Shown: piece by piece, positions 1-64,000 of the stretch
How positions within the stretch are numbered: position 1 is the first letter of the stretch
Layout of the letters: each line of letters begins with the position of its first letter
Assembly: GCA_905234175.1 (NCBI GenBank)
Contig: CAJOGX010000001.1
Location: 62,001 to 126,000, forward strand
Direction of reading: 5' to 3'
Source of the DNA: an uncultured Selenomonadaceae bacterium
GTDB lineage: Bacteria; Bacillota; Negativicutes; Selenomonadales; Selenomonadaceae
Length of the DNA: 64,000 bases
The notes under the pieces: model-generated
What the model saw: the letters and a program-made list of their open reading frames with translations, nothing else
Databases searched by the model: none
What the model was told of the DNA's origin: nothing
Made by a program: the position numbers and the translations under genes

Positions 1-285
1 TTTGTTTTCGCGGAAGAGTACGAAGTTGCAAGCGAGGACGACGCCGATTCAATTGTTCAAAAATTCCTGGCTGAAATTAATCGCATCGCGGTTGCCAAAG
101 GCGTCCTGCCCGACCCTATAACCGGCAGCGTCGGCGTCATGGAAGGCTCTCAGCTTTACGAACTGATTGACGAACTCGAAAATACGCGCGGAAAAATCAA
201 GCTGACTGCCTACGCCCGCGAAGATACCCGCTCGATTGGGCCAATCCGCCTCAACATTCGCCTTGAGTGGGAAGCGAAAATTTAA
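1..285 (+). CDS. C-terminal fragment of a DUF3084-like protein
   Basis: Only the last 94 codons lie in the window; the frame is open from base 1 to TAA at 283-285. The visible part looks soluble and ends with a Thr-Arg-Ser-Ile-Gly-Pro segment followed by alternating hydrophobic residues (RLNIRLEW). This resembles the end of DUF3084 proteins, a family of unknown function found in cyanobacteria and in the outer-membrane gene cluster of Negativicutes. There it typically precedes a YqgF/RuvC-like gene, as it does here. The next ATG follows the stop codon directly, so the two genes are probably translationally coupled. The family call is from memory of the pattern and the gene order, and most of the protein is unseen. 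Confidence 0.45.
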   Translation, partial: FVFAEEYEVASEDDADSIVQKFLAEINRIAVAKGVLPDPITGSVGVMEGSQLYELIDELENTRGKIKLTAYAREDTRSIGPIRLNIRLEWEAKI

Positions 286-675
286 ATGAGCGTTTTAGGT
301 ATCGACCCTGGAAGGGACAAATGCGGCGTCGCGGTTTTAAATTCTGCTGGCGAAATTATTTTTCAACACGTTATCGCCACGGCGGATTTGGAAGCGGCGC
401 TGAAAAATTTAGTCGCGCAGAATGAAATTGAGCTGGCGATTCTGGGCGACGGCACTACTCACAGGGCGGCTGAAAAAATTCTTCGTGCGGTTGGTCTCAG
501 CGTTCAAATCGTCGACGAAAAGCATACTACGGAAGAAGCGCGCCGCCTTTACTGGAAAAAAAATCCACCGCGCGGCTGGCGGAAACTTTTACCAACGTCA
601 ATGCAGGTGCCGCCGGAGCCCGTTGACGCTATCGTCGCAGAAATTTTAGTCCGGCGCTTTCTGGCAACGTCATAA
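286..675 (+). CDS. YqgF/RuvC-like RNase H-fold protein
   Basis: A 129-residue protein with the RNase H-like fold of YqgF/RuvX and RuvC. The N-terminal strand carries GIDPGR (residues 5-10) with the first acidic residue. VDEKHTTEEA near residue 77 matches the conserved DE-x-x-TT-x-x-A of YqgF. The C-terminal DAIVAEIL supplies the last acidic residue. YqgF enzymes process pre-16S rRNA ends; this shorter, divergent type found after DUF3084 genes is uncharacterised, so nuclease activity is inferred. The ATG abuts the previous stop codon (TAAATG) and lacks its own clear Shine-Dalgarno, which suggests coupling. Confidence 0.7.
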   Translation: MSVLGIDPGRDKCGVAVLNSAGEIIFQHVIATADLEAALKNLVAQNEIELAILGDGTTHRAAEKILRAVGLSVQIVDEKHTTEEARRLYWKKNPPRGWRKLLPTSMQVPPEPVDAIVAEILVRRFLATS

Positions 676-693
676 TGTATACAATATATTTCG

Positions 694-732
694 TTGCAGG
701 TACTATACAAAAAAATTATATCGTGGTAAAAT
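694..732 (+). promoter_or_regulatory. Putative gdhA promoter region
   Basis: Two overlapping sigma-70 solutions are visible: TTGCAG (694-699) with TATATC (717-722), and TATACA (704-709) with TAAAAT (727-732), both with 17-bp spacers. A TATACAA motif occurs at 678-684 and again at 704-710 and might be a regulator site. The gdhA Shine-Dalgarno (AAGGAGGA) lies just downstream. Confidence 0.4.
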
Positions 733-744
733 CCTCGGCAGTAA

Positions 745-2106
<1,362 letters not shown>

Positions 2107-2115
2107 AAAAAGGTT

Positions 2116-2218
2116 CAGCATTTCTTTTAGAAAAAGAAACGCTGGCAAAGAAAATGGGCCGAGTGACGCCATCCAGGCGTCAGTGCGGCCCGCGCCCCGT
2201 CCATGGGGCGCTTTTTTT
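2116..2218 (+). repeat. Three-stem intergenic element, copy 1 (terminator of gdhA)
   Basis: Three hairpins follow the gdhA stop: stem 1 at 2116-2144 (12 pairs, one A/C mismatch), stem 2 at 2156-2191 (GGGCCG/CGGCCC outer, TGACGCC/GGCGTCA inner), and stem 3 at 2192-2211 (GCGCCCC/GGGGCGC, loop GTCCAT). Seven T follow at 2212-2218, giving a plus-strand terminator. On the minus strand, stem 2 is followed by a U-rich stretch, so it may also stop the convergent permease gene. Related copies are at 35998, 38599 and 57592. Confidence 0.85.
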
Positions 2219-2232
2219 ATTACCAGTAAAAT

Positions 2233-3516
2233 TTACAGATACCGCAGCCAGATGTACACGGTGGAAATTATTATCGACAGAATCATAAGCGGGAACGCCG
2301 TGCGCATGAAACTGATAAACGAAATTGGTTTGCCGCGCTGCGCCGCCATGGACGCCACAACTACATTCGCGCTGGCACCAATCAGCGTCCCGTTTCCGCC
2401 CAGGCACGCGCCCAGCGCCAGGCTCCACCACATCGGTTCCAAATTCGACAAGCCCATTTCGCCCATGTCTTTTATCAGCGGAATCAGCGTCGCCACGAAC
2501 GGAATGTTGTCGATAAACGCCGAGGCTATCGCGCTCATCCACAAAATCAGAATCGCCGTCGCCGGTACGCTGCCGTTGGTAACTTTTATCGCCTCCGCCG
2601 CCAGCATTTTTATCACGCCGGTTTCGACCAGCGCGCCGACAAGTACGAACAAGCCCGCGAAAAAAAATATCGCCAGCCATTCGATTTTGCTCAAAACTTT
2701 GGCTATCATTTCCTCGTTGTGCGAGTACGTCACCAAAAGCAGCAAGCCAGCCCCGCTGAGCGCCGCCGTCGCCGTTTCCAAATGAAGCGCGCTGTGCATT
2801 ACGAACATCGACATTGTTATCACCAGCACGAACAGGCACTTTTTCAGTAAGGCCGCGTCCGTTATCTGGCTGTACTCGTTGAGCCTCATGACTTTATCCT
2901 GAAGTTCCGGCTGCGTGTGCAGTTTCGGTCCGTACAGCGCCAGCATTATCGCTATCGTCACGACGAAAATTATTACCGCCGGCAGGCTCATGTTCATTAT
3001 GAAATCCATGAAACTCAGTCCGACCGCCGAGCCAATCATAATGTTTGGCGGGTCTCCTACCAGCGTCGCCGTGCCGCCAATGTTCGAGCTGATTATCTGC
3101 GCCATGAGGAACGGTTTCACGTCAACTTTCAGCTGCGAGGCAATGTTGAACGTTATCGGCACCGTCAGCAAAACCGTAGTCACGTTGTCCAGAAAGCCGG
3201 AACAAACCGCCGTCAGCAAACTCAGCGCGACCAGAAGTTTCGTCGGCTGCGCTTTGACTTTTTTCGCCGCCCATATCGCCAGAAAATTGAACAAGCCCGT
3301 TTCGCTCGTCACGTTCACGATTATCATCATGCCCATTAAAAGTCCGAGCGTGTTGAAGTCTATGTGGTGAATTGCCGTTTCCTGTGAAATTATTCCCGCG
3401 ATTATCATCAGCATCGCGCCGACGATTCCAACGATTGTCCTGTGAACTTTTTCGGAAATTATCAGCACGTAGGCGGCGACAAAAATTACCACTGCCAACG
3501 TCGTCTGCATGTCCAT
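2233..3516 (-). CDS. ArsB/NhaD-type ion permease
   Basis: A 427-residue integral membrane protein with 11-12 predicted hydrophobic segments. The repeated signature of the arsenite/sodium-proton/P-protein permease superfamily is visible: GFLDNVTTVLLTVP near residue 107 and the matching AFIDNIPFVATLIPL near residue 335. GDPPN (about 154) and GGNGTLIGASANVV (about 373) are the two substrate-site loops. Substrate cannot be read from sequence; arsenite, Na+/H+ and dicarboxylate carriers all share the fold, and no ars genes are nearby. The start ATG at 3516 has a GAGGAAG site 7 nt upstream. It converges with gdhA over the shared structured element. Confidence 0.85.
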   Translation of the reverse strand: MDMQTTLAVVIFVAAYVLIISEKVHRTIVGIVGAMLMIIAGIISQETAIHHIDFNTLGLLMGMMIIVNVTSETGLFNFLAIWAAKKVKAQPTKLLVALSLLTAVCSGFLDNVTTVLLTVPITFNIASQLKVDVKPFLMAQIISSNIGGTATLVGDPPNIMIGSAVGLSFMDFIMNMSLPAVIIFVVTIAIMLALYGPKLHTQPELQDKVMRLNEYSQITDAALLKKCLFVLVITMSMFVMHSALHLETATAALSGAGLLLLVTYSHNEEMIAKVLSKIEWLAIFFFAGLFVLVGALVETGVIKMLAAEAIKVTNGSVPATAILILWMSAIASAFIDNIPFVATLIPLIKDMGEMGLSNLEPMWWSLALGACLGGNGTLIGASANVVVASMAAQRGKPISFISFMRTAFPLMILSIIISTVYIWLRYL

Positions 3517-3547
3517 TGCTACACTTCCTCAAATTTTGCTGCGTCGT

Positions 3548-3859
3548 TTAGAATTTTTTATCAGTGACAGTGAGCGTGATTTTTTCGCCGTCACGTTTGA
3601 TTTTGTAGCTGTAGCTCTTGACGCCGGACATTTCCAGTTCCATTTTGAGCGCGACCAGTTCCATACCGAGTTTTTCAGTGAGTTCCTTCGTGAAGCCGGA
3701 TTTCGCCAGCGGTTCAGGCGGCGCCTCTGCTGCCTCTACTAAACGGCGCTTTTCGGCTTTTTTCGCTGCCGTGAGAAGCTGCGACTCGACTGACTGTTCT
3801 TCGACGTAGTGCCGAATCATGTCTTTATCTGTCAGGCCGCGCGGTGGTTTTTTCATCAT
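3548..3859 (-). CDS. Small conserved-looking protein of unknown function
   Basis: A 103-residue, highly charged protein with no signal peptide or membrane segment. The middle part (about residues 20-60) is Ala/Glu/Lys-rich and probably helical. The C-terminus (SYSYKIKRDGEKITLTV) looks like two beta strands. I do not recognise the family. The ATG at 3859 is preferred over the in-frame GTG at 3868 because GGAG lies 9 nt before the ATG and overlaps the GTG. The gene follows glnS by 16 nt, so it is probably the last gene of the HD-glnS transcript. Confidence 0.6.
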   Translation of the reverse strand: MMKKPPRGLTDKDMIRHYVEEQSVESQLLTAAKKAEKRRLVEAAEAPPEPLAKSGFTKELTEKLGMELVALKMELEMSGVKSYSYKIKRDGEKITLTVTDKKF

Positions 3860-3875
3860 TTGAATCACTCCAGGT

Positions 3876-5531
3876 TCAATTATTTTTTACTTTCGCCCAG
3901 GTATCCTTCAGACCGACGACGCGGTTGAAAACTAATTTTTCGGGCGTAGTATCGGGGTCAACTACGAAATATCCCAGCCGCAGGAACTGATAATGCGTGC
4001 CCGCCGCCGTCCAGCGAACGCTCGGTTCAACCAGCGCATTTTCGATAACAATCAGCGAATTTGGATTGAGCGCGCCAATAAAATCTTCAGGCAAATTCCC
4101 GTTGGCGTCCGTCGTCAAAAGATAATCGTACAGGCGGACTTCAGCTTTGAGCGCAAATTTCGCGCTGACCCAGTGAATCGTGCCTTTGACTTTACGGTTA
4201 GCAGTCTCGCCGCCGGATTTGGAAGTTTTGTCAATCGTGCAGCGGAGTTCGACAATATTTCCCGCCGCGTCCTTAACAACTTCGTCGCACTTGATAATAT
4301 AGGCGTGCTTGAGCCGGACTTCGCCGCCAGGTTTGAGCCGGAAAAATTTTTTGGGCGCGTCCTCCATGAAATCTTCGCGTTCGATAAAAATTTCGCGCGT
4401 GAAGGGAACGTAACGACTGCCGCCGCGCGTCGGGTGATTTTCAGCGGGCAGGTATTCCACGGAATTTTCGTCGACGTTTGTCAGCACGACTTTGAGCGGG
4501 TCGAGCACCGCCATAATTCTATCGGCGTTGGCGTTCAAATCTTCGCGGACGCAGCTTTCCAACATAGCGACATCGACGAGGCTGTTACTTTTGGCGACGC
4601 CAATTCGTTCGCAGAAATCGCGGATAGCCGCCGGAGTGAAGCCGCGCCGCCTCATACCAGAAAGCGTCGGCATACGCGGATCGTCCCAGCCGCGCACGTG
4701 TTTTTCCTCAACGAGCTGGCGAAGTTTGCGCTTGCTAGTGATTGTGTTGGTAACGTCAAGGCGCGCAAATTCAATCTGGCGCGGGCGCGTGTTCACGTCG
4801 AAATCCAGCGAATCTAAAAGCCAGTCGTAGAAAGGCCGGTGGTCTTCAAATTCCAGCGTGCAGACGGAGTGCGTGATATTTTCAATCGCGTCGCTGAGCG
4901 GGTGTGCGAAATCGTACATCGGATAAATCAGCCATTCGTCGCCGGTGCGGTGGTGCGTCGCGCGGGTTATGCGGTAAATCACAGGGTCGCGCATATTCAT
5001 GTTGGGAGACGCCATGTCAATTTTCGCGCGGAGAACTTTTTCGCCGTCAGCGAACTCGCCAGCCTTCATTTTCGCGAAAAGCTCAAGATTTTCTTCGACA
5101 CTGCGGTTACGGCACGGGCTTTCCTTACCAGGCTCAGTCAAAGTTCCGCGATACGCCTTAATTTCCTCGGCGCTCAAATCGTCGACGTAAGCCAGCCCGC
5201 GCCTGATAAGTTCCACAGCGTAATCGTAGAGCTTGCCGAAATAGTCGGACGCGAAAAATTTTCTGTCGCCCCAGTCGAAACCGAGCCAGCGAATATCCTC
5301 CTGAATCGAATCGACGTACTCCACATCTTCCTTCGTTGGATTGGTGTCGTCAAAGCGCAGGTTGCAGAGGCCGCCGTTGAAATTCGCCAGACCAAAATTC
5401 AGGCAGACGGATTTGGCGTGCCCAATGTGCAGGTAGCCGTTGGGTTCCGGCGGGAAGCGCGTGTGAATGCCGCTCGTGTACTTGCCCGCCTTCAAATCGT
5501 TTTCAATTTCCTGCTGAACAAAATTTACCAT
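3876..5531 (-). CDS. glnS: Glutaminyl-tRNA synthetase
   Basis: Charges tRNA-Gln with glutamine directly. The 551-residue length fits class Ib GlnRS. The HIGH motif is in [14 protein letters not shown] (27-40), and the KMSKS-equivalent is TSKRKL (265-270). The C-terminal half holds the two anticodon-binding beta-barrels. Most Firmicutes make Gln-tRNA by the GatCAB route, so a bacterial GlnRS here is noteworthy; glnS is scattered among Clostridia and Negativicutes by transfer. The ATG follows the stop of the HD gene directly, and the Shine-Dalgarno (GGAAGGAG) lies inside that gene's last codons, so the two are coupled. Confidence 0.97.
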
Positions 5532-6326
5532 CTAAAAACTCCTTCCATCGCCGCGAATAACTTCCTCAACGTGCCTGCGCAGGAGCGCCACGCCCGCCGC
5601 AACTTTTTCATCCGCTGGCAGATTCGCAACAATTTTTTCGATATAGCCGCGCTCGACGATTTTTTTCATCGTCCAGGCGAAGTTGACATCATAAATCCAC
5701 ATGAGCCGGACAACTTTTCTGTCGCCGTTGGTACGAATTTCGCGGTAGTCGACCTGTTCGCCGCGCACGAATTTTTCTACGAAGTCTGGGCTGATATCCG
5801 CGCGCTCAACGCCCTTGATAAATTTGGGCATCCTGTCAGCGTTTTCCTGCGTGAGGAACGGCTCAAGCACGCGGTAAATGTCAAGCTTATCTGCGTCGCG
5901 AATGACTTTGGCGAAAAGAATTTTGCGGGCGTCGTCAGTCGGCGCGATATTTTTTTTGTTATGCTGCTGAATCGCGAATCTGACAAGTTCAAAATCCGCC
6001 GCGTCAAGCTTTCTGAAAAAGTCAAGCTCAGCGATAACCTTAATCCCCAAATCGGCGTGGTCTTCGGAATCGGCGTCGTTGAAAGTTTTGTAAATGCTGT
6101 ACTGCCGGAACCTGCCGACGTCGTGGAACAGCCCGATAATTTCCGCCAGCTCCACGTCGTGCTGGGAAAAATTCAAATTCCTGGCGAGCTCAATGCAATT
6201 CGCCGTGACGTAGCCGGTATGAGTTTCCTTAATCAGAATCCCGCGCTGAACTTCCTCGTCGGCTGAGTAAAAACTTTTCATGTAGGCGCTCATCCAGCGG
6301 TGCATTTCGCTCAAAAGTTCACGCAT
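5532..6326 (-). CDS. HD-domain phosphohydrolase
   Basis: A 264-residue protein of the HD superfamily of metal-dependent phosphohydrolases. The metal ligands are visible in order: His in KETHTGYV (about 36), the HD doublet in GLFHDVGRF (about 67-68), a His in EDHADLG, and Asp in IRDADKLD (about 150). The substrate is unknown; relatives act on nucleotides or phosphorylated metabolites. The start is the ATG at 6326 because AGGTGGTGA precedes it; a longer frame to 6416 has no ribosome site. It is translationally coupled to glnS downstream. Confidence 0.85.
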   Translation of the reverse strand: MRELLSEMHRWMSAYMKSFYSADEEVQRGILIKETHTGYVTANCIELARNLNFSQHDVELAEIIGLFHDVGRFRQYSIYKTFNDADSEDHADLGIKVIAELDFFRKLDAADFELVRFAIQQHNKKNIAPTDDARKILFAKVIRDADKLDIYRVLEPFLTQENADRMPKFIKGVERADISPDFVEKFVRGEQVDYREIRTNGDRKVVRLMWIYDVNFAWTMKKIVERGYIEKIVANLPADEKVAAGVALLRRHVEEVIRGDGRSF

Positions 6327-6353
6327 TTTATCACCACCTCGTTTAACCGACTT

Positions 6354-6383
6354 ATTATAGCAGATTTGCGGAAAATTGGAATA
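6354..6383 (-). promoter_or_regulatory. Promoter of HD-glnS operon
   Basis: On the minus strand a perfect TATAAT (6354-6359) is preceded by TG one base upstream (extended -10). A weak -35 (TTCCAA) lies 16 bp further up. It sits just before the HD gene's ribosome site. Confidence 0.6.
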
Positions 6384-6390
6384 CGCAGAA

Positions 6391-6423
6391 ATAAAAAAAC
6401 TCCTCCGCCGAAACAAAGGAGCC
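6391..6423 (-). terminator. Probable ctsR terminator
   Basis: After the ctsR stop the minus strand reads GGCTCCTTTG, a short loop and AGGAG, followed by seven T. The stem is only 5-6 bp (CTCCT 6400-6404 with AGGAG 6417-6421), so termination may be partial. Confidence 0.5.
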
Positions 6424-6442
6424 GTGAAAATTTCCGCGCCGC

Positions 6443-6910
6443 TCAGGAATTATCCGCCAGCGTCTTGAAAATCGAGCGAATAATTTCGACGCGGTCAGAC
6501 GATTTGATATTTTCGTTGCGGTAAAGTTCCAGCGCCGTCTGAGAAATCAGCAGGCCTTCGCGCTGCGTAATCATCGCCATGCGGACGAGATAGTCAACCA
6601 TTCCCTTGATAACTTCAAACGGCGTAAATTCGTCGATTTTCTCTATCATTTTGCTGTAAAAAATTTTTTTCTCCAGGTCTTCGTCCGTGACAATCGTAAT
6701 GCGAATGTAGCCGCCCATGCCACGCTGAGATTCGACGCGAAAGCCGCGTTCCTGCGTGAAGCGCGTGCTCAGAACGTAGCTTACCTGCGACGGCGCGCAT
6801 TTTACTTCGCCAGCCAGCGCCGTCCGCTTGAGTTCAACTTTTCCGCCCTGCTGCTTTGAGAGCCGGTCAAGGATATATTTTTCGATTGTGTCTGCCTTGT
6901 TGTTCATCAT
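6443..6910 (-). CDS. ctsR: CtsR-family repressor of class III heat-shock genes
   Basis: A DNA-binding repressor that in Firmicutes controls clp and mcs genes and is inactivated by heat or by the McsB arginine kinase. The 155-residue sequence has the winged-helix N-terminus with CAPSQVSYVLSTRFT (about residues 31-45) and the glycine-rich wing RGMGGYIRI (about 56-64) that is characteristic of CtsR. A helical C-terminal dimer domain follows. ATG 6910 has GAGGTGA 5 nt upstream; ATG 6907 is also possible. It is not followed by mcsA, mcsB or clpC as in most Firmicutes but stands alone with its own promoter and terminator. Confidence 0.93.
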   Translation of the reverse strand: MMNNKADTIEKYILDRLSKQQGGKVELKRTALAGEVKCAPSQVSYVLSTRFTQERGFRVESQRGMGGYIRITIVTDEDLEKKIFYSKMIEKIDEFTPFEVIKGMVDYLVRMAMITQREGLLISQTALELYRNENIKSSDRVEIIRSIFKTLADNS

Positions 6911-6934
6911 AAAAATCACCTCGAATCTTTGACA

Positions 6935-6963
6935 TTATATTTGTTGTTTTGATTTTTTGCAAG
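6935..6963 (-). promoter_or_regulatory. ctsR promoter with possible CtsR half-site
   Basis: Minus strand: TTGCAA (6958-6963), a 17-bp spacer, and TATAAT (6935-6940). The sequence directly after the -10 is GTCAAA, one half of the GGTCAAA heptad that CtsR binds as a tandem repeat. The second half-site is not clear. Confidence 0.75.
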
Positions 6964-7052
6964 CTTTTTTGGAGAGGGCGAATATTCTTTAAGGCGCAAA
7001 AAAAGGAAATTTGCGAATCGCAGGGAATATATACGCAACGGAGGTTGAGAGC

Positions 7053-9113
7053 GTGAACAACACGGAAATGGACGATTTTGTAAGCCGCGTACGTGAGCGC
7101 TCCGACATTTACGCCGTGGTTTCGAGATACTTGCAGCTGAATTTTAAAGGCGGGCGTTACTGGGCGTGCTGTCCTTTCCACGAAGAAAAAACTGCGTCGT
7201 TTTCCGTGGCGCCGGATAAGGGCTTATTTTATTGCTTTGGCTGCCACGCTGGCGGAAACGTTTTCAAATTCATTTCGATGATGGAAAATATTTCGTACTT
7301 CGACGCGATAAAACTGCAGGCGGAACGGCTGGGAATCGAAATTCCATCGCGTAGAAAATCGCCCGAAGAAATTCGTGCGGAAAAGGAGCGCAAATCCCTG
7401 CTGAAACTGACTTCGCTCGCGCAGGAATTTTACCACAGCTGCCTGATAAAAACTGCGCAGGGCGAGGCTGGCAGGAAATATCTTGCCGCGCGTGGAATAA
7501 CAGAAAGCGTTGTCAGGAATTTCAAGCTGGGCTATGCGCCGGACGCCTGGGACAGCCTCACGAACGCGCTTAGAAATCGCGGGTTCAGCGACGGGCAGAT
7601 TGTTTCAGCCGGTCTTGCGCTGGAAAATAAAAACGGCACGGGAATTTATGACAGGTTGCGAGGGCGCGTGATTATCCCAATCGCGGATATTTTCGGCAGA
7701 GTCGTGGCGTTTGGCGGGCGGATTTTAAATTCCGAAGCCGAAAACGGCGCCAAGTACCTTAACACGCCAGAAACGGAAATTTTCCACAAAGGTCGCCTGC
7801 TCTTCGGCCTTGACAAGGCGAACAGGGCGATCAGCGCGAAAAATTCTGCTGTGGTCGTCGAAGGTTACATGGACGCAATTTCTCTTGCCAGCGCGGGGAT
7901 TGAAAATGTTGTGGCCTCGCTCGGCACGGCGTTTACGGCGGAACACGCCAGACTTTTGACGCGGTACGCTAAGCGCGTGATTTTCTGCTACGACAGCGAC
8001 GAAGCCGGTCAGCGCGCGACAATGCGGGCTCTGCCGATTATCCACGGCGCCGGTGCGGAAGTTTTCGTGGTTGTCGTTCCCGACGGCAAGGATCCCGACG
8101 AATTTGTCCGCAGGCACGGTAAGGACGCCTTCCTTAAGCTGGTTGAAACCGCGACGCCGCTGATTGATTACAAAATTCGCTACGTGCTGGCGCGCAGGGC
8201 TCATTCCACGCTGAACGAAAAAATTGCGGCAGTCAATGAAATTTTGCAGGCGCTGGAGGGAGTTGACGATGTATTTAAGCGCAACGAATACGGCACAAAA
8301 ATTTCCGAGGCGCTGTATCTGGATGCAAATCTGATTAATGAACAGTGGCAGAAAATTTCCGCGCGTGACAATGCGTCTAAATCGTCCGTTCAGAAAAAGC
8401 CGCTCAGGGAAATTGACGACAGGATTCGTTCCGTTTTGGAGAAAGCCGACCGCTCGACGCAGGAAGGTAAAATCAAAGCGCTCAACAAAATTCTGCCCGC
8501 GATTAGCAAAATCCGCGACAGAAACGTACAGGAAAAGTACTGTCGGCGAATTGCTGAAGTGCTTGAGCTTAAGGAAAATTTTGTTATCGAGCAGTACCGA
8601 AATTTTTCTGCGCCGCCCGAAACGAAAAATCGTTTGCCGGAAAATCAGCTGATTCGTCAGGCCGGAAGCACGATTATCCGCGAGGCGTGGTACGAAGAAG
8701 AGGCGCTGGAATTTGCGCTTGAGCGGGCGCCTAAAGAAATTTTTATCGAACTTCACCAGGAAATTATCAGCTATCTTGAAAAATGTCACGCGGAAGAACG
8801 CCGCCCCGACGATGTAAGCGCGTCCGAGGAGCTTAGCGAAGAAGCCGCAGCGGAACTTTCGCGAATCTTAACGAGTTTCATTTTTCAATCGCAGGAAAAT
8901 GAGCAAAAGGCCTTTGCCGATTCGCTCAAAATTTTGCGGTTCGAGTACATGAAAGCTCTGCACGGCAGGTTAATCAGGGAAGCTGAAGAATATTTTAAAT
9001 CCGGCGACTTGGCGGCGTTTGAAGAAAAGATGCTCGAGGCGCTGAAGATTAAAAAGGAAATGGAAGAATTACAAAATCATCGAAAGGAGCTACAGCATGA
9101 CAGAAAAAACTGA
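7053..9113 (+). CDS. dnaG: DNA primase
   Basis: Makes RNA primers for replication with DnaB helicase. The 686-residue protein has an N-terminal CHC2 zinc ribbon (ligands about C40, H43, C61, C64), then the catalytic core with the TOPRIM motif [10 protein letters not shown] near residue 270 and the DSDEAG acidic motif near 313. A helical C-terminal helicase-interaction region follows, longer than in B. subtilis DnaG. The GTG at 7053 is chosen because GGAGG (7040-7044) lies 8 nt upstream; an in-frame ATG at 7011 has no ribosome site. The 3' end overlaps rpoD by 17 nt, the standard dnaG-rpoD macromolecular synthesis operon. Confidence 0.97.
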
Positions 9114-10326
9114 GGCTGCCATGACGGAAGAAACTGAGGCTGTCGTGGCAGAGGATACCGAAGTCGACGCCGAAAGTGCTGAAACTGTCGAGCCGCTTGG
9201 GGTTGGCGTTAATCGTAGCTCTCAAATATTGGCAATGCTCTTGGAAAAAGCCGACAAAAACGGGAACAAACTTTTTCAAAGCGAGCTCTTGGAAGCTACG
9301 CAGCGGCCGGATTTGTCAGCGGAAAAGGAAGCCGCCGAATTTGAAGACGTGTACACGGAGCTGACCGCCAAGGGCGTTGAAATAATCGAAGACACCAGCA
9401 GTGTTGATGAATCTGTGTCCGAAATCGTGGAAATTAATCAAAATGAAGAGGGCGAAAAGCCCGCCGAAACCGTGGAAATTCCAATTCCCGACGGCGTGAC
9501 GATTGACGACCCCGTTCGCATGTACCTCAAGGAAATTGGGCGCGTGCCGCTTTTGACGGCGGATCAGGAAGTTGAACTCGCGAAACGCATGGAAAAAGGC
9601 GACGGCGCTGCGCAAAAGGAACTGGCTGAGGCTAATTTGCGGCTCGTCGTCAGCATTGCCAAACGCTACGTCGGGCGCGGTATGCAGTTCCTCGATTTGA
9701 TTCAGGAAGGCAACCTTGGGCTTATCAAGGCCGTTGAGAAATTCGACTACAACAAGGGCTACAAGTTCAGCACGTACGCCACGTGGTGGATTCGCCAGGC
9801 GATAACCCGCGCAATCGCTGACCAGGCGCGCACGATTCGCATTCCCGTGCACATGGTCGAAACGATTAACAAACTTGTTCGCGTTTCGCGGCAACTCCTT
9901 CAGAAATACGGGCGTGAACCTACCGCCGAGGAAATCGCTAAGGAAATGGACGTGCCGGTTGAGCGCGTGCGGGAAATTATGAAAATCGCGCAGGAACCAG
10001 TTTCGCTCGAAACTCCTATCGGAGAGGAAGAAGATTCGCATTTGGGCGACTTCATTGAAGACCACGACGCGCAGGCTCCGGCGGACGTCGCCTCGTTCAC
10101 GCTTTTAAAGGAACAGCTGGCTGAAGTTCTCAGCACGCTCACCCTGCGCGAAAAGCAGGTGCTGACGCTGCGTTTCGGACTTATCGACGGCAAGGCGCGG
10201 ACGCTTGAGGAAGTCGGTAAAAATTTCCACGTCACCCGCGAACGCATTCGCCAGATTGAAGCTAAGGCTCTGCGCAAACTTCGCCACCCCAGCCGCAGCA
10301 AAAAGCTTAAAGATTTTCTTGAATAA
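9097..10326 (+). CDS. rpoD: Principal sigma factor RpoD (SigA)
   Basis: The housekeeping sigma subunit of RNA polymerase. The 409-residue length matches SigA-type factors that lack the large E. coli insertion. Region 1.2 begins at [11 protein letters not shown] (about 138). The region 2 core shows [20 protein letters not shown] and [10 protein letters not shown]. Region 4.2 has the helix-turn-helix [20 protein letters not shown] near the C-terminus. The first 130 residues are acidic and variable. AAGGAG precedes ATG 9097 inside dnaG. The promoters seen in this window (TTGaca/TATAAT, 17-bp spacing) are what this factor would recognise. Confidence 0.98.
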
Positions 10327-10333
10327 AAAAAAT

Positions 10334-10362
10334 TTGACCATCGCCAGCGCGGTGGTCTTTTT
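10334..10362 (+). terminator. dnaG-rpoD operon terminator
   Basis: Just after the rpoD stop, a 9-bp stem (GACCATCGC with GCGGTGGTC, one T/G wobble, loop of about 4 nt) is followed by five T. It lies between the convergent rpoD and hemB ends; the 51-bp gap is too short for the three-stem element used at longer convergent gaps. Confidence 0.85.
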
Positions 10363-10377
10363 AGTTGCAAAAATTTT

Positions 10378-11349
10378 TCAGTTAATCCAATTCGCGGCGT
10401 CAAGCGCGTGGTAAGTTATGATAATGTCGGCGCCCGCGCGTTTCATCGCCGTCAGACTTTCCAGCACGATTCGGCGTTCGTCAATCCAGCCGTTTTGAGC
10501 CGCCGCCTTAACCATGGCGTATTCGCCGCTGACGTTATACACTGCCACGGGCTGATTAATTTTTTCGCGAACCCTGCTGACAATATCGAGATACGCCAGC
10601 GCCGGCTTGACCATGATAATATCAGCGCCTTCCGCCAAATCCAGCTCAACTTCCCTGAGCGCTTCGCGGGAATTTGCGAAGTCCATCTGATATTGTTTCC
10701 TGTCGCCGAACTGCGGAGCACTGTCAGCCGCGTCGCGGAACGGTCCGTAAAAGCCCGACGAGTATTTCACGGCGTAGCTCATAATCACCACGTTCGCAAA
10801 ATTATTTTCGTCGAGCGCCGCGCGAATCGCCGCAACGCGCCCGTCCATCATATCCGACGGCGCCACAATATCCGCGCCCGCCTGAGCCTGACTGAGCGCG
10901 ACTTTCTGCAGAAGTTTCAGCGTCTCGTCATTGTCAACGTAGCTGCCGCAAAGCTTGCCGCAATGCCCGTGGCTTGTGTACTGGCAAAGGCAAACGTCGC
11001 CGACGATTAAAAGTTCAGGCACGGCTTTTTTTATTGCGGAAATCGCGCGCTGAACGGGGCTCGTCATATCCCACGCGCTGGAACCAATTTCGTCCTTGTA
11101 CTCCGGCAGACCGAAAATCTCAACCGCAGGAATACCCAGCGCTGAAATTTTTTTCGCCAGCTCCACGGCGTTCTCAACCGACAGGTGATAACAATTCGGC
11201 ATACTTTGAATTTCTTCGCGGACGTTCGAGCCAGGCACTACGAATATCGGGTACACGAAATCTTTCACGCTGAGCGTCGTTTCTCGGACGAGCGCCCGCA
11301 TGTTTTCCGAAATCCTCAGCCGACGCGGGCGGATTATTTTGTTAAACAT
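10378..11349 (-). CDS. hemB: Porphobilinogen synthase (delta-aminolevulinate dehydratase)
   Basis: Condenses two 5-aminolevulinate molecules to porphobilinogen in tetrapyrrole synthesis. The 323-residue protein has the zinc-type cysteine cluster ([12 protein letters not shown], about 117-128). The two active-site lysines are in [14 protein letters not shown] and in [13 protein letters not shown] 11349 is chosen for its GGAG 8 nt upstream; the longer frame has no support. It overlaps the end of the upstream cobA-hemD fusion by 8 nt, so the two are coupled. No hemA, hemC or hemL is in the window, although the neighbour supplies the next steps. Confidence 0.97.
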
Positions 11350-12817
11350 CAGCATCACTCCAAAATTTTTTAACAGCGTCAACCAGTCCGGCAATCGTAA
11401 ATTCCCGCGCGACCACGTCAGCTTTCACGCCAAAATTTTTCAGCGTCTGCGCCGTCACGGGACCAATCGCCGCAACTTTAACTTTCGTCAGAATTTCCAC
11501 GCCGACCGCCGCGATAAAATTTTCAACCGTCGAAGAACTCGTGAACGTCACCATATCAAAATCGGCGTCGAGTTTCGTTTCAGCGGCGGGCACGGTTTTA
11601 TAGGCGGCAGCAACCGTAACTTCCGCGCCAGATTTTTCAAGCTCAACCGGTAGAATGTCCCTTGCGACTTCCGCGCGAGCCAGCAAAATTTTTTTACCGG
11701 CAACGGAATTTTTCAGCGCGTCGACTAAACCTTCAGCGCGAAACTCCGTCGGCACCACGTCAGCGCTAATCCCGTGAGCCGAAAGTTTTTCAGCCGTCGC
11801 AGAACCAATCGCCGCTACTTTCGCATTAGCCAAAGCGCGAGCGTCAAGCTTGAAAGTTTTCAGCCGCTCAAAAAATTTGTCGACACCGTTCGCGCTGGTG
11901 AAAATCAGCCAGTCAAAACTATGCAAAATTTTTATAGCCGCGTCGAGCGCTTTGAAACCGTCAGTTGGATTTACAATTTCAATCGTCGGAAATTCCGTGA
12001 CGCTGGCGCCGAGATTTTCAAGCTGGCGAGTGAGTTTCGACGCCTGAACTCTCGTACGCGTAACCAGAATTTTTCTGCCAAATAAAATTTTCCTCTCGAA
12101 CCAGCTGATATTTTCGCGCAGATTTACCACGTCGCCAACGATAAAAATTGCGGGCGGCGTGATTTTTTTTTCAGCGACCTCACCGGCAATTTTCCCCAGC
12201 GTCGAAACTAAAACCTGCTGGCTGAACTTCGTGCCGTTGCGAATGACGGCGGCGGGCGTAGTTTCCGCGCGACCGTTTTCGATAAGTTTCTCGGTAATCT
12301 TCGGCAGATTCTCGACGCCCATAAGAAAAATCAGCGTGTCGGCGGCGGTAGAAATTTTGTCCCAACGAATGGTTGAGTCGGCAGTTTTCTCGTGACCGGT
12401 GACGACGGCGAACGAAGTCGCAATTCCTCTGTGCGTGACGGGAATGCCCGCGTAGGCTGGCACGGCTATCGCGCTGGTGACGCCAGGAATTATCTCGAAG
12501 TCAACGCCGTTTTCGCGCAGTGCCAACGCTTCCTCGCCGCCGCGCCCAAATACGAACGGATCGCCGCCCTTCAGCCGCACGACAATTTTTTCCGCGCGAC
12601 CTTTCTCGACAAGCAGATTATTTATCTCAGTTTGCGTGAGCGTGTGACTGCCGGAAGTTTTCCCGACGTAAATTTTTTCAGCGTTCACGGCATAGCTCAA
12701 AATTTTTTCCTCAGCCAGCCGGTCGTAAATCACCACGTCCGCCAGCTCTAAAATTTCCCGCGCTTTGACCGTCAGAAGTCCGGCGTCGCCTGGCCCCGCG
12801 CCAATCAGATAGACCAT
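11342..12817 (-). CDS. cobA-hemD: Uroporphyrinogen-III methyltransferase/synthase fusion
   Basis: A two-domain tetrapyrrole enzyme of 491 residues. Residues 1-240 are a SUMT-type SAM-dependent methyltransferase: VYLIGAGPGDAGLLTVKA at the start, VRLKGGDPFVFGRGGEE near 83, and PGVTSAIAVPAYAGIPVTHR near 115. Residues 248-491 are uroporphyrinogen-III synthase, with FTSANGV near 309 and TFTSSSTVENF near 428. It thus makes uroporphyrinogen III and methylates it towards sirohaem or cobalamin. CobA-HemD fusions are common in Clostridia and Negativicutes. The gene lies between murI and hemB with no intergenic space. Confidence 0.95.
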   Translation of the reverse strand: MVYLIGAGPGDAGLLTVKAREILELADVVIYDRLAEEKILSYAVNAEKIYVGKTSGSHTLTQTEINNLLVEKGRAEKIVVRLKGGDPFVFGRGGEEALALRENGVDFEIIPGVTSAIAVPAYAGIPVTHRGIATSFAVVTGHEKTADSTIRWDKISTAADTLIFLMGVENLPKITEKLIENGRAETTPAAVIRNGTKFSQQVLVSTLGKIAGEVAEKKITPPAIFIVGDVVNLRENISWFERKILFGRKILVTRTRVQASKLTRQLENLGASVTEFPTIEIVNPTDGFKALDAAIKILHSFDWLIFTSANGVDKFFERLKTFKLDARALANAKVAAIGSATAEKLSAHGISADVVPTEFRAEGLVDALKNSVAGKKILLARAEVARDILPVELEKSGAEVTVAAAYKTVPAAETKLDADFDMVTFTSSSTVENFIAAVGVEILTKVKVAAIGPVTAQTLKNFGVKADVVAREFTIAGLVDAVKKFWSDADV

Positions 12818-13600
12818 TCAGCTCACCTCGTACATTTCGTCGAGCCGCCGCAAATATTTTTCAAGCTGCGCCAGTTCTTTTTCCGAAGTCACGCGCCGCC
12901 CCGAATAAAAATATTCCACGCGCGGGATTTTTTTTACCGGCGAAGTTTGCAAGCCCGCCAGCTTTATCAGATAGTTCAGCGTGCCCGCGTTCCCGTCCAG
13001 AAGTTTCACATGCGGCGGCAGAATTTTCCTCATCGTGTCCTTGAAATAGTTGAAGTGCGTGCAGCCCAAAACCACTGACGAAAATTCGCTGAAGTCGTAC
13101 GCCGCAAATTCCGCCCGCAAATATTTTTCTACAGCCGGTGAATTAAACTCCATTCGCTCGGCAAATTCCACAAGTTCCGACAGCGCTTTCAGTTCCGCAA
13201 ATTCCCGCGCGTGCACTCTGTCAATCAGTGCCTGAATTTTTTCGCCGGTGATTGTGATTTCCGTCGCCGTCACCAAAACTTTTCGCGCGGGGAACAAGTC
13301 CAGCGCCAGTTTTATCGCCGGCTCCATTCCAACTATCGGCAGCGAATATTTCGCGCGCATTAACCGCACCGCCACCGAAGTCGCCGTGTTGCACGCCACG
13401 ACTATCGCGCCGACTTCCTGCGCGACCAGAAATTCAAACGCCGACTCGACCAGCGCTAAAACTTCCTCGCGCGGCTTCGTTCCGTACGGCACGTTGTCTT
13501 CGTCCGCGAAAAATATAAATTCTTCCTCCGGCAAAATTTTCATCGCGTGATGAAGTACCGACAGCCCGCCGATTCCCGAATCAAAAAATCCTATTTTCAA
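12818..13600 (-). CDS. murI: Glutamate racemase
   Basis: Makes D-glutamate for peptidoglycan. The 260-residue protein starts KIGFFDSGIGGLSVL. The two catalytic cysteines are in VVACNTATS (about 73) and LGCTHFNYF (about 183). A TTG at 13600 is the likely start because GGAG lies 6 nt upstream; an in-frame TTG at 13612 overlaps that site. The gene follows pit by 12 nt. Confidence 0.95.
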   Translation of the reverse strand: MKIGFFDSGIGGLSVLHHAMKILPEEEFIFFADEDNVPYGTKPREEVLALVESAFEFLVAQEVGAIVVACNTATSVAVRLMRAKYSLPIVGMEPAIKLALDLFPARKVLVTATEITITGEKIQALIDRVHAREFAELKALSELVEFAERMEFNSPAVEKYLRAEFAAYDFSEFSSVVLGCTHFNYFKDTMRKILPPHVKLLDGNAGTLNYLIKLAGLQTSPVKKIPRVEYFYSGRRVTSEKELAQLEKYLRRLDEMYEVS

Positions 13601-13612
13601 ATTTGTCTCCAA

Positions 13613-14611
13613 TCAGTCAAAAATCAAATCCACCGCGAAATACGCCGCCGCGCCCATGAGCGCCGTCAGCGGTATCGTCATGACCCACGCCTTAACCATG
13701 TCCTGCGCAACGCCCCAGTGCACCGCATTCACGCGCTTAGCCGTGCCCACGCCCATGATTGAGCCCGAAACTACGTGCGTCGTCGAAACCGGCAGGTGCA
13801 GAATCGTCGCGCTGAATACTACGATTGACGAATTTAAATCCGCCGCGAAGCCCGAAATTGGCTCGAGCTTGAAAATTTTTCCGCCGATTGTTCGTATGAT
13901 TCGCCAGCCGCCCGTCGCAGTTCCAACCGCCATCGCCGTCGCACAGAGAATTTTTACAAACGTCGGCACTTCAAATTCCGAAATGAAACCGCCGCTGAAA
14001 AGTGCCAGCGTGATTATCCCCATTGACTTTTGTGCGTCGTTCGAGCCGTGCGAAAATGCCATTGTTGCCGCCGAAATTATTTGCATTCGCCGGAAATTCT
14101 GATTTACTGCGTGCGGACTGAAATTCCCAAAAAGCCGGAACAAAATGTTCATCACGACAATTCCCGTGGCGATTGCGACAACCGGCGAGGCTATCAGCGC
14201 GATAACAATTTTGCCAATGCCGTTGAAGTTCAAACCTTCCGCGCCAACGGAAATTAAAACCGCGCCAATCAGTCCGCCAACCAGCGCGTGAGACGAACTC
14301 GAAGGAATACCAAACCACCACGTCAGCAGATTCCAGACGATAGCGCCGAACAGCGCCGCAATAATAATTTTCTCGTCGACAATGCTGGCTGAGCTGACAA
14401 TATCGCCGCCGATAGTTTTAGCGACGCCCGTTGAAAACATCGCGCCAAAAAAATTCAGCGCCGCCGCCATGATAATCGCGTGAGTCGGGTAAAGTGCGCG
14501 CGTCGAAACCGAAGTTGCGATTGCGTTCGCCGTGTCGTGAAAGCCGTTGATAAAGTCGAACACAAGCGCCAGCACGATTACCACGAAAATTAAAAGTTGC
14601 AGCTCATGCAT
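13613..14611 (-). CDS. pit: PiT-family inorganic phosphate transporter
   Basis: A 332-residue membrane protein with about ten hydrophobic segments. The duplicated PiT signature is present: DFINGFHDTANAIATSVSTR at residues 19-38, and the second copy with FSHGSNDAQKSMGI near 197. It imports phosphate with protons or sodium in this family. The ATG overlaps the end of the PhoU-like gene by 8 nt, and that partner pairing is conserved. Confidence 0.95.
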   Translation of the reverse strand: MHELQLLIFVVIVLALVFDFINGFHDTANAIATSVSTRALYPTHAIIMAAALNFFGAMFSTGVAKTIGGDIVSSASIVDEKIIIAALFGAIVWNLLTWWFGIPSSSSHALVGGLIGAVLISVGAEGLNFNGIGKIVIALIASPVVAIATGIVVMNILFRLFGNFSPHAVNQNFRRMQIISAATMAFSHGSNDAQKSMGIITLALFSGGFISEFEVPTFVKILCATAMAVGTATGGWRIIRTIGGKIFKLEPISGFAADLNSSIVVFSATILHLPVSTTHVVSGSIMGVGTAKRVNAVHWGVAQDMVKAWVMTIPLTALMGAAAYFAVDLIFD

Positions 14612-15260
14612 ATTTCATCACCACGCCGCGAATCATGTCAGCAATTTTCTTGCAGTGGTCTAGCGTCTGCTCCAAATCCTCAAGAATATCCTTCCACTTA
14701 ATCAGGTGGATAACCGCCTTGCTGGCGCCGTGCTCCTTCGCAGCAATTTCCGCCTCGTCGAACAACATTCCAATATCCTCGCGGTAAATATGGTCGCCCT
14801 TGCTCTCGTAGTCCGAAACTTTGTGCACGGCGTCAAGCATTTCGCGCTGATTTTTTTTGATGTCACTCATAAGCTCGAAGGCGCGCAGGAGTTCGTTGGT
14901 GCTGTCAACCAGCAGTTTAGTCATTCGCGCAGATTTTTCAGTGGCGCGTCCGGCGTGGTACATGATAATTCGCTGAAGCGCGTCATGAAGCATGTCGACG
15001 CCCGTTGCCAGCTCGCCAGCGATTGAGTAAATATCTTCGCGGTCAATCGGCGTGATAAAACTCAAATTCAGCTTGGCGATAATGCGTTCGTTTACTTCGT
15101 CAGCAGCTGATTCTAGTCCGAGAATTTCCTCGATTCGCTCAAAAGTTTTGTTCGGGTCTTTTATAACTTCGTCGAGCAAAACCGCGCCCAGATGAAAATA
15201 TCTAGCGTTCTCAAGAAATAAATCGAAAAACTCGGTGTCCTTGCGGGAAAAGTTAAACAT
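14604..15260 (-). CDS. PhoU-like DUF47 protein, Pit accessory regulator
   Basis: A 218-residue all-helical protein of the DUF47/TIGR00153 family, built like PhoU with two three-helix bundles and acidic metal-binding motifs (for example DYESKGDHIYRE near residue 149). DUF47 genes usually lie beside pit and are thought to regulate or assist the transporter. The coupling here (8-nt overlap) supports this. The 5' end overlaps rluD by 8 nt. Confidence 0.92.
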   Translation of the reverse strand: MFNFSRKDTEFFDLFLENARYFHLGAVLLDEVIKDPNKTFERIEEILGLESAADEVNERIIAKLNLSFITPIDREDIYSIAGELATGVDMLHDALQRIIMYHAGRATEKSARMTKLLVDSTNELLRAFELMSDIKKNQREMLDAVHKVSDYESKGDHIYREDIGMLFDEAEIAAKEHGASKAVIHLIKWKDILEDLEQTLDHCKKIADMIRGVVMKYA

Positions 15261-16155
15261 TCCAGCCTCCCAGTTGGTTTAAAATTTTAGTCATATCTTC
15301 AGGAACTGGCGCGACAAAATTCATGCGCTCGCCGGTCGTCGGATGAATCAAACTCAGCTCGTGCGAGTGAAGCGCCTGCCCGCTGATTTCAAAAATATTT
15401 TTTCGCGCGGTGTATTTCGTGTCGCCAAGGAGCGGGTGCCCAATCGCCGCCATGTGCACGCGAATCTGGTGCGTCCTGCCGGTCTGCAGTTTGCACTCGA
15501 TGTAAGTAAAATTTTCAAAGCGCTCAAGAACTTTAAATTCAGTCACGGCAGGTTTACCGTCCGCCACGACAGCCATTTTTTTCCTGTCAACTTTGTCGCG
15601 CCCAATCGCGCCGGTAATAATCCCTGCGCCGTCGGAAATAACTCCGTGGACGATTGCAAGATATTTTCGCGTGGCAGTTTTGCTCTGAATCTGCGCGGCT
15701 AAATTCACATGCGCGACGTCGTTTTTCGCAACAACCATAACGCCGGAAGTGTCCTTGTCCAGCCGGTGAACAATCCCAGGGCGCCGCACGCCGTTAATGC
15801 CGGACAAATCTGCACAATGAAAAAGTAGAGCGTTGACTAAAGTTCCAGAGTGCACCGTTTCGGCAGGGTGGACAGTCATTCCGCGCGCCTTGTTGACAAC
15901 GATAATGTCGGCGTCTTCGTAGAGAATATCCAGCGGCAGATTTTCCGGCAGATATTCCGCGTCGACGCTCTCAACTTCGGTGACGCTGATAATTTCGCCG
16001 CCGCTTAGCCTGAAACTCGGCTTGACAATTTTCCCCTCGACGGTAACCGCGCCGCCGCCAATGATTTTCTGAATGTGCGAGCGGGATTTGTCGGGAAATT
16101 TTTCGTTCAGATAAACGTCCAGCCGCAAATTTTTTTTATCCGCCTGAAAATTCAT
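15253..16155 (-). CDS. rluD: RluD-family 23S rRNA pseudouridine synthase
   Basis: A 300-residue protein. It has an S4 RNA-binding domain at residues 9-60 (RLDVYLNEKF, SRSHIQKIIGGGAVTV). The RluA-type catalytic core follows, with HRLDKDTSGVMVVAKND near 132-148, whose Asp is the nucleophile, and CKLQTGRTHQIRVHM near 215. In Firmicutes this gene (ylyB) follows lspA, as it does here, with an ATGA-type overlap. The exact target uridines are inferred from the family. Confidence 0.93.
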   Translation of the reverse strand: MNFQADKKNLRLDVYLNEKFPDKSRSHIQKIIGGGAVTVEGKIVKPSFRLSGGEIISVTEVESVDAEYLPENLPLDILYEDADIIVVNKARGMTVHPAETVHSGTLVNALLFHCADLSGINGVRRPGIVHRLDKDTSGVMVVAKNDVAHVNLAAQIQSKTATRKYLAIVHGVISDGAGIITGAIGRDKVDRKKMAVVADGKPAVTEFKVLERFENFTYIECKLQTGRTHQIRVHMAAIGHPLLGDTKYTARKNIFEISGQALHSHELSLIHPTTGERMNFVAPVPEDMTKILNQLGGWNV

Positions 16156-16685
16156 CGCCTTACCTCTTCAACGCGCCGTGGCTCTTCCGTGAAAAGTATC
16201 ACGTAAACCATGACGAACATTCCTGCGACGACGGCAATGTCCGCGACGTTGAAAATTGGCCAGACGCGAAAGTCGAAAAAGTCTACGACGGCGCCGAGTC
16301 GAACGCGGTCGATTAAATTCGCCGTTGAGCCCGAAACTAAGCAAAGCACTCCGAATTTCAGCAGCCGGTCGGTTTTCGATATGCGCGGGTAAAAAATTGC
16401 GAACAGAATCAGCAGCGCGCCGCTCATGACCAAAAAAAATACCCGCTGATTCGGCAAAATTCCGAATGCCGCGCCCGGGTTCATGATGTATGTGAAATGG
16501 AAAAAATCCTGCACGACCGGAATTGATTCGCCGAGCCGCATTGTTGCGACGACGCGCGATTTCGTGAGCTGATCCAGCGCGATTATTCCGGCGAACAGAA
16601 CTTTTTCCCAGTGCACGAGCGCCACGACGATTAGCAGTTCGACGCCTAGCAGAAATTTTTTCAGGATTGGAATGATTGATTTCAC
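16152..16685 (-). CDS. lspA: Lipoprotein signal peptidase (SPase II)
   Basis: Cleaves signal peptides from diacylated prolipoproteins. The 177-residue membrane protein has four hydrophobic segments. LDQLTK near residue 46 opens the conserved core, and the catalytic aspartates are in NLIDRVRLGAVVDF and FNVADIAV. A GTG at 16685 is chosen because GAGGCG lies 7 nt upstream and the upstream divIVA stop is 10 nt away; a longer frame runs inside divIVA and is not credible. It has about 30 extra N-terminal residues compared with B. subtilis LspA. Confidence 0.93.
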   Translation of the reverse strand: MKSIIPILKKFLLGVELLIVVALVHWEKVLFAGIIALDQLTKSRVVATMRLGESIPVVQDFFHFTYIMNPGAAFGILPNQRVFFLVMSGALLILFAIFYPRISKTDRLLKFGVLCLVSGSTANLIDRVRLGAVVDFFDFRVWPIFNVADIAVVAGMFVMVYVILFTEEPRRVEEVRR

Positions 16686-16695
16686 GGCGGCGCCT

Positions 16696-17433
16696 CTACT
16701 TTTTAACGGGCGTGTAAATTGCGGTTGCGTCGGAATTTTCGCCTGGCGCAGTTTTTTTACTGACGGGCTTAAGCGGTTTAGTGTCCTGGTCAGCGGGATT
16801 TTCGGGCGGCGGCGGCTCAGGTTTAGCGGCACTGGCGGCGGGTTTCGCATTGGCTTCAGCGAGACTCTGTTCAATTTTCAGCGCGGCATTTTTGAGCGTA
16901 TTCGCTTCAGTCTGGCTGGGGATTGAGGCTAAAAGCTGGACGACGACCGACAGTTCAGATTCGAGCGCGGTGCGAATTTTGAGCAGGAAGGAATTTTTTT
17001 CGCGGACGAGGCGTTCATATTCGAGAGCGACGCCGTGAAGTTTGTGGGCGGCTTCGTCGATACTTTTTTTCGCGTCGAGCTGCGCCTGCACGCGGATATT
17101 CTGAGCCTCGCGCATTGTATTTTCGTGGACATTCTGCGCCTCGTTGGCAGCGTTGTCGCGAATTTCCTTAGCGGTTTTGCGCGCGGAGGTTATGACTTCC
17201 TCGGCGGTTTTCTGCGCAACTAGCAAGGTATCCTGCAGATTTTTTTCAAGACTTTTGTAGTGAGCGAGCTCCTTTTCGTTAAGGTTAGTGCGCTCCTTGA
17301 GCTTTTCATTTTCGCGCAGAACTTTTTCGTAGTCGCTGACGATTCGGTCAAGAAAATCGTCGACTTCGCCCTCGTCGTAGCCGCGAAAACTTTTTTTGAA
17401 CTCGTGGTTGTGAATGTCAAGCGGGGTAAGCAT
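16696..17433 (-). CDS. divIVA: Cell-division protein DivIVA
   Basis: A curvature-sensing coiled-coil protein of poles and septa. The N-terminal membrane-binding domain is recognisable: LTPLDIHNHEFKKSFRGYDE (2-21) then VDDFLDRIVSDYE. A coiled coil follows from about 35 to 165. The 245-residue protein has a Pro/Ala/Lys-rich C-terminal tail (about 195-245) that is probably disordered. It sits in the usual ylmH-divIVA-lspA order, 12 nt after ylmH. Confidence 0.95.
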   Translation of the reverse strand: MLTPLDIHNHEFKKSFRGYDEGEVDDFLDRIVSDYEKVLRENEKLKERTNLNEKELAHYKSLEKNLQDTLLVAQKTAEEVITSARKTAKEIRDNAANEAQNVHENTMREAQNIRVQAQLDAKKSIDEAAHKLHGVALEYERLVREKNSFLLKIRTALESELSVVVQLLASIPSQTEANTLKNAALKIEQSLAEANAKPAASAAKPEPPPPENPADQDTKPLKPVSKKTAPGENSDATAIYTPVKK

Positions 17434-17445
17434 TTCGCCGCCTCC

Positions 17446-18234
17446 TTAGAAAAATCTTTTGAGCAGGACGCCAATGCGCCCCTTTTTGGTCTGCCCGCGA
17501 ACTTCAGCAACTTCGAGCCGCCCGCGCCCGCGCATACTCAAAACATCGCCCTGCTTAATCGTCTGTGCGGCGTTTTTGACGGTCTGCCAGTTCAGCTTAA
17601 CTTTTTCCGCCGCAATTTCCGACGCCATGCGGCTGCGTGACATGCCGAAACCGGCGGCGGCGATAGAATCTGCGCGCAAAGAGGCAACCGTCGCGCTGAT
17701 TTCCTTGACGCGCTCTTCCTTCGGCTCAATGCTGGAAAGTTCGTCGAGCGAAGTTTCAACGCCAGCGTCACCAATCCGCGTCAGATTCGCTACGAAGTAT
17801 TCCGCCATTTTTTTATCGACGAGAATTTTCGCGAAGTCTTTGGTTGCAATAATGTCGCCAACACATTCGCGGTCGACGCCCAAACTCAAAATCGAGCCAA
17901 GAACGTCGCGGTGGCTGAGGCGCGCAAATTCGCCGTTCCATTCCGCCTTGATGACGGCAATTTCAAAAGCTGGCGTGCCGGCAAAATCTTCGTGACAGAA
18001 AGCCGCGCGCTGGCGTTCCGCGCCGACAAATCCGCCGTCAAATTCCACGTTCAAATCGCCGAGACTGTTGGCAATCGTAGTCGCCATTTCCTGCTCGAAC
18101 GGCGTCAGAAAACCGCTCAACTTGTACTTGCGATTTTTCAGCGCCTGCCCAGCGAAATCGACCAGCTTAACCGCCGTGTGCTCGCCTTCGGTGCCCTTGT
18201 AGTAGCGAATAATTTTTTCACGAGAATCCTGCAA
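17446..18234 (-). CDS. ylmH: YlmH-type S4 RNA-binding protein
   Basis: A 262-residue protein of the YlmH family, found in the division cluster upstream of divIVA. The C-terminal S4 domain is visible at about 183-240 (SRSRMASEIAAEKVKLNWQ). The N-terminal two thirds has the YlmH-specific fold, with SHRDVLGSILSLGVDRE near residue 111. B. subtilis YlmH has been linked to ribosome quality control; that role here is by family. Start is TTG at 18234 with GAGGAG 8 nt upstream. Confidence 0.92.
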   Translation of the reverse strand: MQDSREKIIRYYKGTEGEHTAVKLVDFAGQALKNRKYKLSGFLTPFEQEMATTIANSLGDLNVEFDGGFVGAERQRAAFCHEDFAGTPAFEIAVIKAEWNGEFARLSHRDVLGSILSLGVDRECVGDIIATKDFAKILVDKKMAEYFVANLTRIGDAGVETSLDELSSIEPKEERVKEISATVASLRADSIAAAGFGMSRSRMASEIAAEKVKLNWQTVKNAAQTIKQGDVLSMRGRGRLEVAEVRGQTKKGRIGVLLKRFF

Positions 18235-18246
18235 AATTTCAACTCC

Positions 18247-19335
18247 TCAAAATTTGTTTACAACTTCGACAACAAAATTAATTTCCTCCGCCGTCATGCC
18301 GTTGAACAGCGGCAGGCTCAAAACTTCGTCCGAAAATTTTTCAGCGATCGGAAAATCCCCGCGCTTAAATCCAAGCCCCGCGTAACATTCTGCCAAATGC
18401 GGCGGGATTGGGTAGTGAATCACGGTCTGAATATTTTCCTGCGCAAGGTATTTCTGAAAGGCGGCGCGGTTTTCTGTGCGGACAACAAACTGGTGCCAGA
18501 CGTGCTCGGCGCCGTCTAAAATTTTCGGGAGAATTATACGCTGATTTTTAATTTCGTTCAAATAGCGGCGGGCAATTTTTTTGCGCTCAGCGTTGAGCTC
18601 GTCGAGGTGCGAAAGCTTGACACGTAAAAGCGCCGCCTGAATTTCGTCCAGCCTGGAATTGACGCCGGCGATTTTGTTGTGATACTTGATTTCGCTGCCG
18701 TAATTCCTGAGCGTACGAATTTCCCGCGCGAAACTTTCATCATCCGTGACGACTGCGCCCGCGTCGCCGAATGCGCCAAGATTTTTCGTCGGGTAAAAGC
18801 TGAAACAGCCCACGCCGAAAGTCCCCGTCATCTTTCCGCTGAACTTCGCGCCGTGAGACTGAGCACAATCTTCGACAATAGGCAGACGGAATTTCTGAGC
18901 AACGTCGCAGATTTTTTTAAGATTCGCTGGCTGACCGTACAGGTGGACGACCATAATCGCGCGGGTTTTTTCGGTAACGGCGGCTTCGAGTTTCGACGCG
19001 TCAAGATTGTAAAATTCGTCCGGCTCAACGAAAACCGGCGCGGCTCCGTTGGCAGTGACCGCCAGCGCCGTCGCAATGTACGTGTTAGCCGGAACGATAA
19101 CTTCAGCCCCCGCGCCAATCCCCAGCGCCCGCAAAGTCAAAGTCAGCGCGTCCAGCCCAGAATTTACGCCGACGCAAAATTTCGCGCCGAGGTATTCCGC
19201 AAATTCCCGCTCAAAACTTTCCAGCTCAGTTCCTAAAATGTACCAGCCCGACCTTAACGCCCGCAGCGCCGCCGCCTCGTATTCCGCCTGATAAAGTTTG
19301 AACTGCCGCCCCAAAACCGCTAAGCTAATTTCCAC
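18247..19335 (-). CDS. fdtB: dTDP-sugar aminotransferase, DegT/FdtB type
   Basis: A PLP-dependent sugar aminotransferase of the DegT/DnrJ/EryC1/StrS family, 362 residues. The cofactor-binding lysine is K184 in FYPTKNLGAFGDAG. VEDCAQSHGA (154-163) and NYGSEIKYHNKIAGVNSRLD (about 230) are family hallmarks, and the last is typical of FdtB-type enzymes. With the FdtA-like isomerase upstream it would make a dTDP-3-amino-3,6-dideoxyhexose for a surface glycan. GTG 19335 has GAGGAG 8 nt upstream and overlaps the fdtA stop by 11 nt. The exact sugar epimer cannot be read. Confidence 0.82.
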   Translation of the reverse strand: MEISLAVLGRQFKLYQAEYEAAALRALRSGWYILGTELESFEREFAEYLGAKFCVGVNSGLDALTLTLRALGIGAGAEVIVPANTYIATALAVTANGAAPVFVEPDEFYNLDASKLEAAVTEKTRAIMVVHLYGQPANLKKICDVAQKFRLPIVEDCAQSHGAKFSGKMTGTFGVGCFSFYPTKNLGAFGDAGAVVTDDESFAREIRTLRNYGSEIKYHNKIAGVNSRLDEIQAALLRVKLSHLDELNAERKKIARRYLNEIKNQRIILPKILDGAEHVWHQFVVRTENRAAFQKYLAQENIQTVIHYPIPPHLAECYAGLGFKRGDFPIAEKFSDEVLSLPLFNGMTAEEINFVVEVVNKF

Positions 19336-19738
19336 CGCGCCGCTCCTCGATAAACTTCAAAAATTCGTCGTAGTCGCGAATGTAATCCTTCTCGTCGTAA
19401 AGCTCCGAAGCCAGCACCAAAAGTACCGCGTCCGGCGAAAAATCGTACATTTCGCGCCACATGTCGTTCGCCACGTACAGCCCTTCGTACGGTCGCTCAA
19501 GCGGCACAATTTTTTTCTCATAGCCGTTGTCCAGTAAAATTTTACAGCTGCCGTGAATACAAATCAAAATCTGCTCAAGGCTGCGGTGAGCGTGCCGCCC
19601 GCGTACGACGCCAGCGCCCGTGTCGTACATGTAGTAGACGCGCCGGATTTGGAACGGAATGTCCCTGAACTCCTCCAGCGCAACTAGCTGCCCGCGCGAA
19701 TCGCCGTGCGGCTGAAAAACATATTTCACAACTTGCAC
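19325..19738 (-). CDS. fdtA: dTDP-4-oxo-6-deoxyglucose 3,4-ketoisomerase-like (FdtA/WxcM cupin)
   Basis: A 137-residue single-domain cupin. The motifs FQPHGDSRGQLVALEE near the start, RRVYYMYDT near 33 and VVRGRHAHRSLEQILICI near 46 match the FdtA/WxcM ketoisomerases, which convert dTDP-4-oxo-6-deoxyglucose to the 3-oxo isomer ahead of transamination. The GTG at 19738 is chosen for GGAG 7 nt upstream; a longer open frame upstream runs inside the glycosyltransferase gene. No rml genes for dTDP-glucose are in the window, so the substrate must come from elsewhere. Confidence 0.82.
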   Translation of the reverse strand: MQVVKYVFQPHGDSRGQLVALEEFRDIPFQIRRVYYMYDTGAGVVRGRHAHRSLEQILICIHGSCKILLDNGYEKKIVPLERPYEGLYVANDMWREMYDFSPDAVLLVLASELYDEKDYIRDYDEFLKFIEERRGGN

Positions 19739-19739
19739 G

Positions 19740-21554
19740 CTACCACTCCAGTTTACAGCGCGGGAAAATTCCGTCGCCCGCCTTTTCCCAAAGCCCCGTC
19801 CGCAAATTTTTTCTGACAAGCGGACGAATTGTGTTGCGCTCCGGCAGGTGCTCCAGCATGTACGAAATTACCGCGTCGAACAGTTTCGCGAAGTTGCCCG
19901 CCGCGTCAATTTCCATCAGCCTGACGATAAATTTTTTGAGCCGCCGGATTGGTTGCGAATCGTCGTCGCTTTCCGGCTTGACCCACATTTCCGCCATAAT
20001 CAGCCACTTGTCAAGGCAATAGTTGTACTCGGCCACGTCGCGCAGGAAAAGATTGTTCAGCCAGGCAATCGTCGTGAACGTCAGCATATCAAGCGGCAGT
20101 TTAGTTCGGACGTACGGGTCGTAAGTATTCTGCTCGCCGTGTAGCCGGAACGCGCTCAGACATTCCGCGATAAAAACGCACTTGCCGCCCTTGCTGAGAA
20201 TCTGGAGCCACGCGTCCAAATCGCCGTAGACCGAGCCCGCCACGCCGCAGAAACAGCCCGTCGAAAAAATTTTCCCGCCGGTATCGAAGTCCCTGAACTC
20301 AAGCGCTCGTTTACGAAACAGAACCGTGCTAAGCTCGCCCAGAAAATTCGACAGCGTAAAAAAAATCTGCCGCCCGACTTCCTCGCTACTCAAAATCGCG
20401 TCACGGTGCGGCTGCCAGGGATTTTTCCGCTTAACCACGCTGGAATTTTCGTCAATCAAATCCCGCGCCGACGTTACTAAATTTATCTCGCCATTCAAAT
20501 CCCGCGCGAAATACTCCATCATTCGCGAAATTTTTTTCGGATAAAATAAATCGTCGTGCAGCAGAAAGTTCACGAACTCACCGTGGCAGTGATTCAGCAG
20601 AAAAAAAATATTCTCCCGCCCGCGATTTCCCAGCGGCCTGCCGTGATAAAAATACTGAATCTGTGGGTATTTTTCAAGGTACGGCTTAATCATATTTTTC
20701 ACGTCTTCGTTGGTCGAGTCGTCGCCAATCAGAATTTCAACATTCGCGTAAGTTTGCGCCAGCGCGCTGTCCAGAGCTTCGCGCAGAAAGTCCGGCTTAT
20801 TGTAAGCGGGAATCAGCACGCTAACCAGCGGCGCGAAAAATTTCCCGTAACTTTTTTTAAACTGCTCAAGCTGTGCGTGATAATTTTCGTACGGCTTCCT
20901 GACGTAATCGCAGAAATCCCGCGCGAAAGTCAGCCAGGAATTTTCCTGATACGCCACGCCGACTTCGTAGCCGTTTTCGCGGAACTTACAGCACTGCGCC
21001 GCAACTAAAAAATCTGCGCCGATATTTTCATCCCACGGCAAATCCTGCGACGTAGCGAAGAAGCAGCTGTCGAGCGCCTGAGTCGGCTGAAAAAAAAGCG
21101 CGTCCCTGCCGTGGCGTTCCTTAACTTCGCCGTTTTCGTCAACGAAGCTGTAAAGACCGTAGACATTTTTCGCGCGCCGGAAATCGCCGTCGACAGGAAT
21201 TTCCGAGCCGACGAGCCCCAGCATACCAATATTTTTCGCGGTGAAAAGAGCGTAAACCGTATTCCTGAGAATTTTTTTATCCACGCGAACAGGTGGCGCA
21301 TTCAGATAAATTTTGAACCTGGCGTCGCTGACGGTTTGCAGTTTGTTGAGCGAAACCGCGAGATTTTCACTGCGGACTAAGGCGACAATTTCAAATTTCC
21401 AGTTTTCGTCTTCGGGAACGAGCAGTCGATTTTCGCGCAGGAGTTGCAATTCGCGCTGAATTTCGTCTTTGTTCTCGCAAATTAGTACCAGCAGGATTTT
21501 CGTTTCGCCTTCGAGTGGAAAATTTTTCTCAGTCGAGGAGAGATTTTTTTTCAT
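19740..21554 (-). CDS. Two-domain glycosyltransferase (StrF-like plus GT2)
   Basis: A 604-residue cytoplasmic glycosyltransferase. The N-terminal part (about 15-225) resembles the StrF-type GT2 variant, with ALDSCFFATSQDLPWDENIG near 160. The second domain (about 243-480) is a classic GT-A family 2 enzyme: VSVLIPAYNKPDFLREALDS near 244, DDSTNED near 280, and a metal-binding HDD (NFLLHDDLFYP) near 330. The acceptor is unknown. The start overlaps sepF by 26 nt with no clear Shine-Dalgarno of its own, so it may be translated by coupling. It is placed with amino-sugar genes within the ylm cluster, where ylmG would be expected. Confidence 0.82.
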   Translation of the reverse strand: MKKNLSSTEKNFPLEGETKILLVLICENKDEIQRELQLLRENRLLVPEDENWKFEIVALVRSENLAVSLNKLQTVSDARFKIYLNAPPVRVDKKILRNTVYALFTAKNIGMLGLVGSEIPVDGDFRRAKNVYGLYSFVDENGEVKERHGRDALFFQPTQALDSCFFATSQDLPWDENIGADFLVAAQCCKFRENGYEVGVAYQENSWLTFARDFCDYVRKPYENYHAQLEQFKKSYGKFFAPLVSVLIPAYNKPDFLREALDSALAQTYANVEILIGDDSTNEDVKNMIKPYLEKYPQIQYFYHGRPLGNRGRENIFFLLNHCHGEFVNFLLHDDLFYPKKISRMMEYFARDLNGEINLVTSARDLIDENSSVVKRKNPWQPHRDAILSSEEVGRQIFFTLSNFLGELSTVLFRKRALEFRDFDTGGKIFSTGCFCGVAGSVYGDLDAWLQILSKGGKCVFIAECLSAFRLHGEQNTYDPYVRTKLPLDMLTFTTIAWLNNLFLRDVAEYNYCLDKWLIMAEMWVKPESDDDSQPIRRLKKFIVRLMEIDAAGNFAKLFDAVISYMLEHLPERNTIRPLVRKNLRTGLWEKAGDGIFPRCKLEW

Positions 21555-21993
21555 CGTCGGTATAAGTCACGGTGACGTTGTTGGGCGCGCAGATAAAAAC
21601 GTTCTGGCTGACTTTTTTTATTGCGCCGTTGACCGCGTAAATCGTGCCGCTGATAAAATCAATAATGCGCTTGGCCTCGCCGGTATCGGTTTCCTCGAAG
21701 TTGATGACGACGGGAATTTTATCGCGCAGGCAGTTGGCGACCGTTTGGGCGTCTTCAAAGTTTTTAGGCTTAATCGTTGTAATTTGTGACTTAGTGAACG
21801 TGGTCTGCGAATTTTCTCTGCCGGAAACCACGGAATTAAAATCCACGACGTTGCGCCCAACGTAGCCAGTAACGGCTTGCGGTTCCGACGGCGGCTCAAT
21901 ATTCGGCGCCTGCAATTCCTCTTTTTCCAAGGCTTCGAGTTCCTTTTCCTCGTCCTTATCGGGAATCCCAAAAATTCTGTTCATGATACCCAT
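21529..21993 (-). CDS. sepF: Cell-division protein SepF
   Basis: An FtsZ-binding membrane anchor of the divisome, 154 residues. It has a short N-terminal amphipathic segment (MGIMNRIFGI), an acidic linker (about 11-60), and the SepF core with ITTIKPKNFEDAQTVANCL near 71, VVINFEE near 94 and RIIDFISGTIYAVNGAI near 108. It is preceded by yggS (18-nt gap), as in B. subtilis ylmE-sepF. Confidence 0.95.
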   Translation of the reverse strand: MGIMNRIFGIPDKDEEKELEALEKEELQAPNIEPPSEPQAVTGYVGRNVVDFNSVVSGRENSQTTFTKSQITTIKPKNFEDAQTVANCLRDKIPVVINFEETDTGEAKRIIDFISGTIYAVNGAIKKVSQNVFICAPNNVTVTYTDDEKKSLLD

Positions 21994-22011
21994 CGTTTCA
22001 AAACCCCTTCG

Positions 22012-22692
22012 CTAATAAATTCGTTCGCCAAAAATCGCCGTGCCCACGCGCACGACATTCGCTCCCTCCTCGACTGCGATTTTATAATCATGTGTCATGC
22101 CCATCGACAGAAAATCGAAATTCTCGCGCCGACTTTGAATCGCGCGGAAAATTTCATTCATGCGGCGAAAGAGCGGACGGCAATTCTCAACGTCAGAGTA
22201 ATTCGGAGCGATAAGCATCAGCCCGCGGAGGCGGAGATTTTGCAGAGCGTCAACAAATTCGATAAGCGCTGGCAGATTTTCTTCGTACACGCCGGACTTG
22301 GAGTCTTCCTTCGCCAGGTTCACCTGTATCAGCACGTCCTGAACTTTCCCGACCGAAAGCGCTGCCTTGTCAAGCGCCGCCGCAACGTGTCCGCCGTCCA
22401 CCGAGTGAATCAAATCGAAAAGCCGCACTGCCTGCTTCGCCTTGTTTGTTTGTAAGTGCCCGATTAAATGTTTCGTCACCGTTCGTTCAAGCTCCGCAAA
22501 TTTTTCCGCCGCTTCCTGCACCCGATTCTCCCCGACCTGCTTAACTCCCGCGTCAATCGCCTGCCGCATCAGCTCTACGCCGTGATTTTTCGTGACCGCC
22601 ACCAAAGTTACCGGCTCGCCAGTTCCCCGCTGCCTTTGTGCTTTTTCAATTTCGCCGAGCACCACGCGTAAATTTCCGACCACGTCTGCCAA
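22012..22692 (-). CDS. yggS: YggS/PLPBP pyridoxal-phosphate homeostasis protein
   Basis: A 226-residue PLP-binding protein of the YggS/YlmE family, with an alanine-racemase-like barrel but no known catalytic turnover. The PLP lysine is in LVAVTKNHG near residue 30. VGENRVQEA, HLIGHLQTNK and SMGMTHDYKIAVEEG are family motifs. TTG 22692 is preferred since GGAGG lies 8 nt upstream; in-frame GTG codons at 22710 and 22701 flank or overlap that site. It starts the division cluster and has its own promoter. Confidence 0.93.
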   Translation of the reverse strand: MADVVGNLRVVLGEIEKAQRQRGTGEPVTLVAVTKNHGVELMRQAIDAGVKQVGENRVQEAAEKFAELERTVTKHLIGHLQTNKAKQAVRLFDLIHSVDGGHVAAALDKAALSVGKVQDVLIQVNLAKEDSKSGVYEENLPALIEFVDALQNLRLRGLMLIAPNYSDVENCRPLFRRMNEIFRAIQSRRENFDFLSMGMTHDYKIAVEEGANVVRVGTAIFGERIY

Positions 22693-22712
22693 AACTCTCA
22701 CCTCCGCCACTA

Positions 22713-22741
22713 ATATTAAAATATTTATCCGTGTTAGTCAA
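22713..22741 (-). promoter_or_regulatory. Promoter of the yggS-sepF division cluster
   Basis: Minus strand TTGACT (22736-22741), 17-bp spacer, TAATAT (22713-22718). The only gap longer than 20 bp between hisH and hemB is here, so this promoter probably divides the long gene block into two transcripts. Confidence 0.7.
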
Positions 22742-22760
22742 ACAGAAATTTTTCACGCGC

Positions 22761-23543
22761 TCAGCGCTTGACCCAGCCAAATTCCTCAAAGCTCTGCCGG
22801 TACTCAATCCGTTCGTAAAAATCCTTCATCGTCGAGCCCGTCTGAAAAATCGGCACGCGTTCCAGCGCGAATAAATTGCTCCCAAGGTCGACATTGCCAT
22901 ATTTAATCGTGAAGGCGCCCTTGTAGCCGCAGTCCTTCGCAATTCCGGCTATGTGCAGATTATAAGTGCCGGTCGGGTACGCCAGAAATTCCACGGCGTG
23001 TCCAAGTTTTTCCTCCAAAATCAGCTTTGAGTTCAGCAGTTCCGCGCGAATTTCGTCGTCCGGCAACTCCTCCAGCTTGCGGTGATTCAGCGTATGCGAC
23101 TCCACCGTTACGCCGGCTTGTTCCATTTCCTGCAGCTGTTCCCACGTCAGATACCGCGCGTCTTTGCTAATCAGCGCCGGTATGACAAAAATCGTCGCCT
23201 TGAGCCCGTAATATTTCAAAATTGGAAAGGCGTTCGTGTAGTTGTCCGCGTAGCCGTCGTCGAAAGTTATCAGCACAGATTTTTCCGGCAGCGAAATTTC
23301 TCCGTTCAGCCCTTTGTAGAGTTCCTCCGGCGAAATCGACGTGTACCCGCTTTCCACGAGATAATCCATTTGCGCGTCGAACTGGTTGACCGGAATTGAC
23401 AGCGACGCGAAACTATTTTGAATCTGGTGATAGTTCAGCACCAAAATTTTCGGTCCCGCAACAATTTCGTCAATCTTCTGCGCCTTAACTACCGCCGACG
23501 CCAGCAAAAAAATCAGCGCGACCGCCAGAAATTTTCTAGTCAT
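22761..23543 (-). CDS. Secreted polysaccharide deacetylase (NodB domain)
   Basis: A 260-residue protein with a signal peptide ([21 protein letters not shown], cleavage near residue 21) and no lipobox. The NodB homology domain shows the metal-binding [10 protein letters not shown] (about 93-102) and the second motif SHTLNH (about 149), and LAYPTG matches motif 3. Family members remove N-acetyl groups from peptidoglycan or surface glycans; the substrate here is unknown. The ATG overlaps the hisIE stop by 8 nt, so it is co-transcribed with the his genes, an odd pairing. Confidence 0.88.
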
Positions 23544-24240
23544 TTGGGCGATTGCCGGTCTTGCCGGTGAACTTGTGATAATTTCCGCCCTTGCGCCGGT
23601 TCATCAGCTCCGCGAACAAATCTTCCGGCTTAATCCCGTGATACGCCAGCAAAACCAGGCAATGATACCACAAATCGCCCATTTCGTAGAGAATATCCGC
23701 GTTTTCGCCGTTTTTCGACGCAATGATAGTTTCCACGGCCTCTTCGCCGACTTTCTTCAAAATTTTATCCTGCCCCGCGCCGAAAAGATAATTCGTGTAC
23801 GAGCCTTCGACGGGATTGCGCTGCCTATCCTTGATAACCGCGTAAAGTTCGTACAAAACCAGCGCGAGATTTTCCTCCTCAGGCTGCTCGACGACCGCCG
23901 GAAGCTGCTGCGCGTTATCGTCCAACCGCCGCCCGCTGAAACAGGAATAAGTTCCCGTGTGACACGCAACGCCCGTCTGATGAACTTTGACCAAAAGCGC
24001 GTCGCCGTCGCAGTCGTAGTCAATTTCCTTGACGCGCTGAACGTTGCCGCTCGTTTCGCCCTTCTTCCAGAGCGTCTGCCGACTGCGGCTGTAAAAATGC
24101 GTATAGCCAGTCTCAGCCGTTTTCTGGAGCGATTCCGCGTTCATGTACGCCAGCATCAAAACCTGCCCGCTTTCCTCCTGCACTATCGCCGGTATCAGCC
24201 CGTTTGCGTCAAATTTTATTTTACTTATGTCAATTTTCAT
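23536..24240 (-). CDS. hisI: Bifunctional phosphoribosyl-AMP cyclohydrolase/phosphoribosyl-ATP pyrophosphatase
   Basis: Histidine biosynthesis steps 2 and 3, 234 residues. The cyclohydrolase domain (1-115) has [27 protein letters not shown] and the zinc cysteines in [10 protein letters not shown]. The pyrophosphatase domain (about 130-234) has [20 protein letters not shown] and [14 protein letters not shown]. The ATG overlaps the stop of the Doc-like toxin gene by 11 nt, and its GGAGG lies within that gene. Confidence 0.96.
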
Positions 24241-24616
24241 TTTGAATGTGAGCCTCCAACCAATTCAAAAAATTTTCATACGCCACGGAATTTTCCGCCA
24301 CGCCAAAAATTTCGCTAATCAATTCGTCGTTACTGCATGTCAAATTTATTCCGTTAGCTTTAAGAAAAACAATCATTGCGTGAGCGCCAATTCTTTTATT
24401 TCCGTCAATGAATGGGTGATTCTTAACGAGACTGTAGCAAAACCGCGCCGCCTTTTCTGTCAGCGTCGGATATAAGTCATGACCGCCGAAAGTTTGAAAC
24501 GGCGTCGAAACAGCCGAGTCAAAAAGTTTTTCATCACGAACGCCGTCAATCCCGCCGAATTTTTCAATCAGATTTTTATGCAAGCGCAAAATTTGAGTTT
24601 GGGAAATACGAATCAT
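24230..24616 (-). CDS. Doc-like toxin (Fic/Doc family)
   Basis: A 128-residue protein of the death-on-curing family. The Fic-fold active-site motif reads [11 protein letters not shown] (about residues 66-76), with the Doc-type Asn-Lys-Arg in place of the Gly of AMPylating Fic enzymes. Doc toxins phosphorylate EF-Tu and block translation. The start overlaps the antitoxin stop (ATGA) and the end overlaps hisIE, so toxin, antitoxin and his genes are one transcript. Toxicity is inferred from the family. Confidence 0.85.
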
Positions 24617-24819
24617 TTTGCCAGCGCCTCGTAAACTTCCGCGCGCTCAGTCATAATTTCATTTGAAATGCGCATTAAATCTTCGTCGCTGATTGTTTCG
24701 TTTTTGATTTTTTCGCGCAGGGAGTTTAAAAAAATTTCCGCGACGCTAAGATTCAAAGACGCCGCGTATTCGCTGACAGTTTTGTATTCGTCGTCGCTCA
24801 GCGTAATTTCAACAGTCAT
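24613..24819 (-). CDS. Antitoxin partner of Doc, ribbon-helix-helix type
   Basis: A 68-residue protein starting MTVEITLSDDEYKTV and continuing SLNLSVAEIFLNSLREKI: a short beta strand followed by two helices, as in CopG/RelB-like ribbon-helix-helix proteins. The C-terminal tail (about 45-68) would wrap the toxin. This is not the usual Phd fold that accompanies Doc. ATG 24819 starts one base after the hisF stop, with GAGGTG 10 nt upstream inside hisF; the longer open frame is only antisense-like read-through of hisF sequence. Confidence 0.72.
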   Translation of the reverse strand: MTVEITLSDDEYKTVSEYAASLNLSVAEIFLNSLREKIKNETISDEDLMRISNEIMTERAEVYEALAK

Positions 24820-24820
24820 T

Positions 24821-25579
24821 TCAAAATCGCACCTCGACTCCGTGCCGCTTGAGATATTCCTTGACCTGGCGAATCGTGTACTTGCCGTAGTGGAAGACCG
24901 ACGCTGCCAAAACCGCGTCCGCCCTGCCGTCAACCAAAACTTTTAGAAAATGTTCCAGCTCGCCCGCGCCGCCGGAAGCGATAACCGGCACGTTCACCGC
25001 CTCAGAAACCGCGCGAGTCAACTCAATATCGTAGCCGTCCTTCGTGCCGTCGGCGTCCATACTCGTCAGCAAAATTTCTCCCGCGCCGAGCGCCACGCCT
25101 TTTTTTACCCATTCCAGACAGTCAAGCCCCGTCGGAGTGCGCCCGCCGTTCACGTAAATTTCCCAGCTGCCCGCGCCGTTCCTTTTAGCGTCAACCGCCA
25201 GAACTATGCACTGGCTGCCGAATTTTTTCGCGCCGTCAGAAATCAGCGCAGGATTTTTCACCGCCGCGCTGTTGACGGAAATTTTATCCGCGCCCGCCGC
25301 CAGCATAACGCGCATATCGTCAACCGTGCGAATGCCACCGCCGACCGTGAAGGGAATGAAAACCTGCGCCGCGCAACTTCTCGCAACCTCAACCATCGTG
25401 CCGCGCTTTTCGTGAGACGCCGTAATATCCAGAAAAACCAGCTCGTCAGCGCGCTCGCCGTCGTAGCGCTTCGCAAGTTCAACGGGGTCTCCGGCGTCGC
25501 GCAGTCCAACGAAATTCGTGCCCTTGACCACGCGCCCAGCTTTCACGTCCAGGCACGGGATTATTCTTTTCGTCAGCAT
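24821..25579 (-). CDS. hisF: Imidazole glycerol phosphate synthase, cyclase subunit
   Basis: A 252-residue TIM barrel that with HisH makes imidazole glycerol phosphate and AICAR. The first strand [20 protein letters not shown] carries the catalytic Asp (about D11), and the second catalytic Asp is in [15 protein letters not shown] (about D130). The phosphate sites VGGGIRT and ASGGAG are intact. ATG 25579 gives the standard HisF length; the longer frame is not supported. Confidence 0.97.
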
Positions 25580-25580
25580 T

Positions 25581-26306
25581 TCAATCCTCAGCCGCCGCCA
25601 GCGCTGCTTTGAAGTCAATCACGCCTTCATAAAGCGCCTTGCCGATAATCGCGCCGACAATGCCGGTATGTTCCTGCACCCTGAGCGCGCGAATATCCTC
25701 GACCGAAGTCACTCCGCCCGACGCGATAACGTCCACGCCGGAACTTTTCGCAATTTCCGCCACGCGCTCCACGTTAATCCCGCCGAGCATTCCGTCCCGC
25801 GCGATGTCAGTATAAATAATCGTCGACACGCCGTAATCGCCAATCTGCGCCGCCAAATCTTTCGCGTGCATTTCGCCGGAATCGCACCAGCCGTGAACTG
25901 CCACAATCCCTTCGCGCGCGTCAATCCCGACGACGATGTTTTCTTCAAATTTCTCCGCCGCGTCGCGCACAAATTCGGGGTCTTCCACCGCCGCGCTGCC
26001 GAGAATCACGCGGTTCACGCCAATTTCCAGCAGATTTTCTATGTCATTCATCGTGCGAATGCCGCCGCCGACTTCAATCGGAATCGTCACGTTGTCCAGA
26101 ATCCGCTTAATCGTGAAAATGTTCGTCAAAACTCCGTCGCGCGCGCCGTCCAGGTCTACCACGTGCAGAAATTTCGCGCCGGCCTTTTCCAGCTCTATCG
26201 CCGTCTCTTCGGGGTAGTACGAATATTTCAGTTCGCGCCTGAAATCGCCCTGCGTCAGCCGCACGCACTTTCCGTCGCGAATGTCTATCGCCGGTAAAAT
26301 CAACAT
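25581..26306 (-). CDS. hisA: Phosphoribosylformimino-5-aminoimidazole carboxamide ribotide isomerase
   Basis: Fourth step of histidine synthesis, a 241-residue TIM barrel. It starts [17 protein letters not shown] with the catalytic Asp in AIDIRDG. The phosphate-binding VGGGIRT and ASGGV loops and the second Asp in IYTDIARDG are present. ATG 26306 is used because GGAG lies 8 nt upstream. One base separates it from hisF. Confidence 0.97.
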
Positions 26307-26318
26307 TTCCAACACTCC

Positions 26319-26945
26319 TTAAATCTGCACAAAATTTTTCAAAACCTGTAAGCCAACGTCGCCGGATTTTTCTGGGTGAAACTGCGTCGCAAAAATATTT
26401 CCCAGCTCCACCGCCGCCGTCACGCTTTCGCCGTAGTCAGTCGTCGCCGTTACCAAATTTTCATTCGACGGCACCGCGTGATAGCTGTGCACAAAATAAA
26501 AATAATTCCCGTTGCTCAGGCCCGCCATCAGCTTCGACGCGCCAAATTTCACCAGAATATCTTTCCTGCCAATTTTTATCGAGTTCCAGCCCATGTGCGG
26601 AATTTTCAGGCCGCCCGCGCGAATTTTTTTCACTTCGCCCTTGAAGACGCCCAGCCCGCGAACTCCCGGCGATTCCTCGCTGCTCTCAAACAAAATCTGC
26701 AGACCGACGCAAATTCCCAAAAGCGGCTTATGCGCCAGAATCTGTTCAATAATCGTCGGAATTAAGCCCGTCGCTTCCAAATTTCTCATGCAGTCTCCGA
26801 ACGCGCCGACGCCAGGCAAAACCAGTTTATCCGCGCGCTTCAAATCCGCCGCGTCACTCGTCACCACGACTTCGCCGCCAACAAAGCTCAGCGCCTTTTC
26901 CACGCTGTACAAATTCCCGACGCCGTAGTCAATCAAAGCTATCAT
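26319..26945 (-). CDS. hisH: Imidazole glycerol phosphate synthase, glutaminase subunit
   Basis: A 208-residue class I glutamine amidotransferase. The nucleophile Cys is in LLGICVGLQILFE (about C80), and the His-Glu pair is in ATQFHPEKSG near residue 186. It supplies ammonia to HisF. It is the first his gene of this strand; hisG, hisD, hisC and hisB are not in the window, so the pathway is split. ATG 26945 follows GTGGGTGA. Confidence 0.96.
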   Translation of the reverse strand: MIALIDYGVGNLYSVEKALSFVGGEVVVTSDAADLKRADKLVLPGVGAFGDCMRNLEATGLIPTIIEQILAHKPLLGICVGLQILFESSEESPGVRGLGVFKGEVKKIRAGGLKIPHMGWNSIKIGRKDILVKFGASKLMAGLSNGNYFYFVHSYHAVPSNENLVTATTDYGESVTAAVELGNIFATQFHPEKSGDVGLQVLKNFVQI

Positions 26946-26983
26946 AAAATCACCCACGGTTAAATTCGCAGTTGCGCCGAATT

Positions 26984-27026
26984 ATCCTGCCTTGATTTTA
27001 TTCGCGCGGCTGGCAGGATTTTTTTT
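26984..27026 (+). terminator. Terminator-like hairpin before the manA-ROK gene
   Basis: ATCCTGCC (26984-26991) pairs with GGCAGGAT (27012-27019), with a 20-nt loop, followed by a run of T to 27026. It lies in the 127-bp divergent gap between hisH and manA and no plus-strand gene precedes it, so it may be a transcript attenuator or insulator. A similar CTGCC/GGCAG hairpin precedes the ydcF-like gene at 51182. Confidence 0.5.
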
Positions 27027-27072
27027 ATTGGGCGGGAAATTGACTGTAAAAATTTTAGCGGAGGGATTTTCA

Positions 27073-28923
27073 GTGGCGATTTTGAAATTGAAACCGGCGT
27101 GCAAAGATTACCTTTGGGGCGGGCACCGGCTGGCGGAAGAATACGGCGTGGAGTACGACGGTCCAATTTTAGCGGAGGCGTGGGTTTTATCCGCGCACCC
27201 CGACGGCTCCTCGACGATTGTAAACGGCAAGTACGCCAGCAAAACTCTGCGCGAATACCTTGACGCGGAAGGGCTGGAAGTTTTGGGAACGCACTGCCGC
27301 CGCTTCCGTGAATTTCCGATTCTGACGAAGTTCATCGACGCTAAAGATAACCTGTCGATTCAGGTTCACCCGTCCAACGCCTACGCGCTGAAAAACGAAG
27401 GGCAGTACGGGAAAACTGAGTGCTGGTACATTCTCGACGCCGAGCCTGGCGCATTCCTCTACTACGGCTTCAAGCAGGAAATTTCCAAAGAAGAATTTGC
27501 CGCGCGTATCAAGGAAAATACTCTGCTCGAAGTTCTCAACGCCGTGCCCGTTAAAAAAGGCGACGTGCTTTTTATCGAGTCGGGAACTTTGCATGCGATT
27601 GGCAAGGGAATTTTAATCGCCGAGATTCAGCAAAATTCCAACGTCACCTACAGAATTTACGACTACGGCAGAGTTGGCGCGGACGGAAAAAAGCGCGATT
27701 TGCACATTGAAAAGGCGCTCGCCGTTACCAACCGCATTCCGATTGTCAGGAACGCCGAAAATTATCCGCACGTCGCCGACTGCGATTACTTCACGATTGA
27801 TAAGCTCAACCTCGACGGCGTTTTGACTTACCGCGTTCAGGGCAACGTCAGCGAAAAATCTTTCCTCAGCATTCTGATTCTCGACGGCGCCGGAACTATC
27901 AGCAGCAAGGGCGAAAAAATTTCCTACCGCAAAGGCGATTCGTTCCTCCTGCCCGCAAATTCCGGCGACTGGCAGATTGAAGGCACCTGCGACGCGCTTT
28001 TGACGACCATTCGCGAAAAGGCAAATCCAATCCGCGTCGGCGTCAATATCGGCTCGTCCGAAATTCAAATGTCAATCGTCAACGAACAGAATCAGATTCT
28101 CGACACGAAAAAATATCCGACAAATCCTAAGCGCCCGCCGAACGAAATTATTGACGAGACCTCCGAAAATATTTTGAAACTGCTGGCGGAAAATGACATT
28201 CCGCTCGAACAGTGCGTAGGCGTGGGCGTCGGCGTTCCTGGCACGATTGACCGGCGGCGCGGCAAAGTCGTTTACTCGAACAATATCCGCTGGGAAGACG
28301 TGCAGCTTACCAAACGGCTCGGCGAAGTCATTCCCTGCCCCGTGCGAATTGCGAACGATGCGGATTGCGCGGCTCTCGGCGAGGCGATTGCTGGCGCGGG
28401 GAAAAATTTCAGCGATGTCGTCATGTTCACTCTCGGCAACGGCGTCGGCGGCGGAATTATTCTGCACGGCGAAGTTTTTGAAGGCGGTATCATGGGCGGC
28501 AGCGAAGTCGGGCACCAGGTTATTCGCGTGCACGGGCGGCTTTGCAGTTGCGGGCGCAAGGGCTGTCTCGAAGCTTACATTTCCGTCCCCGCGCTTTTAC
28601 GCTCCGCCGCGCAGGTCGCTGGCAGGGAACTCACGCTAGACGAAATTTTCGCGCTGGCTAAAAACGAAGATGTCGCAATGAGCGAAGTCGTTGAGCAGTA
28701 CACGCTTATGCTCGGGCAGGGGATTGTTAATATCGTCAACATGTTCCGCCCGCAGCTGATTTTGCTCGGCGGTGCAATGAGCGCGTACGTCAGGGATTTA
28801 ATCGACCCGCTCACCGATATTCTCAACGAAGACTGTTTCGGCGGCGTCCACGCGCCAATTCCCAAAATCGCTATCGCTGAGCTCGGTTCAAACGCCGGTA
28901 TGATTGGCGCCGCAAATTTGTAA
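27073..28923 (+). CDS. Mannose-6-phosphate isomerase fused to ROK sugar kinase
   Basis: A 616-residue fusion. Residues 1 to about 315 are a class I phosphomannose isomerase of the short Bacillus type: DYLWGG at 12-17, then zinc ligands in SIQVHPSNAY, KTECWYIL and SGTLHAIGKG. Residues about 320-616 are a ROK-family hexokinase: IRVGVNIGSSEIQMS at the start, ANDADCAALGEA near 434, and the zinc motif with GRLCSCGRKGCLEAY near 493. The two would convert a hexose to its 6-phosphate and interconvert mannose-6-P and fructose-6-P. GTG 27073 has GGAGGG 7 nt upstream. Such fusions occur in some Firmicutes, but I know of no characterised one. Confidence 0.88.
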   Translation: MAILKLKPACKDYLWGGHRLAEEYGVEYDGPILAEAWVLSAHPDGSSTIVNGKYASKTLREYLDAEGLEVLGTHCRRFREFPILTKFIDAKDNLSIQVHPSNAYALKNEGQYGKTECWYILDAEPGAFLYYGFKQEISKEEFAARIKENTLLEVLNAVPVKKGDVLFIESGTLHAIGKGILIAEIQQNSNVTYRIYDYGRVGADGKKRDLHIEKALAVTNRIPIVRNAENYPHVADCDYFTIDKLNLDGVLTYRVQGNVSEKSFLSILILDGAGTISSKGEKISYRKGDSFLLPANSGDWQIEGTCDALLTTIREKANPIRVGVNIGSSEIQMSIVNEQNQILDTKKYPTNPKRPPNEIIDETSENILKLLAENDIPLEQCVGVGVGVPGTIDRRRGKVVYSNNIRWEDVQLTKRLGEVIPCPVRIANDADCAALGEAIAGAGKNFSDVVMFTLGNGVGGGIILHGEVFEGGIMGGSEVGHQVIRVHGRLCSCGRKGCLEAYISVPALLRSAAQVAGRELTLDEIFALAKNEDVAMSEVVEQYTLMLGQGIVNIVNMFRPQLILLGGAMSAYVRDLIDPLTDILNEDCFGGVHAPIPKIAIAELGSNAGMIGAANL

Positions 28924-29609
28924 TGCTGGAAAAAATTTTAGACCTCGGAAAATTTCTGGCGGCGACGCTGATTTACATAGTTTACCCGCCGGTTTGCCCG
29001 AAGTGCGGCGAAATTGCTGACGACTACGGCGCGCTTTGCGAGGAATGCGCGAAGAAAATTTTCCACGTCAGCGCTGAAAAAAATCTGCCGGAAAATCTCA
29101 GCGGCGTCATGAGAATTACAAAGTACCGCGAAGGCACGCGCGAACTTCTGCTCAGGCTCAAGTTTGAAAATGATTTGAGCGTTCTGCCCGCAATTCACAA
29201 AATCCTCGCCGAAGTTTCCGACCGCGACGAAATTCAAAACTTCCTCGCTGGCGTCGACGCTGCGGTTTACGTGCCGATTCATAAAGACCGCATGAAGGAG
29301 CGCGGTTACAATCAGACGGAGCTTATTTTTCGCGACTGGCTTACCGCGCAAAAAATTCCGGCGGGAAATTTTCTCGTCCGCGTGAAGTCCACGCCGCGCC
29401 TTTTCAAATTCGGTTCCGCCGAGCGCAGGGAAATTCTTCACGACGCGTTCAAACTGGCGGAAGGCGCTGACGTTCGCGGGAAAAATATTTTGATAGTCGA
29501 CGATATTTACACGACGGGCGCCACGGTTTCCGAATGCGCCAGAGTTTTGCTGGGCGCCGGTGCTGCTAAAATTTTCGTGCTGGCGCTGGCGTCAGATTTT
29601 GGAGAGTGA
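28923..29609 (+). CDS. comF: ComF-family phosphoribosyltransferase-like protein
   Basis: A 228-residue ComF protein. The N-terminal zinc finger is CPKCG then CEEC (about 25-40). The C-terminal PRTase domain contains the PRPP loop ILIVDDIYTTGAT (about 194-206). ComF is required for DNA uptake in competent bacteria, though most hosts are not known to be transformable. The ATG shares its A with the stop TAA of the previous gene. No other com gene is in the window. Confidence 0.9.
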   Translation: MLEKILDLGKFLAATLIYIVYPPVCPKCGEIADDYGALCEECAKKIFHVSAEKNLPENLSGVMRITKYREGTRELLLRLKFENDLSVLPAIHKILAEVSDRDEIQNFLAGVDAAVYVPIHKDRMKERGYNQTELIFRDWLTAQKIPAGNFLVRVKSTPRLFKFGSAERREILHDAFKLAEGADVRGKNILIVDDIYTTGATVSECARVLLGAGAAKIFVLALASDFGE

Positions 29610-29612
29610 ACT

Positions 29613-29951
29613 ATGCACGAAGCCGCGCTTGCTGAAAATATTTTGCAAATCGCGCAGGAGACTGCCGCTGCAAATCACGCGCAAAAAATTTCTGCTATTG
29701 GCTTAAAGCTCGGCGAAATGTCCGGCGTCGAAGTCGAGGCGCTGAATTTCAGTTTCGACGTGCTCAAAAAAAATACGCCCGCTGAAAACGCTGAGCTCAA
29801 AATTACACGCGTGCCAATCCGTGCGCAATGCAACCGCTGCGGGAAAATTTTTACCGTGGCGCACTACAATTTTTTCTGTCCGAAATGCGACGGCGTTTTG
29901 ATTTTGCAGAGCGGGCGCGAACTTCTGGTTGAGTTCGTTGACTGCGAATAA
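29613..29951 (+). CDS. hypA: Hydrogenase nickel-insertion protein HypA
   Basis: A 112-residue nickel metallochaperone for [NiFe] hydrogenase (or urease) maturation. It begins with the nickel-binding MHE. Two CxxC zinc pairs (CNRC about 73-76, CPKC about 90-93) form the structural site. No other hyp gene or hydrogenase gene is nearby, so it may serve enzymes encoded elsewhere. It follows comF by 3 nt. Confidence 0.92.
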   Translation: MHEAALAENILQIAQETAAANHAQKISAIGLKLGEMSGVEVEALNFSFDVLKKNTPAENAELKITRVPIRAQCNRCGKIFTVAHYNFFCPKCDGVLILQSGRELLVEFVDCE

Positions 29952-30069
29952 TTATTTCGCGCTGTAGTCGAAGGCGCCTTTGAGAATTTTCAAGTCGAAA
30001 CCAAATTTCTCGTACTTCCATCTGCGCGGTATCCATGTTCGAGCCGTAAGCAATATAAATTTTTCCCAT
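29952..30069 (-). pseudogene. Remnant of a gamma-glutamylcyclotransferase-like gene
   Basis: On the minus strand, an ATG at 30069 opens MGKIYIAYGSNMDTAQM, the classic N-terminus of the AIG2/gamma-glutamylcyclotransferase family. After this, a different frame reads KYEKFGFDLKIL and a short tail to a TAA at 29952-29954, matching the C-terminus of the same family. The middle (roughly 100-120 codons) is missing and the two ends are out of frame. This is best explained by an internal deletion. The remnant abuts the hypA stop codon. Confidence 0.65.
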
Positions 30070-30095
30070 AGCACTCGGCGCTGATTTTACCGCCG

Positions 30096-30124
30096 TTGAT
30101 TTTCTCCTTCAAATTTTGTATACT
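30096..30124 (+). promoter_or_regulatory. Promoter of the coiled-coil/ubiA operon
   Basis: TTGATT (30096-30101), 17-bp spacer, TATACT (30119-30124), 36 bp before the GTG start of the coiled-coil gene. Confidence 0.75.
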
Positions 30125-30160
30125 TGCGGCAGAATTTTTGAAACGATTGGAGGAGTTACC

Positions 30161-30697
30161 GTGAACGACGACCTCAGACGAATTTTTGAAATGCTGGCGG
30201 CGATTAATACGCGGCTTGAAATTAATGAACGATCGCTTAAGCAGATTGACCAGCAACTGGCGCTTTTAAATCTCAAGCGCGAGGCGGAGCTGAACGATTT
30301 TCGCGAGGCTATGAAAAAGCTCACCGATGCCGTTGACGAACTCAAGCAGCTGAACGCGACCGCCGCCGATAATTCCGCGCTCACGAAGGCGGTCGCGGAA
30401 ATAAAAACTGCCGCGCGCAATACCGTCAAGGCGGACGATTTCGTTACGGTTCGCATGGCGCTTCAAAATTCCGCCGTCTCGATTAACGACGTGAAAAAGC
30501 GCGTCGACGGAATTAAATTCGACACGAACAAAAAGTTCAACGAACTCGCCGTCAACAGCGACATAAATCAGCAGGCGATTCTTAGCGCGCTGGCTGAAAT
30601 TAAAAATAAACTCGCTAAGCCGGAAATTCCCGCTGAAAAAAAGCCGGAACAGGATTTTGAAGTTTCCAGCTGGTGGAGCGGCGACAGGGAGCGTTGA
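30161..30697 (+). CDS. Coiled-coil protein of unknown function
   Basis: A 178-residue soluble protein made largely of charged heptads, predicted coiled coil over about residues 5-65 and 90-150, ending in a Pro/Glu-rich tail with SSWW. I do not recognise a family. GTG 30161 has GGAGGAG 5 nt upstream. The gene overlaps the start of the UbiA-like gene, which suggests joint production. Confidence 0.7.
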   Translation: MNDDLRRIFEMLAAINTRLEINERSLKQIDQQLALLNLKREAELNDFREAMKKLTDAVDELKQLNATAADNSALTKAVAEIKTAARNTVKADDFVTVRMALQNSAVSINDVKKRVDGIKFDTNKKFNELAVNSDINQQAILSALAEIKNKLAKPEIPAEKKPEQDFEVSSWWSGDRER

Positions 30698-31551
30698 AAT
30701 TTTTGACAAGAATCGAAGCACACGTCAACAACATAGCGCTTTCGCACACGATTTTCGACTTGCCGTTCGCGCTGATTGGCGCATTGCTGGCGTCGGGCGG
30801 AAAGGTAAGCGCGCTGACAATTTTTCTGATAATCGTGGCGGTAACTTCGGCGCGGGCGGCGGCACTGGCTATAAACAATCTGGCGGACTTGAAGTACGAC
30901 AAACTTCAGCCGCGAATGCGATACCGCGCAATGGTACGCGGAGAAATTTCTAAAACGGAAGCGCTGATTTTTATTTTAGCATGTCTTTTGGTAATGGTCG
31001 TGACGGTCGCACAGCTGCCGCCGATTTGCCTGAGACTTTTGCCTGTGGCGGCGCTGCCGTTCGTAGTTTACCCGTTCACGAAAAGATTTACCGGCTGGTG
31101 TCACGTGGTTTTGGGCGTGGCGATAGCGATGGCTCCGGCGGGCGGCTGGGTCGCGGCGGGCGGCGAACTTTTTGCACCGGCGATGATTTTCCTGTGTTTA
31201 GCGGTAACTTTATGGATGGCTGGCTTTGACGCAATGTACGGCGCGCAGGACGAAAAATTCGACAGGGCGCACGGTCTGCACTCGCTGACGACAGAATTTG
31301 GCGCGCGCAAGGCGTTCGAGCTGTCGAAGGTCTTCCACATTTTTTGCGTGGCGTGCCTGCTGATAACGGGAATAATTTTGAACCTCAGCGCGATTTATTT
31401 CGTGGGAGTTGCGATTGCGGCGGTCGTTTTGGTTTACCAGCACGCGATTGTCAGCCCGCGCGATTTTTCGCAGGTCACGCAGGCTTATTTTATGCGCAAC
31501 GGAATTGTTTCGGTGGCGATTTTGATTTGTACCTGGCTAAATTTTACTTGA
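30694..31551 (+). CDS. UbiA-family prenyltransferase
   Basis: A 285-residue membrane enzyme with eight or nine hydrophobic segments. The two aspartate-rich motifs that bind Mg-polyprenyl diphosphate are NNLADLKYD (about residues 63-71) and YGAQDEKFDRAHG (about 183-195). SHTIFDLPFAL at the N-terminus and the second motif fit the 4-hydroxybenzoate/MqnP-type branch, which works in ubiquinone or futalosine-menaquinone synthesis. No other quinone gene is present to decide. The start is uncertain: TTG 30694 overlaps the previous stop, and GTG 30673 and TTG 30703 are alternatives. Confidence 0.85.
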   Translation: MKFLTRIEAHVNNIALSHTIFDLPFALIGALLASGGKVSALTIFLIIVAVTSARAAALAINNLADLKYDKLQPRMRYRAMVRGEISKTEALIFILACLLVMVVTVAQLPPICLRLLPVAALPFVVYPFTKRFTGWCHVVLGVAIAMAPAGGWVAAGGELFAPAMIFLCLAVTLWMAGFDAMYGAQDEKFDRAHGLHSLTTEFGARKAFELSKVFHIFCVACLLITGIILNLSAIYFVGVAIAAVVLVYQHAIVSPRDFSQVTQAYFMRNGIVSVAILICTWLNFT

Positions 31552-31576
31552 AATTTTTCACGGCTTGGTTTATAAT
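31548..31576 (+). promoter_or_regulatory. Promoter of the candidate small RNA
   Basis: TTGAAA (31548-31553), 17-bp spacer, perfect TATAAT (31571-31576). It overlaps the ubiA stop codon and drives a region with no convincing ORF. Confidence 0.7.
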
Positions 31577-31582
31577 TTCGCT

Positions 31583-31713
31583 GTCCTGGAAGTGATTTCG
31601 CTCATGAGAGTCTCTATGCGCAGATTTTTTAACTGCAATGAAATTTCAACCGACTGGAGCCCAATCCAAAACCTTGACGCTAAGGAAGTCTTCGTTTGCG
31701 CGGAGGCTTTTTT
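31583..31713 (+). ncRNA. Candidate small non-coding RNA
   Basis: A strong promoter at 31548-31576 and a hairpin with a T run at 31684-31713 bracket about 130 nt. The only sizeable frame here (ATG 31604 to TGA 31750) runs through and past the terminator, which argues against coding. I recognise no Rfam family. It could be an independent sRNA or the leader of the fructose operon. Confidence 0.45.
31684..31713 (+). terminator. Terminator of the candidate small RNA
   Basis: GTCTTCG (31688-31694) pairs with CGGAGGC (31701-31707) across a TTTGCG loop, extendable by A-T and G-T pairs. Six T follow at 31708-31713. It would also catch read-through from ubiA. Confidence 0.6.
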
Positions 31714-31732
31714 AGTTTGCAAAAAAAATTCG

Positions 31733-31761
31733 TTGAAATATGATTTTTGATATTGTATAAT
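31733..31761 (+). promoter_or_regulatory. Promoter of the fructose operon
   Basis: TTGAAA (31733-31738), 17-bp spacer, TATAAT (31756-31761), about 40 bp before the 1-phosphofructokinase start. No FruR gene is adjacent, and no clear operator repeat is seen. Confidence 0.8.
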
Positions 31762-31801
31762 CGCTGCGTAGAAATTTTCGATTTAAGGGGAGGTTTTTAA
31801 A

Positions 31802-32713
31802 TTGATTTACACAGTTACGTTTAATCCGGCGATTGACTACATCATTCGGCTGGACAAACTCACGCCTGGCGCGATTAACCGCGTGAATTATGAGCAGGTT
31901 CTGGGCGGAGGCAAAGGAATTAACGTTTCAATCGTGCTGGGAAACCTTGGGCACAAATCCACGGCCATGGGTTTCCTTGCGGGCTTTACCGGCGACGAAA
32001 TTGTCCGCCAGCTGCGCGACTTCAACGCCGCCGACGATTTTGTCAAGCTCGACGCAGGTTTTTCGCGCATTAACGTCAAAGTCAAAGCCGACGTGGAAAC
32101 CGAAATCAACGGGCAGGGTCCGAAAATCAGCGACGCCAAACGCGATGAACTTTTTGCTAAGCTCCAGAAACTCGGCGCGGGCGATACGCTCGTAATTTCC
32201 GGCTCAATTCCCAACACGCTCCCCGACGATATGTACGAACGCACGCTTGAACCGCTGCAGGGCAAGGGCATTCGCGTGGTCGTCGACGCCGAAAAGGGGC
32301 TGCTCCTCAAAGTTTTGAAATTCCACCCCTGGCTGATTAAACCCAACAATCACGAACTCGGCGACATGTTCGGCGTCAAACTCAACAGCGACACGGAAAT
32401 TATCGAGTACGCCAAAAAACTGCAGGAAAAAGGCGCGCAAAACGTTCTGATTTCCATGGCGGGCGACGGCGCAATTCTGCTGACGGCGGAAGGAAAATCT
32501 TACAAGTCCCCTGCGCCAAAAGGCAAGCTCGTCAATTCCGTCGGCGCGGGCGATTCCATGGTTGCCGGATTTATCGCGGGCTACGAAGAATCCAGCGGCG
32601 ACTACGAAAAGGCGTTTCACATGGGCGTTGCAACCGGCTCGGCGTCCGCTTTTTCCGAAAATCTTGCTACCCGCCCCGAAGTTGAAGCTCTCCTCAAGAC
32701 TATCGAAAAATAA
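31802..32713 (+). CDS. fruK: 1-phosphofructokinase
   Basis: Phosphorylates fructose-1-phosphate to fructose-1,6-bisphosphate. The 303-residue PfkB-family protein starts MIYTVTFNPAIDYIIRLD. GGGKGINVSIVLGNLG (about 36-51) binds substrate, and VNSVGAGDSMVAGF near 243 carries the catalytic base and anion hole. It heads an operon with fructose PTS proteins. TTG 31802 has a strong GGGGAGG upstream. LacC-type tagatose kinases are related, but the neighbours favour fructose. Confidence 0.93.
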   Translation: MIYTVTFNPAIDYIIRLDKLTPGAINRVNYEQVLGGGKGINVSIVLGNLGHKSTAMGFLAGFTGDEIVRQLRDFNAADDFVKLDAGFSRINVKVKADVETEINGQGPKISDAKRDELFAKLQKLGAGDTLVISGSIPNTLPDDMYERTLEPLQGKGIRVVVDAEKGLLLKVLKFHPWLIKPNNHELGDMFGVKLNSDTEIIEYAKKLQEKGAQNVLISMAGDGAILLTAEGKSYKSPAPKGKLVNSVGAGDSMVAGFIAGYEESSGDYEKAFHMGVATGSASAFSENLATRPEVEALLKTIEK

Positions 32714-32731
32714 TTCGCTGAGGCGATTGAC

Positions 32732-33604
32732 ATGAAAATCACAAATTTTATAAACAAAAAATCCGTCGCGCTGAACGTCCGCCCCTCGACGAAACACGAA
32801 GCTATCGACATGCTGATAGATTTGCTCATGACGGCTGGCGCGGTCAAGGACAAAGAGGCGGTGCGACGCGACATTCTTGCACGCGAAGCGCAGGGCTCAA
32901 CCGGCCTTTCCAACGGTCTGGCGACGCCCCACGCGCAGAATAACGCTATCAAAAAAGTTTCAATCTCAATTCTGACAGTGCCCGAAGGCGTCAACTTCGA
33001 CTCAATCGACGACAAGCCCGCGCGACTTTTAGTGCTGTTCGCCGCCCCGCTCAACGCCGATTCCGCGTCAATGACGGAAATGGGCAGGCTGGCAGTTTTG
33101 CTGATGGATTCCGACTTCAAGGAAAAATTAATCAGCGCGACTTCCGTCGACGAACTTTTGAAGGCTATCGACGAGAAAGAGGCTGATCGTTCACGCACCG
33201 AGGCTCCCGAAATTTCCGAGAACACGAAAATCATCGCCGTTACCGCCTGCCCGACAGGAATTTCTTCTTCGTTCATGGCGCGCGAGGCTCTCAAAAACTG
33301 TGCGCAGAAACTCGGCATGAACATTCGCGTTGAGGTTTACGGCGCCGCCGGCGTTTACCATTCGCTCAGCGCTGACGAAATTAAAAATGCTGACGTGGTT
33401 ATCGTAGCCGCCAGCAAGAAAGTTCCAATTTCCCGCTTCGACGGCAAGAAAATGATTCAAACTGCCGTCGGTACCGCAATTCGCAAGCCCGAACAGCTTT
33501 TCGAGCGCATTAAGGCAGGGCAGGCGCAGGTTTTCCACGCAACCGAAGACGACGAACCTATCAGCTCCAAAATCTTTAAGAAAATCAAAAGTATTTTCAG
33601 CTGA
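32732..33604 (+). CDS. Fructose-type PTS EIIAB protein without EIIC
   Basis: A 290-residue soluble phosphotransferase protein. The EIIA(Fru) domain (1-145) carries phospho-His H67 in GLATPHAQ. The EIIB(Fru) domain (about 163-265) carries phospho-Cys C173 in AVTACPTGISSSFMA. There is no membrane EIIC domain, while the complete EIIABC is encoded 0.5 kb downstream. In the EIIB loop this copy reads CPTGISSSFMA, where EIIABC has the usual CPTGIAHTFMA, so the two may differ in specificity or this one may be regulatory. Confidence 0.9.
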   Translation: MKITNFINKKSVALNVRPSTKHEAIDMLIDLLMTAGAVKDKEAVRRDILAREAQGSTGLSNGLATPHAQNNAIKKVSISILTVPEGVNFDSIDDKPARLLVLFAAPLNADSASMTEMGRLAVLLMDSDFKEKLISATSVDELLKAIDEKEADRSRTEAPEISENTKIIAVTACPTGISSSFMAREALKNCAQKLGMNIRVEVYGAAGVYHSLSADEIKNADVVIVAASKKVPISRFDGKKMIQTAVGTAIRKPEQLFERIKAGQAQVFHATEDDEPISSKIFKKIKSIFS

Positions 33605-33619
33605 ACGGAGGTTACCGCA

Positions 33620-33964
33620 ATGCGTAAAATAATTCTCCTGCCGGTACTCGCGCTGGCGATTTTCCTCGTCGGCAGTACCGCTTACGCCGGTCAACAGGAT
33701 TTCATTCTTGTCAACAACAGCGGGCAGGCGATTACGGAAATTTATTGCAGCGCCACCGATAACTGGGAAGAAAACGTGCTGGGCAACGCAATTCTTAAAA
33801 ACGGCGAAACTTTCCAGCTGACTTTTCCAGAAGACCAGACCGCACGCTACTGGGATTTGAAAATAGTTTTCAAGAACGGCGACAATCTTTACTGGAACAG
33901 CCTCGACCTTTTCAGCATTTCGGAAATGACGCTCGATTCGTCCGGCACAATTCATACGCAGTGA
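33620..33964 (+). CDS. Small secreted protein of the fructose operon
   Basis: A 114-residue protein with a clear signal peptide (hydrophobic core at residues 4-20, cleavage after AYA at about 23). The mature part is a likely beta-sandwich: FILVNNSGQAITEIYCS, then LGNAILKNGETFQLTFP, and an exposed tail. The same pattern (VNNSG...I..IY...) occurs in small secreted proteins of unknown function in many bacteria. It has its own GGAGG site and lies between EIIAB and EIIABC, an unexpected place for a periplasmic protein. Confidence 0.75.
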   Translation: MRKIILLPVLALAIFLVGSTAYAGQQDFILVNNSGQAITEIYCSATDNWEENVLGNAILKNGETFQLTFPEDQTARYWDLKIVFKNGDNLYWNSLDLFSISEMTLDSSGTIHTQ

Positions 33965-33983
33965 GCGATTAATTTTGTTTAAA

Positions 33984-34026
33984 GCGGCGGCTGTTTAGGC
34001 TGATTCTTCGTTCCCGCAGCCGCCGT
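33984..34026 (+). promoter_or_regulatory. Hairpin between the secreted protein and EIIABC genes
   Basis: GGCGGCTG (33986-33993) pairs with CAGCCGCC (34017-34024) over a 23-nt loop, with no T run. It could stabilise or separate the mRNA segments so that EIIABC is made at a different level. Confidence 0.45.
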
Positions 34027-34060
34027 GAGGAATTATAAATTTTTAGGGAGAGTGGATTAA

Positions 34061-35989
34061 ATGAGAGTTACCGATTTGCTCAAAAAGGCGAGCATCGAAC
34101 TCGGCGCCCACGTTAAGGACAAGCCGGATGCGATAGCGCATTTGGTTGACCTTATGGAAAAGGGCGGCAACCTCAAGGACAAGGCGCAGTACCTCAAAGA
34201 CGTGCAGGCGCGCGAAGCCTCCGGCACGACAGGTCTGGGCGACGGAATTGCTACGCCGCACGCGAAATCTGCTGGCGTCAAGGAAGCCGGTCTCGCCGCA
34301 ATGACAATCCCCGAAGGTATCGACTTCCAGTCAATGGACGGCAACCCCGCACGGCTTTTCTTCGCTATCGCGGCGCCCGACGGCAGCAACGACGAACATT
34401 TGATGATTCTTTCCAAGCTCGCCACGATGGTTATGGATCCCGACTTCAAGGAAGCGTTGATTGCCGCAAAGACCAAGGAAGAATTTCTGCAGATTATCGA
34501 CGACAAGGAAGACGGCAAATTCCAGGCGCCCGCCAGTTCCGCAACTATGACGGCGGCTCCTACCGCTGACCACATTCAGATTCTGGCGGTTACGGCGTGC
34601 CCGACGGGTATAGCTCATACGTTCATGGCGGCGGAGAGTCTGGAACAGCACGCTAAGAAACGCGGAATTTCGATTAAAGTTGAGACGAACGGTTCCGGCG
34701 GCGCGAAAAATATTCTGACGGCGGACGAAATTGCGAAGGCGGACGGCATTATCGTTGCGGCGGATAAAAACGTTGCAATGGCGCGTTTCGACGGCAAAAA
34801 AGTTGTCATCACGAAAGTTGCCGACGGTATCAACAAGGCGGACGAACTGATTGACCGCGCGCTGGACGGCTCGGCGCCGGTGTATCACGCGAAGGCTGGC
34901 GAAAGCGCTGGAGATTCTGGTGGCGGCGGCGGCGAAAATGAAAGTGTCGGGCGCCAGGTTTATAAGCACCTGATGAACGGCGTTTCGCACATGCTGCCTT
35001 TCGTTATCGGCGGCGGCATTCTTATAGCGATTTCGTTCCTTATCGACGGCGCGAGCGTTGACCTGAACAGCCTGCCTGCGGACGAGCGCGGCAAGTTCGG
35101 TGGCATTACGCCGCTGGCTGCGGTTTTCAACGGGATTGGCGGTGCGTCTTTCGGATTCATGCTGCCGGTTCTCGCCGGATTTATTTCCATGTCGATTGCC
35201 GACCGCCCTGGCCTTGCGGCGGGTTTCGTCGGCGGCGCGCTCAGTGCGTCTAACGGCTCCGGCTTTTTAGGCGCGCTCCTCGCCGGTTTTATCGCCGGTT
35301 TCCTTGTCAACTTCCTCAAAAAGGCGCTCAGCGGTCTTCCTGCGTCTCTGGAAGGCACTAAGCCAATTCTTTTCTACCCGCTGCTAGGTATTCTCGGCAT
35401 TGGTCTGATTTGTAACTTTGTAATTGGTCCGCCCGTCGCCGGCGTCAACGAATGGCTGAAAGACACGCTCGGCCACATGGATCCTTCCGCGAAACTCATG
35501 ATGGGCGCGGTTATCGGCGGCATGATGGCTATCGACATGGGCGGCCCCCTGAACAAGGCGGCTTACGTTACCGGCGTTGGCCTGCTGGCGGACGGCAACT
35601 ACTACGTTATCGCGGCGGCGATGGCTGGCGGTATGGTTCCTCCGCTGGCGATTGCCCTTTCCACGATTTTCTTCAAGAGCAAATTCACTAAGCAGGAACA
35701 GAGCACGGCGCCGACAAATATCGTCATGGGTTTTTCGTTCATAACTGAAGGCGCGATTCCTTTTGCGGCGGGCGACCCGCTCCACGTAATTCCTGCCTGC
35801 GCGATTGGCTCAGCGATTGCCGGCGCGCTGGTCATGATGTTTGACTGTACGTTAATGGCTCCGCACGGCGGAATTTTCGTTGTCCCGACGATTGGCAACC
35901 CTGGCGGCTATCTGATTGCGATTGCGGTCGGCGCGGTTGTCGGCGGCGCGATTCTCGGCATTATCAGAAAGCCGCGTCCGCAGGAATAA
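34061..35989 (+). CDS. fruA: Fructose-specific PTS EIIABC transporter
   Basis: A 642-residue complete fructose PTS permease that imports fructose as fructose-1-phosphate. EIIA: H67 in GIATPHAKS. EIIB: C180 in AVTACPTGIAHTFMA. A Gly/Ser-rich linker (about 283-293) leads to the EIIC membrane domain (about 297-638), with ten or so hydrophobic segments including GGALSASNGSGFLGALLAGF and FITEGAIPFAAGDPLHVIPA. Paired with fruK upstream. Copy 2 of the three-stem element begins 9 nt after the stop. Confidence 0.95.
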   Translation: MRVTDLLKKASIELGAHVKDKPDAIAHLVDLMEKGGNLKDKAQYLKDVQAREASGTTGLGDGIATPHAKSAGVKEAGLAAMTIPEGIDFQSMDGNPARLFFAIAAPDGSNDEHLMILSKLATMVMDPDFKEALIAAKTKEEFLQIIDDKEDGKFQAPASSATMTAAPTADHIQILAVTACPTGIAHTFMAAESLEQHAKKRGISIKVETNGSGGAKNILTADEIAKADGIIVAADKNVAMARFDGKKVVITKVADGINKADELIDRALDGSAPVYHAKAGESAGDSGGGGGENESVGRQVYKHLMNGVSHMLPFVIGGGILIAISFLIDGASVDLNSLPADERGKFGGITPLAAVFNGIGGASFGFMLPVLAGFISMSIADRPGLAAGFVGGALSASNGSGFLGALLAGFIAGFLVNFLKKALSGLPASLEGTKPILFYPLLGILGIGLICNFVIGPPVAGVNEWLKDTLGHMDPSAKLMMGAVIGGMMAIDMGGPLNKAAYVTGVGLLADGNYYVIAAAMAGGMVPPLAIALSTIFFKSKFTKQEQSTAPTNIVMGFSFITEGAIPFAAGDPLHVIPACAIGSAIAGALVMMFDCTLMAPHGGIFVVPTIGNPGGYLIAIAVGAVVGGAILGIIRKPRPQE

Positions 35990-35997
35990 GCTCGTTT

Positions 35998-36108
35998 CAG
36001 CATTTCTTTCTGCGAGAAAGAAACGCTGGCAAAGAAAGCTGGGCCGAGTGACGCCATCCAGGCGTCAGTGCGGCCCGCGGCCCGTCCATGGGCCGCTTCT
36101 TTTTTTTT
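35998..36108 (+). repeat. Three-stem intergenic element, copy 2 (terminator of fruA)
   Basis: Stem 1 at 35998-36028, stem 2 at 36041-36076 (identical to copy 1), stem 3 at 36077-36096 (GCGGCCC/GGGCCGC, loop GTCCAT), then a T-rich run to 36108. Relative to copy 1, stem 3 has a swapped C-G to G-C pair, so pairing is preserved. Confidence 0.85.
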
Positions 36109-36116
36109 GCATAAAT

Positions 36117-37325
36117 TTATTGGAAAACGTATCTGTCGAGCCGCGCGAAAGCTTCTTCAATCAGCGAAAACGGCGACGCCAGCGACATTCTCAGACCGTA
36201 CGGGCACTGGAACAATTTGCCGTCGTGCCACGTTACACCGCAGTCCCAGCCGCGCTTTAAAATTTCTTCCTGCGACAGATTTTTTTCGAGGCAGAAATTT
36301 TCGCAGTCAAGGAAAAGCATGTAAGTTCCTTCGGGCTTGCCGGCTTTAACGCCGCTGAAATTTTTCGTGACGTGTTCATAAGCGTAGTTCAAATTTTTTT
36401 CAAGCACGGCGTTAAGTTCGTCCGTCCATTCGCGTCCTGCCTCGGAGTAGGCGCCAATCAGCGCGTGCATTGAAAAAACGTTCGGCGAATTGTAATGCGT
36501 CAGCGAAGATTCTTTTTCGGCGCGTTCACTCAGCCAGCGGTTGAAAATAATTCTGTACGCGCCAACAATTCCGGCGAGGTTGAAAGTTTTCGACGGCGAA
36601 TAAAAAGCGGCGGTATTTTCGCGGGCGTAGGCGCTGACCTGCTGCGTGGGAATGTGCCTGCTGCCGCTGAAAGTTATGTCAGACCAGATTTCGTCGGAAA
36701 TTACAAAGACGCCGTGCCGCTCAAAAATTTCCAGCGCAGTTTCAAGCTCGGCGCGCGTCCAGACCCGACCGCAGGGATTATGCGGCGAACAGAAAATCGC
36801 CACGTGAATTTTATTTTCGACAATCTTCCGCTCCATGTCCTCGAAGTCCATGCGCCAGATATTTTCGGCGTCAAGAATCAGCGGGCTGTGAATCAGATGG
36901 TAGCCATTGTTTTCCGCCACGACGCTGAAACCCACGTATGTCGGAGAGTGAACCAGAATGTTGTCGCCGCGCGAGCAGAGCACATTCAGAATGTTGACGA
37001 CGCCGCCCAGCACGCCGTTTTCGTAAAAAATATTCTCAGCCGACAGATTTTCTACGCCGTTGCGGATTTTCTGCCAGTCGATAATCGCGCGGAAATATTC
37101 TTCGCTCAGCGGGAAGTAGCCGAAAATCGGGTGCCGCGCCCGCTCGATAATTTTTTCCACAACCGAAGGCGCCGTTTGAAAATTCATGTCCGCAACCCAC
37201 ATTGGAATTGAGCTGAAACCTCCGCGCGGCGGCTCAGGCGCAAAGCCAGGATTTTTTCCAAGCCCGTCAACCGCCAGCGCATCTTTCCCGCGCCTGTCCA
37301 AAATCGTCTCGAAATCGTATTTCAT
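36117..37325 (-). CDS. MalY/PatB-type PLP aminotransferase (putative C-S lyase)
   Basis: A 402-residue fold-type I PLP enzyme. The N-terminus MKYDFETILDRRGKDALAVD and PMWVADMNFQTAP (about 41-53) are typical of the MalY/PatB cystathionine beta-lyase subgroup. The PLP lysine is in YSPSKTFNLAGIVGAY near 230, and the phosphate-site Arg is in GLRMSLASP near the end. Likely a cystathionine beta-lyase or related aminotransferase. ATG 37325 has GGAGGG 6 nt upstream; the longer frame has no support. Single-gene unit, convergent with fruA. Confidence 0.87.
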   Translation of the reverse strand: MKYDFETILDRRGKDALAVDGLGKNPGFAPEPPRGGFSSIPMWVADMNFQTAPSVVEKIIERARHPIFGYFPLSEEYFRAIIDWQKIRNGVENLSAENIFYENGVLGGVVNILNVLCSRGDNILVHSPTYVGFSVVAENNGYHLIHSPLILDAENIWRMDFEDMERKIVENKIHVAIFCSPHNPCGRVWTRAELETALEIFERHGVFVISDEIWSDITFSGSRHIPTQQVSAYARENTAAFYSPSKTFNLAGIVGAYRIIFNRWLSERAEKESSLTHYNSPNVFSMHALIGAYSEAGREWTDELNAVLEKNLNYAYEHVTKNFSGVKAGKPEGTYMLFLDCENFCLEKNLSQEEILKRGWDCGVTWHDGKLFQCPYGLRMSLASPFSLIEEAFARLDRYVFQ

Positions 37326-37353
37326 CGAAATCCCTCCGTGATTTTTGCCGGTA

Positions 37354-37382
37354 ATTGTACGGAAAATTTTTTTCACAGTCAA
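37354..37382 (-). promoter_or_regulatory. Promoter of the MalY/PatB-like gene
   Basis: Minus strand TTGACT (37377-37382), 17-bp spacer, TACAAT (37354-37359), about 28 bp before the ATG. Confidence 0.8.
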
Positions 37383-37387
37383 ATTGC

Positions 37388-37417
37388 TTTACACCGCCGC
37401 GCCAATTCCTTTATAAT
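37388..37417 (+). promoter_or_regulatory. mtlD promoter
   Basis: TTTACA (37388-37393), 18-bp spacer, TATAAT (37412-37417). It lies back to back with the promoter of the divergent aminotransferase gene. Confidence 0.7.
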
Positions 37418-37444
37418 TTCGGAATTGATTAAGGGGGTCTGAAT

Positions 37445-38590
37445 ATGAAAATTGCTGTACACTTCGGCGCGGGCAATATCGGGCGCGGGTTTATCGGGCT
37501 GCTGCTGAGCAGGGCGGGCTACCACGTGAAATTCATCGACATAATCGACGAGCTGGTTGACGATATAAATTCGCGCGGCAAGTACAACGTGCAAATCGCC
37601 GGTTCGCCGGAAAAAATTCTCGTGGAAAATATCAGCGCGATTGACAGTGACAGGGACGACGTTGCCGTTGACGCGGTTGTTGACGCCATTGCTGAGGCCG
37701 ACCTTGTAACCACGGCGATTGGTCCCAATTCGCTGAAGTATATTGCCTCAAATCTTGCGGAAGGCCTGAAAAAGCGGCTCGCCATCAAAAACAGGAAGCC
37801 GCTCAACGTCATCGCCTGCGAAAACATGTTCGGCAGTTCGACCACGCTGAAAAATTTCGTCTACGCCAAACTGACTGACGAAGTTAAAAATGAACTTGAC
37901 AAACTCGTTGGTTTCCCTGACGCCGCCGTTGACAGGATTGTTCCCAATCAGCCGTACGGCGAAAAGCTCATGGTGACGGTTGAGGAATTTGCCGAATGGG
38001 ACGTTGATTCGCGCGGCGTCGTTGGCGAATTTCCGCAGATTGAAGGTCTGACGCTGGTTGACAATCTCAACGCGTACATCGACAGGAAAATTTTCACGGT
38101 CAACACCGGCCATGCGGCGATTGCCTACCTTGCCTATCAGCACGGCATTAACGACATTTCCAACGCGATTCACGTCGAAGAAATTTTGCAGACGGCGCGC
38201 GACGTCTGGGCGGAAACTTCGGCGCTGCTGATTGCAAAGTACCGTTTCGCTCCCGCCAGTCACCGCCGCTACGTTGAGCAGGTCGAAAAAAGATTTTCCA
38301 ATCCGTATCTTTCGGACGAAGTTATAAGAGTCGGTCGGCACCCCAGGCGTAAACTTGCGCCGGAGGACAGAATTATTTACCCCGCGAACCAGCTCGCCAC
38401 GCACGACATCAATCCCGAAGCGCTGGGAAAAGTTGCCGCCGCCGCCTTCAAGTTCGACTACGACGGCGATACCGAGGCGGTTGAAATTCAAAATTACATT
38501 CTGGCGAACGGGCTCGACGCCGCAATTACGCACTTCACCGGCGTCACGGCGGGCTCCAGACTTTTCTACATCATCAAGAAGAACTTTTAA
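37445..38590 (+). CDS. mtlD: Mannitol-1-phosphate 5-dehydrogenase
   Basis: Interconverts mannitol-1-phosphate and fructose-6-phosphate with NAD. The 381-residue length is standard. The dinucleotide motif HFGAGNIGRGFIG is at residues 6-18. KIFTVNTGHAAIAYLAYQHG near 219 contains the catalytic Asn-His region. No mannitol PTS genes are next to it; the fructose PTS genes upstream are the nearest sugar transporters, so it may work in mannitol formation from fructose-6-phosphate or use mannitol taken up elsewhere. Confidence 0.96.
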   Translation: MKIAVHFGAGNIGRGFIGLLLSRAGYHVKFIDIIDELVDDINSRGKYNVQIAGSPEKILVENISAIDSDRDDVAVDAVVDAIAEADLVTTAIGPNSLKYIASNLAEGLKKRLAIKNRKPLNVIACENMFGSSTTLKNFVYAKLTDEVKNELDKLVGFPDAAVDRIVPNQPYGEKLMVTVEEFAEWDVDSRGVVGEFPQIEGLTLVDNLNAYIDRKIFTVNTGHAAIAYLAYQHGINDISNAIHVEEILQTARDVWAETSALLIAKYRFAPASHRRYVEQVEKRFSNPYLSDEVIRVGRHPRRKLAPEDRIIYPANQLATHDINPEALGKVAAAAFKFDYDGDTEAVEIQNYILANGLDAAITHFTGVTAGSRLFYIIKKNF

Positions 38591-38598
38591 CAAATCGT

Positions 38599-38707
38599 AA
38601 AAAGAAGAGGCGCCACATGGACGTGGCGCCGCCCGCGTTGAGAGCGTGATGCGAACACCGCGGGCTGTTTTCTTTTGTAACTTTTCTTTTGCACCAAAAG
38701 AAAAGTT
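38599..38707 (-). repeat. Three-stem intergenic element, copy 3 (divergent copy)
   Basis: Read on the minus strand after the stop at 38714: stem 1 at 38679-38707 (AACTTTTCTTTT/AAAAGAAAAGTT, fully paired), stem 2 at 38631-38665 (GCCCGCG/CGCGGGC), stem 3 at 38609-38630 (GGCGCCAC/GTGGCGCC with the same GTCCAT loop), then a T-rich run. Sequence differs from copies 1, 2 and 4, but the order, spacing and pairing are kept. On the plus strand, stem 2 is followed by TGTTTTCTTTT, which may stop mtlD transcripts. Confidence 0.75.
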
Positions 38708-38713
38708 AGTCCC

Positions 38714-40303
38714 TCAAGCTTTAATCGTGGTGCGTCGGAGCTTTTTGAGAATGTTGCGCGCAAGGTTACAAATCGCCGCCTTGAAATCTGGCGCCTCCTC
38801 AGCGACGTAGTAAAGGAACGCCTCGTACTTTTTGTAATTGGCGCTGTCGATAATGTTGTTGATAATGTTCAGGCAGGTCGTCTGATCCTGCAGGCGCAGG
38901 CGGGAGTTGCCGAAAACGGTGCCGTAGCCGAACCAGGTTTTGATAAGTTCGCCAACTTGCGGGTCGTAAAGGTGCGGGAAGCGCTGAATCATCTGGAAAT
39001 AGTTCGTGATAGCGGTAGAAAGTTCGTCGTCCGTCAGGTTTCCGCTGAGATATTTGACGGCGCTGGCGCGGACGGCGGGAAGTCTTTCGTGCAAATTCCA
39101 GAAGCAGGCGAGGTACGAGCGAATCTGGTCGGGGCGGGTTTCGGACAGGAAATTTTTAACTAATTCGTCGCTGTCGAGCCTGCCCTGATAGAAAAGCGCC
39201 GCCCTTGACGCCGCATAATGCTCACTCGTCGGCTCAAGCTCATAGAAAGCGCGATTGGCCGGCGTGTAGTTCACGTAGCCGAAGTAGTTGCAAATCACGG
39301 CGTTTACAATTTCCCTTGGGCGCTGAGAAAAATTTCCATGAAGCCCCAAATTGCGGAAAAGCTGTTCGCTGATATTTTCATTCGCCGCAGAACGGAGCAC
39401 GCCCAGCGCGTCATACAAACTGCTGGAACGGTCGTCGTCTTTAATTACGCGGTCGAGCGAATCGAGGACGACGGATTTTTTTTCTTCGCCGCTCGCCGCA
39501 AGCCGGTACTTTTCAACGAAATTGCTGGACTTCGGGCTGACCAAATCGCGAATGAGTTTCTGCACATAAATTTTGGAATCGCGGAACCTTTCGGGATTGA
39601 GGCGCGCAAAATCTTCCGGAAAGTTCAGCGCGAAATTTTTCTTGAAAATGTTGCCAATCTGCTTATCAGCGTGCGTGCCGCTCAGGTCGTGAATCATGCT
39701 GAGAATTTCCGGCACGAACTCTTCATTCTTCGACTCCATAAGCGCGCAGAAACAGCCGTAGCTTACTTCCTCCTGATAATGAAAGTTGTCGTAAATGTAG
39801 CGCAAAAGATTTACGTCGCCAATTTTCCCGACGGCAATTTCGCAAACGGTTAGCGCCTGCTCCCACTTCCAGACCTTGAGAATGTGCTCAATCGAGCTGA
39901 GAAAATTTTCATTCTCGCGGTAAACGAGGTAAACAACGTCGGCAATGTCGGCGACAAGGCGCTTGTTTACGAAAAGATGGGCGGCGATATTCGACGTGTA
40001 CAGCATGACTTCAATCGGGCAAACTTCGCCGTGATAGTTGCGAATCATCGCGCGCGAAAGCAGCATGAATTTATTTTTGAGCTCGCGCAGCTGCATAGTT
40101 GGATTGTCGCGGAAAGTCTGCCACGTCGCGCTGAACTCGTCCAAATCGGATTTTTCAAACTGACCGGTGAAAAGCTGGTTGCTCTTCATATTGACGATAG
40201 TGCGGCCGGTCGTTATGCTCCTGTCGTTATTTTTAATTTCGGCGGTCGCCTCGGGGAAGTCCTCCATGCTGAGGCCTTCAAAAGCTTCTCCAAAATTATT
40301 CAT
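38714..40303 (-). CDS. Large helical protein in the Hsp70 operon, unknown function
   Basis: A 529-residue soluble protein with no recognised family. It is almost entirely predicted helical, with repeated hydrophobic helix pairs across about residues 95-510 that look like HEAT- or TPR-type solenoid repeats. The first 60 residues are acidic and probably flexible. ATG 40303 has AAGGTGA 5 nt upstream. It is the last of three genes, 21 nt after the Hsp70-like gene, and ends 7 nt before copy 3 of the three-stem element. The context suggests it is a client, adaptor or co-chaperone of the Hsp70. Confidence 0.7.
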   Translation of the reverse strand: MNNFGEAFEGLSMEDFPEATAEIKNNDRSITTGRTIVNMKSNQLFTGQFEKSDLDEFSATWQTFRDNPTMQLRELKNKFMLLSRAMIRNYHGEVCPIEVMLYTSNIAAHLFVNKRLVADIADVVYLVYRENENFLSSIEHILKVWKWEQALTVCEIAVGKIGDVNLLRYIYDNFHYQEEVSYGCFCALMESKNEEFVPEILSMIHDLSGTHADKQIGNIFKKNFALNFPEDFARLNPERFRDSKIYVQKLIRDLVSPKSSNFVEKYRLAASGEEKKSVVLDSLDRVIKDDDRSSSLYDALGVLRSAANENISEQLFRNLGLHGNFSQRPREIVNAVICNYFGYVNYTPANRAFYELEPTSEHYAASRAALFYQGRLDSDELVKNFLSETRPDQIRSYLACFWNLHERLPAVRASAVKYLSGNLTDDELSTAITNYFQMIQRFPHLYDPQVGELIKTWFGYGTVFGNSRLRLQDQTTCLNIINNIIDSANYKKYEAFLYYVAEEAPDFKAAICNLARNILKKLRRTTIKA

Positions 40304-40324
40304 GACACTCACCTTTCGGTTGAA

Positions 40325-42052
40325 TTATTTTTCCACGGTATCCACAGTCAAATCGAAAACCTGACGGCGCGCGTCCTGCAGGTGCAGTTTCATCTTAAGA
40401 AAACGGTCTTCGTCAATTTCGTAACTGATTCGCGCAACGGTATTTGGCTCAACCAGCGAGTTAAAAGTTTGCGCGTAGTCGTAGAGGATACGCATTTCGG
40501 GATCCCACTGGCTTTGACCGGCGAACAAATGAAATCTGACGCCGTTGGAACCAACGTGGAAATCGTGGTCGACTTCGCCCTGGCAGGGAATTGCAACGTT
40601 GGCGTCGATAATTTTCATCGGCAGCTGATTTTCCACGTCGATAAAAATTGCCTCAGCCAGGCGCGGACGTTCGTCTTTCTGCGGAGCGGCTGAAACTTCC
40701 GGCGCCTCCTCAAAAATTTCGTCCGTTTCGTCAGCGGTATTTTCCTCGTCGCTTATGTCAACCATTTTTTCCTTGTGAATTTTGGCTGTGATAAATTTTG
40801 ACATCGCCGCGCCAAGTGCTACGGCGTCCATTGGATTTTCGGCTTTGAGCACGGGGCACTTGCAGAATTTTTCCAGCGCGGTTTTTATCGGCAGGTACTC
40901 CGACATTCCGCCGGTAAGGAAAACGCAGTCAATTCCGTGCTCACCCATTGCCCTCAACTTTTTCAGCAGCTCATGCACCGGCTTAATAACGTGCTTATCG
41001 CGAAGTTTATCCGTCAAATCCCGCTTCGGGTGCCGGAAATCGTCGCTGAAAAACATCTGCGTATACTCCTGGTATTCCCTGTAGGTAACGTCGAGCTCAA
41101 CATTTTCGTGCTCCAAAAATTTTGCCAGCTTCCCGAAAGTGACATTGGTAATCGAATCTTCGTCGTAGCCCATGCTCAGCTGCGTACTGTACCATTTTTT
41201 ATACGCCTCGCAGTACGGCATAATTTGCGTCACCAAATCGTTGCGAATTTCCGGCGACTCGATAGCCGAATCGGGAATCTGATAGCGCTGGAAAAGTTTG
41301 TTGAGGACGCCAATCGCAACCTGTTCGTCGAAGTCGTTCCCGCCGAACTCAGTATACCTGCCAGTTATAACAAAGTGAATATCGTAGACGCCGTTCCTGT
41401 CAATCTGCAAATCGACAACGCAGATATCGCAGGTGCCGCCGCCAATATCGTAAACCATCATGCGTTTGGTCTCGGTGAAGTCAATCGCGTCGGAGTCGCC
41501 GGAAAGAATCTGGTCGTTTATGTAGCTGTAAAGGGCGGCGACGGGCTCTTCAAGGATTGAAACTTTCTGGAAACCGGCGAGATTTGCCGCGCGAACGGTA
41601 TCGCTTATCTGGTTTTGGCGGAAAGACGCGGGCACGGTAATCGTCACGTCAGGGAAAACGTCGTCGCCGCGCATCATAATCGTCCGGCGAATCGTGTCGT
41701 AGCAGACCTTGAGAATTTCGGCGGCGGCGTCCACCGGCGTAAACCCGTTGGCGTATTCAACCTTGCGTCCCATATCAATTTTGGTATTGTAGAGAATGCG
41801 TTTGTCGGCGCCGAAACTTTTGCGGTCGTGCGCGTACATGCCGACTTTAACTTCGTCGGTGTCGAAAAAAAGTACGCTCGGCAGGTAAAAATTTCTGTCG
41901 ACGCGCGTGGCGGTCACGTACTGGTTGATTGGGTGAACCATGGATTTCAAAATCCCGTACTTGGGCTTTTTGCAGGTCGCCATAACCGTGTTGGTCGTGC
42001 CCAAATCAATTCCCACGTGAATATTTGACTGAACGTTTGTGTCGCCGTTCAA
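40325..42052 (-). CDS. Divergent Hsp70-family chaperone
   Basis: A 575-residue Hsp70 relative distinct from DnaK. The ATPase domain (1 to about 425) is complete: phosphate-1 GIDLGTTNT (14-22), EEPVAALYSY (168-177), phosphate-2 VYDIGGGTCDI (200-210), and adenosine motif VFLTGGMSEY (377-386). An acidic linker (430-460) leads to a short beta-rich domain (about 462-570) like a substrate-binding SBD-beta. The alpha-helical lid and the EEVD-like end are absent. TTG 42052 follows AAGGAGG within the upstream gene's last codons. It is co-transcribed with a GrpE-like protein and a helical protein. Confidence 0.88.
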   Translation of the reverse strand: MNGDTNVQSNIHVGIDLGTTNTVMATCKKPKYGILKSMVHPINQYVTATRVDRNFYLPSVLFFDTDEVKVGMYAHDRKSFGADKRILYNTKIDMGRKVEYANGFTPVDAAAEILKVCYDTIRRTIMMRGDDVFPDVTITVPASFRQNQISDTVRAANLAGFQKVSILEEPVAALYSYINDQILSGDSDAIDFTETKRMMVYDIGGGTCDICVVDLQIDRNGVYDIHFVITGRYTEFGGNDFDEQVAIGVLNKLFQRYQIPDSAIESPEIRNDLVTQIMPYCEAYKKWYSTQLSMGYDEDSITNVTFGKLAKFLEHENVELDVTYREYQEYTQMFFSDDFRHPKRDLTDKLRDKHVIKPVHELLKKLRAMGEHGIDCVFLTGGMSEYLPIKTALEKFCKCPVLKAENPMDAVALGAAMSKFITAKIHKEKMVDISDEENTADETDEIFEEAPEVSAAPQKDERPRLAEAIFIDVENQLPMKIIDANVAIPCQGEVDHDFHVGSNGVRFHLFAGQSQWDPEMRILYDYAQTFNSLVEPNTVARISYEIDEDRFLKMKLHLQDARRQVFDLTVDTVEK

Positions 42053-42053
42053 A

Positions 42054-43721
42054 TTAATCTTCCTCCTTCTTCATGGAAATCAGCGGGAGAACGAGCTCTT
42101 CGCCCTTGTAGCGCCAGCCTGGGTACTTGAGGACGCCTTCGTTTAGTCCCTCCACAATTTCCTTTTCGTTCACGGAATAGTTTACATTTGCGTCGTCGGA
42201 CGTGAACTTGATTTTCCTGCCGAGCTTTTTGGTTTCGCAGGGGGTAATTCCGAGGTTGTTGAAAATGAACAGCAGGTTTTGAATCGCGGTTCTGACTTTT
42301 TCGGGGGAAATTTCGCTGGCGCCGAGGTGCATGAGGAAAAGTTCGTTAAGCGGAGCGCCGTATTTGCCGTCGCACAGTCCCTGAAAAATTTCGCGCAGAG
42401 CCTTGGAGTACTGCGAAAAATCGCTGCGGAAATCCTGCGACTTCAGACTTTCGTAATAGGCGAGGTCGCGCTGCAGGTTGTAAATTTCGGAATCCTTCTG
42501 CGCGATAATCATTTCGTATTTTTTGGCGGCCTTGTCGAGTTCACTTTCAACGTTCTGATCCGTGCGAATGCGCGCCTTGCCGTTGGCGTTGCTCTTATCG
42601 CGGCGGGCAATTTCCTCCAGCAGAATGTCGTTGAGGTACAAAAGTTCCGGCTTGTAGGGCGTGAGTTCGCTTTGAAAGTTCAGGCGGAAATTTTCACTGC
42701 GCTCTAAAAGATATTCGCGCGTAATTTTTTTCCGGCTGTCCGCGAAGAAATTTTGAATGTTGCGCGAAAGCTGATTGGTCTGGTGAATGACTTTTTCGCG
42801 CAGGTCGTCGGGATTGGTGGCGCCGTTAGCAAGGGCGATTTTGACGTTGGCGGAGGCCAGCAGGTCGAACAAAACTTTTTCGTCGCGAATCGCGCTGACT
42901 TTGTTTCCGAAAACGACTATGCAGATATTTTTTTTCTGGCGGGCGTACTCTTTAACTTCGTCGCAGTAGGCGTACTGGGGAAATTTCTCGCTCCAGCCGG
43001 CTTCGAGGCTGTCGAAAAAGTCGAGGAACTCGCCGTTGGTAATTTGAATTTCAATCAGCGCGTCGAGTTTGAGCTTGAAAATAATTCTGTCGGTTTGCGG
43101 GACGGATAATTTTTCACAGAGGCGAAGGAAAATATCGCGGCGTTCGAGTTCGCGTTCGGAGCGGCGTCGGGCGTTGCCGGAAGATTTCTGGCGTTTGAGC
43201 GCGTCTTTAACGACGGTATCAACCAGCGTCAGAAAAGGTTCCTCGAACTTTTTGAGCAGCGCCGAAAAAGCATTGTAATCGTTTTCGCTGAGCCCCTGCA
43301 CGTAGCGGCGGTGGAAGCGGTCAATTTCGCGGGCAGTTTCATTTTCCATTTCGATATCGGAAAAATTACAGCGGTCAAGGCTGGCGTTGCGCATTTTCAC
43401 TTCGTCGACCGCCGAGAAATACGAATCCGCCAGATAAATCTGCTCCATAATCACACAGCTGGCGAGGAGCTCGATGAAAAATTTTCTGGCGCGAATTTTT
43501 TCCGGCGCGTTCGGGAAAATGTACTCAGAAATTCGCCGGTACTCCCTGCCAAATTCTGCAAGCTCGCCGAGGCGTTTGGCGTCCCCGTAAAGTTCCACGA
43601 TGTAATAATCGCGCTGCTGCCCGTACGAAAAATCTCGCCGCACAAGTACGCCGCCAGTCAGGTGAAAGAGCAAATCCACTTTCAAGCGGTTAAGTCCTGT
43701 CAAAGCAAATTGGCTGTCCAA
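42054..43721 (-). CDS. Large protein with GrpE-like C-terminus, putative exchange factor
   Basis: A 555-residue soluble protein. The first about 380 residues are mostly helical and of unknown fold. A coiled coil spans about 385-440. The last about 100 residues follow the GrpE pattern: a helical pair, then FNNLGITPCETKKLG, and the closing hairpin GWRYKGEELVLPLISMKK, matching the 'GY..g..lRPA.V.V' end of GrpE. GrpE proteins release ADP from Hsp70, and the next gene encodes an Hsp70. TTG 43721 has GGGGGTG 7 nt upstream. The GrpE link is my reading of a weak pattern. Confidence 0.6.
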   Translation of the reverse strand: MDSQFALTGLNRLKVDLLFHLTGGVLVRRDFSYGQQRDYYIVELYGDAKRLGELAEFGREYRRISEYIFPNAPEKIRARKFFIELLASCVIMEQIYLADSYFSAVDEVKMRNASLDRCNFSDIEMENETAREIDRFHRRYVQGLSENDYNAFSALLKKFEEPFLTLVDTVVKDALKRQKSSGNARRRSERELERRDIFLRLCEKLSVPQTDRIIFKLKLDALIEIQITNGEFLDFFDSLEAGWSEKFPQYAYCDEVKEYARQKKNICIVVFGNKVSAIRDEKVLFDLLASANVKIALANGATNPDDLREKVIHQTNQLSRNIQNFFADSRKKITREYLLERSENFRLNFQSELTPYKPELLYLNDILLEEIARRDKSNANGKARIRTDQNVESELDKAAKKYEMIIAQKDSEIYNLQRDLAYYESLKSQDFRSDFSQYSKALREIFQGLCDGKYGAPLNELFLMHLGASEISPEKVRTAIQNLLFIFNNLGITPCETKKLGRKIKFTSDDANVNYSVNEKEIVEGLNEGVLKYPGWRYKGEELVLPLISMKKEED

Positions 43722-43765
43722 TTTTGAGCACCCCCATAACAAATATCCAGACGCACGATTTTTTA

Positions 43766-43794
43766 ATTATAATCAGCAAAAATTTTGGCGTCAA
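43766..43794 (-). promoter_or_regulatory. Promoter of the Hsp70-like operon
   Basis: Minus strand TTGACG (43789-43794), 17-bp spacer, TATAAT (43766-43771). A near-consensus housekeeping promoter; no CIRCE or other heat-shock operator is visible. Confidence 0.8.
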
Positions 43795-43795
43795 C

Positions 43796-43825
43796 TTGAA
43801 AAACAATCCCGCCCGCGTTTATAAT
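43796..43825 (+). promoter_or_regulatory. galU promoter
   Basis: TTGAAA (43796-43801), 18-bp spacer, TATAAT (43820-43825), divergent from the Hsp70-operon promoter. Confidence 0.75.
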
Positions 43826-43859
43826 AATTGGGAAAAATTTTCACGGGCGGGTGAAGTTT

Positions 43860-44750
43860 ATGAAATTGCGAAAAGCGGTGATACCGGCGGCGGGGCTCGG
43901 AACCAGATTTTTACCGGCGACGAAGGCTCAGCCTAAGGAAATGCTGCCAATCGTCGACAAGCCGACAATCCAGTACATAATCGAGGAAGCGGCGTCGGCG
44001 GGCGTCGAAGATATAGTAATAGTCACGGGCAGGAGCAAGCGCTCAATCGAGGATCATTTCGACCGGTCAATCGAACTGGAAATGGAGCTGGAAAAGGCGG
44101 GAAAATCCGACTGGCTGGCGATGGTCAAATCAATTTCGGAAATTGCGAACATACATTTCATTCGGCAGAAACAGCCGCTGGGTCTGGGGCACGCGGTATT
44201 GACGGCGAGCCATTTCATTGGCGACGAGCCGTTCGCGGTACTTTTGGGCGACGACGTTGTAGTTTCCAAAAAGCCGGTACTTCAGCAAATGGTTGAGGTT
44301 TTCAACGAGTACAAGACTTCGATTTTGGGCGTGCAGGAAGTTTCGCCGGAAGTCGTGCACCGCTACGGAATTGTTGACTGCCGCCACGTGGACGACGACG
44401 TTTACAAAGTTCGCGATTTGGTTGAGAAGCCGCAAAAAGAAAATGCGCCAGGCAATATCGCGATTCTGGGGCGATACATTCTGACGCCGACAATTTTCAG
44501 TTATCTTGAGAATCAGACGCCAGGCGCGAACGGCGAAATTCAGCTGACGGATTCTCTCAAGCGGCTCGCCAAAGATGAGGCGATGTACGCTTATGTTTTC
44601 AAGGGGCACCGCTACGATGTCGGCACGAAAATTGGATTTCTGCAGGCGAATATTGAATTTGCATTGCGAAACCCCGAGGTCGCCGACGATTTGAAAAATT
44701 ATTTGAACGAGTTACATGAAAATATGGAGCAAATGCTGGCTTACGACTGA
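43860..44750 (+). CDS. galU: UTP-glucose-1-phosphate uridylyltransferase
   Basis: Makes UDP-glucose for surface glycans. The 296-residue nucleotidyltransferase begins KAVIPAAGLGTRFLPATKA (about 5-23), with KEMLPIVDKP next. The uridine-site motif LLGDDVV is near 126, and VEKPQKENAP near 190 supplies the catalytic Lys. ATG 43860 is chosen over the in-frame GTG at 43851 because GGCGGGTGA lies in between. It overlaps the convergent phosphatase gene by 10 nt. Confidence 0.95.
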   Translation: MKLRKAVIPAAGLGTRFLPATKAQPKEMLPIVDKPTIQYIIEEAASAGVEDIVIVTGRSKRSIEDHFDRSIELEMELEKAGKSDWLAMVKSISEIANIHFIRQKQPLGLGHAVLTASHFIGDEPFAVLLGDDVVVSKKPVLQQMVEVFNEYKTSILGVQEVSPEVVHRYGIVDCRHVDDDVYKVRDLVEKPQKENAPGNIAILGRYILTPTIFSYLENQTPGANGEIQLTDSLKRLAKDEAMYAYVFKGHRYDVGTKIGFLQANIEFALRNPEVADDLKNYLNELHENMEQMLAYD

Positions 44751-45202
44751 GCCAATTTTTTGAGCAGTTCAGCGCAGGCGCGGGAAACGTCGCGGTAGGT
44801 TGCGGTGTAGTCGTCGGTAATGTAGGGGTCGTCAACGTCGCGATGTTCGCCGGCGAAATCCATCATGAGAAAAATTTTGCCGTCGGGGTCGCCGCCGGAA
44901 ATCTGTTTGAGGTCGCGGACATTCATTTTGTCCATGCCGATAACGTAATCGCAGTTTTGATAATTCGCGCGGGTGAACTGTCTGGACATGCGGAACTCGA
45001 AAGGAACGCCGTGGATTTTGAGTTCGTAGCAGGTGCCGGAGGAAACTGGCGTGCCAGCGCACGGGTGACAGCCGGAAGATTCGACGGAAATTTTATCGCT
45101 GAGACCTGCCTGCGCGACGAGATTTTTCATGACGAACTCAGCCATAGGCGAGCGGCAGATATTTCCGAGGCAGACGAAATTAATTTTCAGCAGGGTGCTC
45201 AC
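44741..45202 (-). CDS. Low-molecular-weight protein tyrosine phosphatase
   Basis: A 153-residue LMW-PTP. The CX5R signature is CLGNICRS (residues 11-18), and the general-acid Asp is in DDPYITDD near 124. Bacterial members dephosphorylate tyrosine kinases and enzymes of exopolysaccharide synthesis, so its place beside galU is suggestive; no bacterial tyrosine kinase gene is seen here. Start is probably GTG 45202, inside the end of the upstream gene (23-nt overlap). Confidence 0.93.
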   Translation of the reverse strand: MSTLLKINFVCLGNICRSPMAEFVMKNLVAQAGLSDKISVESSGCHPCAGTPVSSGTCYELKIHGVPFEFRMSRQFTRANYQNCDYVIGMDKMNVRDLKQISGGDPDGKIFLMMDFAGEHRDVDDPYITDDYTATYRDVSRACAELLKKLAQS

Positions 45203-46214
45203 CGCCAGTCATTCTGCGAAGGAGAATTTCAACTTCGGATTTGAGCGCCTGCGACTGCCGCTGGTGATCTTCAGCGATTTTGAGCGTCGACGCCCGCTTA
45301 TCTTCGAGCCACTTCGCGTAATCGTCGGCGTAATTAATTTCGAGGTCGCAGATTTTCAGATAAAGATTGTGCAGGGTTTCAGCGGGCTTAGGCGCAGAAA
45401 TGCCGAAAAGTTCCTGCTTGCGCGCCTCCCAGTCTTTTTTGTAAACGTCGAGCATGAGCGTGCGAACTTCAGCGCGAACGCTGTCCTGTTTGAGCGCGTC
45501 GAACGCCGCAAGTTTTGAATATTGCTGTTCCGCTTCGAGGATTGTGGCGTCGTGGCGGCTGATAATTTCGTTGGTCTTTTCAAGGTAGCTGTCGAGCTGC
45601 GTGCGGCGAATTTCGGTGAGCGTGTTGACAAACTCCTGGAAATTTTTCAGACGGACGATTTTCCAGTCGCCGTTGTCTCCGCGCGAAAGTTCGGTTTCCA
45701 AAATAAATTCGCGTGGGAGTTCAGGCTGATAAATTCTGATTCTGGCGGTAGCTATATTCGCGTTGACGGGGTGCATGTCGATACCGTCGAGCCCGCGATA
45801 AATGATTTTATCGAAGCCGGTGCGCGACAAAAGTTCCTGAACTCCGGCATTTTTCTGCGCGTTGAAGTCGCCGGTCGCCACGTACGAATCGATAGCGTCT
45901 TTCAAACTGGCGAGCAGCGGCGTCTTCAAAATCTCGGTGAAGTCTTTCAGCGCGTCTTTTGTATCTTCATTAAAAACGCGCTCGGAATCCGTCAGCCCGT
46001 CGATTAAACTGCCGTAGCTGTCGTTCAGCACCCTATCCACGTCGACAAAGCGGTAAAAATATTCCCTGTCGTGGTTGGCGATAGCCTGTTCGGCGAGCTG
46101 CACGGCGTATTCGGGCTTGCTCTTGTCGATACTGGAATACCAGTACGCGCCCCCGCCGATTAAAATTACAGCGGCGCAAATTCCCGCGCCAATTCTCAAT
46201 TTTTTTATATTCAA
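45180..46214 (-). CDS. Membrane-anchored protein, DUF2939-like
   Basis: A 344-residue protein with one N-terminal membrane helix (about 8-25, IGAGICAAVILIGGGAYWY) and a large part outside the cytoplasm. The segment YAVQLAEQAIANHDREYFYR then FVDVDRVLNDSYGSLI (about 36-70) resembles the DUF2939 pattern (paired 'A...HD...F...VD'). A helical, Glu/Lys-rich C-terminal third follows (about 215-344). Function unknown. TTG 46214 is chosen for AAGGAGAG 6-7 nt upstream; the frame upstream of it lacks a ribosome site. Confidence 0.7.
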   Translation of the reverse strand: MNIKKLRIGAGICAAVILIGGGAYWYSSIDKSKPEYAVQLAEQAIANHDREYFYRFVDVDRVLNDSYGSLIDGLTDSERVFNEDTKDALKDFTEILKTPLLASLKDAIDSYVATGDFNAQKNAGVQELLSRTGFDKIIYRGLDGIDMHPVNANIATARIRIYQPELPREFILETELSRGDNGDWKIVRLKNFQEFVNTLTEIRRTQLDSYLEKTNEIISRHDATILEAEQQYSKLAAFDALKQDSVRAEVRTLMLDVYKKDWEARKQELFGISAPKPAETLHNLYLKICDLEINYADDYAKWLEDKRASTLKIAEDHQRQSQALKSEVEILLRRMTGGEHPAEN

Positions 46215-46312
46215 TGGAAACTCTCCTTTGACGAAATTACTGCTGAAATATTCGGCGGGCGGAAAGTTATTCCTGCATTGAGCGCGCTGTCCACTGAAGC
46301 TGATGAACCGCG

Positions 46313-46343
46313 AAAAAAAGCCGGAAGCCCGAAAGCCTCCGAC
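46313..46343 (-). terminator. Terminator after the HPr-like gene
   Basis: Minus strand GTCGGAGGC pairs with GCTTCCGGC (46320-46343, nine pairs including two wobbles), followed by seven T (46313-46319). It separates the HPr-like gene from the DUF2939-like gene. Confidence 0.8.
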
Positions 46344-46370
46344 TGCACAGGTTCCGATATTCAAACTGAA

Positions 46371-46727
46371 TCAGCTGTCGAGATTTTCCTCGCCGCTGAT
46401 AATTTTTGAAACTCTGCCAAACGCCTCCTTGTTGTTCACACCACGAATCGTGAGCACCAAACTTTTTTCAGGCATAATACCGAGATTGACCAGCGACAAA
46501 ATGCTGGACGTGTCACCGACCTTCGAGCCGGACGCAATTTCAATCACGCAGCCGGTTTCCTCAGCCGCCTTGACGATAAGCGCACACTCGCGAAAGCAAA
46601 GCTTGTTCTTCGCAACCAGAATGAATGAAACAACAGCGGGGCGATTTTCTGCGACTTTTTCAGCCAAAGACCTCGCCTCCTCGCGGGTAGATATATTTTT
46701 ACGATTTGTTTTATATGCAAATTTCAT
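46371..46727 (-). CDS. HPr-like protein with Cys in place of the phospho-His
   Basis: A 118-residue protein whose residues 29-118 align without gaps to HPr. Where HPr has His15-Ala-Arg-Pro-Ala, this protein has C44-F-R-E-C, so the PTS phosphorylation site is lost although Arg46 remains. The regulatory Ser46 position is kept: S75 in GDTSSILSLVNLGI. An extra 28 residues precede the HPr fold. B. subtilis Crh is a precedent for an HPr relative that has lost His15 but keeps Ser46 and acts with CcpA. ATG 46727 has GGAGAA 7-8 nt upstream. It has its own promoter and terminator. Confidence 0.75.
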   Translation of the reverse strand: MKFAYKTNRKNISTREEARSLAEKVAENRPAVVSFILVAKNKLCFRECALIVKAAEETGCVIEIASGSKVGDTSSILSLVNLGIMPEKSLVLTIRGVNNKEAFGRVSKIISGEENLDS

Positions 46728-46748
46728 TTTGAATTTCTCCTCTCGAAA

Positions 46749-46784
46749 ACATTGTCCGGTGTCAGTTTCGGCGCCCGATAATGT
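46749..46784 (-). promoter_or_regulatory. Leader hairpin in the HPr-like 5' UTR
   Basis: The two 15-nt arms 46749-46763 and 46770-46784 (ACATTGTCCGG... with ...CGATAATGT) pair with one mismatch and three wobbles around a 6-nt loop. It is located between the promoter and the ribosome site of the HPr-like gene and may control its translation. Confidence 0.4.
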
Positions 46785-46813
46785 TCGCGTCAACTTCCCT
46801 GTCGACGTTTTGA

Positions 46814-46842
46814 ATTTTAGCACGGATTTTGATTCTGCGCAA
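46814..46842 (-). promoter_or_regulatory. Promoter of the HPr-like gene
   Basis: Minus strand TTGCGC (46837-46842), 17-bp spacer, TAAAAT (46814-46819). It leaves a leader of about 80 nt. Confidence 0.6.
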
Positions 46843-46930
46843 GCAGAAATTGTTATTGTTTGAAGAAAAATTTAATCGGATTTCGCCGGATTTTCCCGCC
46901 TTTTTTCAGATTAAGCTCAAATTCCCGTGC

Positions 46931-46959
46931 TTGACGTTGGATTTTGCAGGAAATATAAT
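46931..46959 (+). promoter_or_regulatory. Promoter of the flhB-like/dapF/remA/gmk/rpoZ/coaBC operon
   Basis: TTGACG (46931-46936), 17-bp spacer, TATAAT (46954-46959). The downstream genes up to 51161 have gaps of 0-12 nt or overlaps, so this probably drives all seven. Confidence 0.85.
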
Positions 46960-46996
46960 ATGCGGAGTTACTTAGAAAATTTAGGACGGAGCGGCA

Positions 46997-47335
46997 ATGG
47001 ACGAAGAATTTCTTTCGGAAGAGGAGCGGATAGCCAGGCAGAAAGCGGTTGCGCTGAAGTATGACCTGCTACAGGACGCCGCGCCGCGCGTTATCGCAAA
47101 GGGCAAAGGGCACGTCGCTGAGCACATTTTGGCCGCCGCCCAGAAAAATTCCATTCCCGTTTACCAGAATAAAACGCTCGTCAATATGCTCATGGCGCTG
47201 GAAATCGACCGCGAAATTCCGCCCGACCTGTACAAGGCTATCGCCGAAGTCATGGCGTACGTTTACAAGATGGACAAGGACAGGGAACGCGCCAACGCCG
47301 CGCGAAATCTCAACGCCGGCCGCCCGCTCATTTAG
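46997..47335 (+). CDS. Stand-alone FlhB C-terminal domain protein
   Basis: A 112-residue cytoplasmic protein matching the C-terminal domain of the flagellar/type III export gate protein FlhB: AKGKGHVAEHILAAAQKN near residue 34, IPVYQNKTLVNMLM near 53, then IPPDLYKAIAEVMAYVYKMD near 75. The self-cleaving NPTH site and the membrane part are absent. Such FlhB-tail proteins (YlqH in B. subtilis) occur widely with unclear function. No flagellar genes are near. Confidence 0.85.
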   Translation: MDEEFLSEEERIARQKAVALKYDLLQDAAPRVIAKGKGHVAEHILAAAQKNSIPVYQNKTLVNMLMALEIDREIPPDLYKAIAEVMAYVYKMDKDRERANAARNLNAGRPLI

Positions 47336-47347
47336 GAAGTGAACGCC

Positions 47348-48022
47348 GTGCCGATTTTCAACGCGCCAATCCTCGAAATTTCCGCCGCCGAAACTCGTCG
47401 CTACGCCGGTCTGAAAAATTCCGCCAGCTTCGACGAAAAACAAATCGCTGACGCCTGCGAAACCGCGCTGCTGCTGCTGGAAGTGCGCGGCGTCTGGAAA
47501 ATTTACGACTACGACTGCACAAGCCGCGCCGTCAAATCTGAACCGGCTTTTTTTATTGAAGGCGCCTCGATTGCCAATCACCTTGCCGGATGCGAAAAAG
47601 TTGCGTGTCTGGCGGTTACCGTCGGCGAAAACGTTGAGCGCGAAGTCACCAGAAATTTCAGCGCTGGGAATTACGTTGCCTCGGTGCTGCTGGACGCCGC
47701 CGCTACTGCCGCCGTTGAGCAGGCCGCTGACGCTCTCGAAAAAATTATCGCCCGCGAAGCCGCTAAGCAAAGTTTAAAAATGCGCTGGCGGTTCAGCCCA
47801 GGCTACGGCGACTGGAAACTCGATAATCAGCGCGAATTTTTTAAGCTGACCGGCGCCGAGGAAATTGGCATGCGCCTCAGTTCCGCGCTCATGCTCATTC
47901 CCAGAAAATCCGTCACCGCTATCGTCGGGCTCGAAAGAGTTACCTCCAACGAAAAAATTCACCGCGCGAAAAAGTCCTGCGCGACCTGCAGTAAACTCGA
48001 CTGCCCCGCGCGAATTGTTTAA
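47348..48022 (+). CDS. Stand-alone MetH activation (SAM-binding) domain protein
   Basis: A 224-residue protein resembling the C-terminal reactivation domain of cobalamin-dependent methionine synthase. RFSPGYGDWKL near 155 binds SAM in MetH, and the tail IPRKSVTAIVGLERV fits too. A cysteine cluster, CATCSKLDCPAR, closes the protein. Separate activation proteins work with split MetH enzymes in Negativicutes and Clostridia; the rest of MetH is not in the window. GTG 47348 has AGGAAG 8 nt upstream. Confidence 0.85.
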   Translation: MPIFNAPILEISAAETRRYAGLKNSASFDEKQIADACETALLLLEVRGVWKIYDYDCTSRAVKSEPAFFIEGASIANHLAGCEKVACLAVTVGENVEREVTRNFSAGNYVASVLLDAAATAAVEQAADALEKIIAREAAKQSLKMRWRFSPGYGDWKLDNQREFFKLTGAEEIGMRLSSALMLIPRKSVTAIVGLERVTSNEKIHRAKKSCATCSKLDCPARIV

Positions 48023-48034
48023 GGAGCTGGTATT

Positions 48035-48847
48035 TTGCAGAAATTTGAAAAGTGGCAGGGCTGCGGCAACGACTTCGTGATTTTCGACCGCCGCGAAGAT
48101 AATTTTATCGACGACGCTGAAAAAGTTTCGGCGCTTTGCGACAGACATTTTGGAATTGGCGCGGACGGCGTCATTTACGTTTTACCGAGCGAAATTGCGG
48201 GCGTTCGCATGAGAATTTTCAACGCGGACGGCTCCGAGGCGGAAATGTGCGGCAACGGCATTCGCTGTTTCGCTAAGTTCCTGCTCGGCGAAAATTCCGG
48301 CAGTCTGAGCGTAGAAACCGGCGCCGGTGTGCTGACTGTCGACGTTTCTAAAAATTCCGTGACCGTCGATATGGGCGAGCCGATTCTCAGCGCCGAAAAA
48401 ATTCCCGTGACTGGCTTCGGCAGTTCCCAAATCGTCAGCGAAAATATTTCCGTCGGCGGCAAAACTTTCAAGATGACCTGCGTTTCGATGGGCAATCCGC
48501 ATTGCGTGATTTTTGTCGACGACCTCAGCAAAATTAATCTCGCGCAGATTGGTCCGCAGTTCGAGACGCACAAATTTTTCCCGCGCCGCACCAATACCGA
48601 ATTTGTTCAGGTGACCGGCGAAAATGAACTCAGAATGCGCGTCTGGGAACGCGGGAGCGGAATAACGCTGGCTTGCGGTACGGGCGCCTGTGCGACGGCG
48701 GTTGCGGCGAATTTGAACGGGCTGGCGGGAAAATCTGCTACGGTGCACCTTGACGGCGGCGATTTGCATATTGACTGGCGCGCGAACAACCGCGTTTACA
48801 TGACCGGAGCGGCGGAAAAAATTTTCGCGGGGAATCTTTATGTTTAA
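48035..48847 (+). CDS. dapF: Diaminopimelate epimerase
   Basis: Converts LL- to meso-diaminopimelate for peptidoglycan and lysine. The 270-residue protein starts [15 protein letters not shown]. The two catalytic cysteines are in [11 protein letters not shown] (about 72) and [15 protein letters not shown] (about 213). TTG 48035 follows AAGGAG 8-9 nt upstream. Confidence 0.96.
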
Positions 48848-49118
48848 AATGGTGAACGTGGGTTTCGGGAACGTCGTGGCGGCTCAGCGAATCGTGGCGA
48901 TGATAAATCCGGAATCTGCGCCGAGTAAAAGAATCGTGGCTCAGGCGCGCGAACTGGGCAAGCTGATCGATACGACGCACGGCAGACGAACCCGCGCGGT
49001 GATTGTTATGGACAGCGGGCACGTGATTTTATCTTCGCTCCAGCCGCAAACTATCGGCGAGCGCGTCGGCAAGGAAAAGGACGAAAAAATTATCGCTGTC
49101 AAGGAAGTGGAAAATTAA
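48840..49118 (+). CDS. remA: RemA/YlzA (DUF370) regulator
   Basis: A 92-residue DUF370 protein. [18 protein letters not shown] (about 5-22), [20 protein letters not shown] (about 46-65) and QPQTIGER are the family signature. B. subtilis RemA is a DNA-binding activator of biofilm matrix genes that forms arc-shaped oligomers. In other Firmicutes, as here, the gene precedes gmk and rpoZ. It overlaps the end of dapF by 8 nt. Confidence 0.93.
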
Positions 49119-49733
49119 ATGGAAAAAGGTTTGCTGATTGTGGTTTCGGGCGCCAGCGGCACCGGCAAGGGCACGGTTTGCAAAAAGCTGCTGGCGGATA
49201 TTCCCACGCTCTACTATTCGATTTCCGCGACGACACGGAAGCCGCGCGCTGGCGAAACTGACGGCGTGGAATATTTTTTTCTGACGCGCGAAGAATTTCA
49301 GCGCTGGATTGACGAGGGAAAATTTCTGGAGCACGCGGAAGTTTACGGGAATTTCTACGGCACGCCCGCGCATAAAATTGACGAACGTTTGAATCGCGGC
49401 GAAGATGTTCTGCTGGAAATTGACACTCAGGGCGCGCTAAACGTCATGGCGAAAAAACCCGACGGCGTTTACATTTTCCTTTTGCCGCCCAGTTTGGACG
49501 AGCTCAGAAGCCGCATTAAAAATCGCGGTACCGAGTCGCCGGAAACTTTCGCGCGCCGCTTTAAATCCGCCGTCAACGAAATTACCGTCGGCGAAAAATA
49601 TCAATACGCCGTGGTAAACGACGAAGTTGACGCCGCCGCCGAAAAAATCAAAGCGATTATCGCCGCCGAGCGCTGCAGGGTCAGTCGCAACGCCGCACTT
49701 TTTCAAACTCTGACAAATTCTGAGGAGATGTAA
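49119..49733 (+). CDS. gmk: Guanylate kinase
   Basis: Phosphorylates GMP to GDP. The 204-residue protein has the P-loop SGASGTGKGTVCKKL (about 9-23), SATTRKPRAGETDGVEYFF (about 35-53) with the GMP site, and LLEIDTQGA near 97. The ATG follows the remA stop directly (TAAATG). Confidence 0.97.
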   Translation: MEKGLLIVVSGASGTGKGTVCKKLLADIPTLYYSISATTRKPRAGETDGVEYFFLTREEFQRWIDEGKFLEHAEVYGNFYGTPAHKIDERLNRGEDVLLEIDTQGALNVMAKKPDGVYIFLLPPSLDELRSRIKNRGTESPETFARRFKSAVNEITVGEKYQYAVVNDEVDAAAEKIKAIIAAERCRVSRNAALFQTLTNSEEM

Positions 49734-49737
49734 AATC

Positions 49738-49965
49738 TTGAGCATTTTAATTCCGAGCATGGTAAATCCTTCGACAGACGACATGGTTAAGCGCACGCAC
49801 AGCCGCTACACGCTGGTAATTCTGGCGTCGAAGCGCGCGCGGCAGCTCCTGGCGGGCGAACCGTGCCACGTCGAAAATCCGTCGAACAAATTCGTAACCG
49901 ACGCGATGGAGGAAATTTACGAAGGGAAAATCACGTACGAAATGAATGGGGAATCGCCGTCATGA
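49738..49965 (+). CDS. rpoZ: RNA polymerase omega subunit
   Basis: A 75-residue omega subunit that assists RNA polymerase assembly. SRYTLVILASKRARQLLAGE (about 22-41) and NKFVTDAMEEIYEGKI (about 49-64) are the conserved core. Start is TTG 49738, with GAGGAG at the gmk end. The stop overlaps the coaBC start by 4 nt. Confidence 0.96.
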   Translation: MSILIPSMVNPSTDDMVKRTHSRYTLVILASKRARQLLAGEPCHVENPSNKFVTDAMEEIYEGKITYEMNGESPS

Positions 49966-51161
49966 GCGCGCTCGAAGGCAAAAACGTGCTGATTGGCGTG
50001 ACCGGCGGAATTGCGGCGTATAAAGTCGTGGAAGTCGCCAGCCGCCTAAAAAAGCTCGGCGCGAACGTCCGCGTTGTCATGACCAAGGCCGCCGCCGAGT
50101 TCGTTGCGCCAAGGACTTTTCAGGAAACTACTGGGAACGCCGTGTCCGTCGAAATGTTTGCCGGTGCGGTGAATTTTCACGTTGAACACATTGCGCTGGC
50201 GAATTTCGCGGACGTAGTTTTAATCGCTCCGGCTACCGCGAATTTCCTCGCCAAAGCCGCGCACGGTATCGCTGACGATTTGCTGACGACCGTCGTTTTA
50301 GCTACAACCGCGCCGCTGATTATCGCGCCCTCGATGAATACGCACATGCTTGAGCACCCCGCTACGCAGAAAAATCTTGAAATCCTTGCGTCGCGCGGGG
50401 TTCAGATTCTCGACGCGGAAACCGGCTGGCTTGCCTGCGGTCTAAACGGCAAAGGCCGCCTGCCTGAGCCCGAACATATCTGCGCCGAAATCGTCAAGTT
50501 CTTCGCGCCGAAAATTCTCGCGGGCAAAAAAATTCTCGTGACTGCTGGCGGAACCGTTGAGCCAATCGACCCCGTCAGATTTATCTGCAATCGTTCCAGC
50601 GGCAAAATGGGCTGCGAAATTGCCCGCGCCGCGCAAAATTCCGGCGCCGAAGTCGTTTTGGTTTACGCAAACGCCAGCGTCGCTCCTCCGCCAAACGTCC
50701 GGCTCGTCAAAGTTGAAACTGCGCTCGAAATGCGTGACGCCGTGCTGGCTGAATACGATTCGGTTGACGCCGTGGTTATGAGCGCCGCCGTTTCCGATTA
50801 CCGCGTGAAAAATGTCGCCGCCCAGAAAATTAAAAAGGACGCCGAAAGTTTTACGCTTGAACTTATAAAAAATCCAGATATTTTAAAGGAACTCGGTCAG
50901 CGCAAAAAAAATCAGCTGCTCGTCGGGTTCGCCGCCGAAACTCAAAATCTCGTCGAGTACGCCCGCGCGAAACTCACCGAAAAAAATCTCGACTTTGTCG
51001 TTGCCAATAACGTCGCGCAGGACGGCGCCGGTTTCAGCGCTGATACAAATATCGTCACGCTCCTTCACAAGGGCGGCGCGCTCGAAGATTTTCCCAAAAT
51101 GTCCAAGGCGGCGCTCGCTGAAATTATCGTCCAGCGCGTCGCTGAAAATCTAAATAAATAA
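49962..51161 (+). CDS. coaBC: Phosphopantothenoylcysteine decarboxylase/synthetase
   Basis: Bifunctional coenzyme A enzyme, 399 residues. The CoaC flavoprotein half (1 to about 185) has LIGVTGGIAAYK at 10-21, the catalytic His in VEHIALANF, and GWLACGLNGKGRLPEPEHI near 158. The CoaB half (about 188-399) starts KILVTAGGTVEPIDPVR and has SAAVSDY near 280 and FAAET near 325. Confidence 0.97.
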   Translation: MSALEGKNVLIGVTGGIAAYKVVEVASRLKKLGANVRVVMTKAAAEFVAPRTFQETTGNAVSVEMFAGAVNFHVEHIALANFADVVLIAPATANFLAKAAHGIADDLLTTVVLATTAPLIIAPSMNTHMLEHPATQKNLEILASRGVQILDAETGWLACGLNGKGRLPEPEHICAEIVKFFAPKILAGKKILVTAGGTVEPIDPVRFICNRSSGKMGCEIARAAQNSGAEVVLVYANASVAPPPNVRLVKVETALEMRDAVLAEYDSVDAVVMSAAVSDYRVKNVAAQKIKKDAESFTLELIKNPDILKELGQRKKNQLLVGFAAETQNLVEYARAKLTEKNLDFVVANNVAQDGAGFSADTNIVTLLHKGGALEDFPKMSKAALAEIIVQRVAENLNK

Positions 51162-51174
51162 TTTTGCAGGAAAA

Positions 51175-51203
51175 TTGATTTAATCTGCCGAATAAGTTGT
51201 AAT
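51175..51203 (+). promoter_or_regulatory. Promoter of the ydcF-like/tmk/rnmV/rsmA operon
   Basis: TTGATT (51175-51180), 17-bp spacer, TGTAAT (51198-51203). Transcripts starting near 51210 would miss the 5' arm of the terminator at 51182-51227 and so escape it. Confidence 0.6.
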
Positions 51204-51227
51204 TTCCAACTGAAAGGCAGATTTTTT
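51182..51227 (+). terminator. coaBC operon terminator overlapping the next promoter
   Basis: AATCTGCC (51182-51189) pairs with GGCAGATT (51216-51223), with an inner AGTTG/CAACT stem, followed by four more T. It lies between coaBC and the ydcF-like gene, with the next promoter inside its 5' half. Confidence 0.75.
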
Positions 51228-51229
51228 AA

Positions 51230-51991
51230 TTGGTGTATTTATTGAAATTCGGCGCGAGCTGGGTACTGCCGCCAGGAATTTTCGTGATACTGCTGCTGAT
51301 TCTGACGGGCTTCCTTGTGAAGTTCAGCGGACGGCTGGCGATTTTCGCGGGAATTGTAACGCTGACTTTCTACCTGCTGTGCACGGGCTTCGTGGCGGAT
51401 AAAACTATGGGCTGGCTCGAAGGCAAATTCCAGATTTCGCCGGAAAAACTGGCAAGCGGCGACGTGATTGTTATGCTGGGCGGCGGCGCGATTCGCGATT
51501 CGCAGGACGTGGACGGCGAAGGGACTCTCTGCTCAAGCCCCGCCAATCGCCTTCTGACTGCCGTGCGCCTCCAGAAAATTTTAAACGTGCCGATTCTGCT
51601 AAGCGGCGGGCAGGTTTATTCTGATTCTGGCTCCGAGGCGATAATTTCCGGCAGAATTTTGCAGTCGCTCGGCGTTCCAGAAAATAAAATCCTGCTCGAA
51701 ACTAAAAGCGTCAACACCACGCAGAACGCAATTTTTTCCGCCGAAATTCTGCGCGAAAGAAATTTCCGCCGCCCGATCGTCGTTACAAGCGCTTTCCACA
51801 TGAATCGCGCGGTGCTGAATTTTTCGCGGCAGGGGATTGAAGTCATTCCGTTCCCGACAGATTTTCTCGTACCGCGCAACCCAAGTTTCCACTATACAAA
51901 ACTGCGCCCGCAAGCCGAAGCGCTGCTGATAAACGTCACAGTCATGCAGGAAGTTTTGCGGACGTTCGTCACAGAAATTTTTAACGTGTGA
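51230..51991 (+). CDS. YdcF/SanA-type membrane protein (DUF218)
   Basis: A 253-residue protein with two N-terminal membrane helices (about 12-30 and 35-55) and a DUF218 domain (about 77-235): DVIVMLGGG near 78, ILLSGGQ near 125, TKSVNTTQNAIFS near 164 and VVTSAFHMNRA near 187. DUF218 proteins are linked to envelope barrier function and handling of undecaprenyl or other large molecules, but the reaction is unproven. The start is TTG 51230 or GTG 51233; the only ribosome site (AAAGG) lies in the terminator stem. Confidence 0.87.
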   Translation: MVYLLKFGASWVLPPGIFVILLLILTGFLVKFSGRLAIFAGIVTLTFYLLCTGFVADKTMGWLEGKFQISPEKLASGDVIVMLGGGAIRDSQDVDGEGTLCSSPANRLLTAVRLQKILNVPILLSGGQVYSDSGSEAIISGRILQSLGVPENKILLETKSVNTTQNAIFSAEILRERNFRRPIVVTSAFHMNRAVLNFSRQGIEVIPFPTDFLVPRNPSFHYTKLRPQAEALLINVTVMQEVLRTFVTEIFNV

Positions 51992-52002
51992 GGTGTAATG
52001 CA

Positions 52003-52659
52003 ATGAGCAAGCTGATTGTACTTGAAGGCTCCGACGGCTCCGGCAAGGCGACGCAGACCACGCGTCTTCTTGAGCGTCTTCAGAATCTGCGCGTAAACGT
52101 CATGCGCGTCAGTTTTCCGAATTACGAATCTGAATCTTCCGCGCTAATCAAAATGTATCTGCGCGGCGATTTCGGCGGCAACGCTGAAGAGGTCAACCCC
52201 TACGCCGCGTCGACTTTCTACGCCGTCGACAGGTTCGCCAGTTTCCAAAGCTGGAAAAATTTTTACGAAGGGGATGGCGTCGTACTTGCTGACAGGTACG
52301 TTGGCTCGAACATGGCGCACCAGGCGGCTAAGCTCAATCGCAAAGCCGACCGCGAAAAATTTTTGAACTGGCTCGACGATTTGGAGTACAAAAAATTTCA
52401 GCTGCCGCGTCCGGACTTGACTTTCTTCCTTGACATGCCGCCGGAAATTGCTGCGATGCTCCGCAAAAGGCGCGGGCGCGAGGACATTCACGAATCGGAC
52501 GCCGCCTACATGATTAAATCTTACAAGACCTACAAGGAAATTGCCGCGAAATTCGGCTGGAAAACCGTCAACTGCGCCGAAAATAATTTCGCTCGAAGTG
52601 CGATTGACATTCACGAGGAAATTTTCCGCCTCGTCGAAGAAATGCTGATTTACGGCTAA
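52003..52659 (+). CDS. tmk: Thymidylate kinase-like deoxynucleotide kinase
   Basis: A 218-residue P-loop kinase. Walker A is EGSDGSGKATQT (about 8-19). DRYVGSNMAHQAAKL near 99 carries the DR(Y/H) motif, and the LID segment RKRRGREDIHE is near 157. It belongs to the Firmicute dTMP-kinase relatives found beside rnmV or holB, so a dTMP kinase role is likely; a deoxynucleoside kinase is the alternative. ATG 52003 follows GAGGTG; the earlier ATG at 51988 is less well placed. Confidence 0.88.
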   Translation: MSKLIVLEGSDGSGKATQTTRLLERLQNLRVNVMRVSFPNYESESSALIKMYLRGDFGGNAEEVNPYAASTFYAVDRFASFQSWKNFYEGDGVVLADRYVGSNMAHQAAKLNRKADREKFLNWLDDLEYKKFQLPRPDLTFFLDMPPEIAAMLRKRRGREDIHESDAAYMIKSYKTYKEIAAKFGWKTVNCAENNFARSAIDIHEEIFRLVEEMLIYG

Positions 52660-52671
52660 GGGAGTGGCGAT

Positions 52672-53217
52672 TTGCTGAAAGAAGTTTTGATTGTCGAAGG
52701 GAAAATGGACGTCGCCGCCGTGAATCGTGCAGTCGAGGCCGATTGCATTGTGACCGGCGGTTTTCATTTTAACAGGCGGACGCTGGCGAACATTGCGGCG
52801 GCTTACGAACGGCGCGGGATTATTATTCTGACTGACCCCGACTCTGCGGGCGAGCGTATCAGAAAATTTCTGGCTGAAAAATTTCCGAACGCCAAACACG
52901 CGTACATTCCGAAAATCGAGGCGGCTGCGAACGGCGATATTGGCGTTGAGCAGGCAAGCCCCGAATCTATTTTGAAGGCGCTGAGCAAAGTTCGCACGCT
53001 GGAAATTAATCCGCGCGAAGAATTTACGGCGGCTGAAATGGTCGGATTCGGCTTAGCGGGCGGCGAAGGAAGTTCCGTCCTGCGCGATAAAATTGGCGCG
53101 GCGCTGGGGATTGGTTTTGGGAACGTGAAAACTTTCGTGAAACGCCTGAACAGCTACGGCGTGACGCGCGCGGAATTTATGGAGGCGCTGGAAAATGTTA
53201 CATCCGAAAATCGCTGA
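52672..53217 (+). CDS. rnmV: Ribonuclease M5
   Basis: Matures 5S rRNA. The 181-residue protein has a TOPRIM domain: LIVEGKMDVAAV (about 6-17) with the catalytic Glu, and ILTDPDSAGERIRK (about 51-64) with the acidic pair. The C-terminal half binds the ribosomal protein L18-5S RNA complex in the family. Start TTG 52672; the end overlaps rsmA by 23 nt, the conserved rnmV-rsmA order. Confidence 0.95.
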   Translation: MLKEVLIVEGKMDVAAVNRAVEADCIVTGGFHFNRRTLANIAAAYERRGIIILTDPDSAGERIRKFLAEKFPNAKHAYIPKIEAAANGDIGVEQASPESILKALSKVRTLEINPREEFTAAEMVGFGLAGGEGSSVLRDKIGAALGIGFGNVKTFVKRLNSYGVTRAEFMEALENVTSENR

Positions 53218-54055
53218 CGTTTCGGCGACGCGGCATATTCTGAAAACTTTCAACCTGCGGGCGTCGAAGCGGCTGGGACAAAATTTTTTAATAGACGCGA
53301 ACGTTGTCAAAGCAATCGTGGCGGCGGCAGAAATTTCGGCGGGCGAGGAAGTTTTAGAAATTGGACCAGGAATTGGAACGCTGACGCAGGGTTTGCTTGA
53401 GGCGGGCGCGAAAGTCACGGCGGTCGAGCTGGACAAAAAATTACCCGCCGTGTTAGCGGAAACGCTGGCGGGCTACGAAAATTTCAAATTAGTTTCGGGC
53501 GACATTTTGAAAGTCGACCTGACGGAGCTCATGCCGGAAAAATTCAAAGTCGTGGCGAACCTGCCGTATTACATCACGACGCAAATTTTGCTGGCGCTGC
53601 TTGAAAAAAAATTGCCGATAACGAAAATCGTGACGATGGTACAGCGCGAAGTTGCGGAGCGAATGACGGCGGCGCCTGGCTCGAAGATTTACGGCGCGAT
53701 GAGCGTAGCGGTACAGTTTCGCGCGGAAGTGCGCGTGGCGTTCGACGTGCCGCCGGAAAAATTTCTGCCGAAGCCGGAAGTTACGAGTTCGGTTGTAGTC
53801 TGCGACGTGCGCCCTTCGCCGGTGAAAGTTGCTGACGAAGAATTTTTCATACGCGTGGTGCGGGCGGCGTTCGGACAGCGGCGGAAAACTTTAGCGAACT
53901 CGCTGGCTGGCGCAGGATTCCAGCGCGAAAATATTTTGCAGGCGCTGGAGCTGGCAGGAATTTCGGCTGAGCGTCGCGCGGAAACTTTATCGATAGCGGA
54001 ATTTGCGGCGCTTGCGAATCAGTTTTCAGCGATAAGCGCGCGCCCGATTTCGTAA
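53195..54055 (+). CDS. rsmA: 16S rRNA (adenine1518/1519-N6)-dimethyltransferase
   Basis: Dimethylates two adjacent adenosines in helix 45 of 16S rRNA (KsgA). The 286-residue protein shows KRLGQNFLIDANVV (about 25-38), the SAM-binding EIGPGIGTLTQGL (about 54-66), and the catalytic motif VANLPYYITTQIL near 121. Its last 37 nt overlap the convergent flavoprotein gene. Confidence 0.97.
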   Translation: MLHPKIADVSATRHILKTFNLRASKRLGQNFLIDANVVKAIVAAAEISAGEEVLEIGPGIGTLTQGLLEAGAKVTAVELDKKLPAVLAETLAGYENFKLVSGDILKVDLTELMPEKFKVVANLPYYITTQILLALLEKKLPITKIVTMVQREVAERMTAAPGSKIYGAMSVAVQFRAEVRVAFDVPPEKFLPKPEVTSSVVVCDVRPSPVKVADEEFFIRVVRAAFGQRRKTLANSLAGAGFQRENILQALELAGISAERRAETLSIAEFAALANQFSAISARPIS

Positions 54056-54669
54056 GCCTCGGCGCAGGTCTGAGCGAAAGTTTTTTCGCGGTGGGCGATT
54101 TTGGCTTCGGGATTGAAAATCGAAGACTCGTACTTAGAATAATCGTTGAACTGGACGGTATTGAACGCGTGAAGAATTTTCGGAGCTACCTGCAGAATAT
54201 TTTTCGCCGTCCTTTCGTACACGCCAACTTTTTTCGCCATGCCGAGCTGAGCAAAATGCTGTTCAGTCATGTTCATCGTGTAGAAATATGCGCTGGGAAG
54301 TTTTTTCGGGAAGACCGTCGGAATTTCGGCGCTGTAAATGTAGTTCGAGAAAAAAAATCTTTCAATGAACGCGAGCATTCCGGCGGAAAGATTCATAAAA
54401 TAAATTGGCGTGCCGAAAACAACGGCGTCGGCAGTCTTGAGCTTTTCGAGCACGGGCGTCAGGTCGTCCTTCATCGCGCAGGTGCCGTGCGGCTTGCTCT
54501 TGAGCTTGCAGTAAAAGCAGCTGGTGCAGCCCTTGAAATTCAGCGCGTAGAGATTGACGAGCTCGGTTTCGGCTCCGGCGTCGGCGGCTCCGCGAATCGC
54601 CTCGTTCAAAAGTTGCGCGGTGTTACCGTTGCGGCGTGGACTTCCATTGATTGCTATAAATTTTTTCAT
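54019..54669 (-). CDS. Flavodoxin-fold FMN reductase with cysteine cluster
   Basis: A 216-residue NADPH-dependent FMN reductase/flavodoxin-like protein. The FMN phosphate loop is INGSPRRNGNTAQLL (about 6-20), and VFGTPIYFMNLSA near 80 contacts the flavin. The cysteines of CTSCFYCK (about 46-53) and a further Cys in GTCAMKDD resemble iron-sulfur flavoproteins. Partner unknown. ATG 54669 follows GGAGGG. It ends inside rsmA on the other strand, which would make the two 3' ends pair. Confidence 0.87.
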   Translation of the reverse strand: MKKFIAINGSPRRNGNTAQLLNEAIRGAADAGAETELVNLYALNFKGCTSCFYCKLKSKPHGTCAMKDDLTPVLEKLKTADAVVFGTPIYFMNLSAGMLAFIERFFFSNYIYSAEIPTVFPKKLPSAYFYTMNMTEQHFAQLGMAKKVGVYERTAKNILQVAPKILHAFNTVQFNDYSKYESSIFNPEAKIAHREKTFAQTCAEAYEIGRALIAEN

Positions 54670-54743
54670 GTTAAACCCTCCTGCGAAAAAATTCGGCGCG
54701 CTGAAAAAAAATACCTGCATATTGAATACATTGCGCGGCGGCT

Positions 54744-54771
54744 TTGCAAAAAAGCTTCTACGTGGTATAAT
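54744..54771 (+). promoter_or_regulatory. kor operon promoter
   Basis: TTGCAA (54744-54749), 16-bp spacer, TATAAT (54766-54771), 36 bp before korD. Confidence 0.7.
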
Positions 54772-54806
54772 CTGCCGGTATCTTAGAATTAACGGGAGGG
54801 CTTTTG

Positions 54807-55067
54807 ATGAAGTCGGAATTCACTCTGAAACCTGAGCGGTGCAAGGGCTGCGGGATTTGCGTAGCGTTTTGCCCGCGACAGGTTTTGGCGCTGGATACGC
54901 TGGGGAAAGTTTACGTGGCGAATCACGAAAAATGCATAGCGTGCGGGCAGTGCGAGTTGCGTTGTCCGGATTACGCGATTTTCATGGACAAAAAAGTTCC
55001 GAAGAAAGTTCAGCGCTTTGACGAAACGACGGGCTTGAGCATAACGGTTGAGGAGGTCGAAAAATGA
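54807..55067 (+). CDS. korD: 2-oxoacid:ferredoxin oxidoreductase, delta (ferredoxin) subunit
   Basis: An 86-residue two-cluster ferredoxin: CKGCGICVAFCP (about 13-24) and CIACGQCELRCP (about 41-52), each a [4Fe-4S] motif. It passes electrons from the catalytic subunits. ATG 54807 has GGGAGGG 6 nt upstream. It starts the four-gene operon, with all junctions being ATGA overlaps. Confidence 0.93.
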   Translation: MKSEFTLKPERCKGCGICVAFCPRQVLALDTLGKVYVANHEKCIACGQCELRCPDYAIFMDKKVPKKVQRFDETTGLSITVEEVEK

Positions 55068-56212
55068 GCGCGAGGTTAATGCAGGGCAACGAGGCAGTTG
55101 CTGAAGGCGCATTGCTGGCTGGCGTGAGATTTTTCGGCGGCTACCCGATAACGCCTTCGACGGAAATTGCCGAAGGAATGGCAAAACTTCTGCCGCAGGT
55201 CGGCGGCACATTCATACAAATGGAAGACGAAATTGCGAGCATGGGCGTAGTTTTGGGCGCGTCGCTGGCTGGGAAAAAAGTTCTCACGGCGTCTTCGGGG
55301 CCAGGCATTTCGCTCAAGCAGGAACTTATTGGCTACGCGGCGGCGACGGAAATTCCAGTGGTCATCGTCAACGTGCAGCGCGTGGGACCTTCGACGGGGC
55401 AGCCGACGGCGCCTTCGCAGGGGGACGTTATGCAGGCGCGCTGGGGGACGCACGGCGACCATTCGATAATCGTGCTGAGCCCGTGGAGCGTGCGTGAAGC
55501 ATTCGATTTGGCGGTACGCTCGGTGAACTACGCGGAAAGATTTCGCACGCCGGTGATTCTGCTCATGGACGAAATTGTCGGGCACCTGCGCGAAAGTGTT
55601 GAACTGCCCGCCGAATCTGAAATTGAAATTTATCCGCGCCGCGCTCCTAAAAAATCTCGCGCTGAAGGCTACGAACCCTACGCGCCCGACGAAGATTTAG
55701 TTCCGAACATCGCGAATTTCGGCGAGGGCTATCACATTCACGTTACCGGTCTGATTCACGACGAGACTGGTTTTCCGAGCGGCAGTCCGAAAGTTACGCG
55801 TGAATCGATTAAGCGTATGCACGAAAAAATTTCCCGCGCGGCTGACGAAATTATTGACGTGCAGGAAGAATTTATGGACGACGCGGAATTTGCGGTCGTG
55901 GCTTTCGGCGGCACTTCGCGCACGGCTTACGAGGCTGTTCTCAGCGCAAGGAAACGCGGCGTCAAGGTCGGGTTCGTCCGGCTGGTTACTATTTTCCCGT
56001 TTGCTGACAAAATTATTTCTGAGCTGGCGAAAAAAATTCGCGGTCTGCTTGTCGCTGAACTCAACTACGGGCAGATTGTCGGCGAAGTTGAACGCGCGGC
56101 GAAAGGTCAGTGCGCCGTGAAACTCTGCGCGAAATACGACATGACGATTTTCGAGCCGGAGGAAATTGAAGCGGCGATTGACGAAATGATTAGCGAGGTG
56201 GACGGCGAATGA
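55064..56212 (+). CDS. korA: 2-oxoacid:ferredoxin oxidoreductase, alpha subunit
   Basis: A 382-residue subunit with the pyrimidine-binding half. GNEAVAEGALLAGVRFFGGY (about 8-27), PSTEIAE, and TASSGPGISLKQE (about 75-87) are typical of KorA/VorB. QRVGPSTGQPTAPSQGD near 105 and MDEIVGHLRE near 168 are also diagnostic. 2-oxoglutarate is the likely substrate from the subunit order (D-A-B-C); branched-chain 2-oxoacids are possible. Low oxygen tolerance is typical of such enzymes. Confidence 0.93.
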   Translation: MSARLMQGNEAVAEGALLAGVRFFGGYPITPSTEIAEGMAKLLPQVGGTFIQMEDEIASMGVVLGASLAGKKVLTASSGPGISLKQELIGYAAATEIPVVIVNVQRVGPSTGQPTAPSQGDVMQARWGTHGDHSIIVLSPWSVREAFDLAVRSVNYAERFRTPVILLMDEIVGHLRESVELPAESEIEIYPRRAPKKSRAEGYEPYAPDEDLVPNIANFGEGYHIHVTGLIHDETGFPSGSPKVTRESIKRMHEKISRAADEIIDVQEEFMDDAEFAVVAFGGTSRTAYEAVLSARKRGVKVGFVRLVTIFPFADKIISELAKKIRGLLVAELNYGQIVGEVERAAKGQCAVKLCAKYDMTIFEPEEIEAAIDEMISEVDGE

Positions 56213-57036
56213 CTGAGCGCTCTTACGAAAAATTTTTCCGGCAGAATCGGCTGCCGCATTTGTGGTGCCCTGGCTGCGGCAACGGAATTGTTATGAAAGC
56301 TATCGTGCAGGCGGTCGAGAAAAAGCTCGGCTGGACGCAGGACAACACGATTATCGTCAGCGGGATTGGCTGTTCTTCGCGCGCCAGCGGCTACATGGAT
56401 TTCGACACGCTCCATACGGCGCACGGCAGGGCAATTCCTTTCGCGACGGGTATCAAGCTCGCCAATCCGAAATTGAACGTAATTGTTATAACTGGCGACG
56501 GCGACTGCACGGCGATTGGCGGCAACCACTTCATTCACGGCTGTCGGCGCAACGTCGATTTGACGGTGATTCTGTTCAACAATAACATTTATGGTATGAC
56601 TGGCGGGCAGGCTTCGCCAATGACGCCGCTCGGCAAAAAGGCGACGACTGCGCCCTACGGTTCGATTGACAGACCTTTTGACGCCTGCAAGCTCGCTGAG
56701 GCCGCCGGTGCAACTTACGTCGCGCGTTCGACGGCGTTTCACGTTCAGCACTTAACAAAAATGATTGAAGACGGTCTGGACAACAGGGGCTTTTCGTTTA
56801 TTGAAGCGCTCGTTCAGTGCCCCACGGCTTACGGGCGCCGGAATAAAATTGGTGAGCCCGCAAAAATGATGGCGTGGATGCGCGATAACGCTATAATGAA
56901 AAGTGCATGGGACAAGCTCACCGACGATAAAAAGACCGGCGACAAATTTCCAATCGGGCTGTTCTACCGCGCGGAAACTGAAACTTATGACGAGGCTTAT
57001 CACCACGTTATCGAGTTGGCTGGAGGTGCGAAATGA
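56209..57036 (+). CDS. korB: 2-oxoacid:ferredoxin oxidoreductase, beta subunit
   Basis: A 275-residue TPP-binding subunit. The N-terminal CPGCGNG (about 17-23) and the TPP motif TGDGDCTAIGGNHFIHGCRR (about 84-103) with NNNIYGMTGGQ (about 120-130) are complete, as in KorB. It joins KorA in the catalytic unit. Confidence 0.94.
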   Translation: MTERSYEKFFRQNRLPHLWCPGCGNGIVMKAIVQAVEKKLGWTQDNTIIVSGIGCSSRASGYMDFDTLHTAHGRAIPFATGIKLANPKLNVIVITGDGDCTAIGGNHFIHGCRRNVDLTVILFNNNIYGMTGGQASPMTPLGKKATTAPYGSIDRPFDACKLAEAAGATYVARSTAFHVQHLTKMIEDGLDNRGFSFIEALVQCPTAYGRRNKIGEPAKMMAWMRDNAIMKSAWDKLTDDKKTGDKFPIGLFYRAETETYDEAYHHVIELAGGAK

Positions 57037-57557
57037 GAAAGCAGCTTAGATTATCTGGCTCCGGCGGGCAGGGTGTAATAACGGCGGCGATAATTCTGGC
57101 AGAGGCGGCGGTTTCCGAGGGCAAGCAGGCGGTTCAGTCGCAGTCTTATGGACCGGAAGCGCGCGGCGGGGCGTCGAAATCCGAAGTCATAATCGACGAC
57201 GAAAAAATTTTCCACCCGCACGTTAAGGCGCCGGACTTCGTGCTGGCGATGACGCAGAAGGCCGCCGACAAATATTACACAGATTTAAATGCGGACGGAG
57301 TTTTGATTCTGGACGAAGATTTAGTGCCGACGCCGCCGCAGTTCAAAAATATAATCCGCGTGCCGATAACCAAACTGGCGGTTGAAAAAGTCGGGAAGGC
57401 GCTGTTCGCAAATATCGTCGCGCTGGGCGTGCTGGCGAAAGTCACAAAGCTCGTCGACTTCGAGACAATAAAAAAATCCGTGGCGAACAGAGTACCGCCG
57501 CACACGGTTGAACAAAACATGCTGGCGTTGCAGATTGGTTTTGACGCCGTAAATTAA
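57033..57557 (+). CDS. korC: 2-oxoacid:ferredoxin oxidoreductase, gamma subunit
   Basis: A 174-residue gamma subunit: SGSGGQGVITAAIILAEAA (about 6-24), QSQSYGPEARGGASKSEVI (about 35-53) and PPHTVEQNMLALQIG near 154. It completes a four-subunit KorDABC complex that makes acyl-CoA and reduced ferredoxin, or works in the reductive direction for 2-oxoglutarate. Confidence 0.94.
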   Translation: MRKQLRLSGSGGQGVITAAIILAEAAVSEGKQAVQSQSYGPEARGGASKSEVIIDDEKIFHPHVKAPDFVLAMTQKAADKYYTDLNADGVLILDEDLVPTPPQFKNIIRVPITKLAVEKVGKALFANIVALGVLAKVTKLVDFETIKKSVANRVPPHTVEQNMLALQIGFDAVN

Positions 57558-57591
57558 AATTTTCCAACGTTGCACTTATACAAACGCTTGT

Positions 57592-57702
57592 AAAGGAGAG
57601 GCGCCCCACGGATGGGGCGCGGGCCGCACTGACGCCTGGATGGCGTCACTCGGCCCTGTCTTTCTTTGCCAGGCGTTTCTTTCTGCACCAGAAAGAAATG
57701 CC
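57592..57702 (-). repeat. Three-stem intergenic element, copy 4
   Basis: Minus-strand orientation after the stop at 57712: stem 1 at 57672-57702 (GGC.TTTCTTTCT pairing with compensated ends), stem 2 at 57621-57656 (identical to copies 1 and 2), stem 3 at 57601-57620 (GCGCCCC/GGGGCGC, loop ATCCGT), then CTCTCCTTT. Read on the plus strand, stem 2 is followed by TGTCTTTCTTT, so it may also end the kor transcript. Confidence 0.85.
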
Positions 57703-57711
57703 GTAAAAACT

Positions 57712-58452
57712 CTACTCCTTTTCGAGTTCGAGCCTGCCGCGCTCCTGGAGCTGCCAATTATTCGTGCTGACGAAAGTCGCGGGGCGCTCGATGATATATT
57801 TTCTGAAGACGCCGCCGTTATAATCCATGTCGAAAATCTGTTTGAGGCCGCCGCTATCGTAAACGACCTTGTCGCAGGGGCGCATTGGATTGGGTACGAC
57901 GGCGTAAATATTTTTCGTGTCGGGAATTTTCCACGCCCAGTAATTGCTTTCGCTGACTTCAATCGCGGGCAGGAAGTTCATCGCGCCGCCGTAAAGGAGC
58001 AGTCTCAGGCTGTTATCGTAGACAAATTTTTCGCAAGCCTCAAGCTGTTTGGGGACGTTCATACTTCCGGCGAGCATGTTGTAGCCTGCGACGAATTTTT
58101 CCCAGAGCTCGGCGTATTCGCTTTCCTGCTCGACGGTTGGAGCCTGCGCGGCTTTGCGTTCCTCCACGGAATTTTCGTCGAAGCCCATTCCGAAAGGTTT
58201 CATGTCGGGCAGCGTATGTACCACGCGCGGATTTTTTTCCTCGATTCGTTTTTCAAGGCGCTTGACTGCGTTGGAAAGTTTCTGCATTGAATTTTCGAGC
58301 TGCGTGACCTGTTCCTCGCGCCGGCGCGTCGCCCACAAAAATGCGAAGCCGAAAAGCAACACCAGATTCAGCGCCAAACTCAAAACTATCAGCATGTTCG
58401 CGGTTTCCGGCGTAAACATCGCCTGCGCCGCAGTTTCTTCCACGGTTCCCAA
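57712..58452 (-). CDS. Membrane-anchored protein with coiled coil, unknown function
   Basis: A 246-residue protein with one membrane helix (about 20-40, MLIVLSLALNLVLLFGFAFL), then a coiled coil (about 47-72), a linker rich in Pro and Glu, and a C-terminal globular domain (about 110-246) with several Trp and Tyr. I do not recognise the family. TTG 58452 is chosen because AGGTGA lies 5 nt upstream. Single-gene unit ended by copy 4 of the three-stem element. Confidence 0.6.
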   Translation of the reverse strand: MGTVEETAAQAMFTPETANMLIVLSLALNLVLLFGFAFLWATRRREEQVTQLENSMQKLSNAVKRLEKRIEEKNPRVVHTLPDMKPFGMGFDENSVEERKAAQAPTVEQESEYAELWEKFVAGYNMLAGSMNVPKQLEACEKFVYDNSLRLLLYGGAMNFLPAIEVSESNYWAWKIPDTKNIYAVVPNPMRPCDKVVYDSGGLKQIFDMDYNGGVFRKYIIERPATFVSTNNWQLQERGRLELEKE

Positions 58453-58565
58453 AATTATCACCTGCCAAATCTTTCAAAATTCGACCGAAAACATTCTTTC
58501 ATAAACGCCCGATTTTGTCAACCGCAAAAAAATTTTTCCGCCCGCTATGAAGTAAATTGCAAACG

Positions 58566-58574
58566 TGCTATAAT
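58566..58574 (+). promoter_or_regulatory. Extended -10 promoter of the SpoIVB-like gene
   Basis: TGCTATAAT (58566-58574) is an extended -10 with a perfect hexamer. No convincing -35 is seen. It lies 39 bp before the proposed start. Confidence 0.5.
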
Positions 58575-58613
58575 GCAGTATGAATTTTACTTTCGACGAA
58601 TGGGGTGGTGTTT

Positions 58614-60356
58614 TTGAAATTATTTTTATCGTTCGCGCTGGCGTTCCTTTTTGGAATGAGCTCGGCTTTTGCAATGCCGGAAATAATGCCGCTGGAAAAA
58701 GTTCAGAGCGGAATGAGCGGCGTTGCCTATACTGTCGTCGACCAGTCCGGCGAAATTGAGCCGTTCGACGTGAAAATTATTGGACTTATGGATAACGGGA
58801 AGGGCTCGCCGAAAATGATTATGGCGGAGGCGTCCGGAAGCGTCATTGACAAAACCGGCGGCGTCCTGCAGGGTATGAGCGGCAGCCCCGTTTATATTGA
58901 CGGCAAACTCGTTGGCGCGCTTTCTGCCGGTCTCAAGGAAATGAATCCGCGCACTTTTTTTATCACGCCAATCGAGAGTATGCTGAAAATCTGGGACTTC
59001 CCCGACTTCCAGTCTATAAATTCCTACGTGCAGGTTCCAAAATTCTACGAAGAAACTGCTCCCGAAATTCCGCGCGCTGAAGAAAAATCTGTCATGTTTT
59101 TCAGCGGCTTTGACAGCAAGGGTCTGAAATTTCTCGAACGCGAAATGAAACCGTTCGGCTTTGAAAATTTTTTCGTGGCGGCAAATCCCGACCTCGACAG
59201 CAAAGTTAAAAGCGGCGCGACGATTGAGCCTGGCGCGGCAATGGGCGTGGCGGCGGTCTACGGCGATTTTTTCGTTGGCGCAACCGGCACCGTCACCGCT
59301 GTCGACGGAAATAAAATCCTCGGCTTCGGTCATCCTTTTTCCCACGGCGGCAACGTCAACTTTTTCATGACTGACGCTAAAATTCTCACCTCGGTCAGCG
59401 GCGTCACCGGCAACGGCATGAAAGTTTCCACTGTCGGAAATATTATTGGCAGAATCAATCAGGATCGTCAGGCGGGCGTCGCCGGCGTGCTCGGAAATTT
59501 CCCGTCGGTCGTGCCAATCAACGTCACCATTAACGACGCAACCCTCGGCACAACCGAAACTTACACCGCCAGTATCGCCTACAACGAAAGCCTCCTCCCG
59601 AAACTCGGCGCCGCTATCGCCTACAGCGCGCTAAGCAAAACCGCTGACGAAACCGCTGACGGCACCGTTGCCGTCGACTTCGGAATTAAAACTAACGCCG
59701 TAGCTGACGGGAATCTCGCGCGGAAAAATATGTTCTACAGCCCCGCCGATGTCGGTCAGCAGGCTATCGTTGAACTTCTGCAGGCTTTAACGCTCGTCTG
59801 TTCAAATACCACCACGGAGCCAAATATTTTCGGAATCGATGTGAACATGACGCTCAACCGCGAAAGGCAGACCGCCTCGCTCGTTTCCGCCGTCGCTGAT
59901 AAAAAACACGTCAAGCCTGGCGATACCGTCAACCTTGTCGTCACGCTCCAGCCTTACCGCAAGCCCGAAGAAACGTTAATCGTGCCCTACACCGTTCCGC
60001 TCAACCGCAAGGAAGGGCCGCTCGTTCTTGACCTGCACGGCGGCGCGCTAGTTCCCGTGGCGCAGGTGACCGGCGTCGTTACTCCTTCCGTCGGCTCGCC
60101 GCAAAAAATTCTCGACGACAAAATTAAAGCGCTGCTCCGCACGAACAGAAACAATCAGCTGATAATTGAAATCAGCGCCGCCAGCATTCCTAAAACCGCT
60201 AAGGAACTCAAAGAAAATCTCAAGCGCGCCAAAAAAGCTCAGGCTCGGCTTGCGAAACTCGGCGTCAAGCCCGCCGCCCCCGCCAGCAACAAAGTTGACA
60301 CGGGGTATATAATTGACAACGTAATTCAAGTGACAATCAACGTCGATAAAATTTAG
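58614..60356 (+). CDS. SpoIVB-type S55 serine peptidase-like protein
   Basis: A 580-residue exported protein. A signal peptide (KLFLSFALAFLFGMSSAFA, cleavage after about residue 20) is followed by the S55 peptidase domain. Its hallmark GGVLQGMSGSPVYIDGK (about 84-100) contains the catalytic Ser in GMSGSP, and GFGHPFSHGGNVNFFM near 241 supplies a second conserved block. The PDZ domain of B. subtilis SpoIVB is not evident. SpoIVB activates sigma-K during sporulation, but S55 homologues also occur in non-sporulating Negativicutes. TTG 58614 is chosen for GGGGTGG 5-6 nt upstream. murA follows by 18 nt. Confidence 0.85.
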   Translation: MKLFLSFALAFLFGMSSAFAMPEIMPLEKVQSGMSGVAYTVVDQSGEIEPFDVKIIGLMDNGKGSPKMIMAEASGSVIDKTGGVLQGMSGSPVYIDGKLVGALSAGLKEMNPRTFFITPIESMLKIWDFPDFQSINSYVQVPKFYEETAPEIPRAEEKSVMFFSGFDSKGLKFLEREMKPFGFENFFVAANPDLDSKVKSGATIEPGAAMGVAAVYGDFFVGATGTVTAVDGNKILGFGHPFSHGGNVNFFMTDAKILTSVSGVTGNGMKVSTVGNIIGRINQDRQAGVAGVLGNFPSVVPINVTINDATLGTTETYTASIAYNESLLPKLGAAIAYSALSKTADETADGTVAVDFGIKTNAVADGNLARKNMFYSPADVGQQAIVELLQALTLVCSNTTTEPNIFGIDVNMTLNRERQTASLVSAVADKKHVKPGDTVNLVVTLQPYRKPEETLIVPYTVPLNRKEGPLVLDLHGGALVPVAQVTGVVTPSVGSPQKILDDKIKALLRTNRNNQLIIEISAASIPKTAKELKENLKRAKKAQARLAKLGVKPAAPASNKVDTGYIIDNVIQVTINVDKI

Positions 60357-60374
60357 CCGGAAGGATTGAAGAGT

Positions 60375-61640
60375 TTGGAGAGACTTGTTATACGCGGCGG
60401 AAATAAACTTCAGGGCACGGTCAAAATCAGCGGCGCCAAAAACGCCGTCCTGCCGATTATCGCCGCCACTCTTTTGGGACAGGACAGGGAAACTTGTCTC
60501 GACGAAGTTCCCAACCTTGACGACGTGAAAACTATCAGCGCCGTTTTGAGTACGCTCGGCGTCAAAGTGCGTTACCTGCCAGAAAAACATCAGCTCCACG
60601 TCAACGCGGCGAATATCGAAAATGTCACGGCGCCTTATGATTTGGTTCGGAAAATGCGCGCGTCGTTTTTAATCATGGGACCACTCCTCGCGCGGCACGG
60701 CGAAGCAAAAATTTCTCTGCCTGGCGGCTGCGCTATCGGCACGCGCCCAATCGATTTGCACTTGAAAGGTTTCGCGGCGCTCGGCGCTAAAATCGAAAGC
60801 GGGCACGGCGATATTTCCGCAGTTGCCCCCAACGGACTCAGGGGCGCGCGAATTTATCTTGACTTCCCCAGTGTCGGCGCGACGGAAAATATTTTGATGG
60901 CGGCGTCGATGGCTGACGGGCAGACCATTCTTGAAAATCCTGCGCAGGAGCCGGAAATTGTCGACCTTGCAAACTTTTTGAATATCATGGGCGCAAAAAT
61001 TCGCGGCGCCGGTACCAACGTCATAAAAATCGAGGGCGTCAAAAAACTCGTGGCGCATGACTACACGATTATTCCCGACCGAATCGAGGCGGGCACGTAC
61101 ATGATTGCCGCCGCAATGACGCGCGGAAACGTTTACATTGCCAACGCTATCAGCGAACATCTCAAGCCGGTTATCGCCAAGCTCAAGGAAGCCGGCGTGA
61201 CGGTTGTTGAGGACGTGGACGGCGTTCGCGTTTCCTGCGACAGACGCCCTCGCGCCGTTGACATTAAAACTCTGCCTTACCCTGGCTTTCCGACGGATAT
61301 GCAGGCGCAGTTCATGGCTATGCTGACGATTTCCGAAGGCACGAGCGTCGTTACCGAAACCGTTTTTGAAAATCGTTTCATGCACGTCGACGAGCTCCGG
61401 CGTATGGGCGCGAAAATTAAAATCGACGGGCGGACTTCAATCGTCGAGGGGCAGGAAAAACTTACCGGCTGTCAGGTTAAGGCTACCGACCTTCGCGCGG
61501 GCGCCGCTATCGTGCTTGCCGGTCTCGTGGCGGAGGGCGAAACGCAGATTGGCTACATTCACCACATCGACCGCGGCTACGATAATCTTGTGGAAAAACT
61601 CGTGAACCTTGGCGCCGACATTAAGCGCGTTGATATTTAG
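60375..61640 (+). CDS. murA: UDP-N-acetylglucosamine 1-carboxyvinyltransferase
   Basis: First committed step of peptidoglycan synthesis. The 421-residue EPSP-synthase-fold enzyme begins [20 protein letters not shown], with K22-N23 in AKNAVLP. The catalytic, fosfomycin-target Cys is C119 in [18 protein letters not shown] 60375 gives the usual MurA N-terminus and has AAGG 10 nt upstream. It overlaps the convergent membrane-protein gene by 4 nt. Confidence 0.97.
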
Positions 61641-62119
61641 AGCAGGCTTTTGAATTTTTCCAGCGCGGACTGCTTTAAATTTTCTGCGCGGGCTCGGATT
61701 TTTTTACCGAACTGCAAAAATTTCTGCGCGACTTTAGCGAGCTTGATTTTCGTCCACTTGAACGCGAATTTCAGCCGCGCGCGGAGCCTGTTCATTATTT
61801 TCCGAGTGAACGCGAACCACTGCAGGAGCGTCAGGAAAATCGTTGAGACGACCGGCGGTAAAAATCCCGCGTCGACGTACCGCAGCACGAAATAATTTGC
61901 TATCCAGTTCGCCGTTGACGTGACGAAATGCCAGCCCTGCCACAGCACGTAAATTATTTTTTCCCAGCAGATTCCGAGCAGGTTGCCCGCGAAATTCAGC
62001 AGCACGCCGACGATTTGCAGAACTTGCCCCAGTAAAATGCTTATCCAGCCGAAACCGAACATCGGCACGAAAATTATTATCCCCAGCGTTGACGTTATGA
62101 AAATTATTATTTTGCGCAT
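61637..62119 (-). CDS. Small membrane protein of unknown function
   Basis: A 160-residue protein with two or three hydrophobic segments (about 4-22, 26-55, and 85-105) and a strongly basic C-terminal 50 residues. The end is very rich in Lys, Arg and Ala, suggesting a cytoplasmic helix that contacts nucleic acid or acidic lipid heads. No family recognised. Preceded by GGAG 8 nt before the ATG. It follows the clostripain-like gene. Confidence 0.65.
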
Positions 62120-62134
62120 TTATTTTCTCCAGTT

Positions 62135-62168
62135 AAAAATAAAAGCCGGCAGGAAAAATCCCGTCGGC
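62135..62168 (-). terminator. Terminator of the clostripain-like gene
   Basis: Minus strand GCCGACGGGA pairs with TCCTGCCGGC (62145-62168, one mismatch), followed by TTTTATTTTT. It lies directly before the ribosome site of the next gene, so that gene would need its own promoter or read-through. Confidence 0.7.
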
Positions 62169-62192
62169 AATTTTTTTGCGTGCAGTTGATTT

Positions 62193-64000
62193 TTATTCCA
62201 CGCGGGAAGTGTAAATTTTGCCGTCCTTAATCGTGAAGTTGATGAACTCGGACGAAGCGCTTTCGTTATCGGGCGTGATAAACTCGAAGCAGTAAAGGTA
62301 TTCGCCGTCAGCAATCTCCTCGACTTCAAAGCGCGGCCCGTCGCCAATCCTGAACGTTTCGACTGCGACTTCGGTAAAATCTTTGTCGTCGCCGCTGATT
62401 GACATGCCGTAGTGGAGCGTGGTAATTTCGTCGCCCGCCTTGAGCTTAATCAGATTTTTGTCGGACATACCGTGCCCGCTGACGCCGCGCACGCCGAGAA
62501 TTTTGTACGTGGACTTTTTGCGGTCGTAGGCAACTTCGAGATTCGCGCGGGTGCCGTTCAGCTTAATCGGAATGGAATACAGATTGTAATTATCATCGTT
62601 GGCGGTAACTTCGACGTAAACTGGGTGGCCGTCGAGCATTGGCCAGGTGCCGTTAAAGTGGTCGCGGAAAAATCCTTTCTCCCAGTCGAGTTCAATGTTC
62701 GCATCGCTGCCGACGTACAGAATCAAATCGTTTTCCTCGTCGACGTAAGCCAGATTGCAAACGACGTTGGAAAGAATTTCCGTCTGTTCCTTCGTCAGCT
62801 GAACGTAAGCGTTATTCTTGCTGTCGATTTGAATCGGCGTGTTCTCAAGGTCTTCGACGGTGAAAATTTTATTTCTGTCTTCGGGCGAAACGACCGGCTC
62901 CTGAACGATTTCGGTGTTGAGTAAAACTTCGGCGTCAAGGGGAAGTTCGCCGGAAAGCAGGTGGTAATAAAGATATTTATGCGGAAGCGGCGCGGACTTA
63001 ATTTTGGCGTACATGTTGAACATTCCGGCCTGACCGTCGTAAGGATAGAAAGCGGAAAGGCCGGTGCCACGGTCGCGGTAAACGCCGCGCACTTTGTAAA
63101 CCACGGCGTCGCTGATAGCGCTCAGCAGATTGTTGGAGGTTTGCGGAAGGAGCTGCTGGGAACGGCGCGCCAGATCGCCAATGTCGAGCATGTCGAAATA
63201 GCCTTTCTCGCGGGTATTGCCGCCGTAATTTTCCGCGCGCTTAGCGTGACGCCCGAACGTCGAAAAAAACTGGCGGGGGTCTTCGGCGGAAAGTTTGAGC
63301 GCCTCAATTCCGAAATTCTCGTAGGCTTTGCGGAGCGCTGGCATTTTTGAAAGGTCAACGACGGAAAGCGTGGCGGTATCCTCAGTCATGACGGTTTCGC
63401 AGCCGGCGAAGTACGTATCGCAGATAACCTTACCGAACGCGTCGCCGCCCATCGCAGGATTTTTGCCAAGCGCCGTCAGAAGGCCGGTGTACTCCCAGCC
63501 GTTGCCAGGCTCAACTTCCTCGGAAGCGACCATGTAGCGCGAAAGACCGTACAAAGTGTTCGCCATTTCGTAAGTGCCCATGAGGCAGGTGTCGAAGCCT
63601 ACCATTTCAAACGGCGGATTTTCGGGATTGGCGTCGTAGACAGAAACGAAAGCGTCGCGGACTTCGTTGAGGCTGAGCGTGTTATTTGTGCGCTCGTCCT
63701 GGCAAAGACCGAAAACGCTGCCGCCGCCGTGATCCCAGAAAATGAAAACGCGGTGGTCGGCTTCAAAATTAAGTCTGCCGTAGAGCAGAAAGCTGGCTAA
63801 AGTGTCAGAATCGCCCATGTCGCTGTCGGGCATGGTTTCGATTTCGTGCAGGCCGGTCGAGTTGTACAGGAAAAGATTTGTCTGACCGGACTGGACAACG
63901 GCGTTTTGCCAGCGCGTCGTGCCGCCCGCCTGAATCAGCACGCTGACGTTATCGGGAATTTTCGCGTTAATCAGTTCCTGCAGGTCGTGGCTGGCGGAGG
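62193..64000 (-). CDS. Clostripain-like C11 cysteine peptidase, 5' truncated by the window
   Basis: Only the C-terminal 602 codons or so are inside the window; the frame is open to base 64000. The catalytic pair is visible: His in IFWDHGGGSVFG, and Cys in FDTCLMGTYEMANTL about 45 residues later, as in clostripain and PmC11. After the caspase-like core a C-terminal part of about 350 residues, probably beta-rich, follows. Clostripain-family enzymes are usually secreted and self-processed, and cleave after Arg or Lys; signal peptide and maturation site are outside the window. Confidence 0.87.
   Translation of the reverse strand, partial: SASHDLQELINAKIPDNVSVLIQAGGTTRWQNAVVQSGQTNLFLYNSTGLHEIETMPDSDMGDSDTLASFLLYGRLNFEADHRVFIFWDHGGGSVFGLCQDERTNNTLSLNEVRDAFVSVYDANPENPPFEMVGFDTCLMGTYEMANTLYGLSRYMVASEEVEPGNGWEYTGLLTALGKNPAMGGDAFGKVICDTYFAGCETVMTEDTATLSVVDLSKMPALRKAYENFGIEALKLSAEDPRQFFSTFGRHAKRAENYGGNTREKGYFDMLDIGDLARRSQQLLPQTSNNLLSAISDAVVYKVRGVYRDRGTGLSAFYPYDGQAGMFNMYAKIKSAPLPHKYLYYHLLSGELPLDAEVLLNTEIVQEPVVSPEDRNKIFTVEDLENTPIQIDSKNNAYVQLTKEQTEILSNVVCNLAYVDEENDLILYVGSDANIELDWEKGFFRDHFNGTWPMLDGHPVYVEVTANDDNYNLYSIPIKLNGTRANLEVAYDRKKSTYKILGVRGVSGHGMSDKNLIKLKAGDEITTLHYGMSISGDDKDFTEVAVETFRIGDGPRFEVEEIADGEYLYCFEFITPDNESASSEFINFTIKDGKIYTSRVE

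What the first reader, a model, noticed from the sequence alone, without database searches (positions are those of the whole stretch)
2116..57702. A four-copy, three-stem intergenic element that looks like a bidirectional terminator for convergent genes
Seen: copies at 2116-2218 (+), 35998-36108 (+), 38599-38707 (-) and 57592-57702 (-). Each begins 7-10 nt after a stop codon and fills the gap between two convergent genes. All four convergent gaps over 100 bp in the window have one; the shorter or overlapping convergent junctions (rpoD/hemB, galU/phosphatase, rsmA/flavoprotein, murA/membrane protein) do not. Three copies share an identical 36-nt central double stem. The other stems differ but stay paired: CAGC/GCTG becomes GGC/GCC in stem 1, and GCGCCCC/GGGGCGC becomes GCGGCCC/GGGCCGC in stem 3. 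Copy 3 has largely different sequence but the same three-stem order and the same GTCCAT loop. Forward, stem 3 ends in a T run; in reverse, stem 2 is followed by a T/C-rich tract. Inference: a bidirectional terminator cassette that has spread or been homogenised by gene conversion. A protein-binding or replication-transcription conflict role is also possible.
Basis: partly seen in the sequence, partly recalled or inferred. Interest (0 to 1): 0.8.

Follow-up and report, generated by a model that had tools for sequence, protein, structure and literature searches.

The report
Triplex-hairpin cassette at gene ends
A repeated piece of non-coding bacterial DNA, found mostly just after genes, keeps the sequence pattern of a three-stranded helix plus two perfect hairpins; some copies look like transcription stop signals, and the three-stranded part recurs in distant bacteria with no known job.

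Summary
The four copies are real and belong to a family with 50 strong matches in this genome and matches in 18 of 24 other species of the genus. The terminator reading is partly supported: stem 3 plus a T tail occurs in 22 of 49 copies, mostly convergent ones, and at the one gene end compared closely the element stands where most relatives have an ordinary terminator. But about half the copies are not convergent, 26 of 49 lack a T tail on both sides, and outside the window 1 of 6 (or 2 of 7) long convergent gaps sampled carries a copy. The main finding lies elsewhere. Stem 1 and the purine spacer behind it form a mirror repeat whose strands change together: 112 of 121 copies in the genus; 108 of 124 sites from about nine phyla, with no direct repeat among those 124. 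This is the signature of an intrastrand triple helix. Many sites add a covarying loop-to-flank helix, a pseudoknot. Stem 3 turns over while its loop stays ANGGAY (110 of 112, minus strand), the published CsrA/RsmE motif. Closest known: G/C-rich intrastrand-triplex (PIT/BoxC/TMECO) repeats of E. coli. This is an A/T-rich, often pseudoknotted variant; function untested.

The parts
2116..2218 (+). copy 1, whole element between convergent genes ending at 2106 (+) and 2233 (-)
2121..2154 (+). copy 1 triplex module: Y arm TTTCTTTT 2121-2128, R arm AAAAGAAA 2132-2139, third tract AAAGAAAA 2147-2154 (mirror of the R arm)
   Evidence: mirror test
2156..2191 (+). copy 1 stem 2 (36 nt, identical in copies 1, 2, 4)
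2192..2218 (+). copy 1 stem 3 (2192-2211, loop GTCCAT) and T tail 2212-2218
35998..36108 (+). copy 2, whole element between convergent genes ending at 35989 (+) and 36117 (-)
36003..36038 (+). copy 2 triplex module: Y arm TTTCTTTC 36003-36010, R arm GAAAGAAA 36016-36023, third tract AAAGAAAG 36031-36038 (8-nt mirror; a ninth stem pair next to the loop is not mirrored, so one search lists this copy as not full)
36041..36076 (+). copy 2 stem 2
36077..36108 (+). copy 2 stem 3 (36077-36096) and T tail; the second site in the list of terminator-like sites for 30000-49000
38599..38707 (-). copy 3, whole element (divergent subfamily) between convergent genes ending at 38714 (-) and 38590 (+)
38668..38704 (-). 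copy 3 triplex module: Y arm TTTTCTTTT 38704-38696, R arm AAAAGAAAA 38690-38682, third tract AAAAGAAAA 38676-38668 (arm is its own mirror)
38631..38665 (-). copy 3 stem 2 (different sequence, same place)
38599..38630 (-). copy 3 stem 3 (38630-38609, loop GTCCAT) and T-rich tail; first in the list of terminator-like sites for 30000-49000
57592..57702 (-). copy 4, whole element between convergent genes ending at 57712 (-) and 57557 (+)
57659..57698 (-). copy 4 triplex module: Y arm TTTCTTTCT 57698-57690, R arm AGAAAGAAA 57684-57676, third tract AAAGAAAGA 57667-57659 (9-nt mirror)
57621..57656 (-). copy 4 stem 2
57592..57620 (-). copy 4 stem 3 (57620-57601, loop ATCCGT) and a tail poor in T (5 of 8)

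Best explanation
In this genus the element is an interspersed, positionally kept 3'-end cassette. Stem 3 with its T tail ends transcription of the gene on its left; where a second gene converges on it, the other side has in some copies gained a T tail too, so a minority work in both directions. In front of the terminator the cassette carries a hairpin whose purine arm is mirrored by the next purine tract, so that one strand can fold into an intrastrand triple helix: purine motif on the + strand, or U.A-U / C+.G-C pyrimidine motif on the - strand, where the added loop-flank helix of other lineages makes an H-type pseudoknot. Shown: the family, its positions, the three-way and two-way covariation, the invariant loops and the T-tail bias. 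Inferred: termination, formation of the triplex in the cell, and that the triplex stabilises or marks the transcript end. Copies are exchanged or converted within a genome (inferred from different subfamilies at the same junctions).
For: Family and positions. Mirror covariation in the genus: 112 of 121 parsed copies fully mirrored; 29 of 35 distinct arm/tract pairs against a shuffle mean of 6.2, maximum 14 of 10,000. Test with the third tract left free after its first three letters: 108 of 124 sites mirror, 0 direct repeat, 16 other. Loop-flank helix: 31 of 70 unique pairs have 4 bp or more (offsets up to 2 allowed), shuffles mean 6.1, maximum 15 of 2,000. Stems covary: 94.4% of cells paired, 75 cells with double changes, 0 of 500 shuffles for four of five measures. 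T tails sit mostly where genes read in. At one gene end 9 of 10 relatives read have an ordinary hairpin-plus-T terminator and one has another subfamily of the element (by eye). Four junctions with both flanking genes orthologous keep the element in the same orientation with different sequence.
Against: 27 of 49 own copies have no good right T tail. In other phyla the left gene reads in at only 41 of 78 sites. Invariant loops are not explained by termination. PIT/TMECO triplex repeats showed no terminator activity in published tests as cited in PMC4666352. The number of terminator-like sites in a 19-kb stretch is not above shuffles, although copies 3 and 2 head the list. In one search the fifth measure, further pair types, is not above shuffles (22 against 20.5; 128 of 500 as high). 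No transcript data were available.
Confidence: 0.5

Rival explanations
1. Plain bidirectional intrinsic terminator: stem 3 plus T run forward, stem 2 plus the CTTTCTTT tract in reverse; stem 1 and the spacer symmetry have no role of their own.
For: Convergent enrichment (27 of 55 against 14 of 99); right T tail in 16 of 23 convergent and 6 of 26 other copies; the inner reverse tract has at least 6 T in 8 in 46 of 52; two convergent junctions with a flipped copy in another species, each judged from one orthologous flank.
Against: The inner reverse tract is as T-rich in non-convergent copies as in convergent ones (24 of 26 against 22 of 26), so it is not tuned to a converging gene. The mirror and loop conservation are unexplained. 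The same triplex module occurs in other phyla without the left-gene bias.
Confidence: 0.2
2. Selfish interspersed repeat (REP-, BIME- or MITE-like) whose single-stranded triplex fold is the handle for an unknown mobilising enzyme; gene-end placement only reflects where insertion is tolerated.
For: Matches differ widely between species of the genus (0 to 97, the latter equal to the number of candidates scored); Methylobacter carries the module inside units with 14-bp inverted ends (28 end sites, 0 for the reversed-pattern control); in Variovorax L150 two modules face each other; different subfamilies stand at the same sites in different species.
Against: No Y1/RAYT transposase (PF01797) found in this 82%-complete genome or in G004, G006, G010, G011, G015, though element-bearing G002 and G014 have one match each. 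No gene called inside the Methylobacter units read. Orientation with the upstream gene in this genus (45 of 55) and same-site, same-orientation persistence between species.
Confidence: 0.15
3. The minus-strand transcript is a CsrA/RsmA decoy or target: stem 3 offers a C-(ANGGAY)-G hexaloop, stem 2 often a second GGA loop, and the triplex pseudoknot stabilises the end.
For: 110 of 112 stem-3 loops are ANGGAY and 112 of 112 are closed by C-G while the stems turn over; this is the published high-affinity form (PMC4005645, passages); TCC loops (GGA on the minus strand) are 36 of 119 perfect hairpins beside the module in the 122 sites read, against 3 with GGA; in that set the right gene reads the minus strand at 49 of 78 sites (p 0.03); csrA is present in this genome.
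Against: In the genus the right gene does not read the minus strand more often than chance (33 of 55 own, 30 of 64 relatives). csrA is also present in species without model matches (G003, G007, G009, G013). 47 of 106 stem-2 loops are GTGAY, not GGA. A second control, loops with CCT, gave 14, of which 9 are TCCT loops counted in both. The loci printed there with TCC loops (lists cut at 12) include no Bacteroidota.
Confidence: 0.1
4. A DNA-level structure (cruciform plus triplex) that acts as a barrier to replication or transcription forks, or as a recombination-prone site.
For: Stem pairs are Watson-Crick on both strands (stem 2: 635 of 636; stem 3: 777 of 783, with 4 G.T, 1 A.C, 1 other), as expected if both strands or the DNA itself matter; TMECO is reported with local genome variability and, as cited there, polymerase blocking in vitro (PMC4666352).
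Against: Orientation bias to the upstream gene's end in this genus; position relative to replication direction was not tested. The hairpin finder picks the best-paired position, which favours paired cells.
Confidence: 0.05

Closest known systems
Intrastrand triplex repeats: PIT elements / BoxC / TMECO (Holder et al. 2015, PMC4666352, read in part; the earlier Hoyne and Maher work only as cited there)
   Same: Pyrimidine arm - loop - purine arm - short linker - purine tract mirrored to the arm; intergenic; many copies; uneven between close relatives; inverted pairs occur.
   Different: TMECO is G/C-rich (CCCTCNCCC...). This family is A/T-rich, a class that the paper found less enriched over scrambled sequence than the G/C-rich one. 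Here arms of many sequences covary with the third tract, a loop-flank helix (pseudoknot) is added at many sites, and in this genus two perfect hairpins, sometimes a T tail, and a gene-end position are added. The main text of the paper holds no TTTCTTT or AAAGAAA string, no 'pseudoknot' and no 'convergent'; its database was not searched.
Bidirectional intrinsic terminators and uptake-sequence hairpins at tail-to-tail gene pairs (Kingsford et al. 2007, PMC1852404, passages read)
   Same: Hairpins flanked by A on one side and T on the other; a repeated sequence adopted as terminator and enriched between convergent genes.
   Different: Two GC-rich hairpins and a triplex hairpin; loops invariant; many copies without a T tail or away from convergent pairs.
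H-type pseudoknots with U.A-U major-groove triples (telomerase RNA, some riboswitches; recalled, not read)
   Same: On the minus strand of copies with the loop-flank helix, the order P1, U-rich third strand, stem, P1' places the U-rich strand as loop 1 beside the purine arm, in parallel (my inference).
   Different: Longer run of possible triples (about 8-11); interspersed repeat rather than a single gene or riboswitch; no RNA shown.
CsrA/RsmE binding hairpins (PMC4005645, passages read)
   Same: ANGGAX hexaloop directly on a stem closed by C-G.
   Different: Found here only on the minus strand of a repeat; no binding or transcript shown; X is a pyrimidine in all 110 ANGGAY loops counted.

Membership tests
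Intrastrand triplex motif, class II (PIT/ITxF definition) | Y-R hairpin stem of 6-15 nt, then after a short linker a purine tract that mirrors the purine arm | tested here: met
   112 of 121 parsed copies fully mirrored; 108 of 124 sites of the contig scan. Some linkers (7-8 nt) and loops exceed the 1-6 nt that ITxF allows, so that program might miss them.
Intrastrand triplex motif, class II (PIT/ITxF definition) | forms a triplex in solution | not testable with these tools
   needs CD/NMR or probing
TMECO/BoxC subfamily | G/C-rich consensus CCCTCNCCC...GGGNGAGGG...GGGNGAGGG | tested here: not met
   stems are A/T-rich TTTCTTT/AAAGAAA types in the copies printed; consensus read
Intrinsic terminator, forward | GC-rich hairpin followed at once by a T-rich tail | tested here: inconclusive
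   22 of 49 own copies have at least 6 T in 8; copies 1-3 of the window yes, copy 4 no
Bidirectional terminator | terminator on both strands of the same element | tested here: inconclusive
   outer T tails on both sides in 6 of 49; forward tail plus any reverse tract in 18 of 52 (an earlier count with seven unreliable rows); no transcript ends available
REP/BIME mobilised by RAYT | RAYT (Y1_Tnp) gene in the genome | tested here: not met
   PF01797: no match in G000 (82% complete) nor in G004, G006, G010, G011, G015; one match each in G002 and G014
MITE | terminal inverted repeats and target duplication | tested here: inconclusive
   no shared inverted ends seen by eye in the own-genome copies; 14-bp inverted ends in Methylobacter; target duplications not tested
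CsrA/RsmE binding hairpin | ANGGAX hexaloop on a C-G closed stem | tested here: met
   110 of 112 stem-3 loops on the minus strand; 9 of 121 copies had no stem 3 that the script could read; consensus from PMC4005645
CsrA/RsmE binding hairpin | binds CsrA; transcribed | not testable with these tools
   needs a binding assay and RNA-seq
Any Rfam family | match above gathering score | tested here: not met
   0 matches in the window; in six loci the only match above gathering is a tRNA, the six others (four miRNA families, Chlorobi-RRM, FuFi-1) lie far below their gathering scores

The most novel reading that the evidence does not exclude
A bacterial family of triple-helix pseudoknots, telomerase-like in topology and spread over about nine phyla, is carried as an interspersed repeat; in Negativicutes and several Gammaproteobacteria it is joined to invariant ANGGAY hairpins, so that one strand is a stabilised CsrA-type RNA and the other a terminator: one cassette read differently on its two strands.
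Probability: 0.15. Interest if true: 0.9.

Novelty: new variant of a known kind. Interest (0 to 1): 0.7.

Why it matters
Intrastrand triplex repeats are known in E. coli with a triplex shown in vitro but no agreed function. Here changes in three tracts that keep their mirror relation, and in two more that keep the pseudoknot helix, give evolutionary evidence in many lineages that the third strand matters, and name natural variants with which to test triplex formation and function. If the gene-end role holds, it also links a DNA or RNA triplex to transcription termination and shows a repeat family taking over terminators gene by gene.

Tried and rejected
Mobilisation by RAYT/IS200-type transposases: PF01797 not found in this genome and five element-rich relatives (one match each in G002 and G014). 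Watson-Crick switch instead of a triplex (spacer pairing with the 5' arm): this predicts a direct repeat of the 3' arm; among 80 asymmetric arms 72 are full mirrors and 1 a full direct repeat, and 0 of 124 direct in the contig scan. A known RNA family: none in Rfam. A strict tie to convergent genes: rejected (28 of 55 own copies are not convergent; 1 of 6 or 2 of 7 long convergent gaps outside the window). A 3'-UTR role of the minus strand in this genus: no bias of the right gene, though 49 of 78 in the contig-scan set. Ortholog search with the copy-3 neighbour found only its own genome among 25. A search of the open-access library for four sequence strings gave six unrelated papers (listing only); some searches were the other paper searches, and no description of this A/T-rich family was seen in their listings. 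PMC4666352 was read in its abstract, most of the introduction, part of the methods, most of the results and the first part of the discussion; PMC4005645 and PMC1852404 only as passages.

Dropped rows and weak spots. Of 85 matches, 30 were dropped by hand as the opposite strand of a listed copy, leaving 55; of 79, 8 such and 3 duplicates were dropped, leaving 68; the relatives' copies are mainly the best-scoring ones, so not a random sample. Two of 123 copies could not be parsed. Before the mirror count a G at the linker end of the purine arm was set aside. One search dropped 41 sites near locus ends and 1 without genes; one search dropped 4 relative copies at edges. The tail count mislocated stem 3 in seven rows; one search replaces it for the tails and leaves out 6 of 55 copies (two short, four without a readable stem 3). 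In one search the own-genome row was mis-framed by my script (an antisense ORF); the own sequence was read, and loci L277 and L280-L283 were not read. About ten of the loci are Selenomonadales, and one of these assemblies has the contig lengths of G020, so they are not independent of the genus. Phylum names for that scan are mine, from record titles. Gene calls come from my own codon-score caller, not a published one; two settings disagree at the junction C3:148426.


Full report
Observation. Copies 1, 2 and 4 share the 36-nt middle stem. Copy 4 has loop ATCCGT and a poor T tail.

Family. BLASTN with copy 2 finds 37 matches in the 1.99-Mb assembly. A covariance model built from 28 own copies finds 73 matches, 50 of them at E <= 5.6e-10; the weaker ones are mostly partial copies or the opposite strand of copies. 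Of 41 genomes searched, 19 match: the own genome, 18 of 24 others of the genus, and 0 of 16 from other families of the class. Structure pairs covary: 94.4% of cells paired, 16 pairs and 75 cells with changes on both sides; 0 of 500 shuffles reach these values or the covariation score, but the number of further pair types is not above shuffles (22 against 20.5, 128 of 500 as high). Standard pairs changed on one side only are rare (5 cells against 75 changed on both). In 106 and 112 copies in which a script recognised stem 2 and stem 3, stem 2 has 635 Watson-Crick pairs of 636 and stem 3 has 777 of 783, with 4 G.T, 1 A.C and 1 other (the script chose the best-paired position, which favours paired cells). 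Constraint on both strands, or on the DNA, would give this.

Stem 1 is more than a hairpin. The purine tract behind it is the mirror image of the stem's purine arm, and the two change together: GAAAGAAA with AAAGAAAG, AAAAGAAAAA with AAAAAGAAAA, AAAGAGAAAA with AAAAGAGAAA, AAAAAAAGAAA with AAAGAAAAAAA. Of 121 parsed copies (2 of 123 not parsed) 112 are full mirrors; of 80 with an asymmetric arm 72 are full mirrors and 1 a full direct repeat; of 35 distinct arm/tract pairs 29 are full mirrors against a shuffle mean of 6.2 and maximum of 14 in 10,000. Window copy 2 is among the nine listed as not full: 8 of its 9 arm letters are mirrored. A mirror, not a direct repeat, is what a third strand in a triple helix requires; a Watson-Crick switch would give a direct repeat.

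Other phyla. At 124 distinct sites the tract is the mirror in 108, the direct repeat in 0, something else in 16. By record titles (phylum names assigned by me) the mirror sites lie in Pseudomonadota, Bacteroidota, Bacillota, Lentisphaerota, Ignavibacteriota, Spirochaetota, Nitrospirota, Hydrogenedentota and delta-proteobacterial groups; the one Campylobacteraceae bin and the two Bacilli bins gave only 'other'. About ten of the loci are Selenomonadales, the order of the genus itself. The 3' part of the hairpin loop often pairs with the bases right after the third tract: 4 bp or more (offsets up to 2 allowed) in 31 of 70 unique loop/flank pairs, shuffles mean 6.1 and maximum 15 of 2,000, and in 25 of 54 distinct loops. 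That makes an H-type pseudoknot. On the minus strand the U-rich tract then becomes loop 1 lying beside the purine arm in parallel, the arrangement I recall from telomerase RNA; on the plus strand the purine tract would lie antiparallel, which is stable as DNA but, as far as I recall, not as RNA. Some relatives in the genus have this extra helix (for example L069, L073, L075, L076, by eye); the four window copies, with loops of 3-5 nt, do not.

Loops. While stem 3 changes, its loop on the minus strand stays ANGGAY in 110 of 112 copies, closed by C-G in 112 of 112; stem 2 has NGGAN loops in 59 and GTGAY in 47 of 106. Beside the module in the contig-scan set 36 of 119 perfect hairpins have TCC in the loop, 3 have GGA, and 14 have CCT (9 of them TCCT loops counted in both). 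ANGGAX on a C-G closed stem is the published high-affinity CsrA/RsmE form (PMC4005645), and csrA is present in this genome, but also in species of the genus without model matches; in all 18 of 25 genomes have it. I take this as a lead: the loops look recognised by something, and a plain terminator does not need that.

Position. Of 55 own copies 27 are convergent, 18 follow a gene reading in from the stem-1 side with a co-directional neighbour, 6 are the reverse, 4 divergent. The left gene reads in at 45 of 55 (p = 2e-6), stop to element 12 nt in the median; the right gene reads in at 33 of 55 (p 0.18). In 64 placed copies of relatives the numbers are 45 (p 0.002) and 30 (p 0.71). Convergent copies are enriched against element-free gaps of 30 bp or more (27 of 55 against 14 of 99). 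Outside the window 1 of 6 convergent gaps of 100 bp or more carries the element, or 2 of 7 if the junction at C3:148426, on which two settings of my gene caller disagree, is counted. In the contig-scan set the left gene reads in at 41 of 78 (p 0.73) and the right gene at 49 of 78 (p 0.03).

Termination. A right T tail (6 of 8) is present in 22 of 49 measurable copies: 16 of 23 convergent, 6 of 26 others (p 0.002); 21 of 40 where the left gene reads in, 1 of 9 where it does not (p 0.03). An outer left T tail is present in 7 of 28 where the right gene reads in and 0 of 21 otherwise (p 0.015). Both tails: 6 of 49; neither: 26 of 49 (which corrects). The inner reverse tract, which is the third strand, is T-rich in 46 of 52 whatever the context. 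At the 3' end of the copy-1 gene, 9 of the 10 orthologs that I read (of 15 found besides the own gene) end in an ordinary hairpin-plus-T terminator and one (G006, same convergent pair) in another subfamily of the element (read by eye). Four junctions whose two flanking genes are orthologous keep the element in the same orientation with different arms, and two convergent junctions, each matched on one flank only, hold a flipped copy. So at these places the element stands where a terminator is expected, position is kept, and sequence turns over.

What is known. The closest class is the intrastrand triplex repeats of E. coli (PIT, BoxC, TMECO; PMC4666352): same strand order, intergenic, no promoter or terminator activity found in earlier work as cited there, function unknown, DNA triplex shown in vitro for the G/C-rich type. 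The present family is A/T-rich, has natural compensatory variants, and at many sites a pseudoknot. The search for its sequence strings in the open-access library gave only unrelated papers. RAYT transposases were not found in this and five other element-rich genomes. In Methylobacter marinus the module sits inside units of about 300-390 bp with 14-bp inverted ends, so mobility of some carriers is likely.

Verdict. Interest 0.7; new variant of a known kind.

Noticed in passing
L167, L184, L197, L247 and L285-L312 (Methylobacter marinus): Repeat units with 14-bp inverted ends ACTGATGTTACGCA, 28 end sites, the reversed-pattern control 0; end pairs 240-575 bp apart; those of about 300-390 bp often hold the triplex module, some pairs (L290, L298, L306, L310) do not; no gene called between the ends.
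   Followed up: partly
L150 (Variovorax sp. Root411), from about 6870: Two triplex modules face each other in inverted orientation around a few hundred bases of non-coding DNA (seen in the alignment).
   Followed up: no
L104-L107 (own genome): Triplex module with a different tail (CTTTCGCCCGTCAGGATTTTTCGCG...), without stems 2 and 3: a second architecture in the same genome.
   Followed up: no
own-genome copies without T tail, e.g. L012, L011, L059, L090, L096: Shared right extension CTCT(N)AATTGCKTR-like, and a shared left extension GCTTTGTGCCT before the AACTTTC type of stem 1 (L015, L019, L094): the element may once have been longer.
   Followed up: no
L103: A copy whose stem-1 loop carries a further insert of about 25-30 nt that itself forms an inverted repeat.
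   Followed up: no
stem 1 of most own copies: An A.C mismatch on the plus strand (GCATTTC/GAAACGC) that is a G.U pair on the minus strand, kept in copies of that type, while stem 3 keeps a G.T or A-T pair at its loop on the plus strand.
   Followed up: partly
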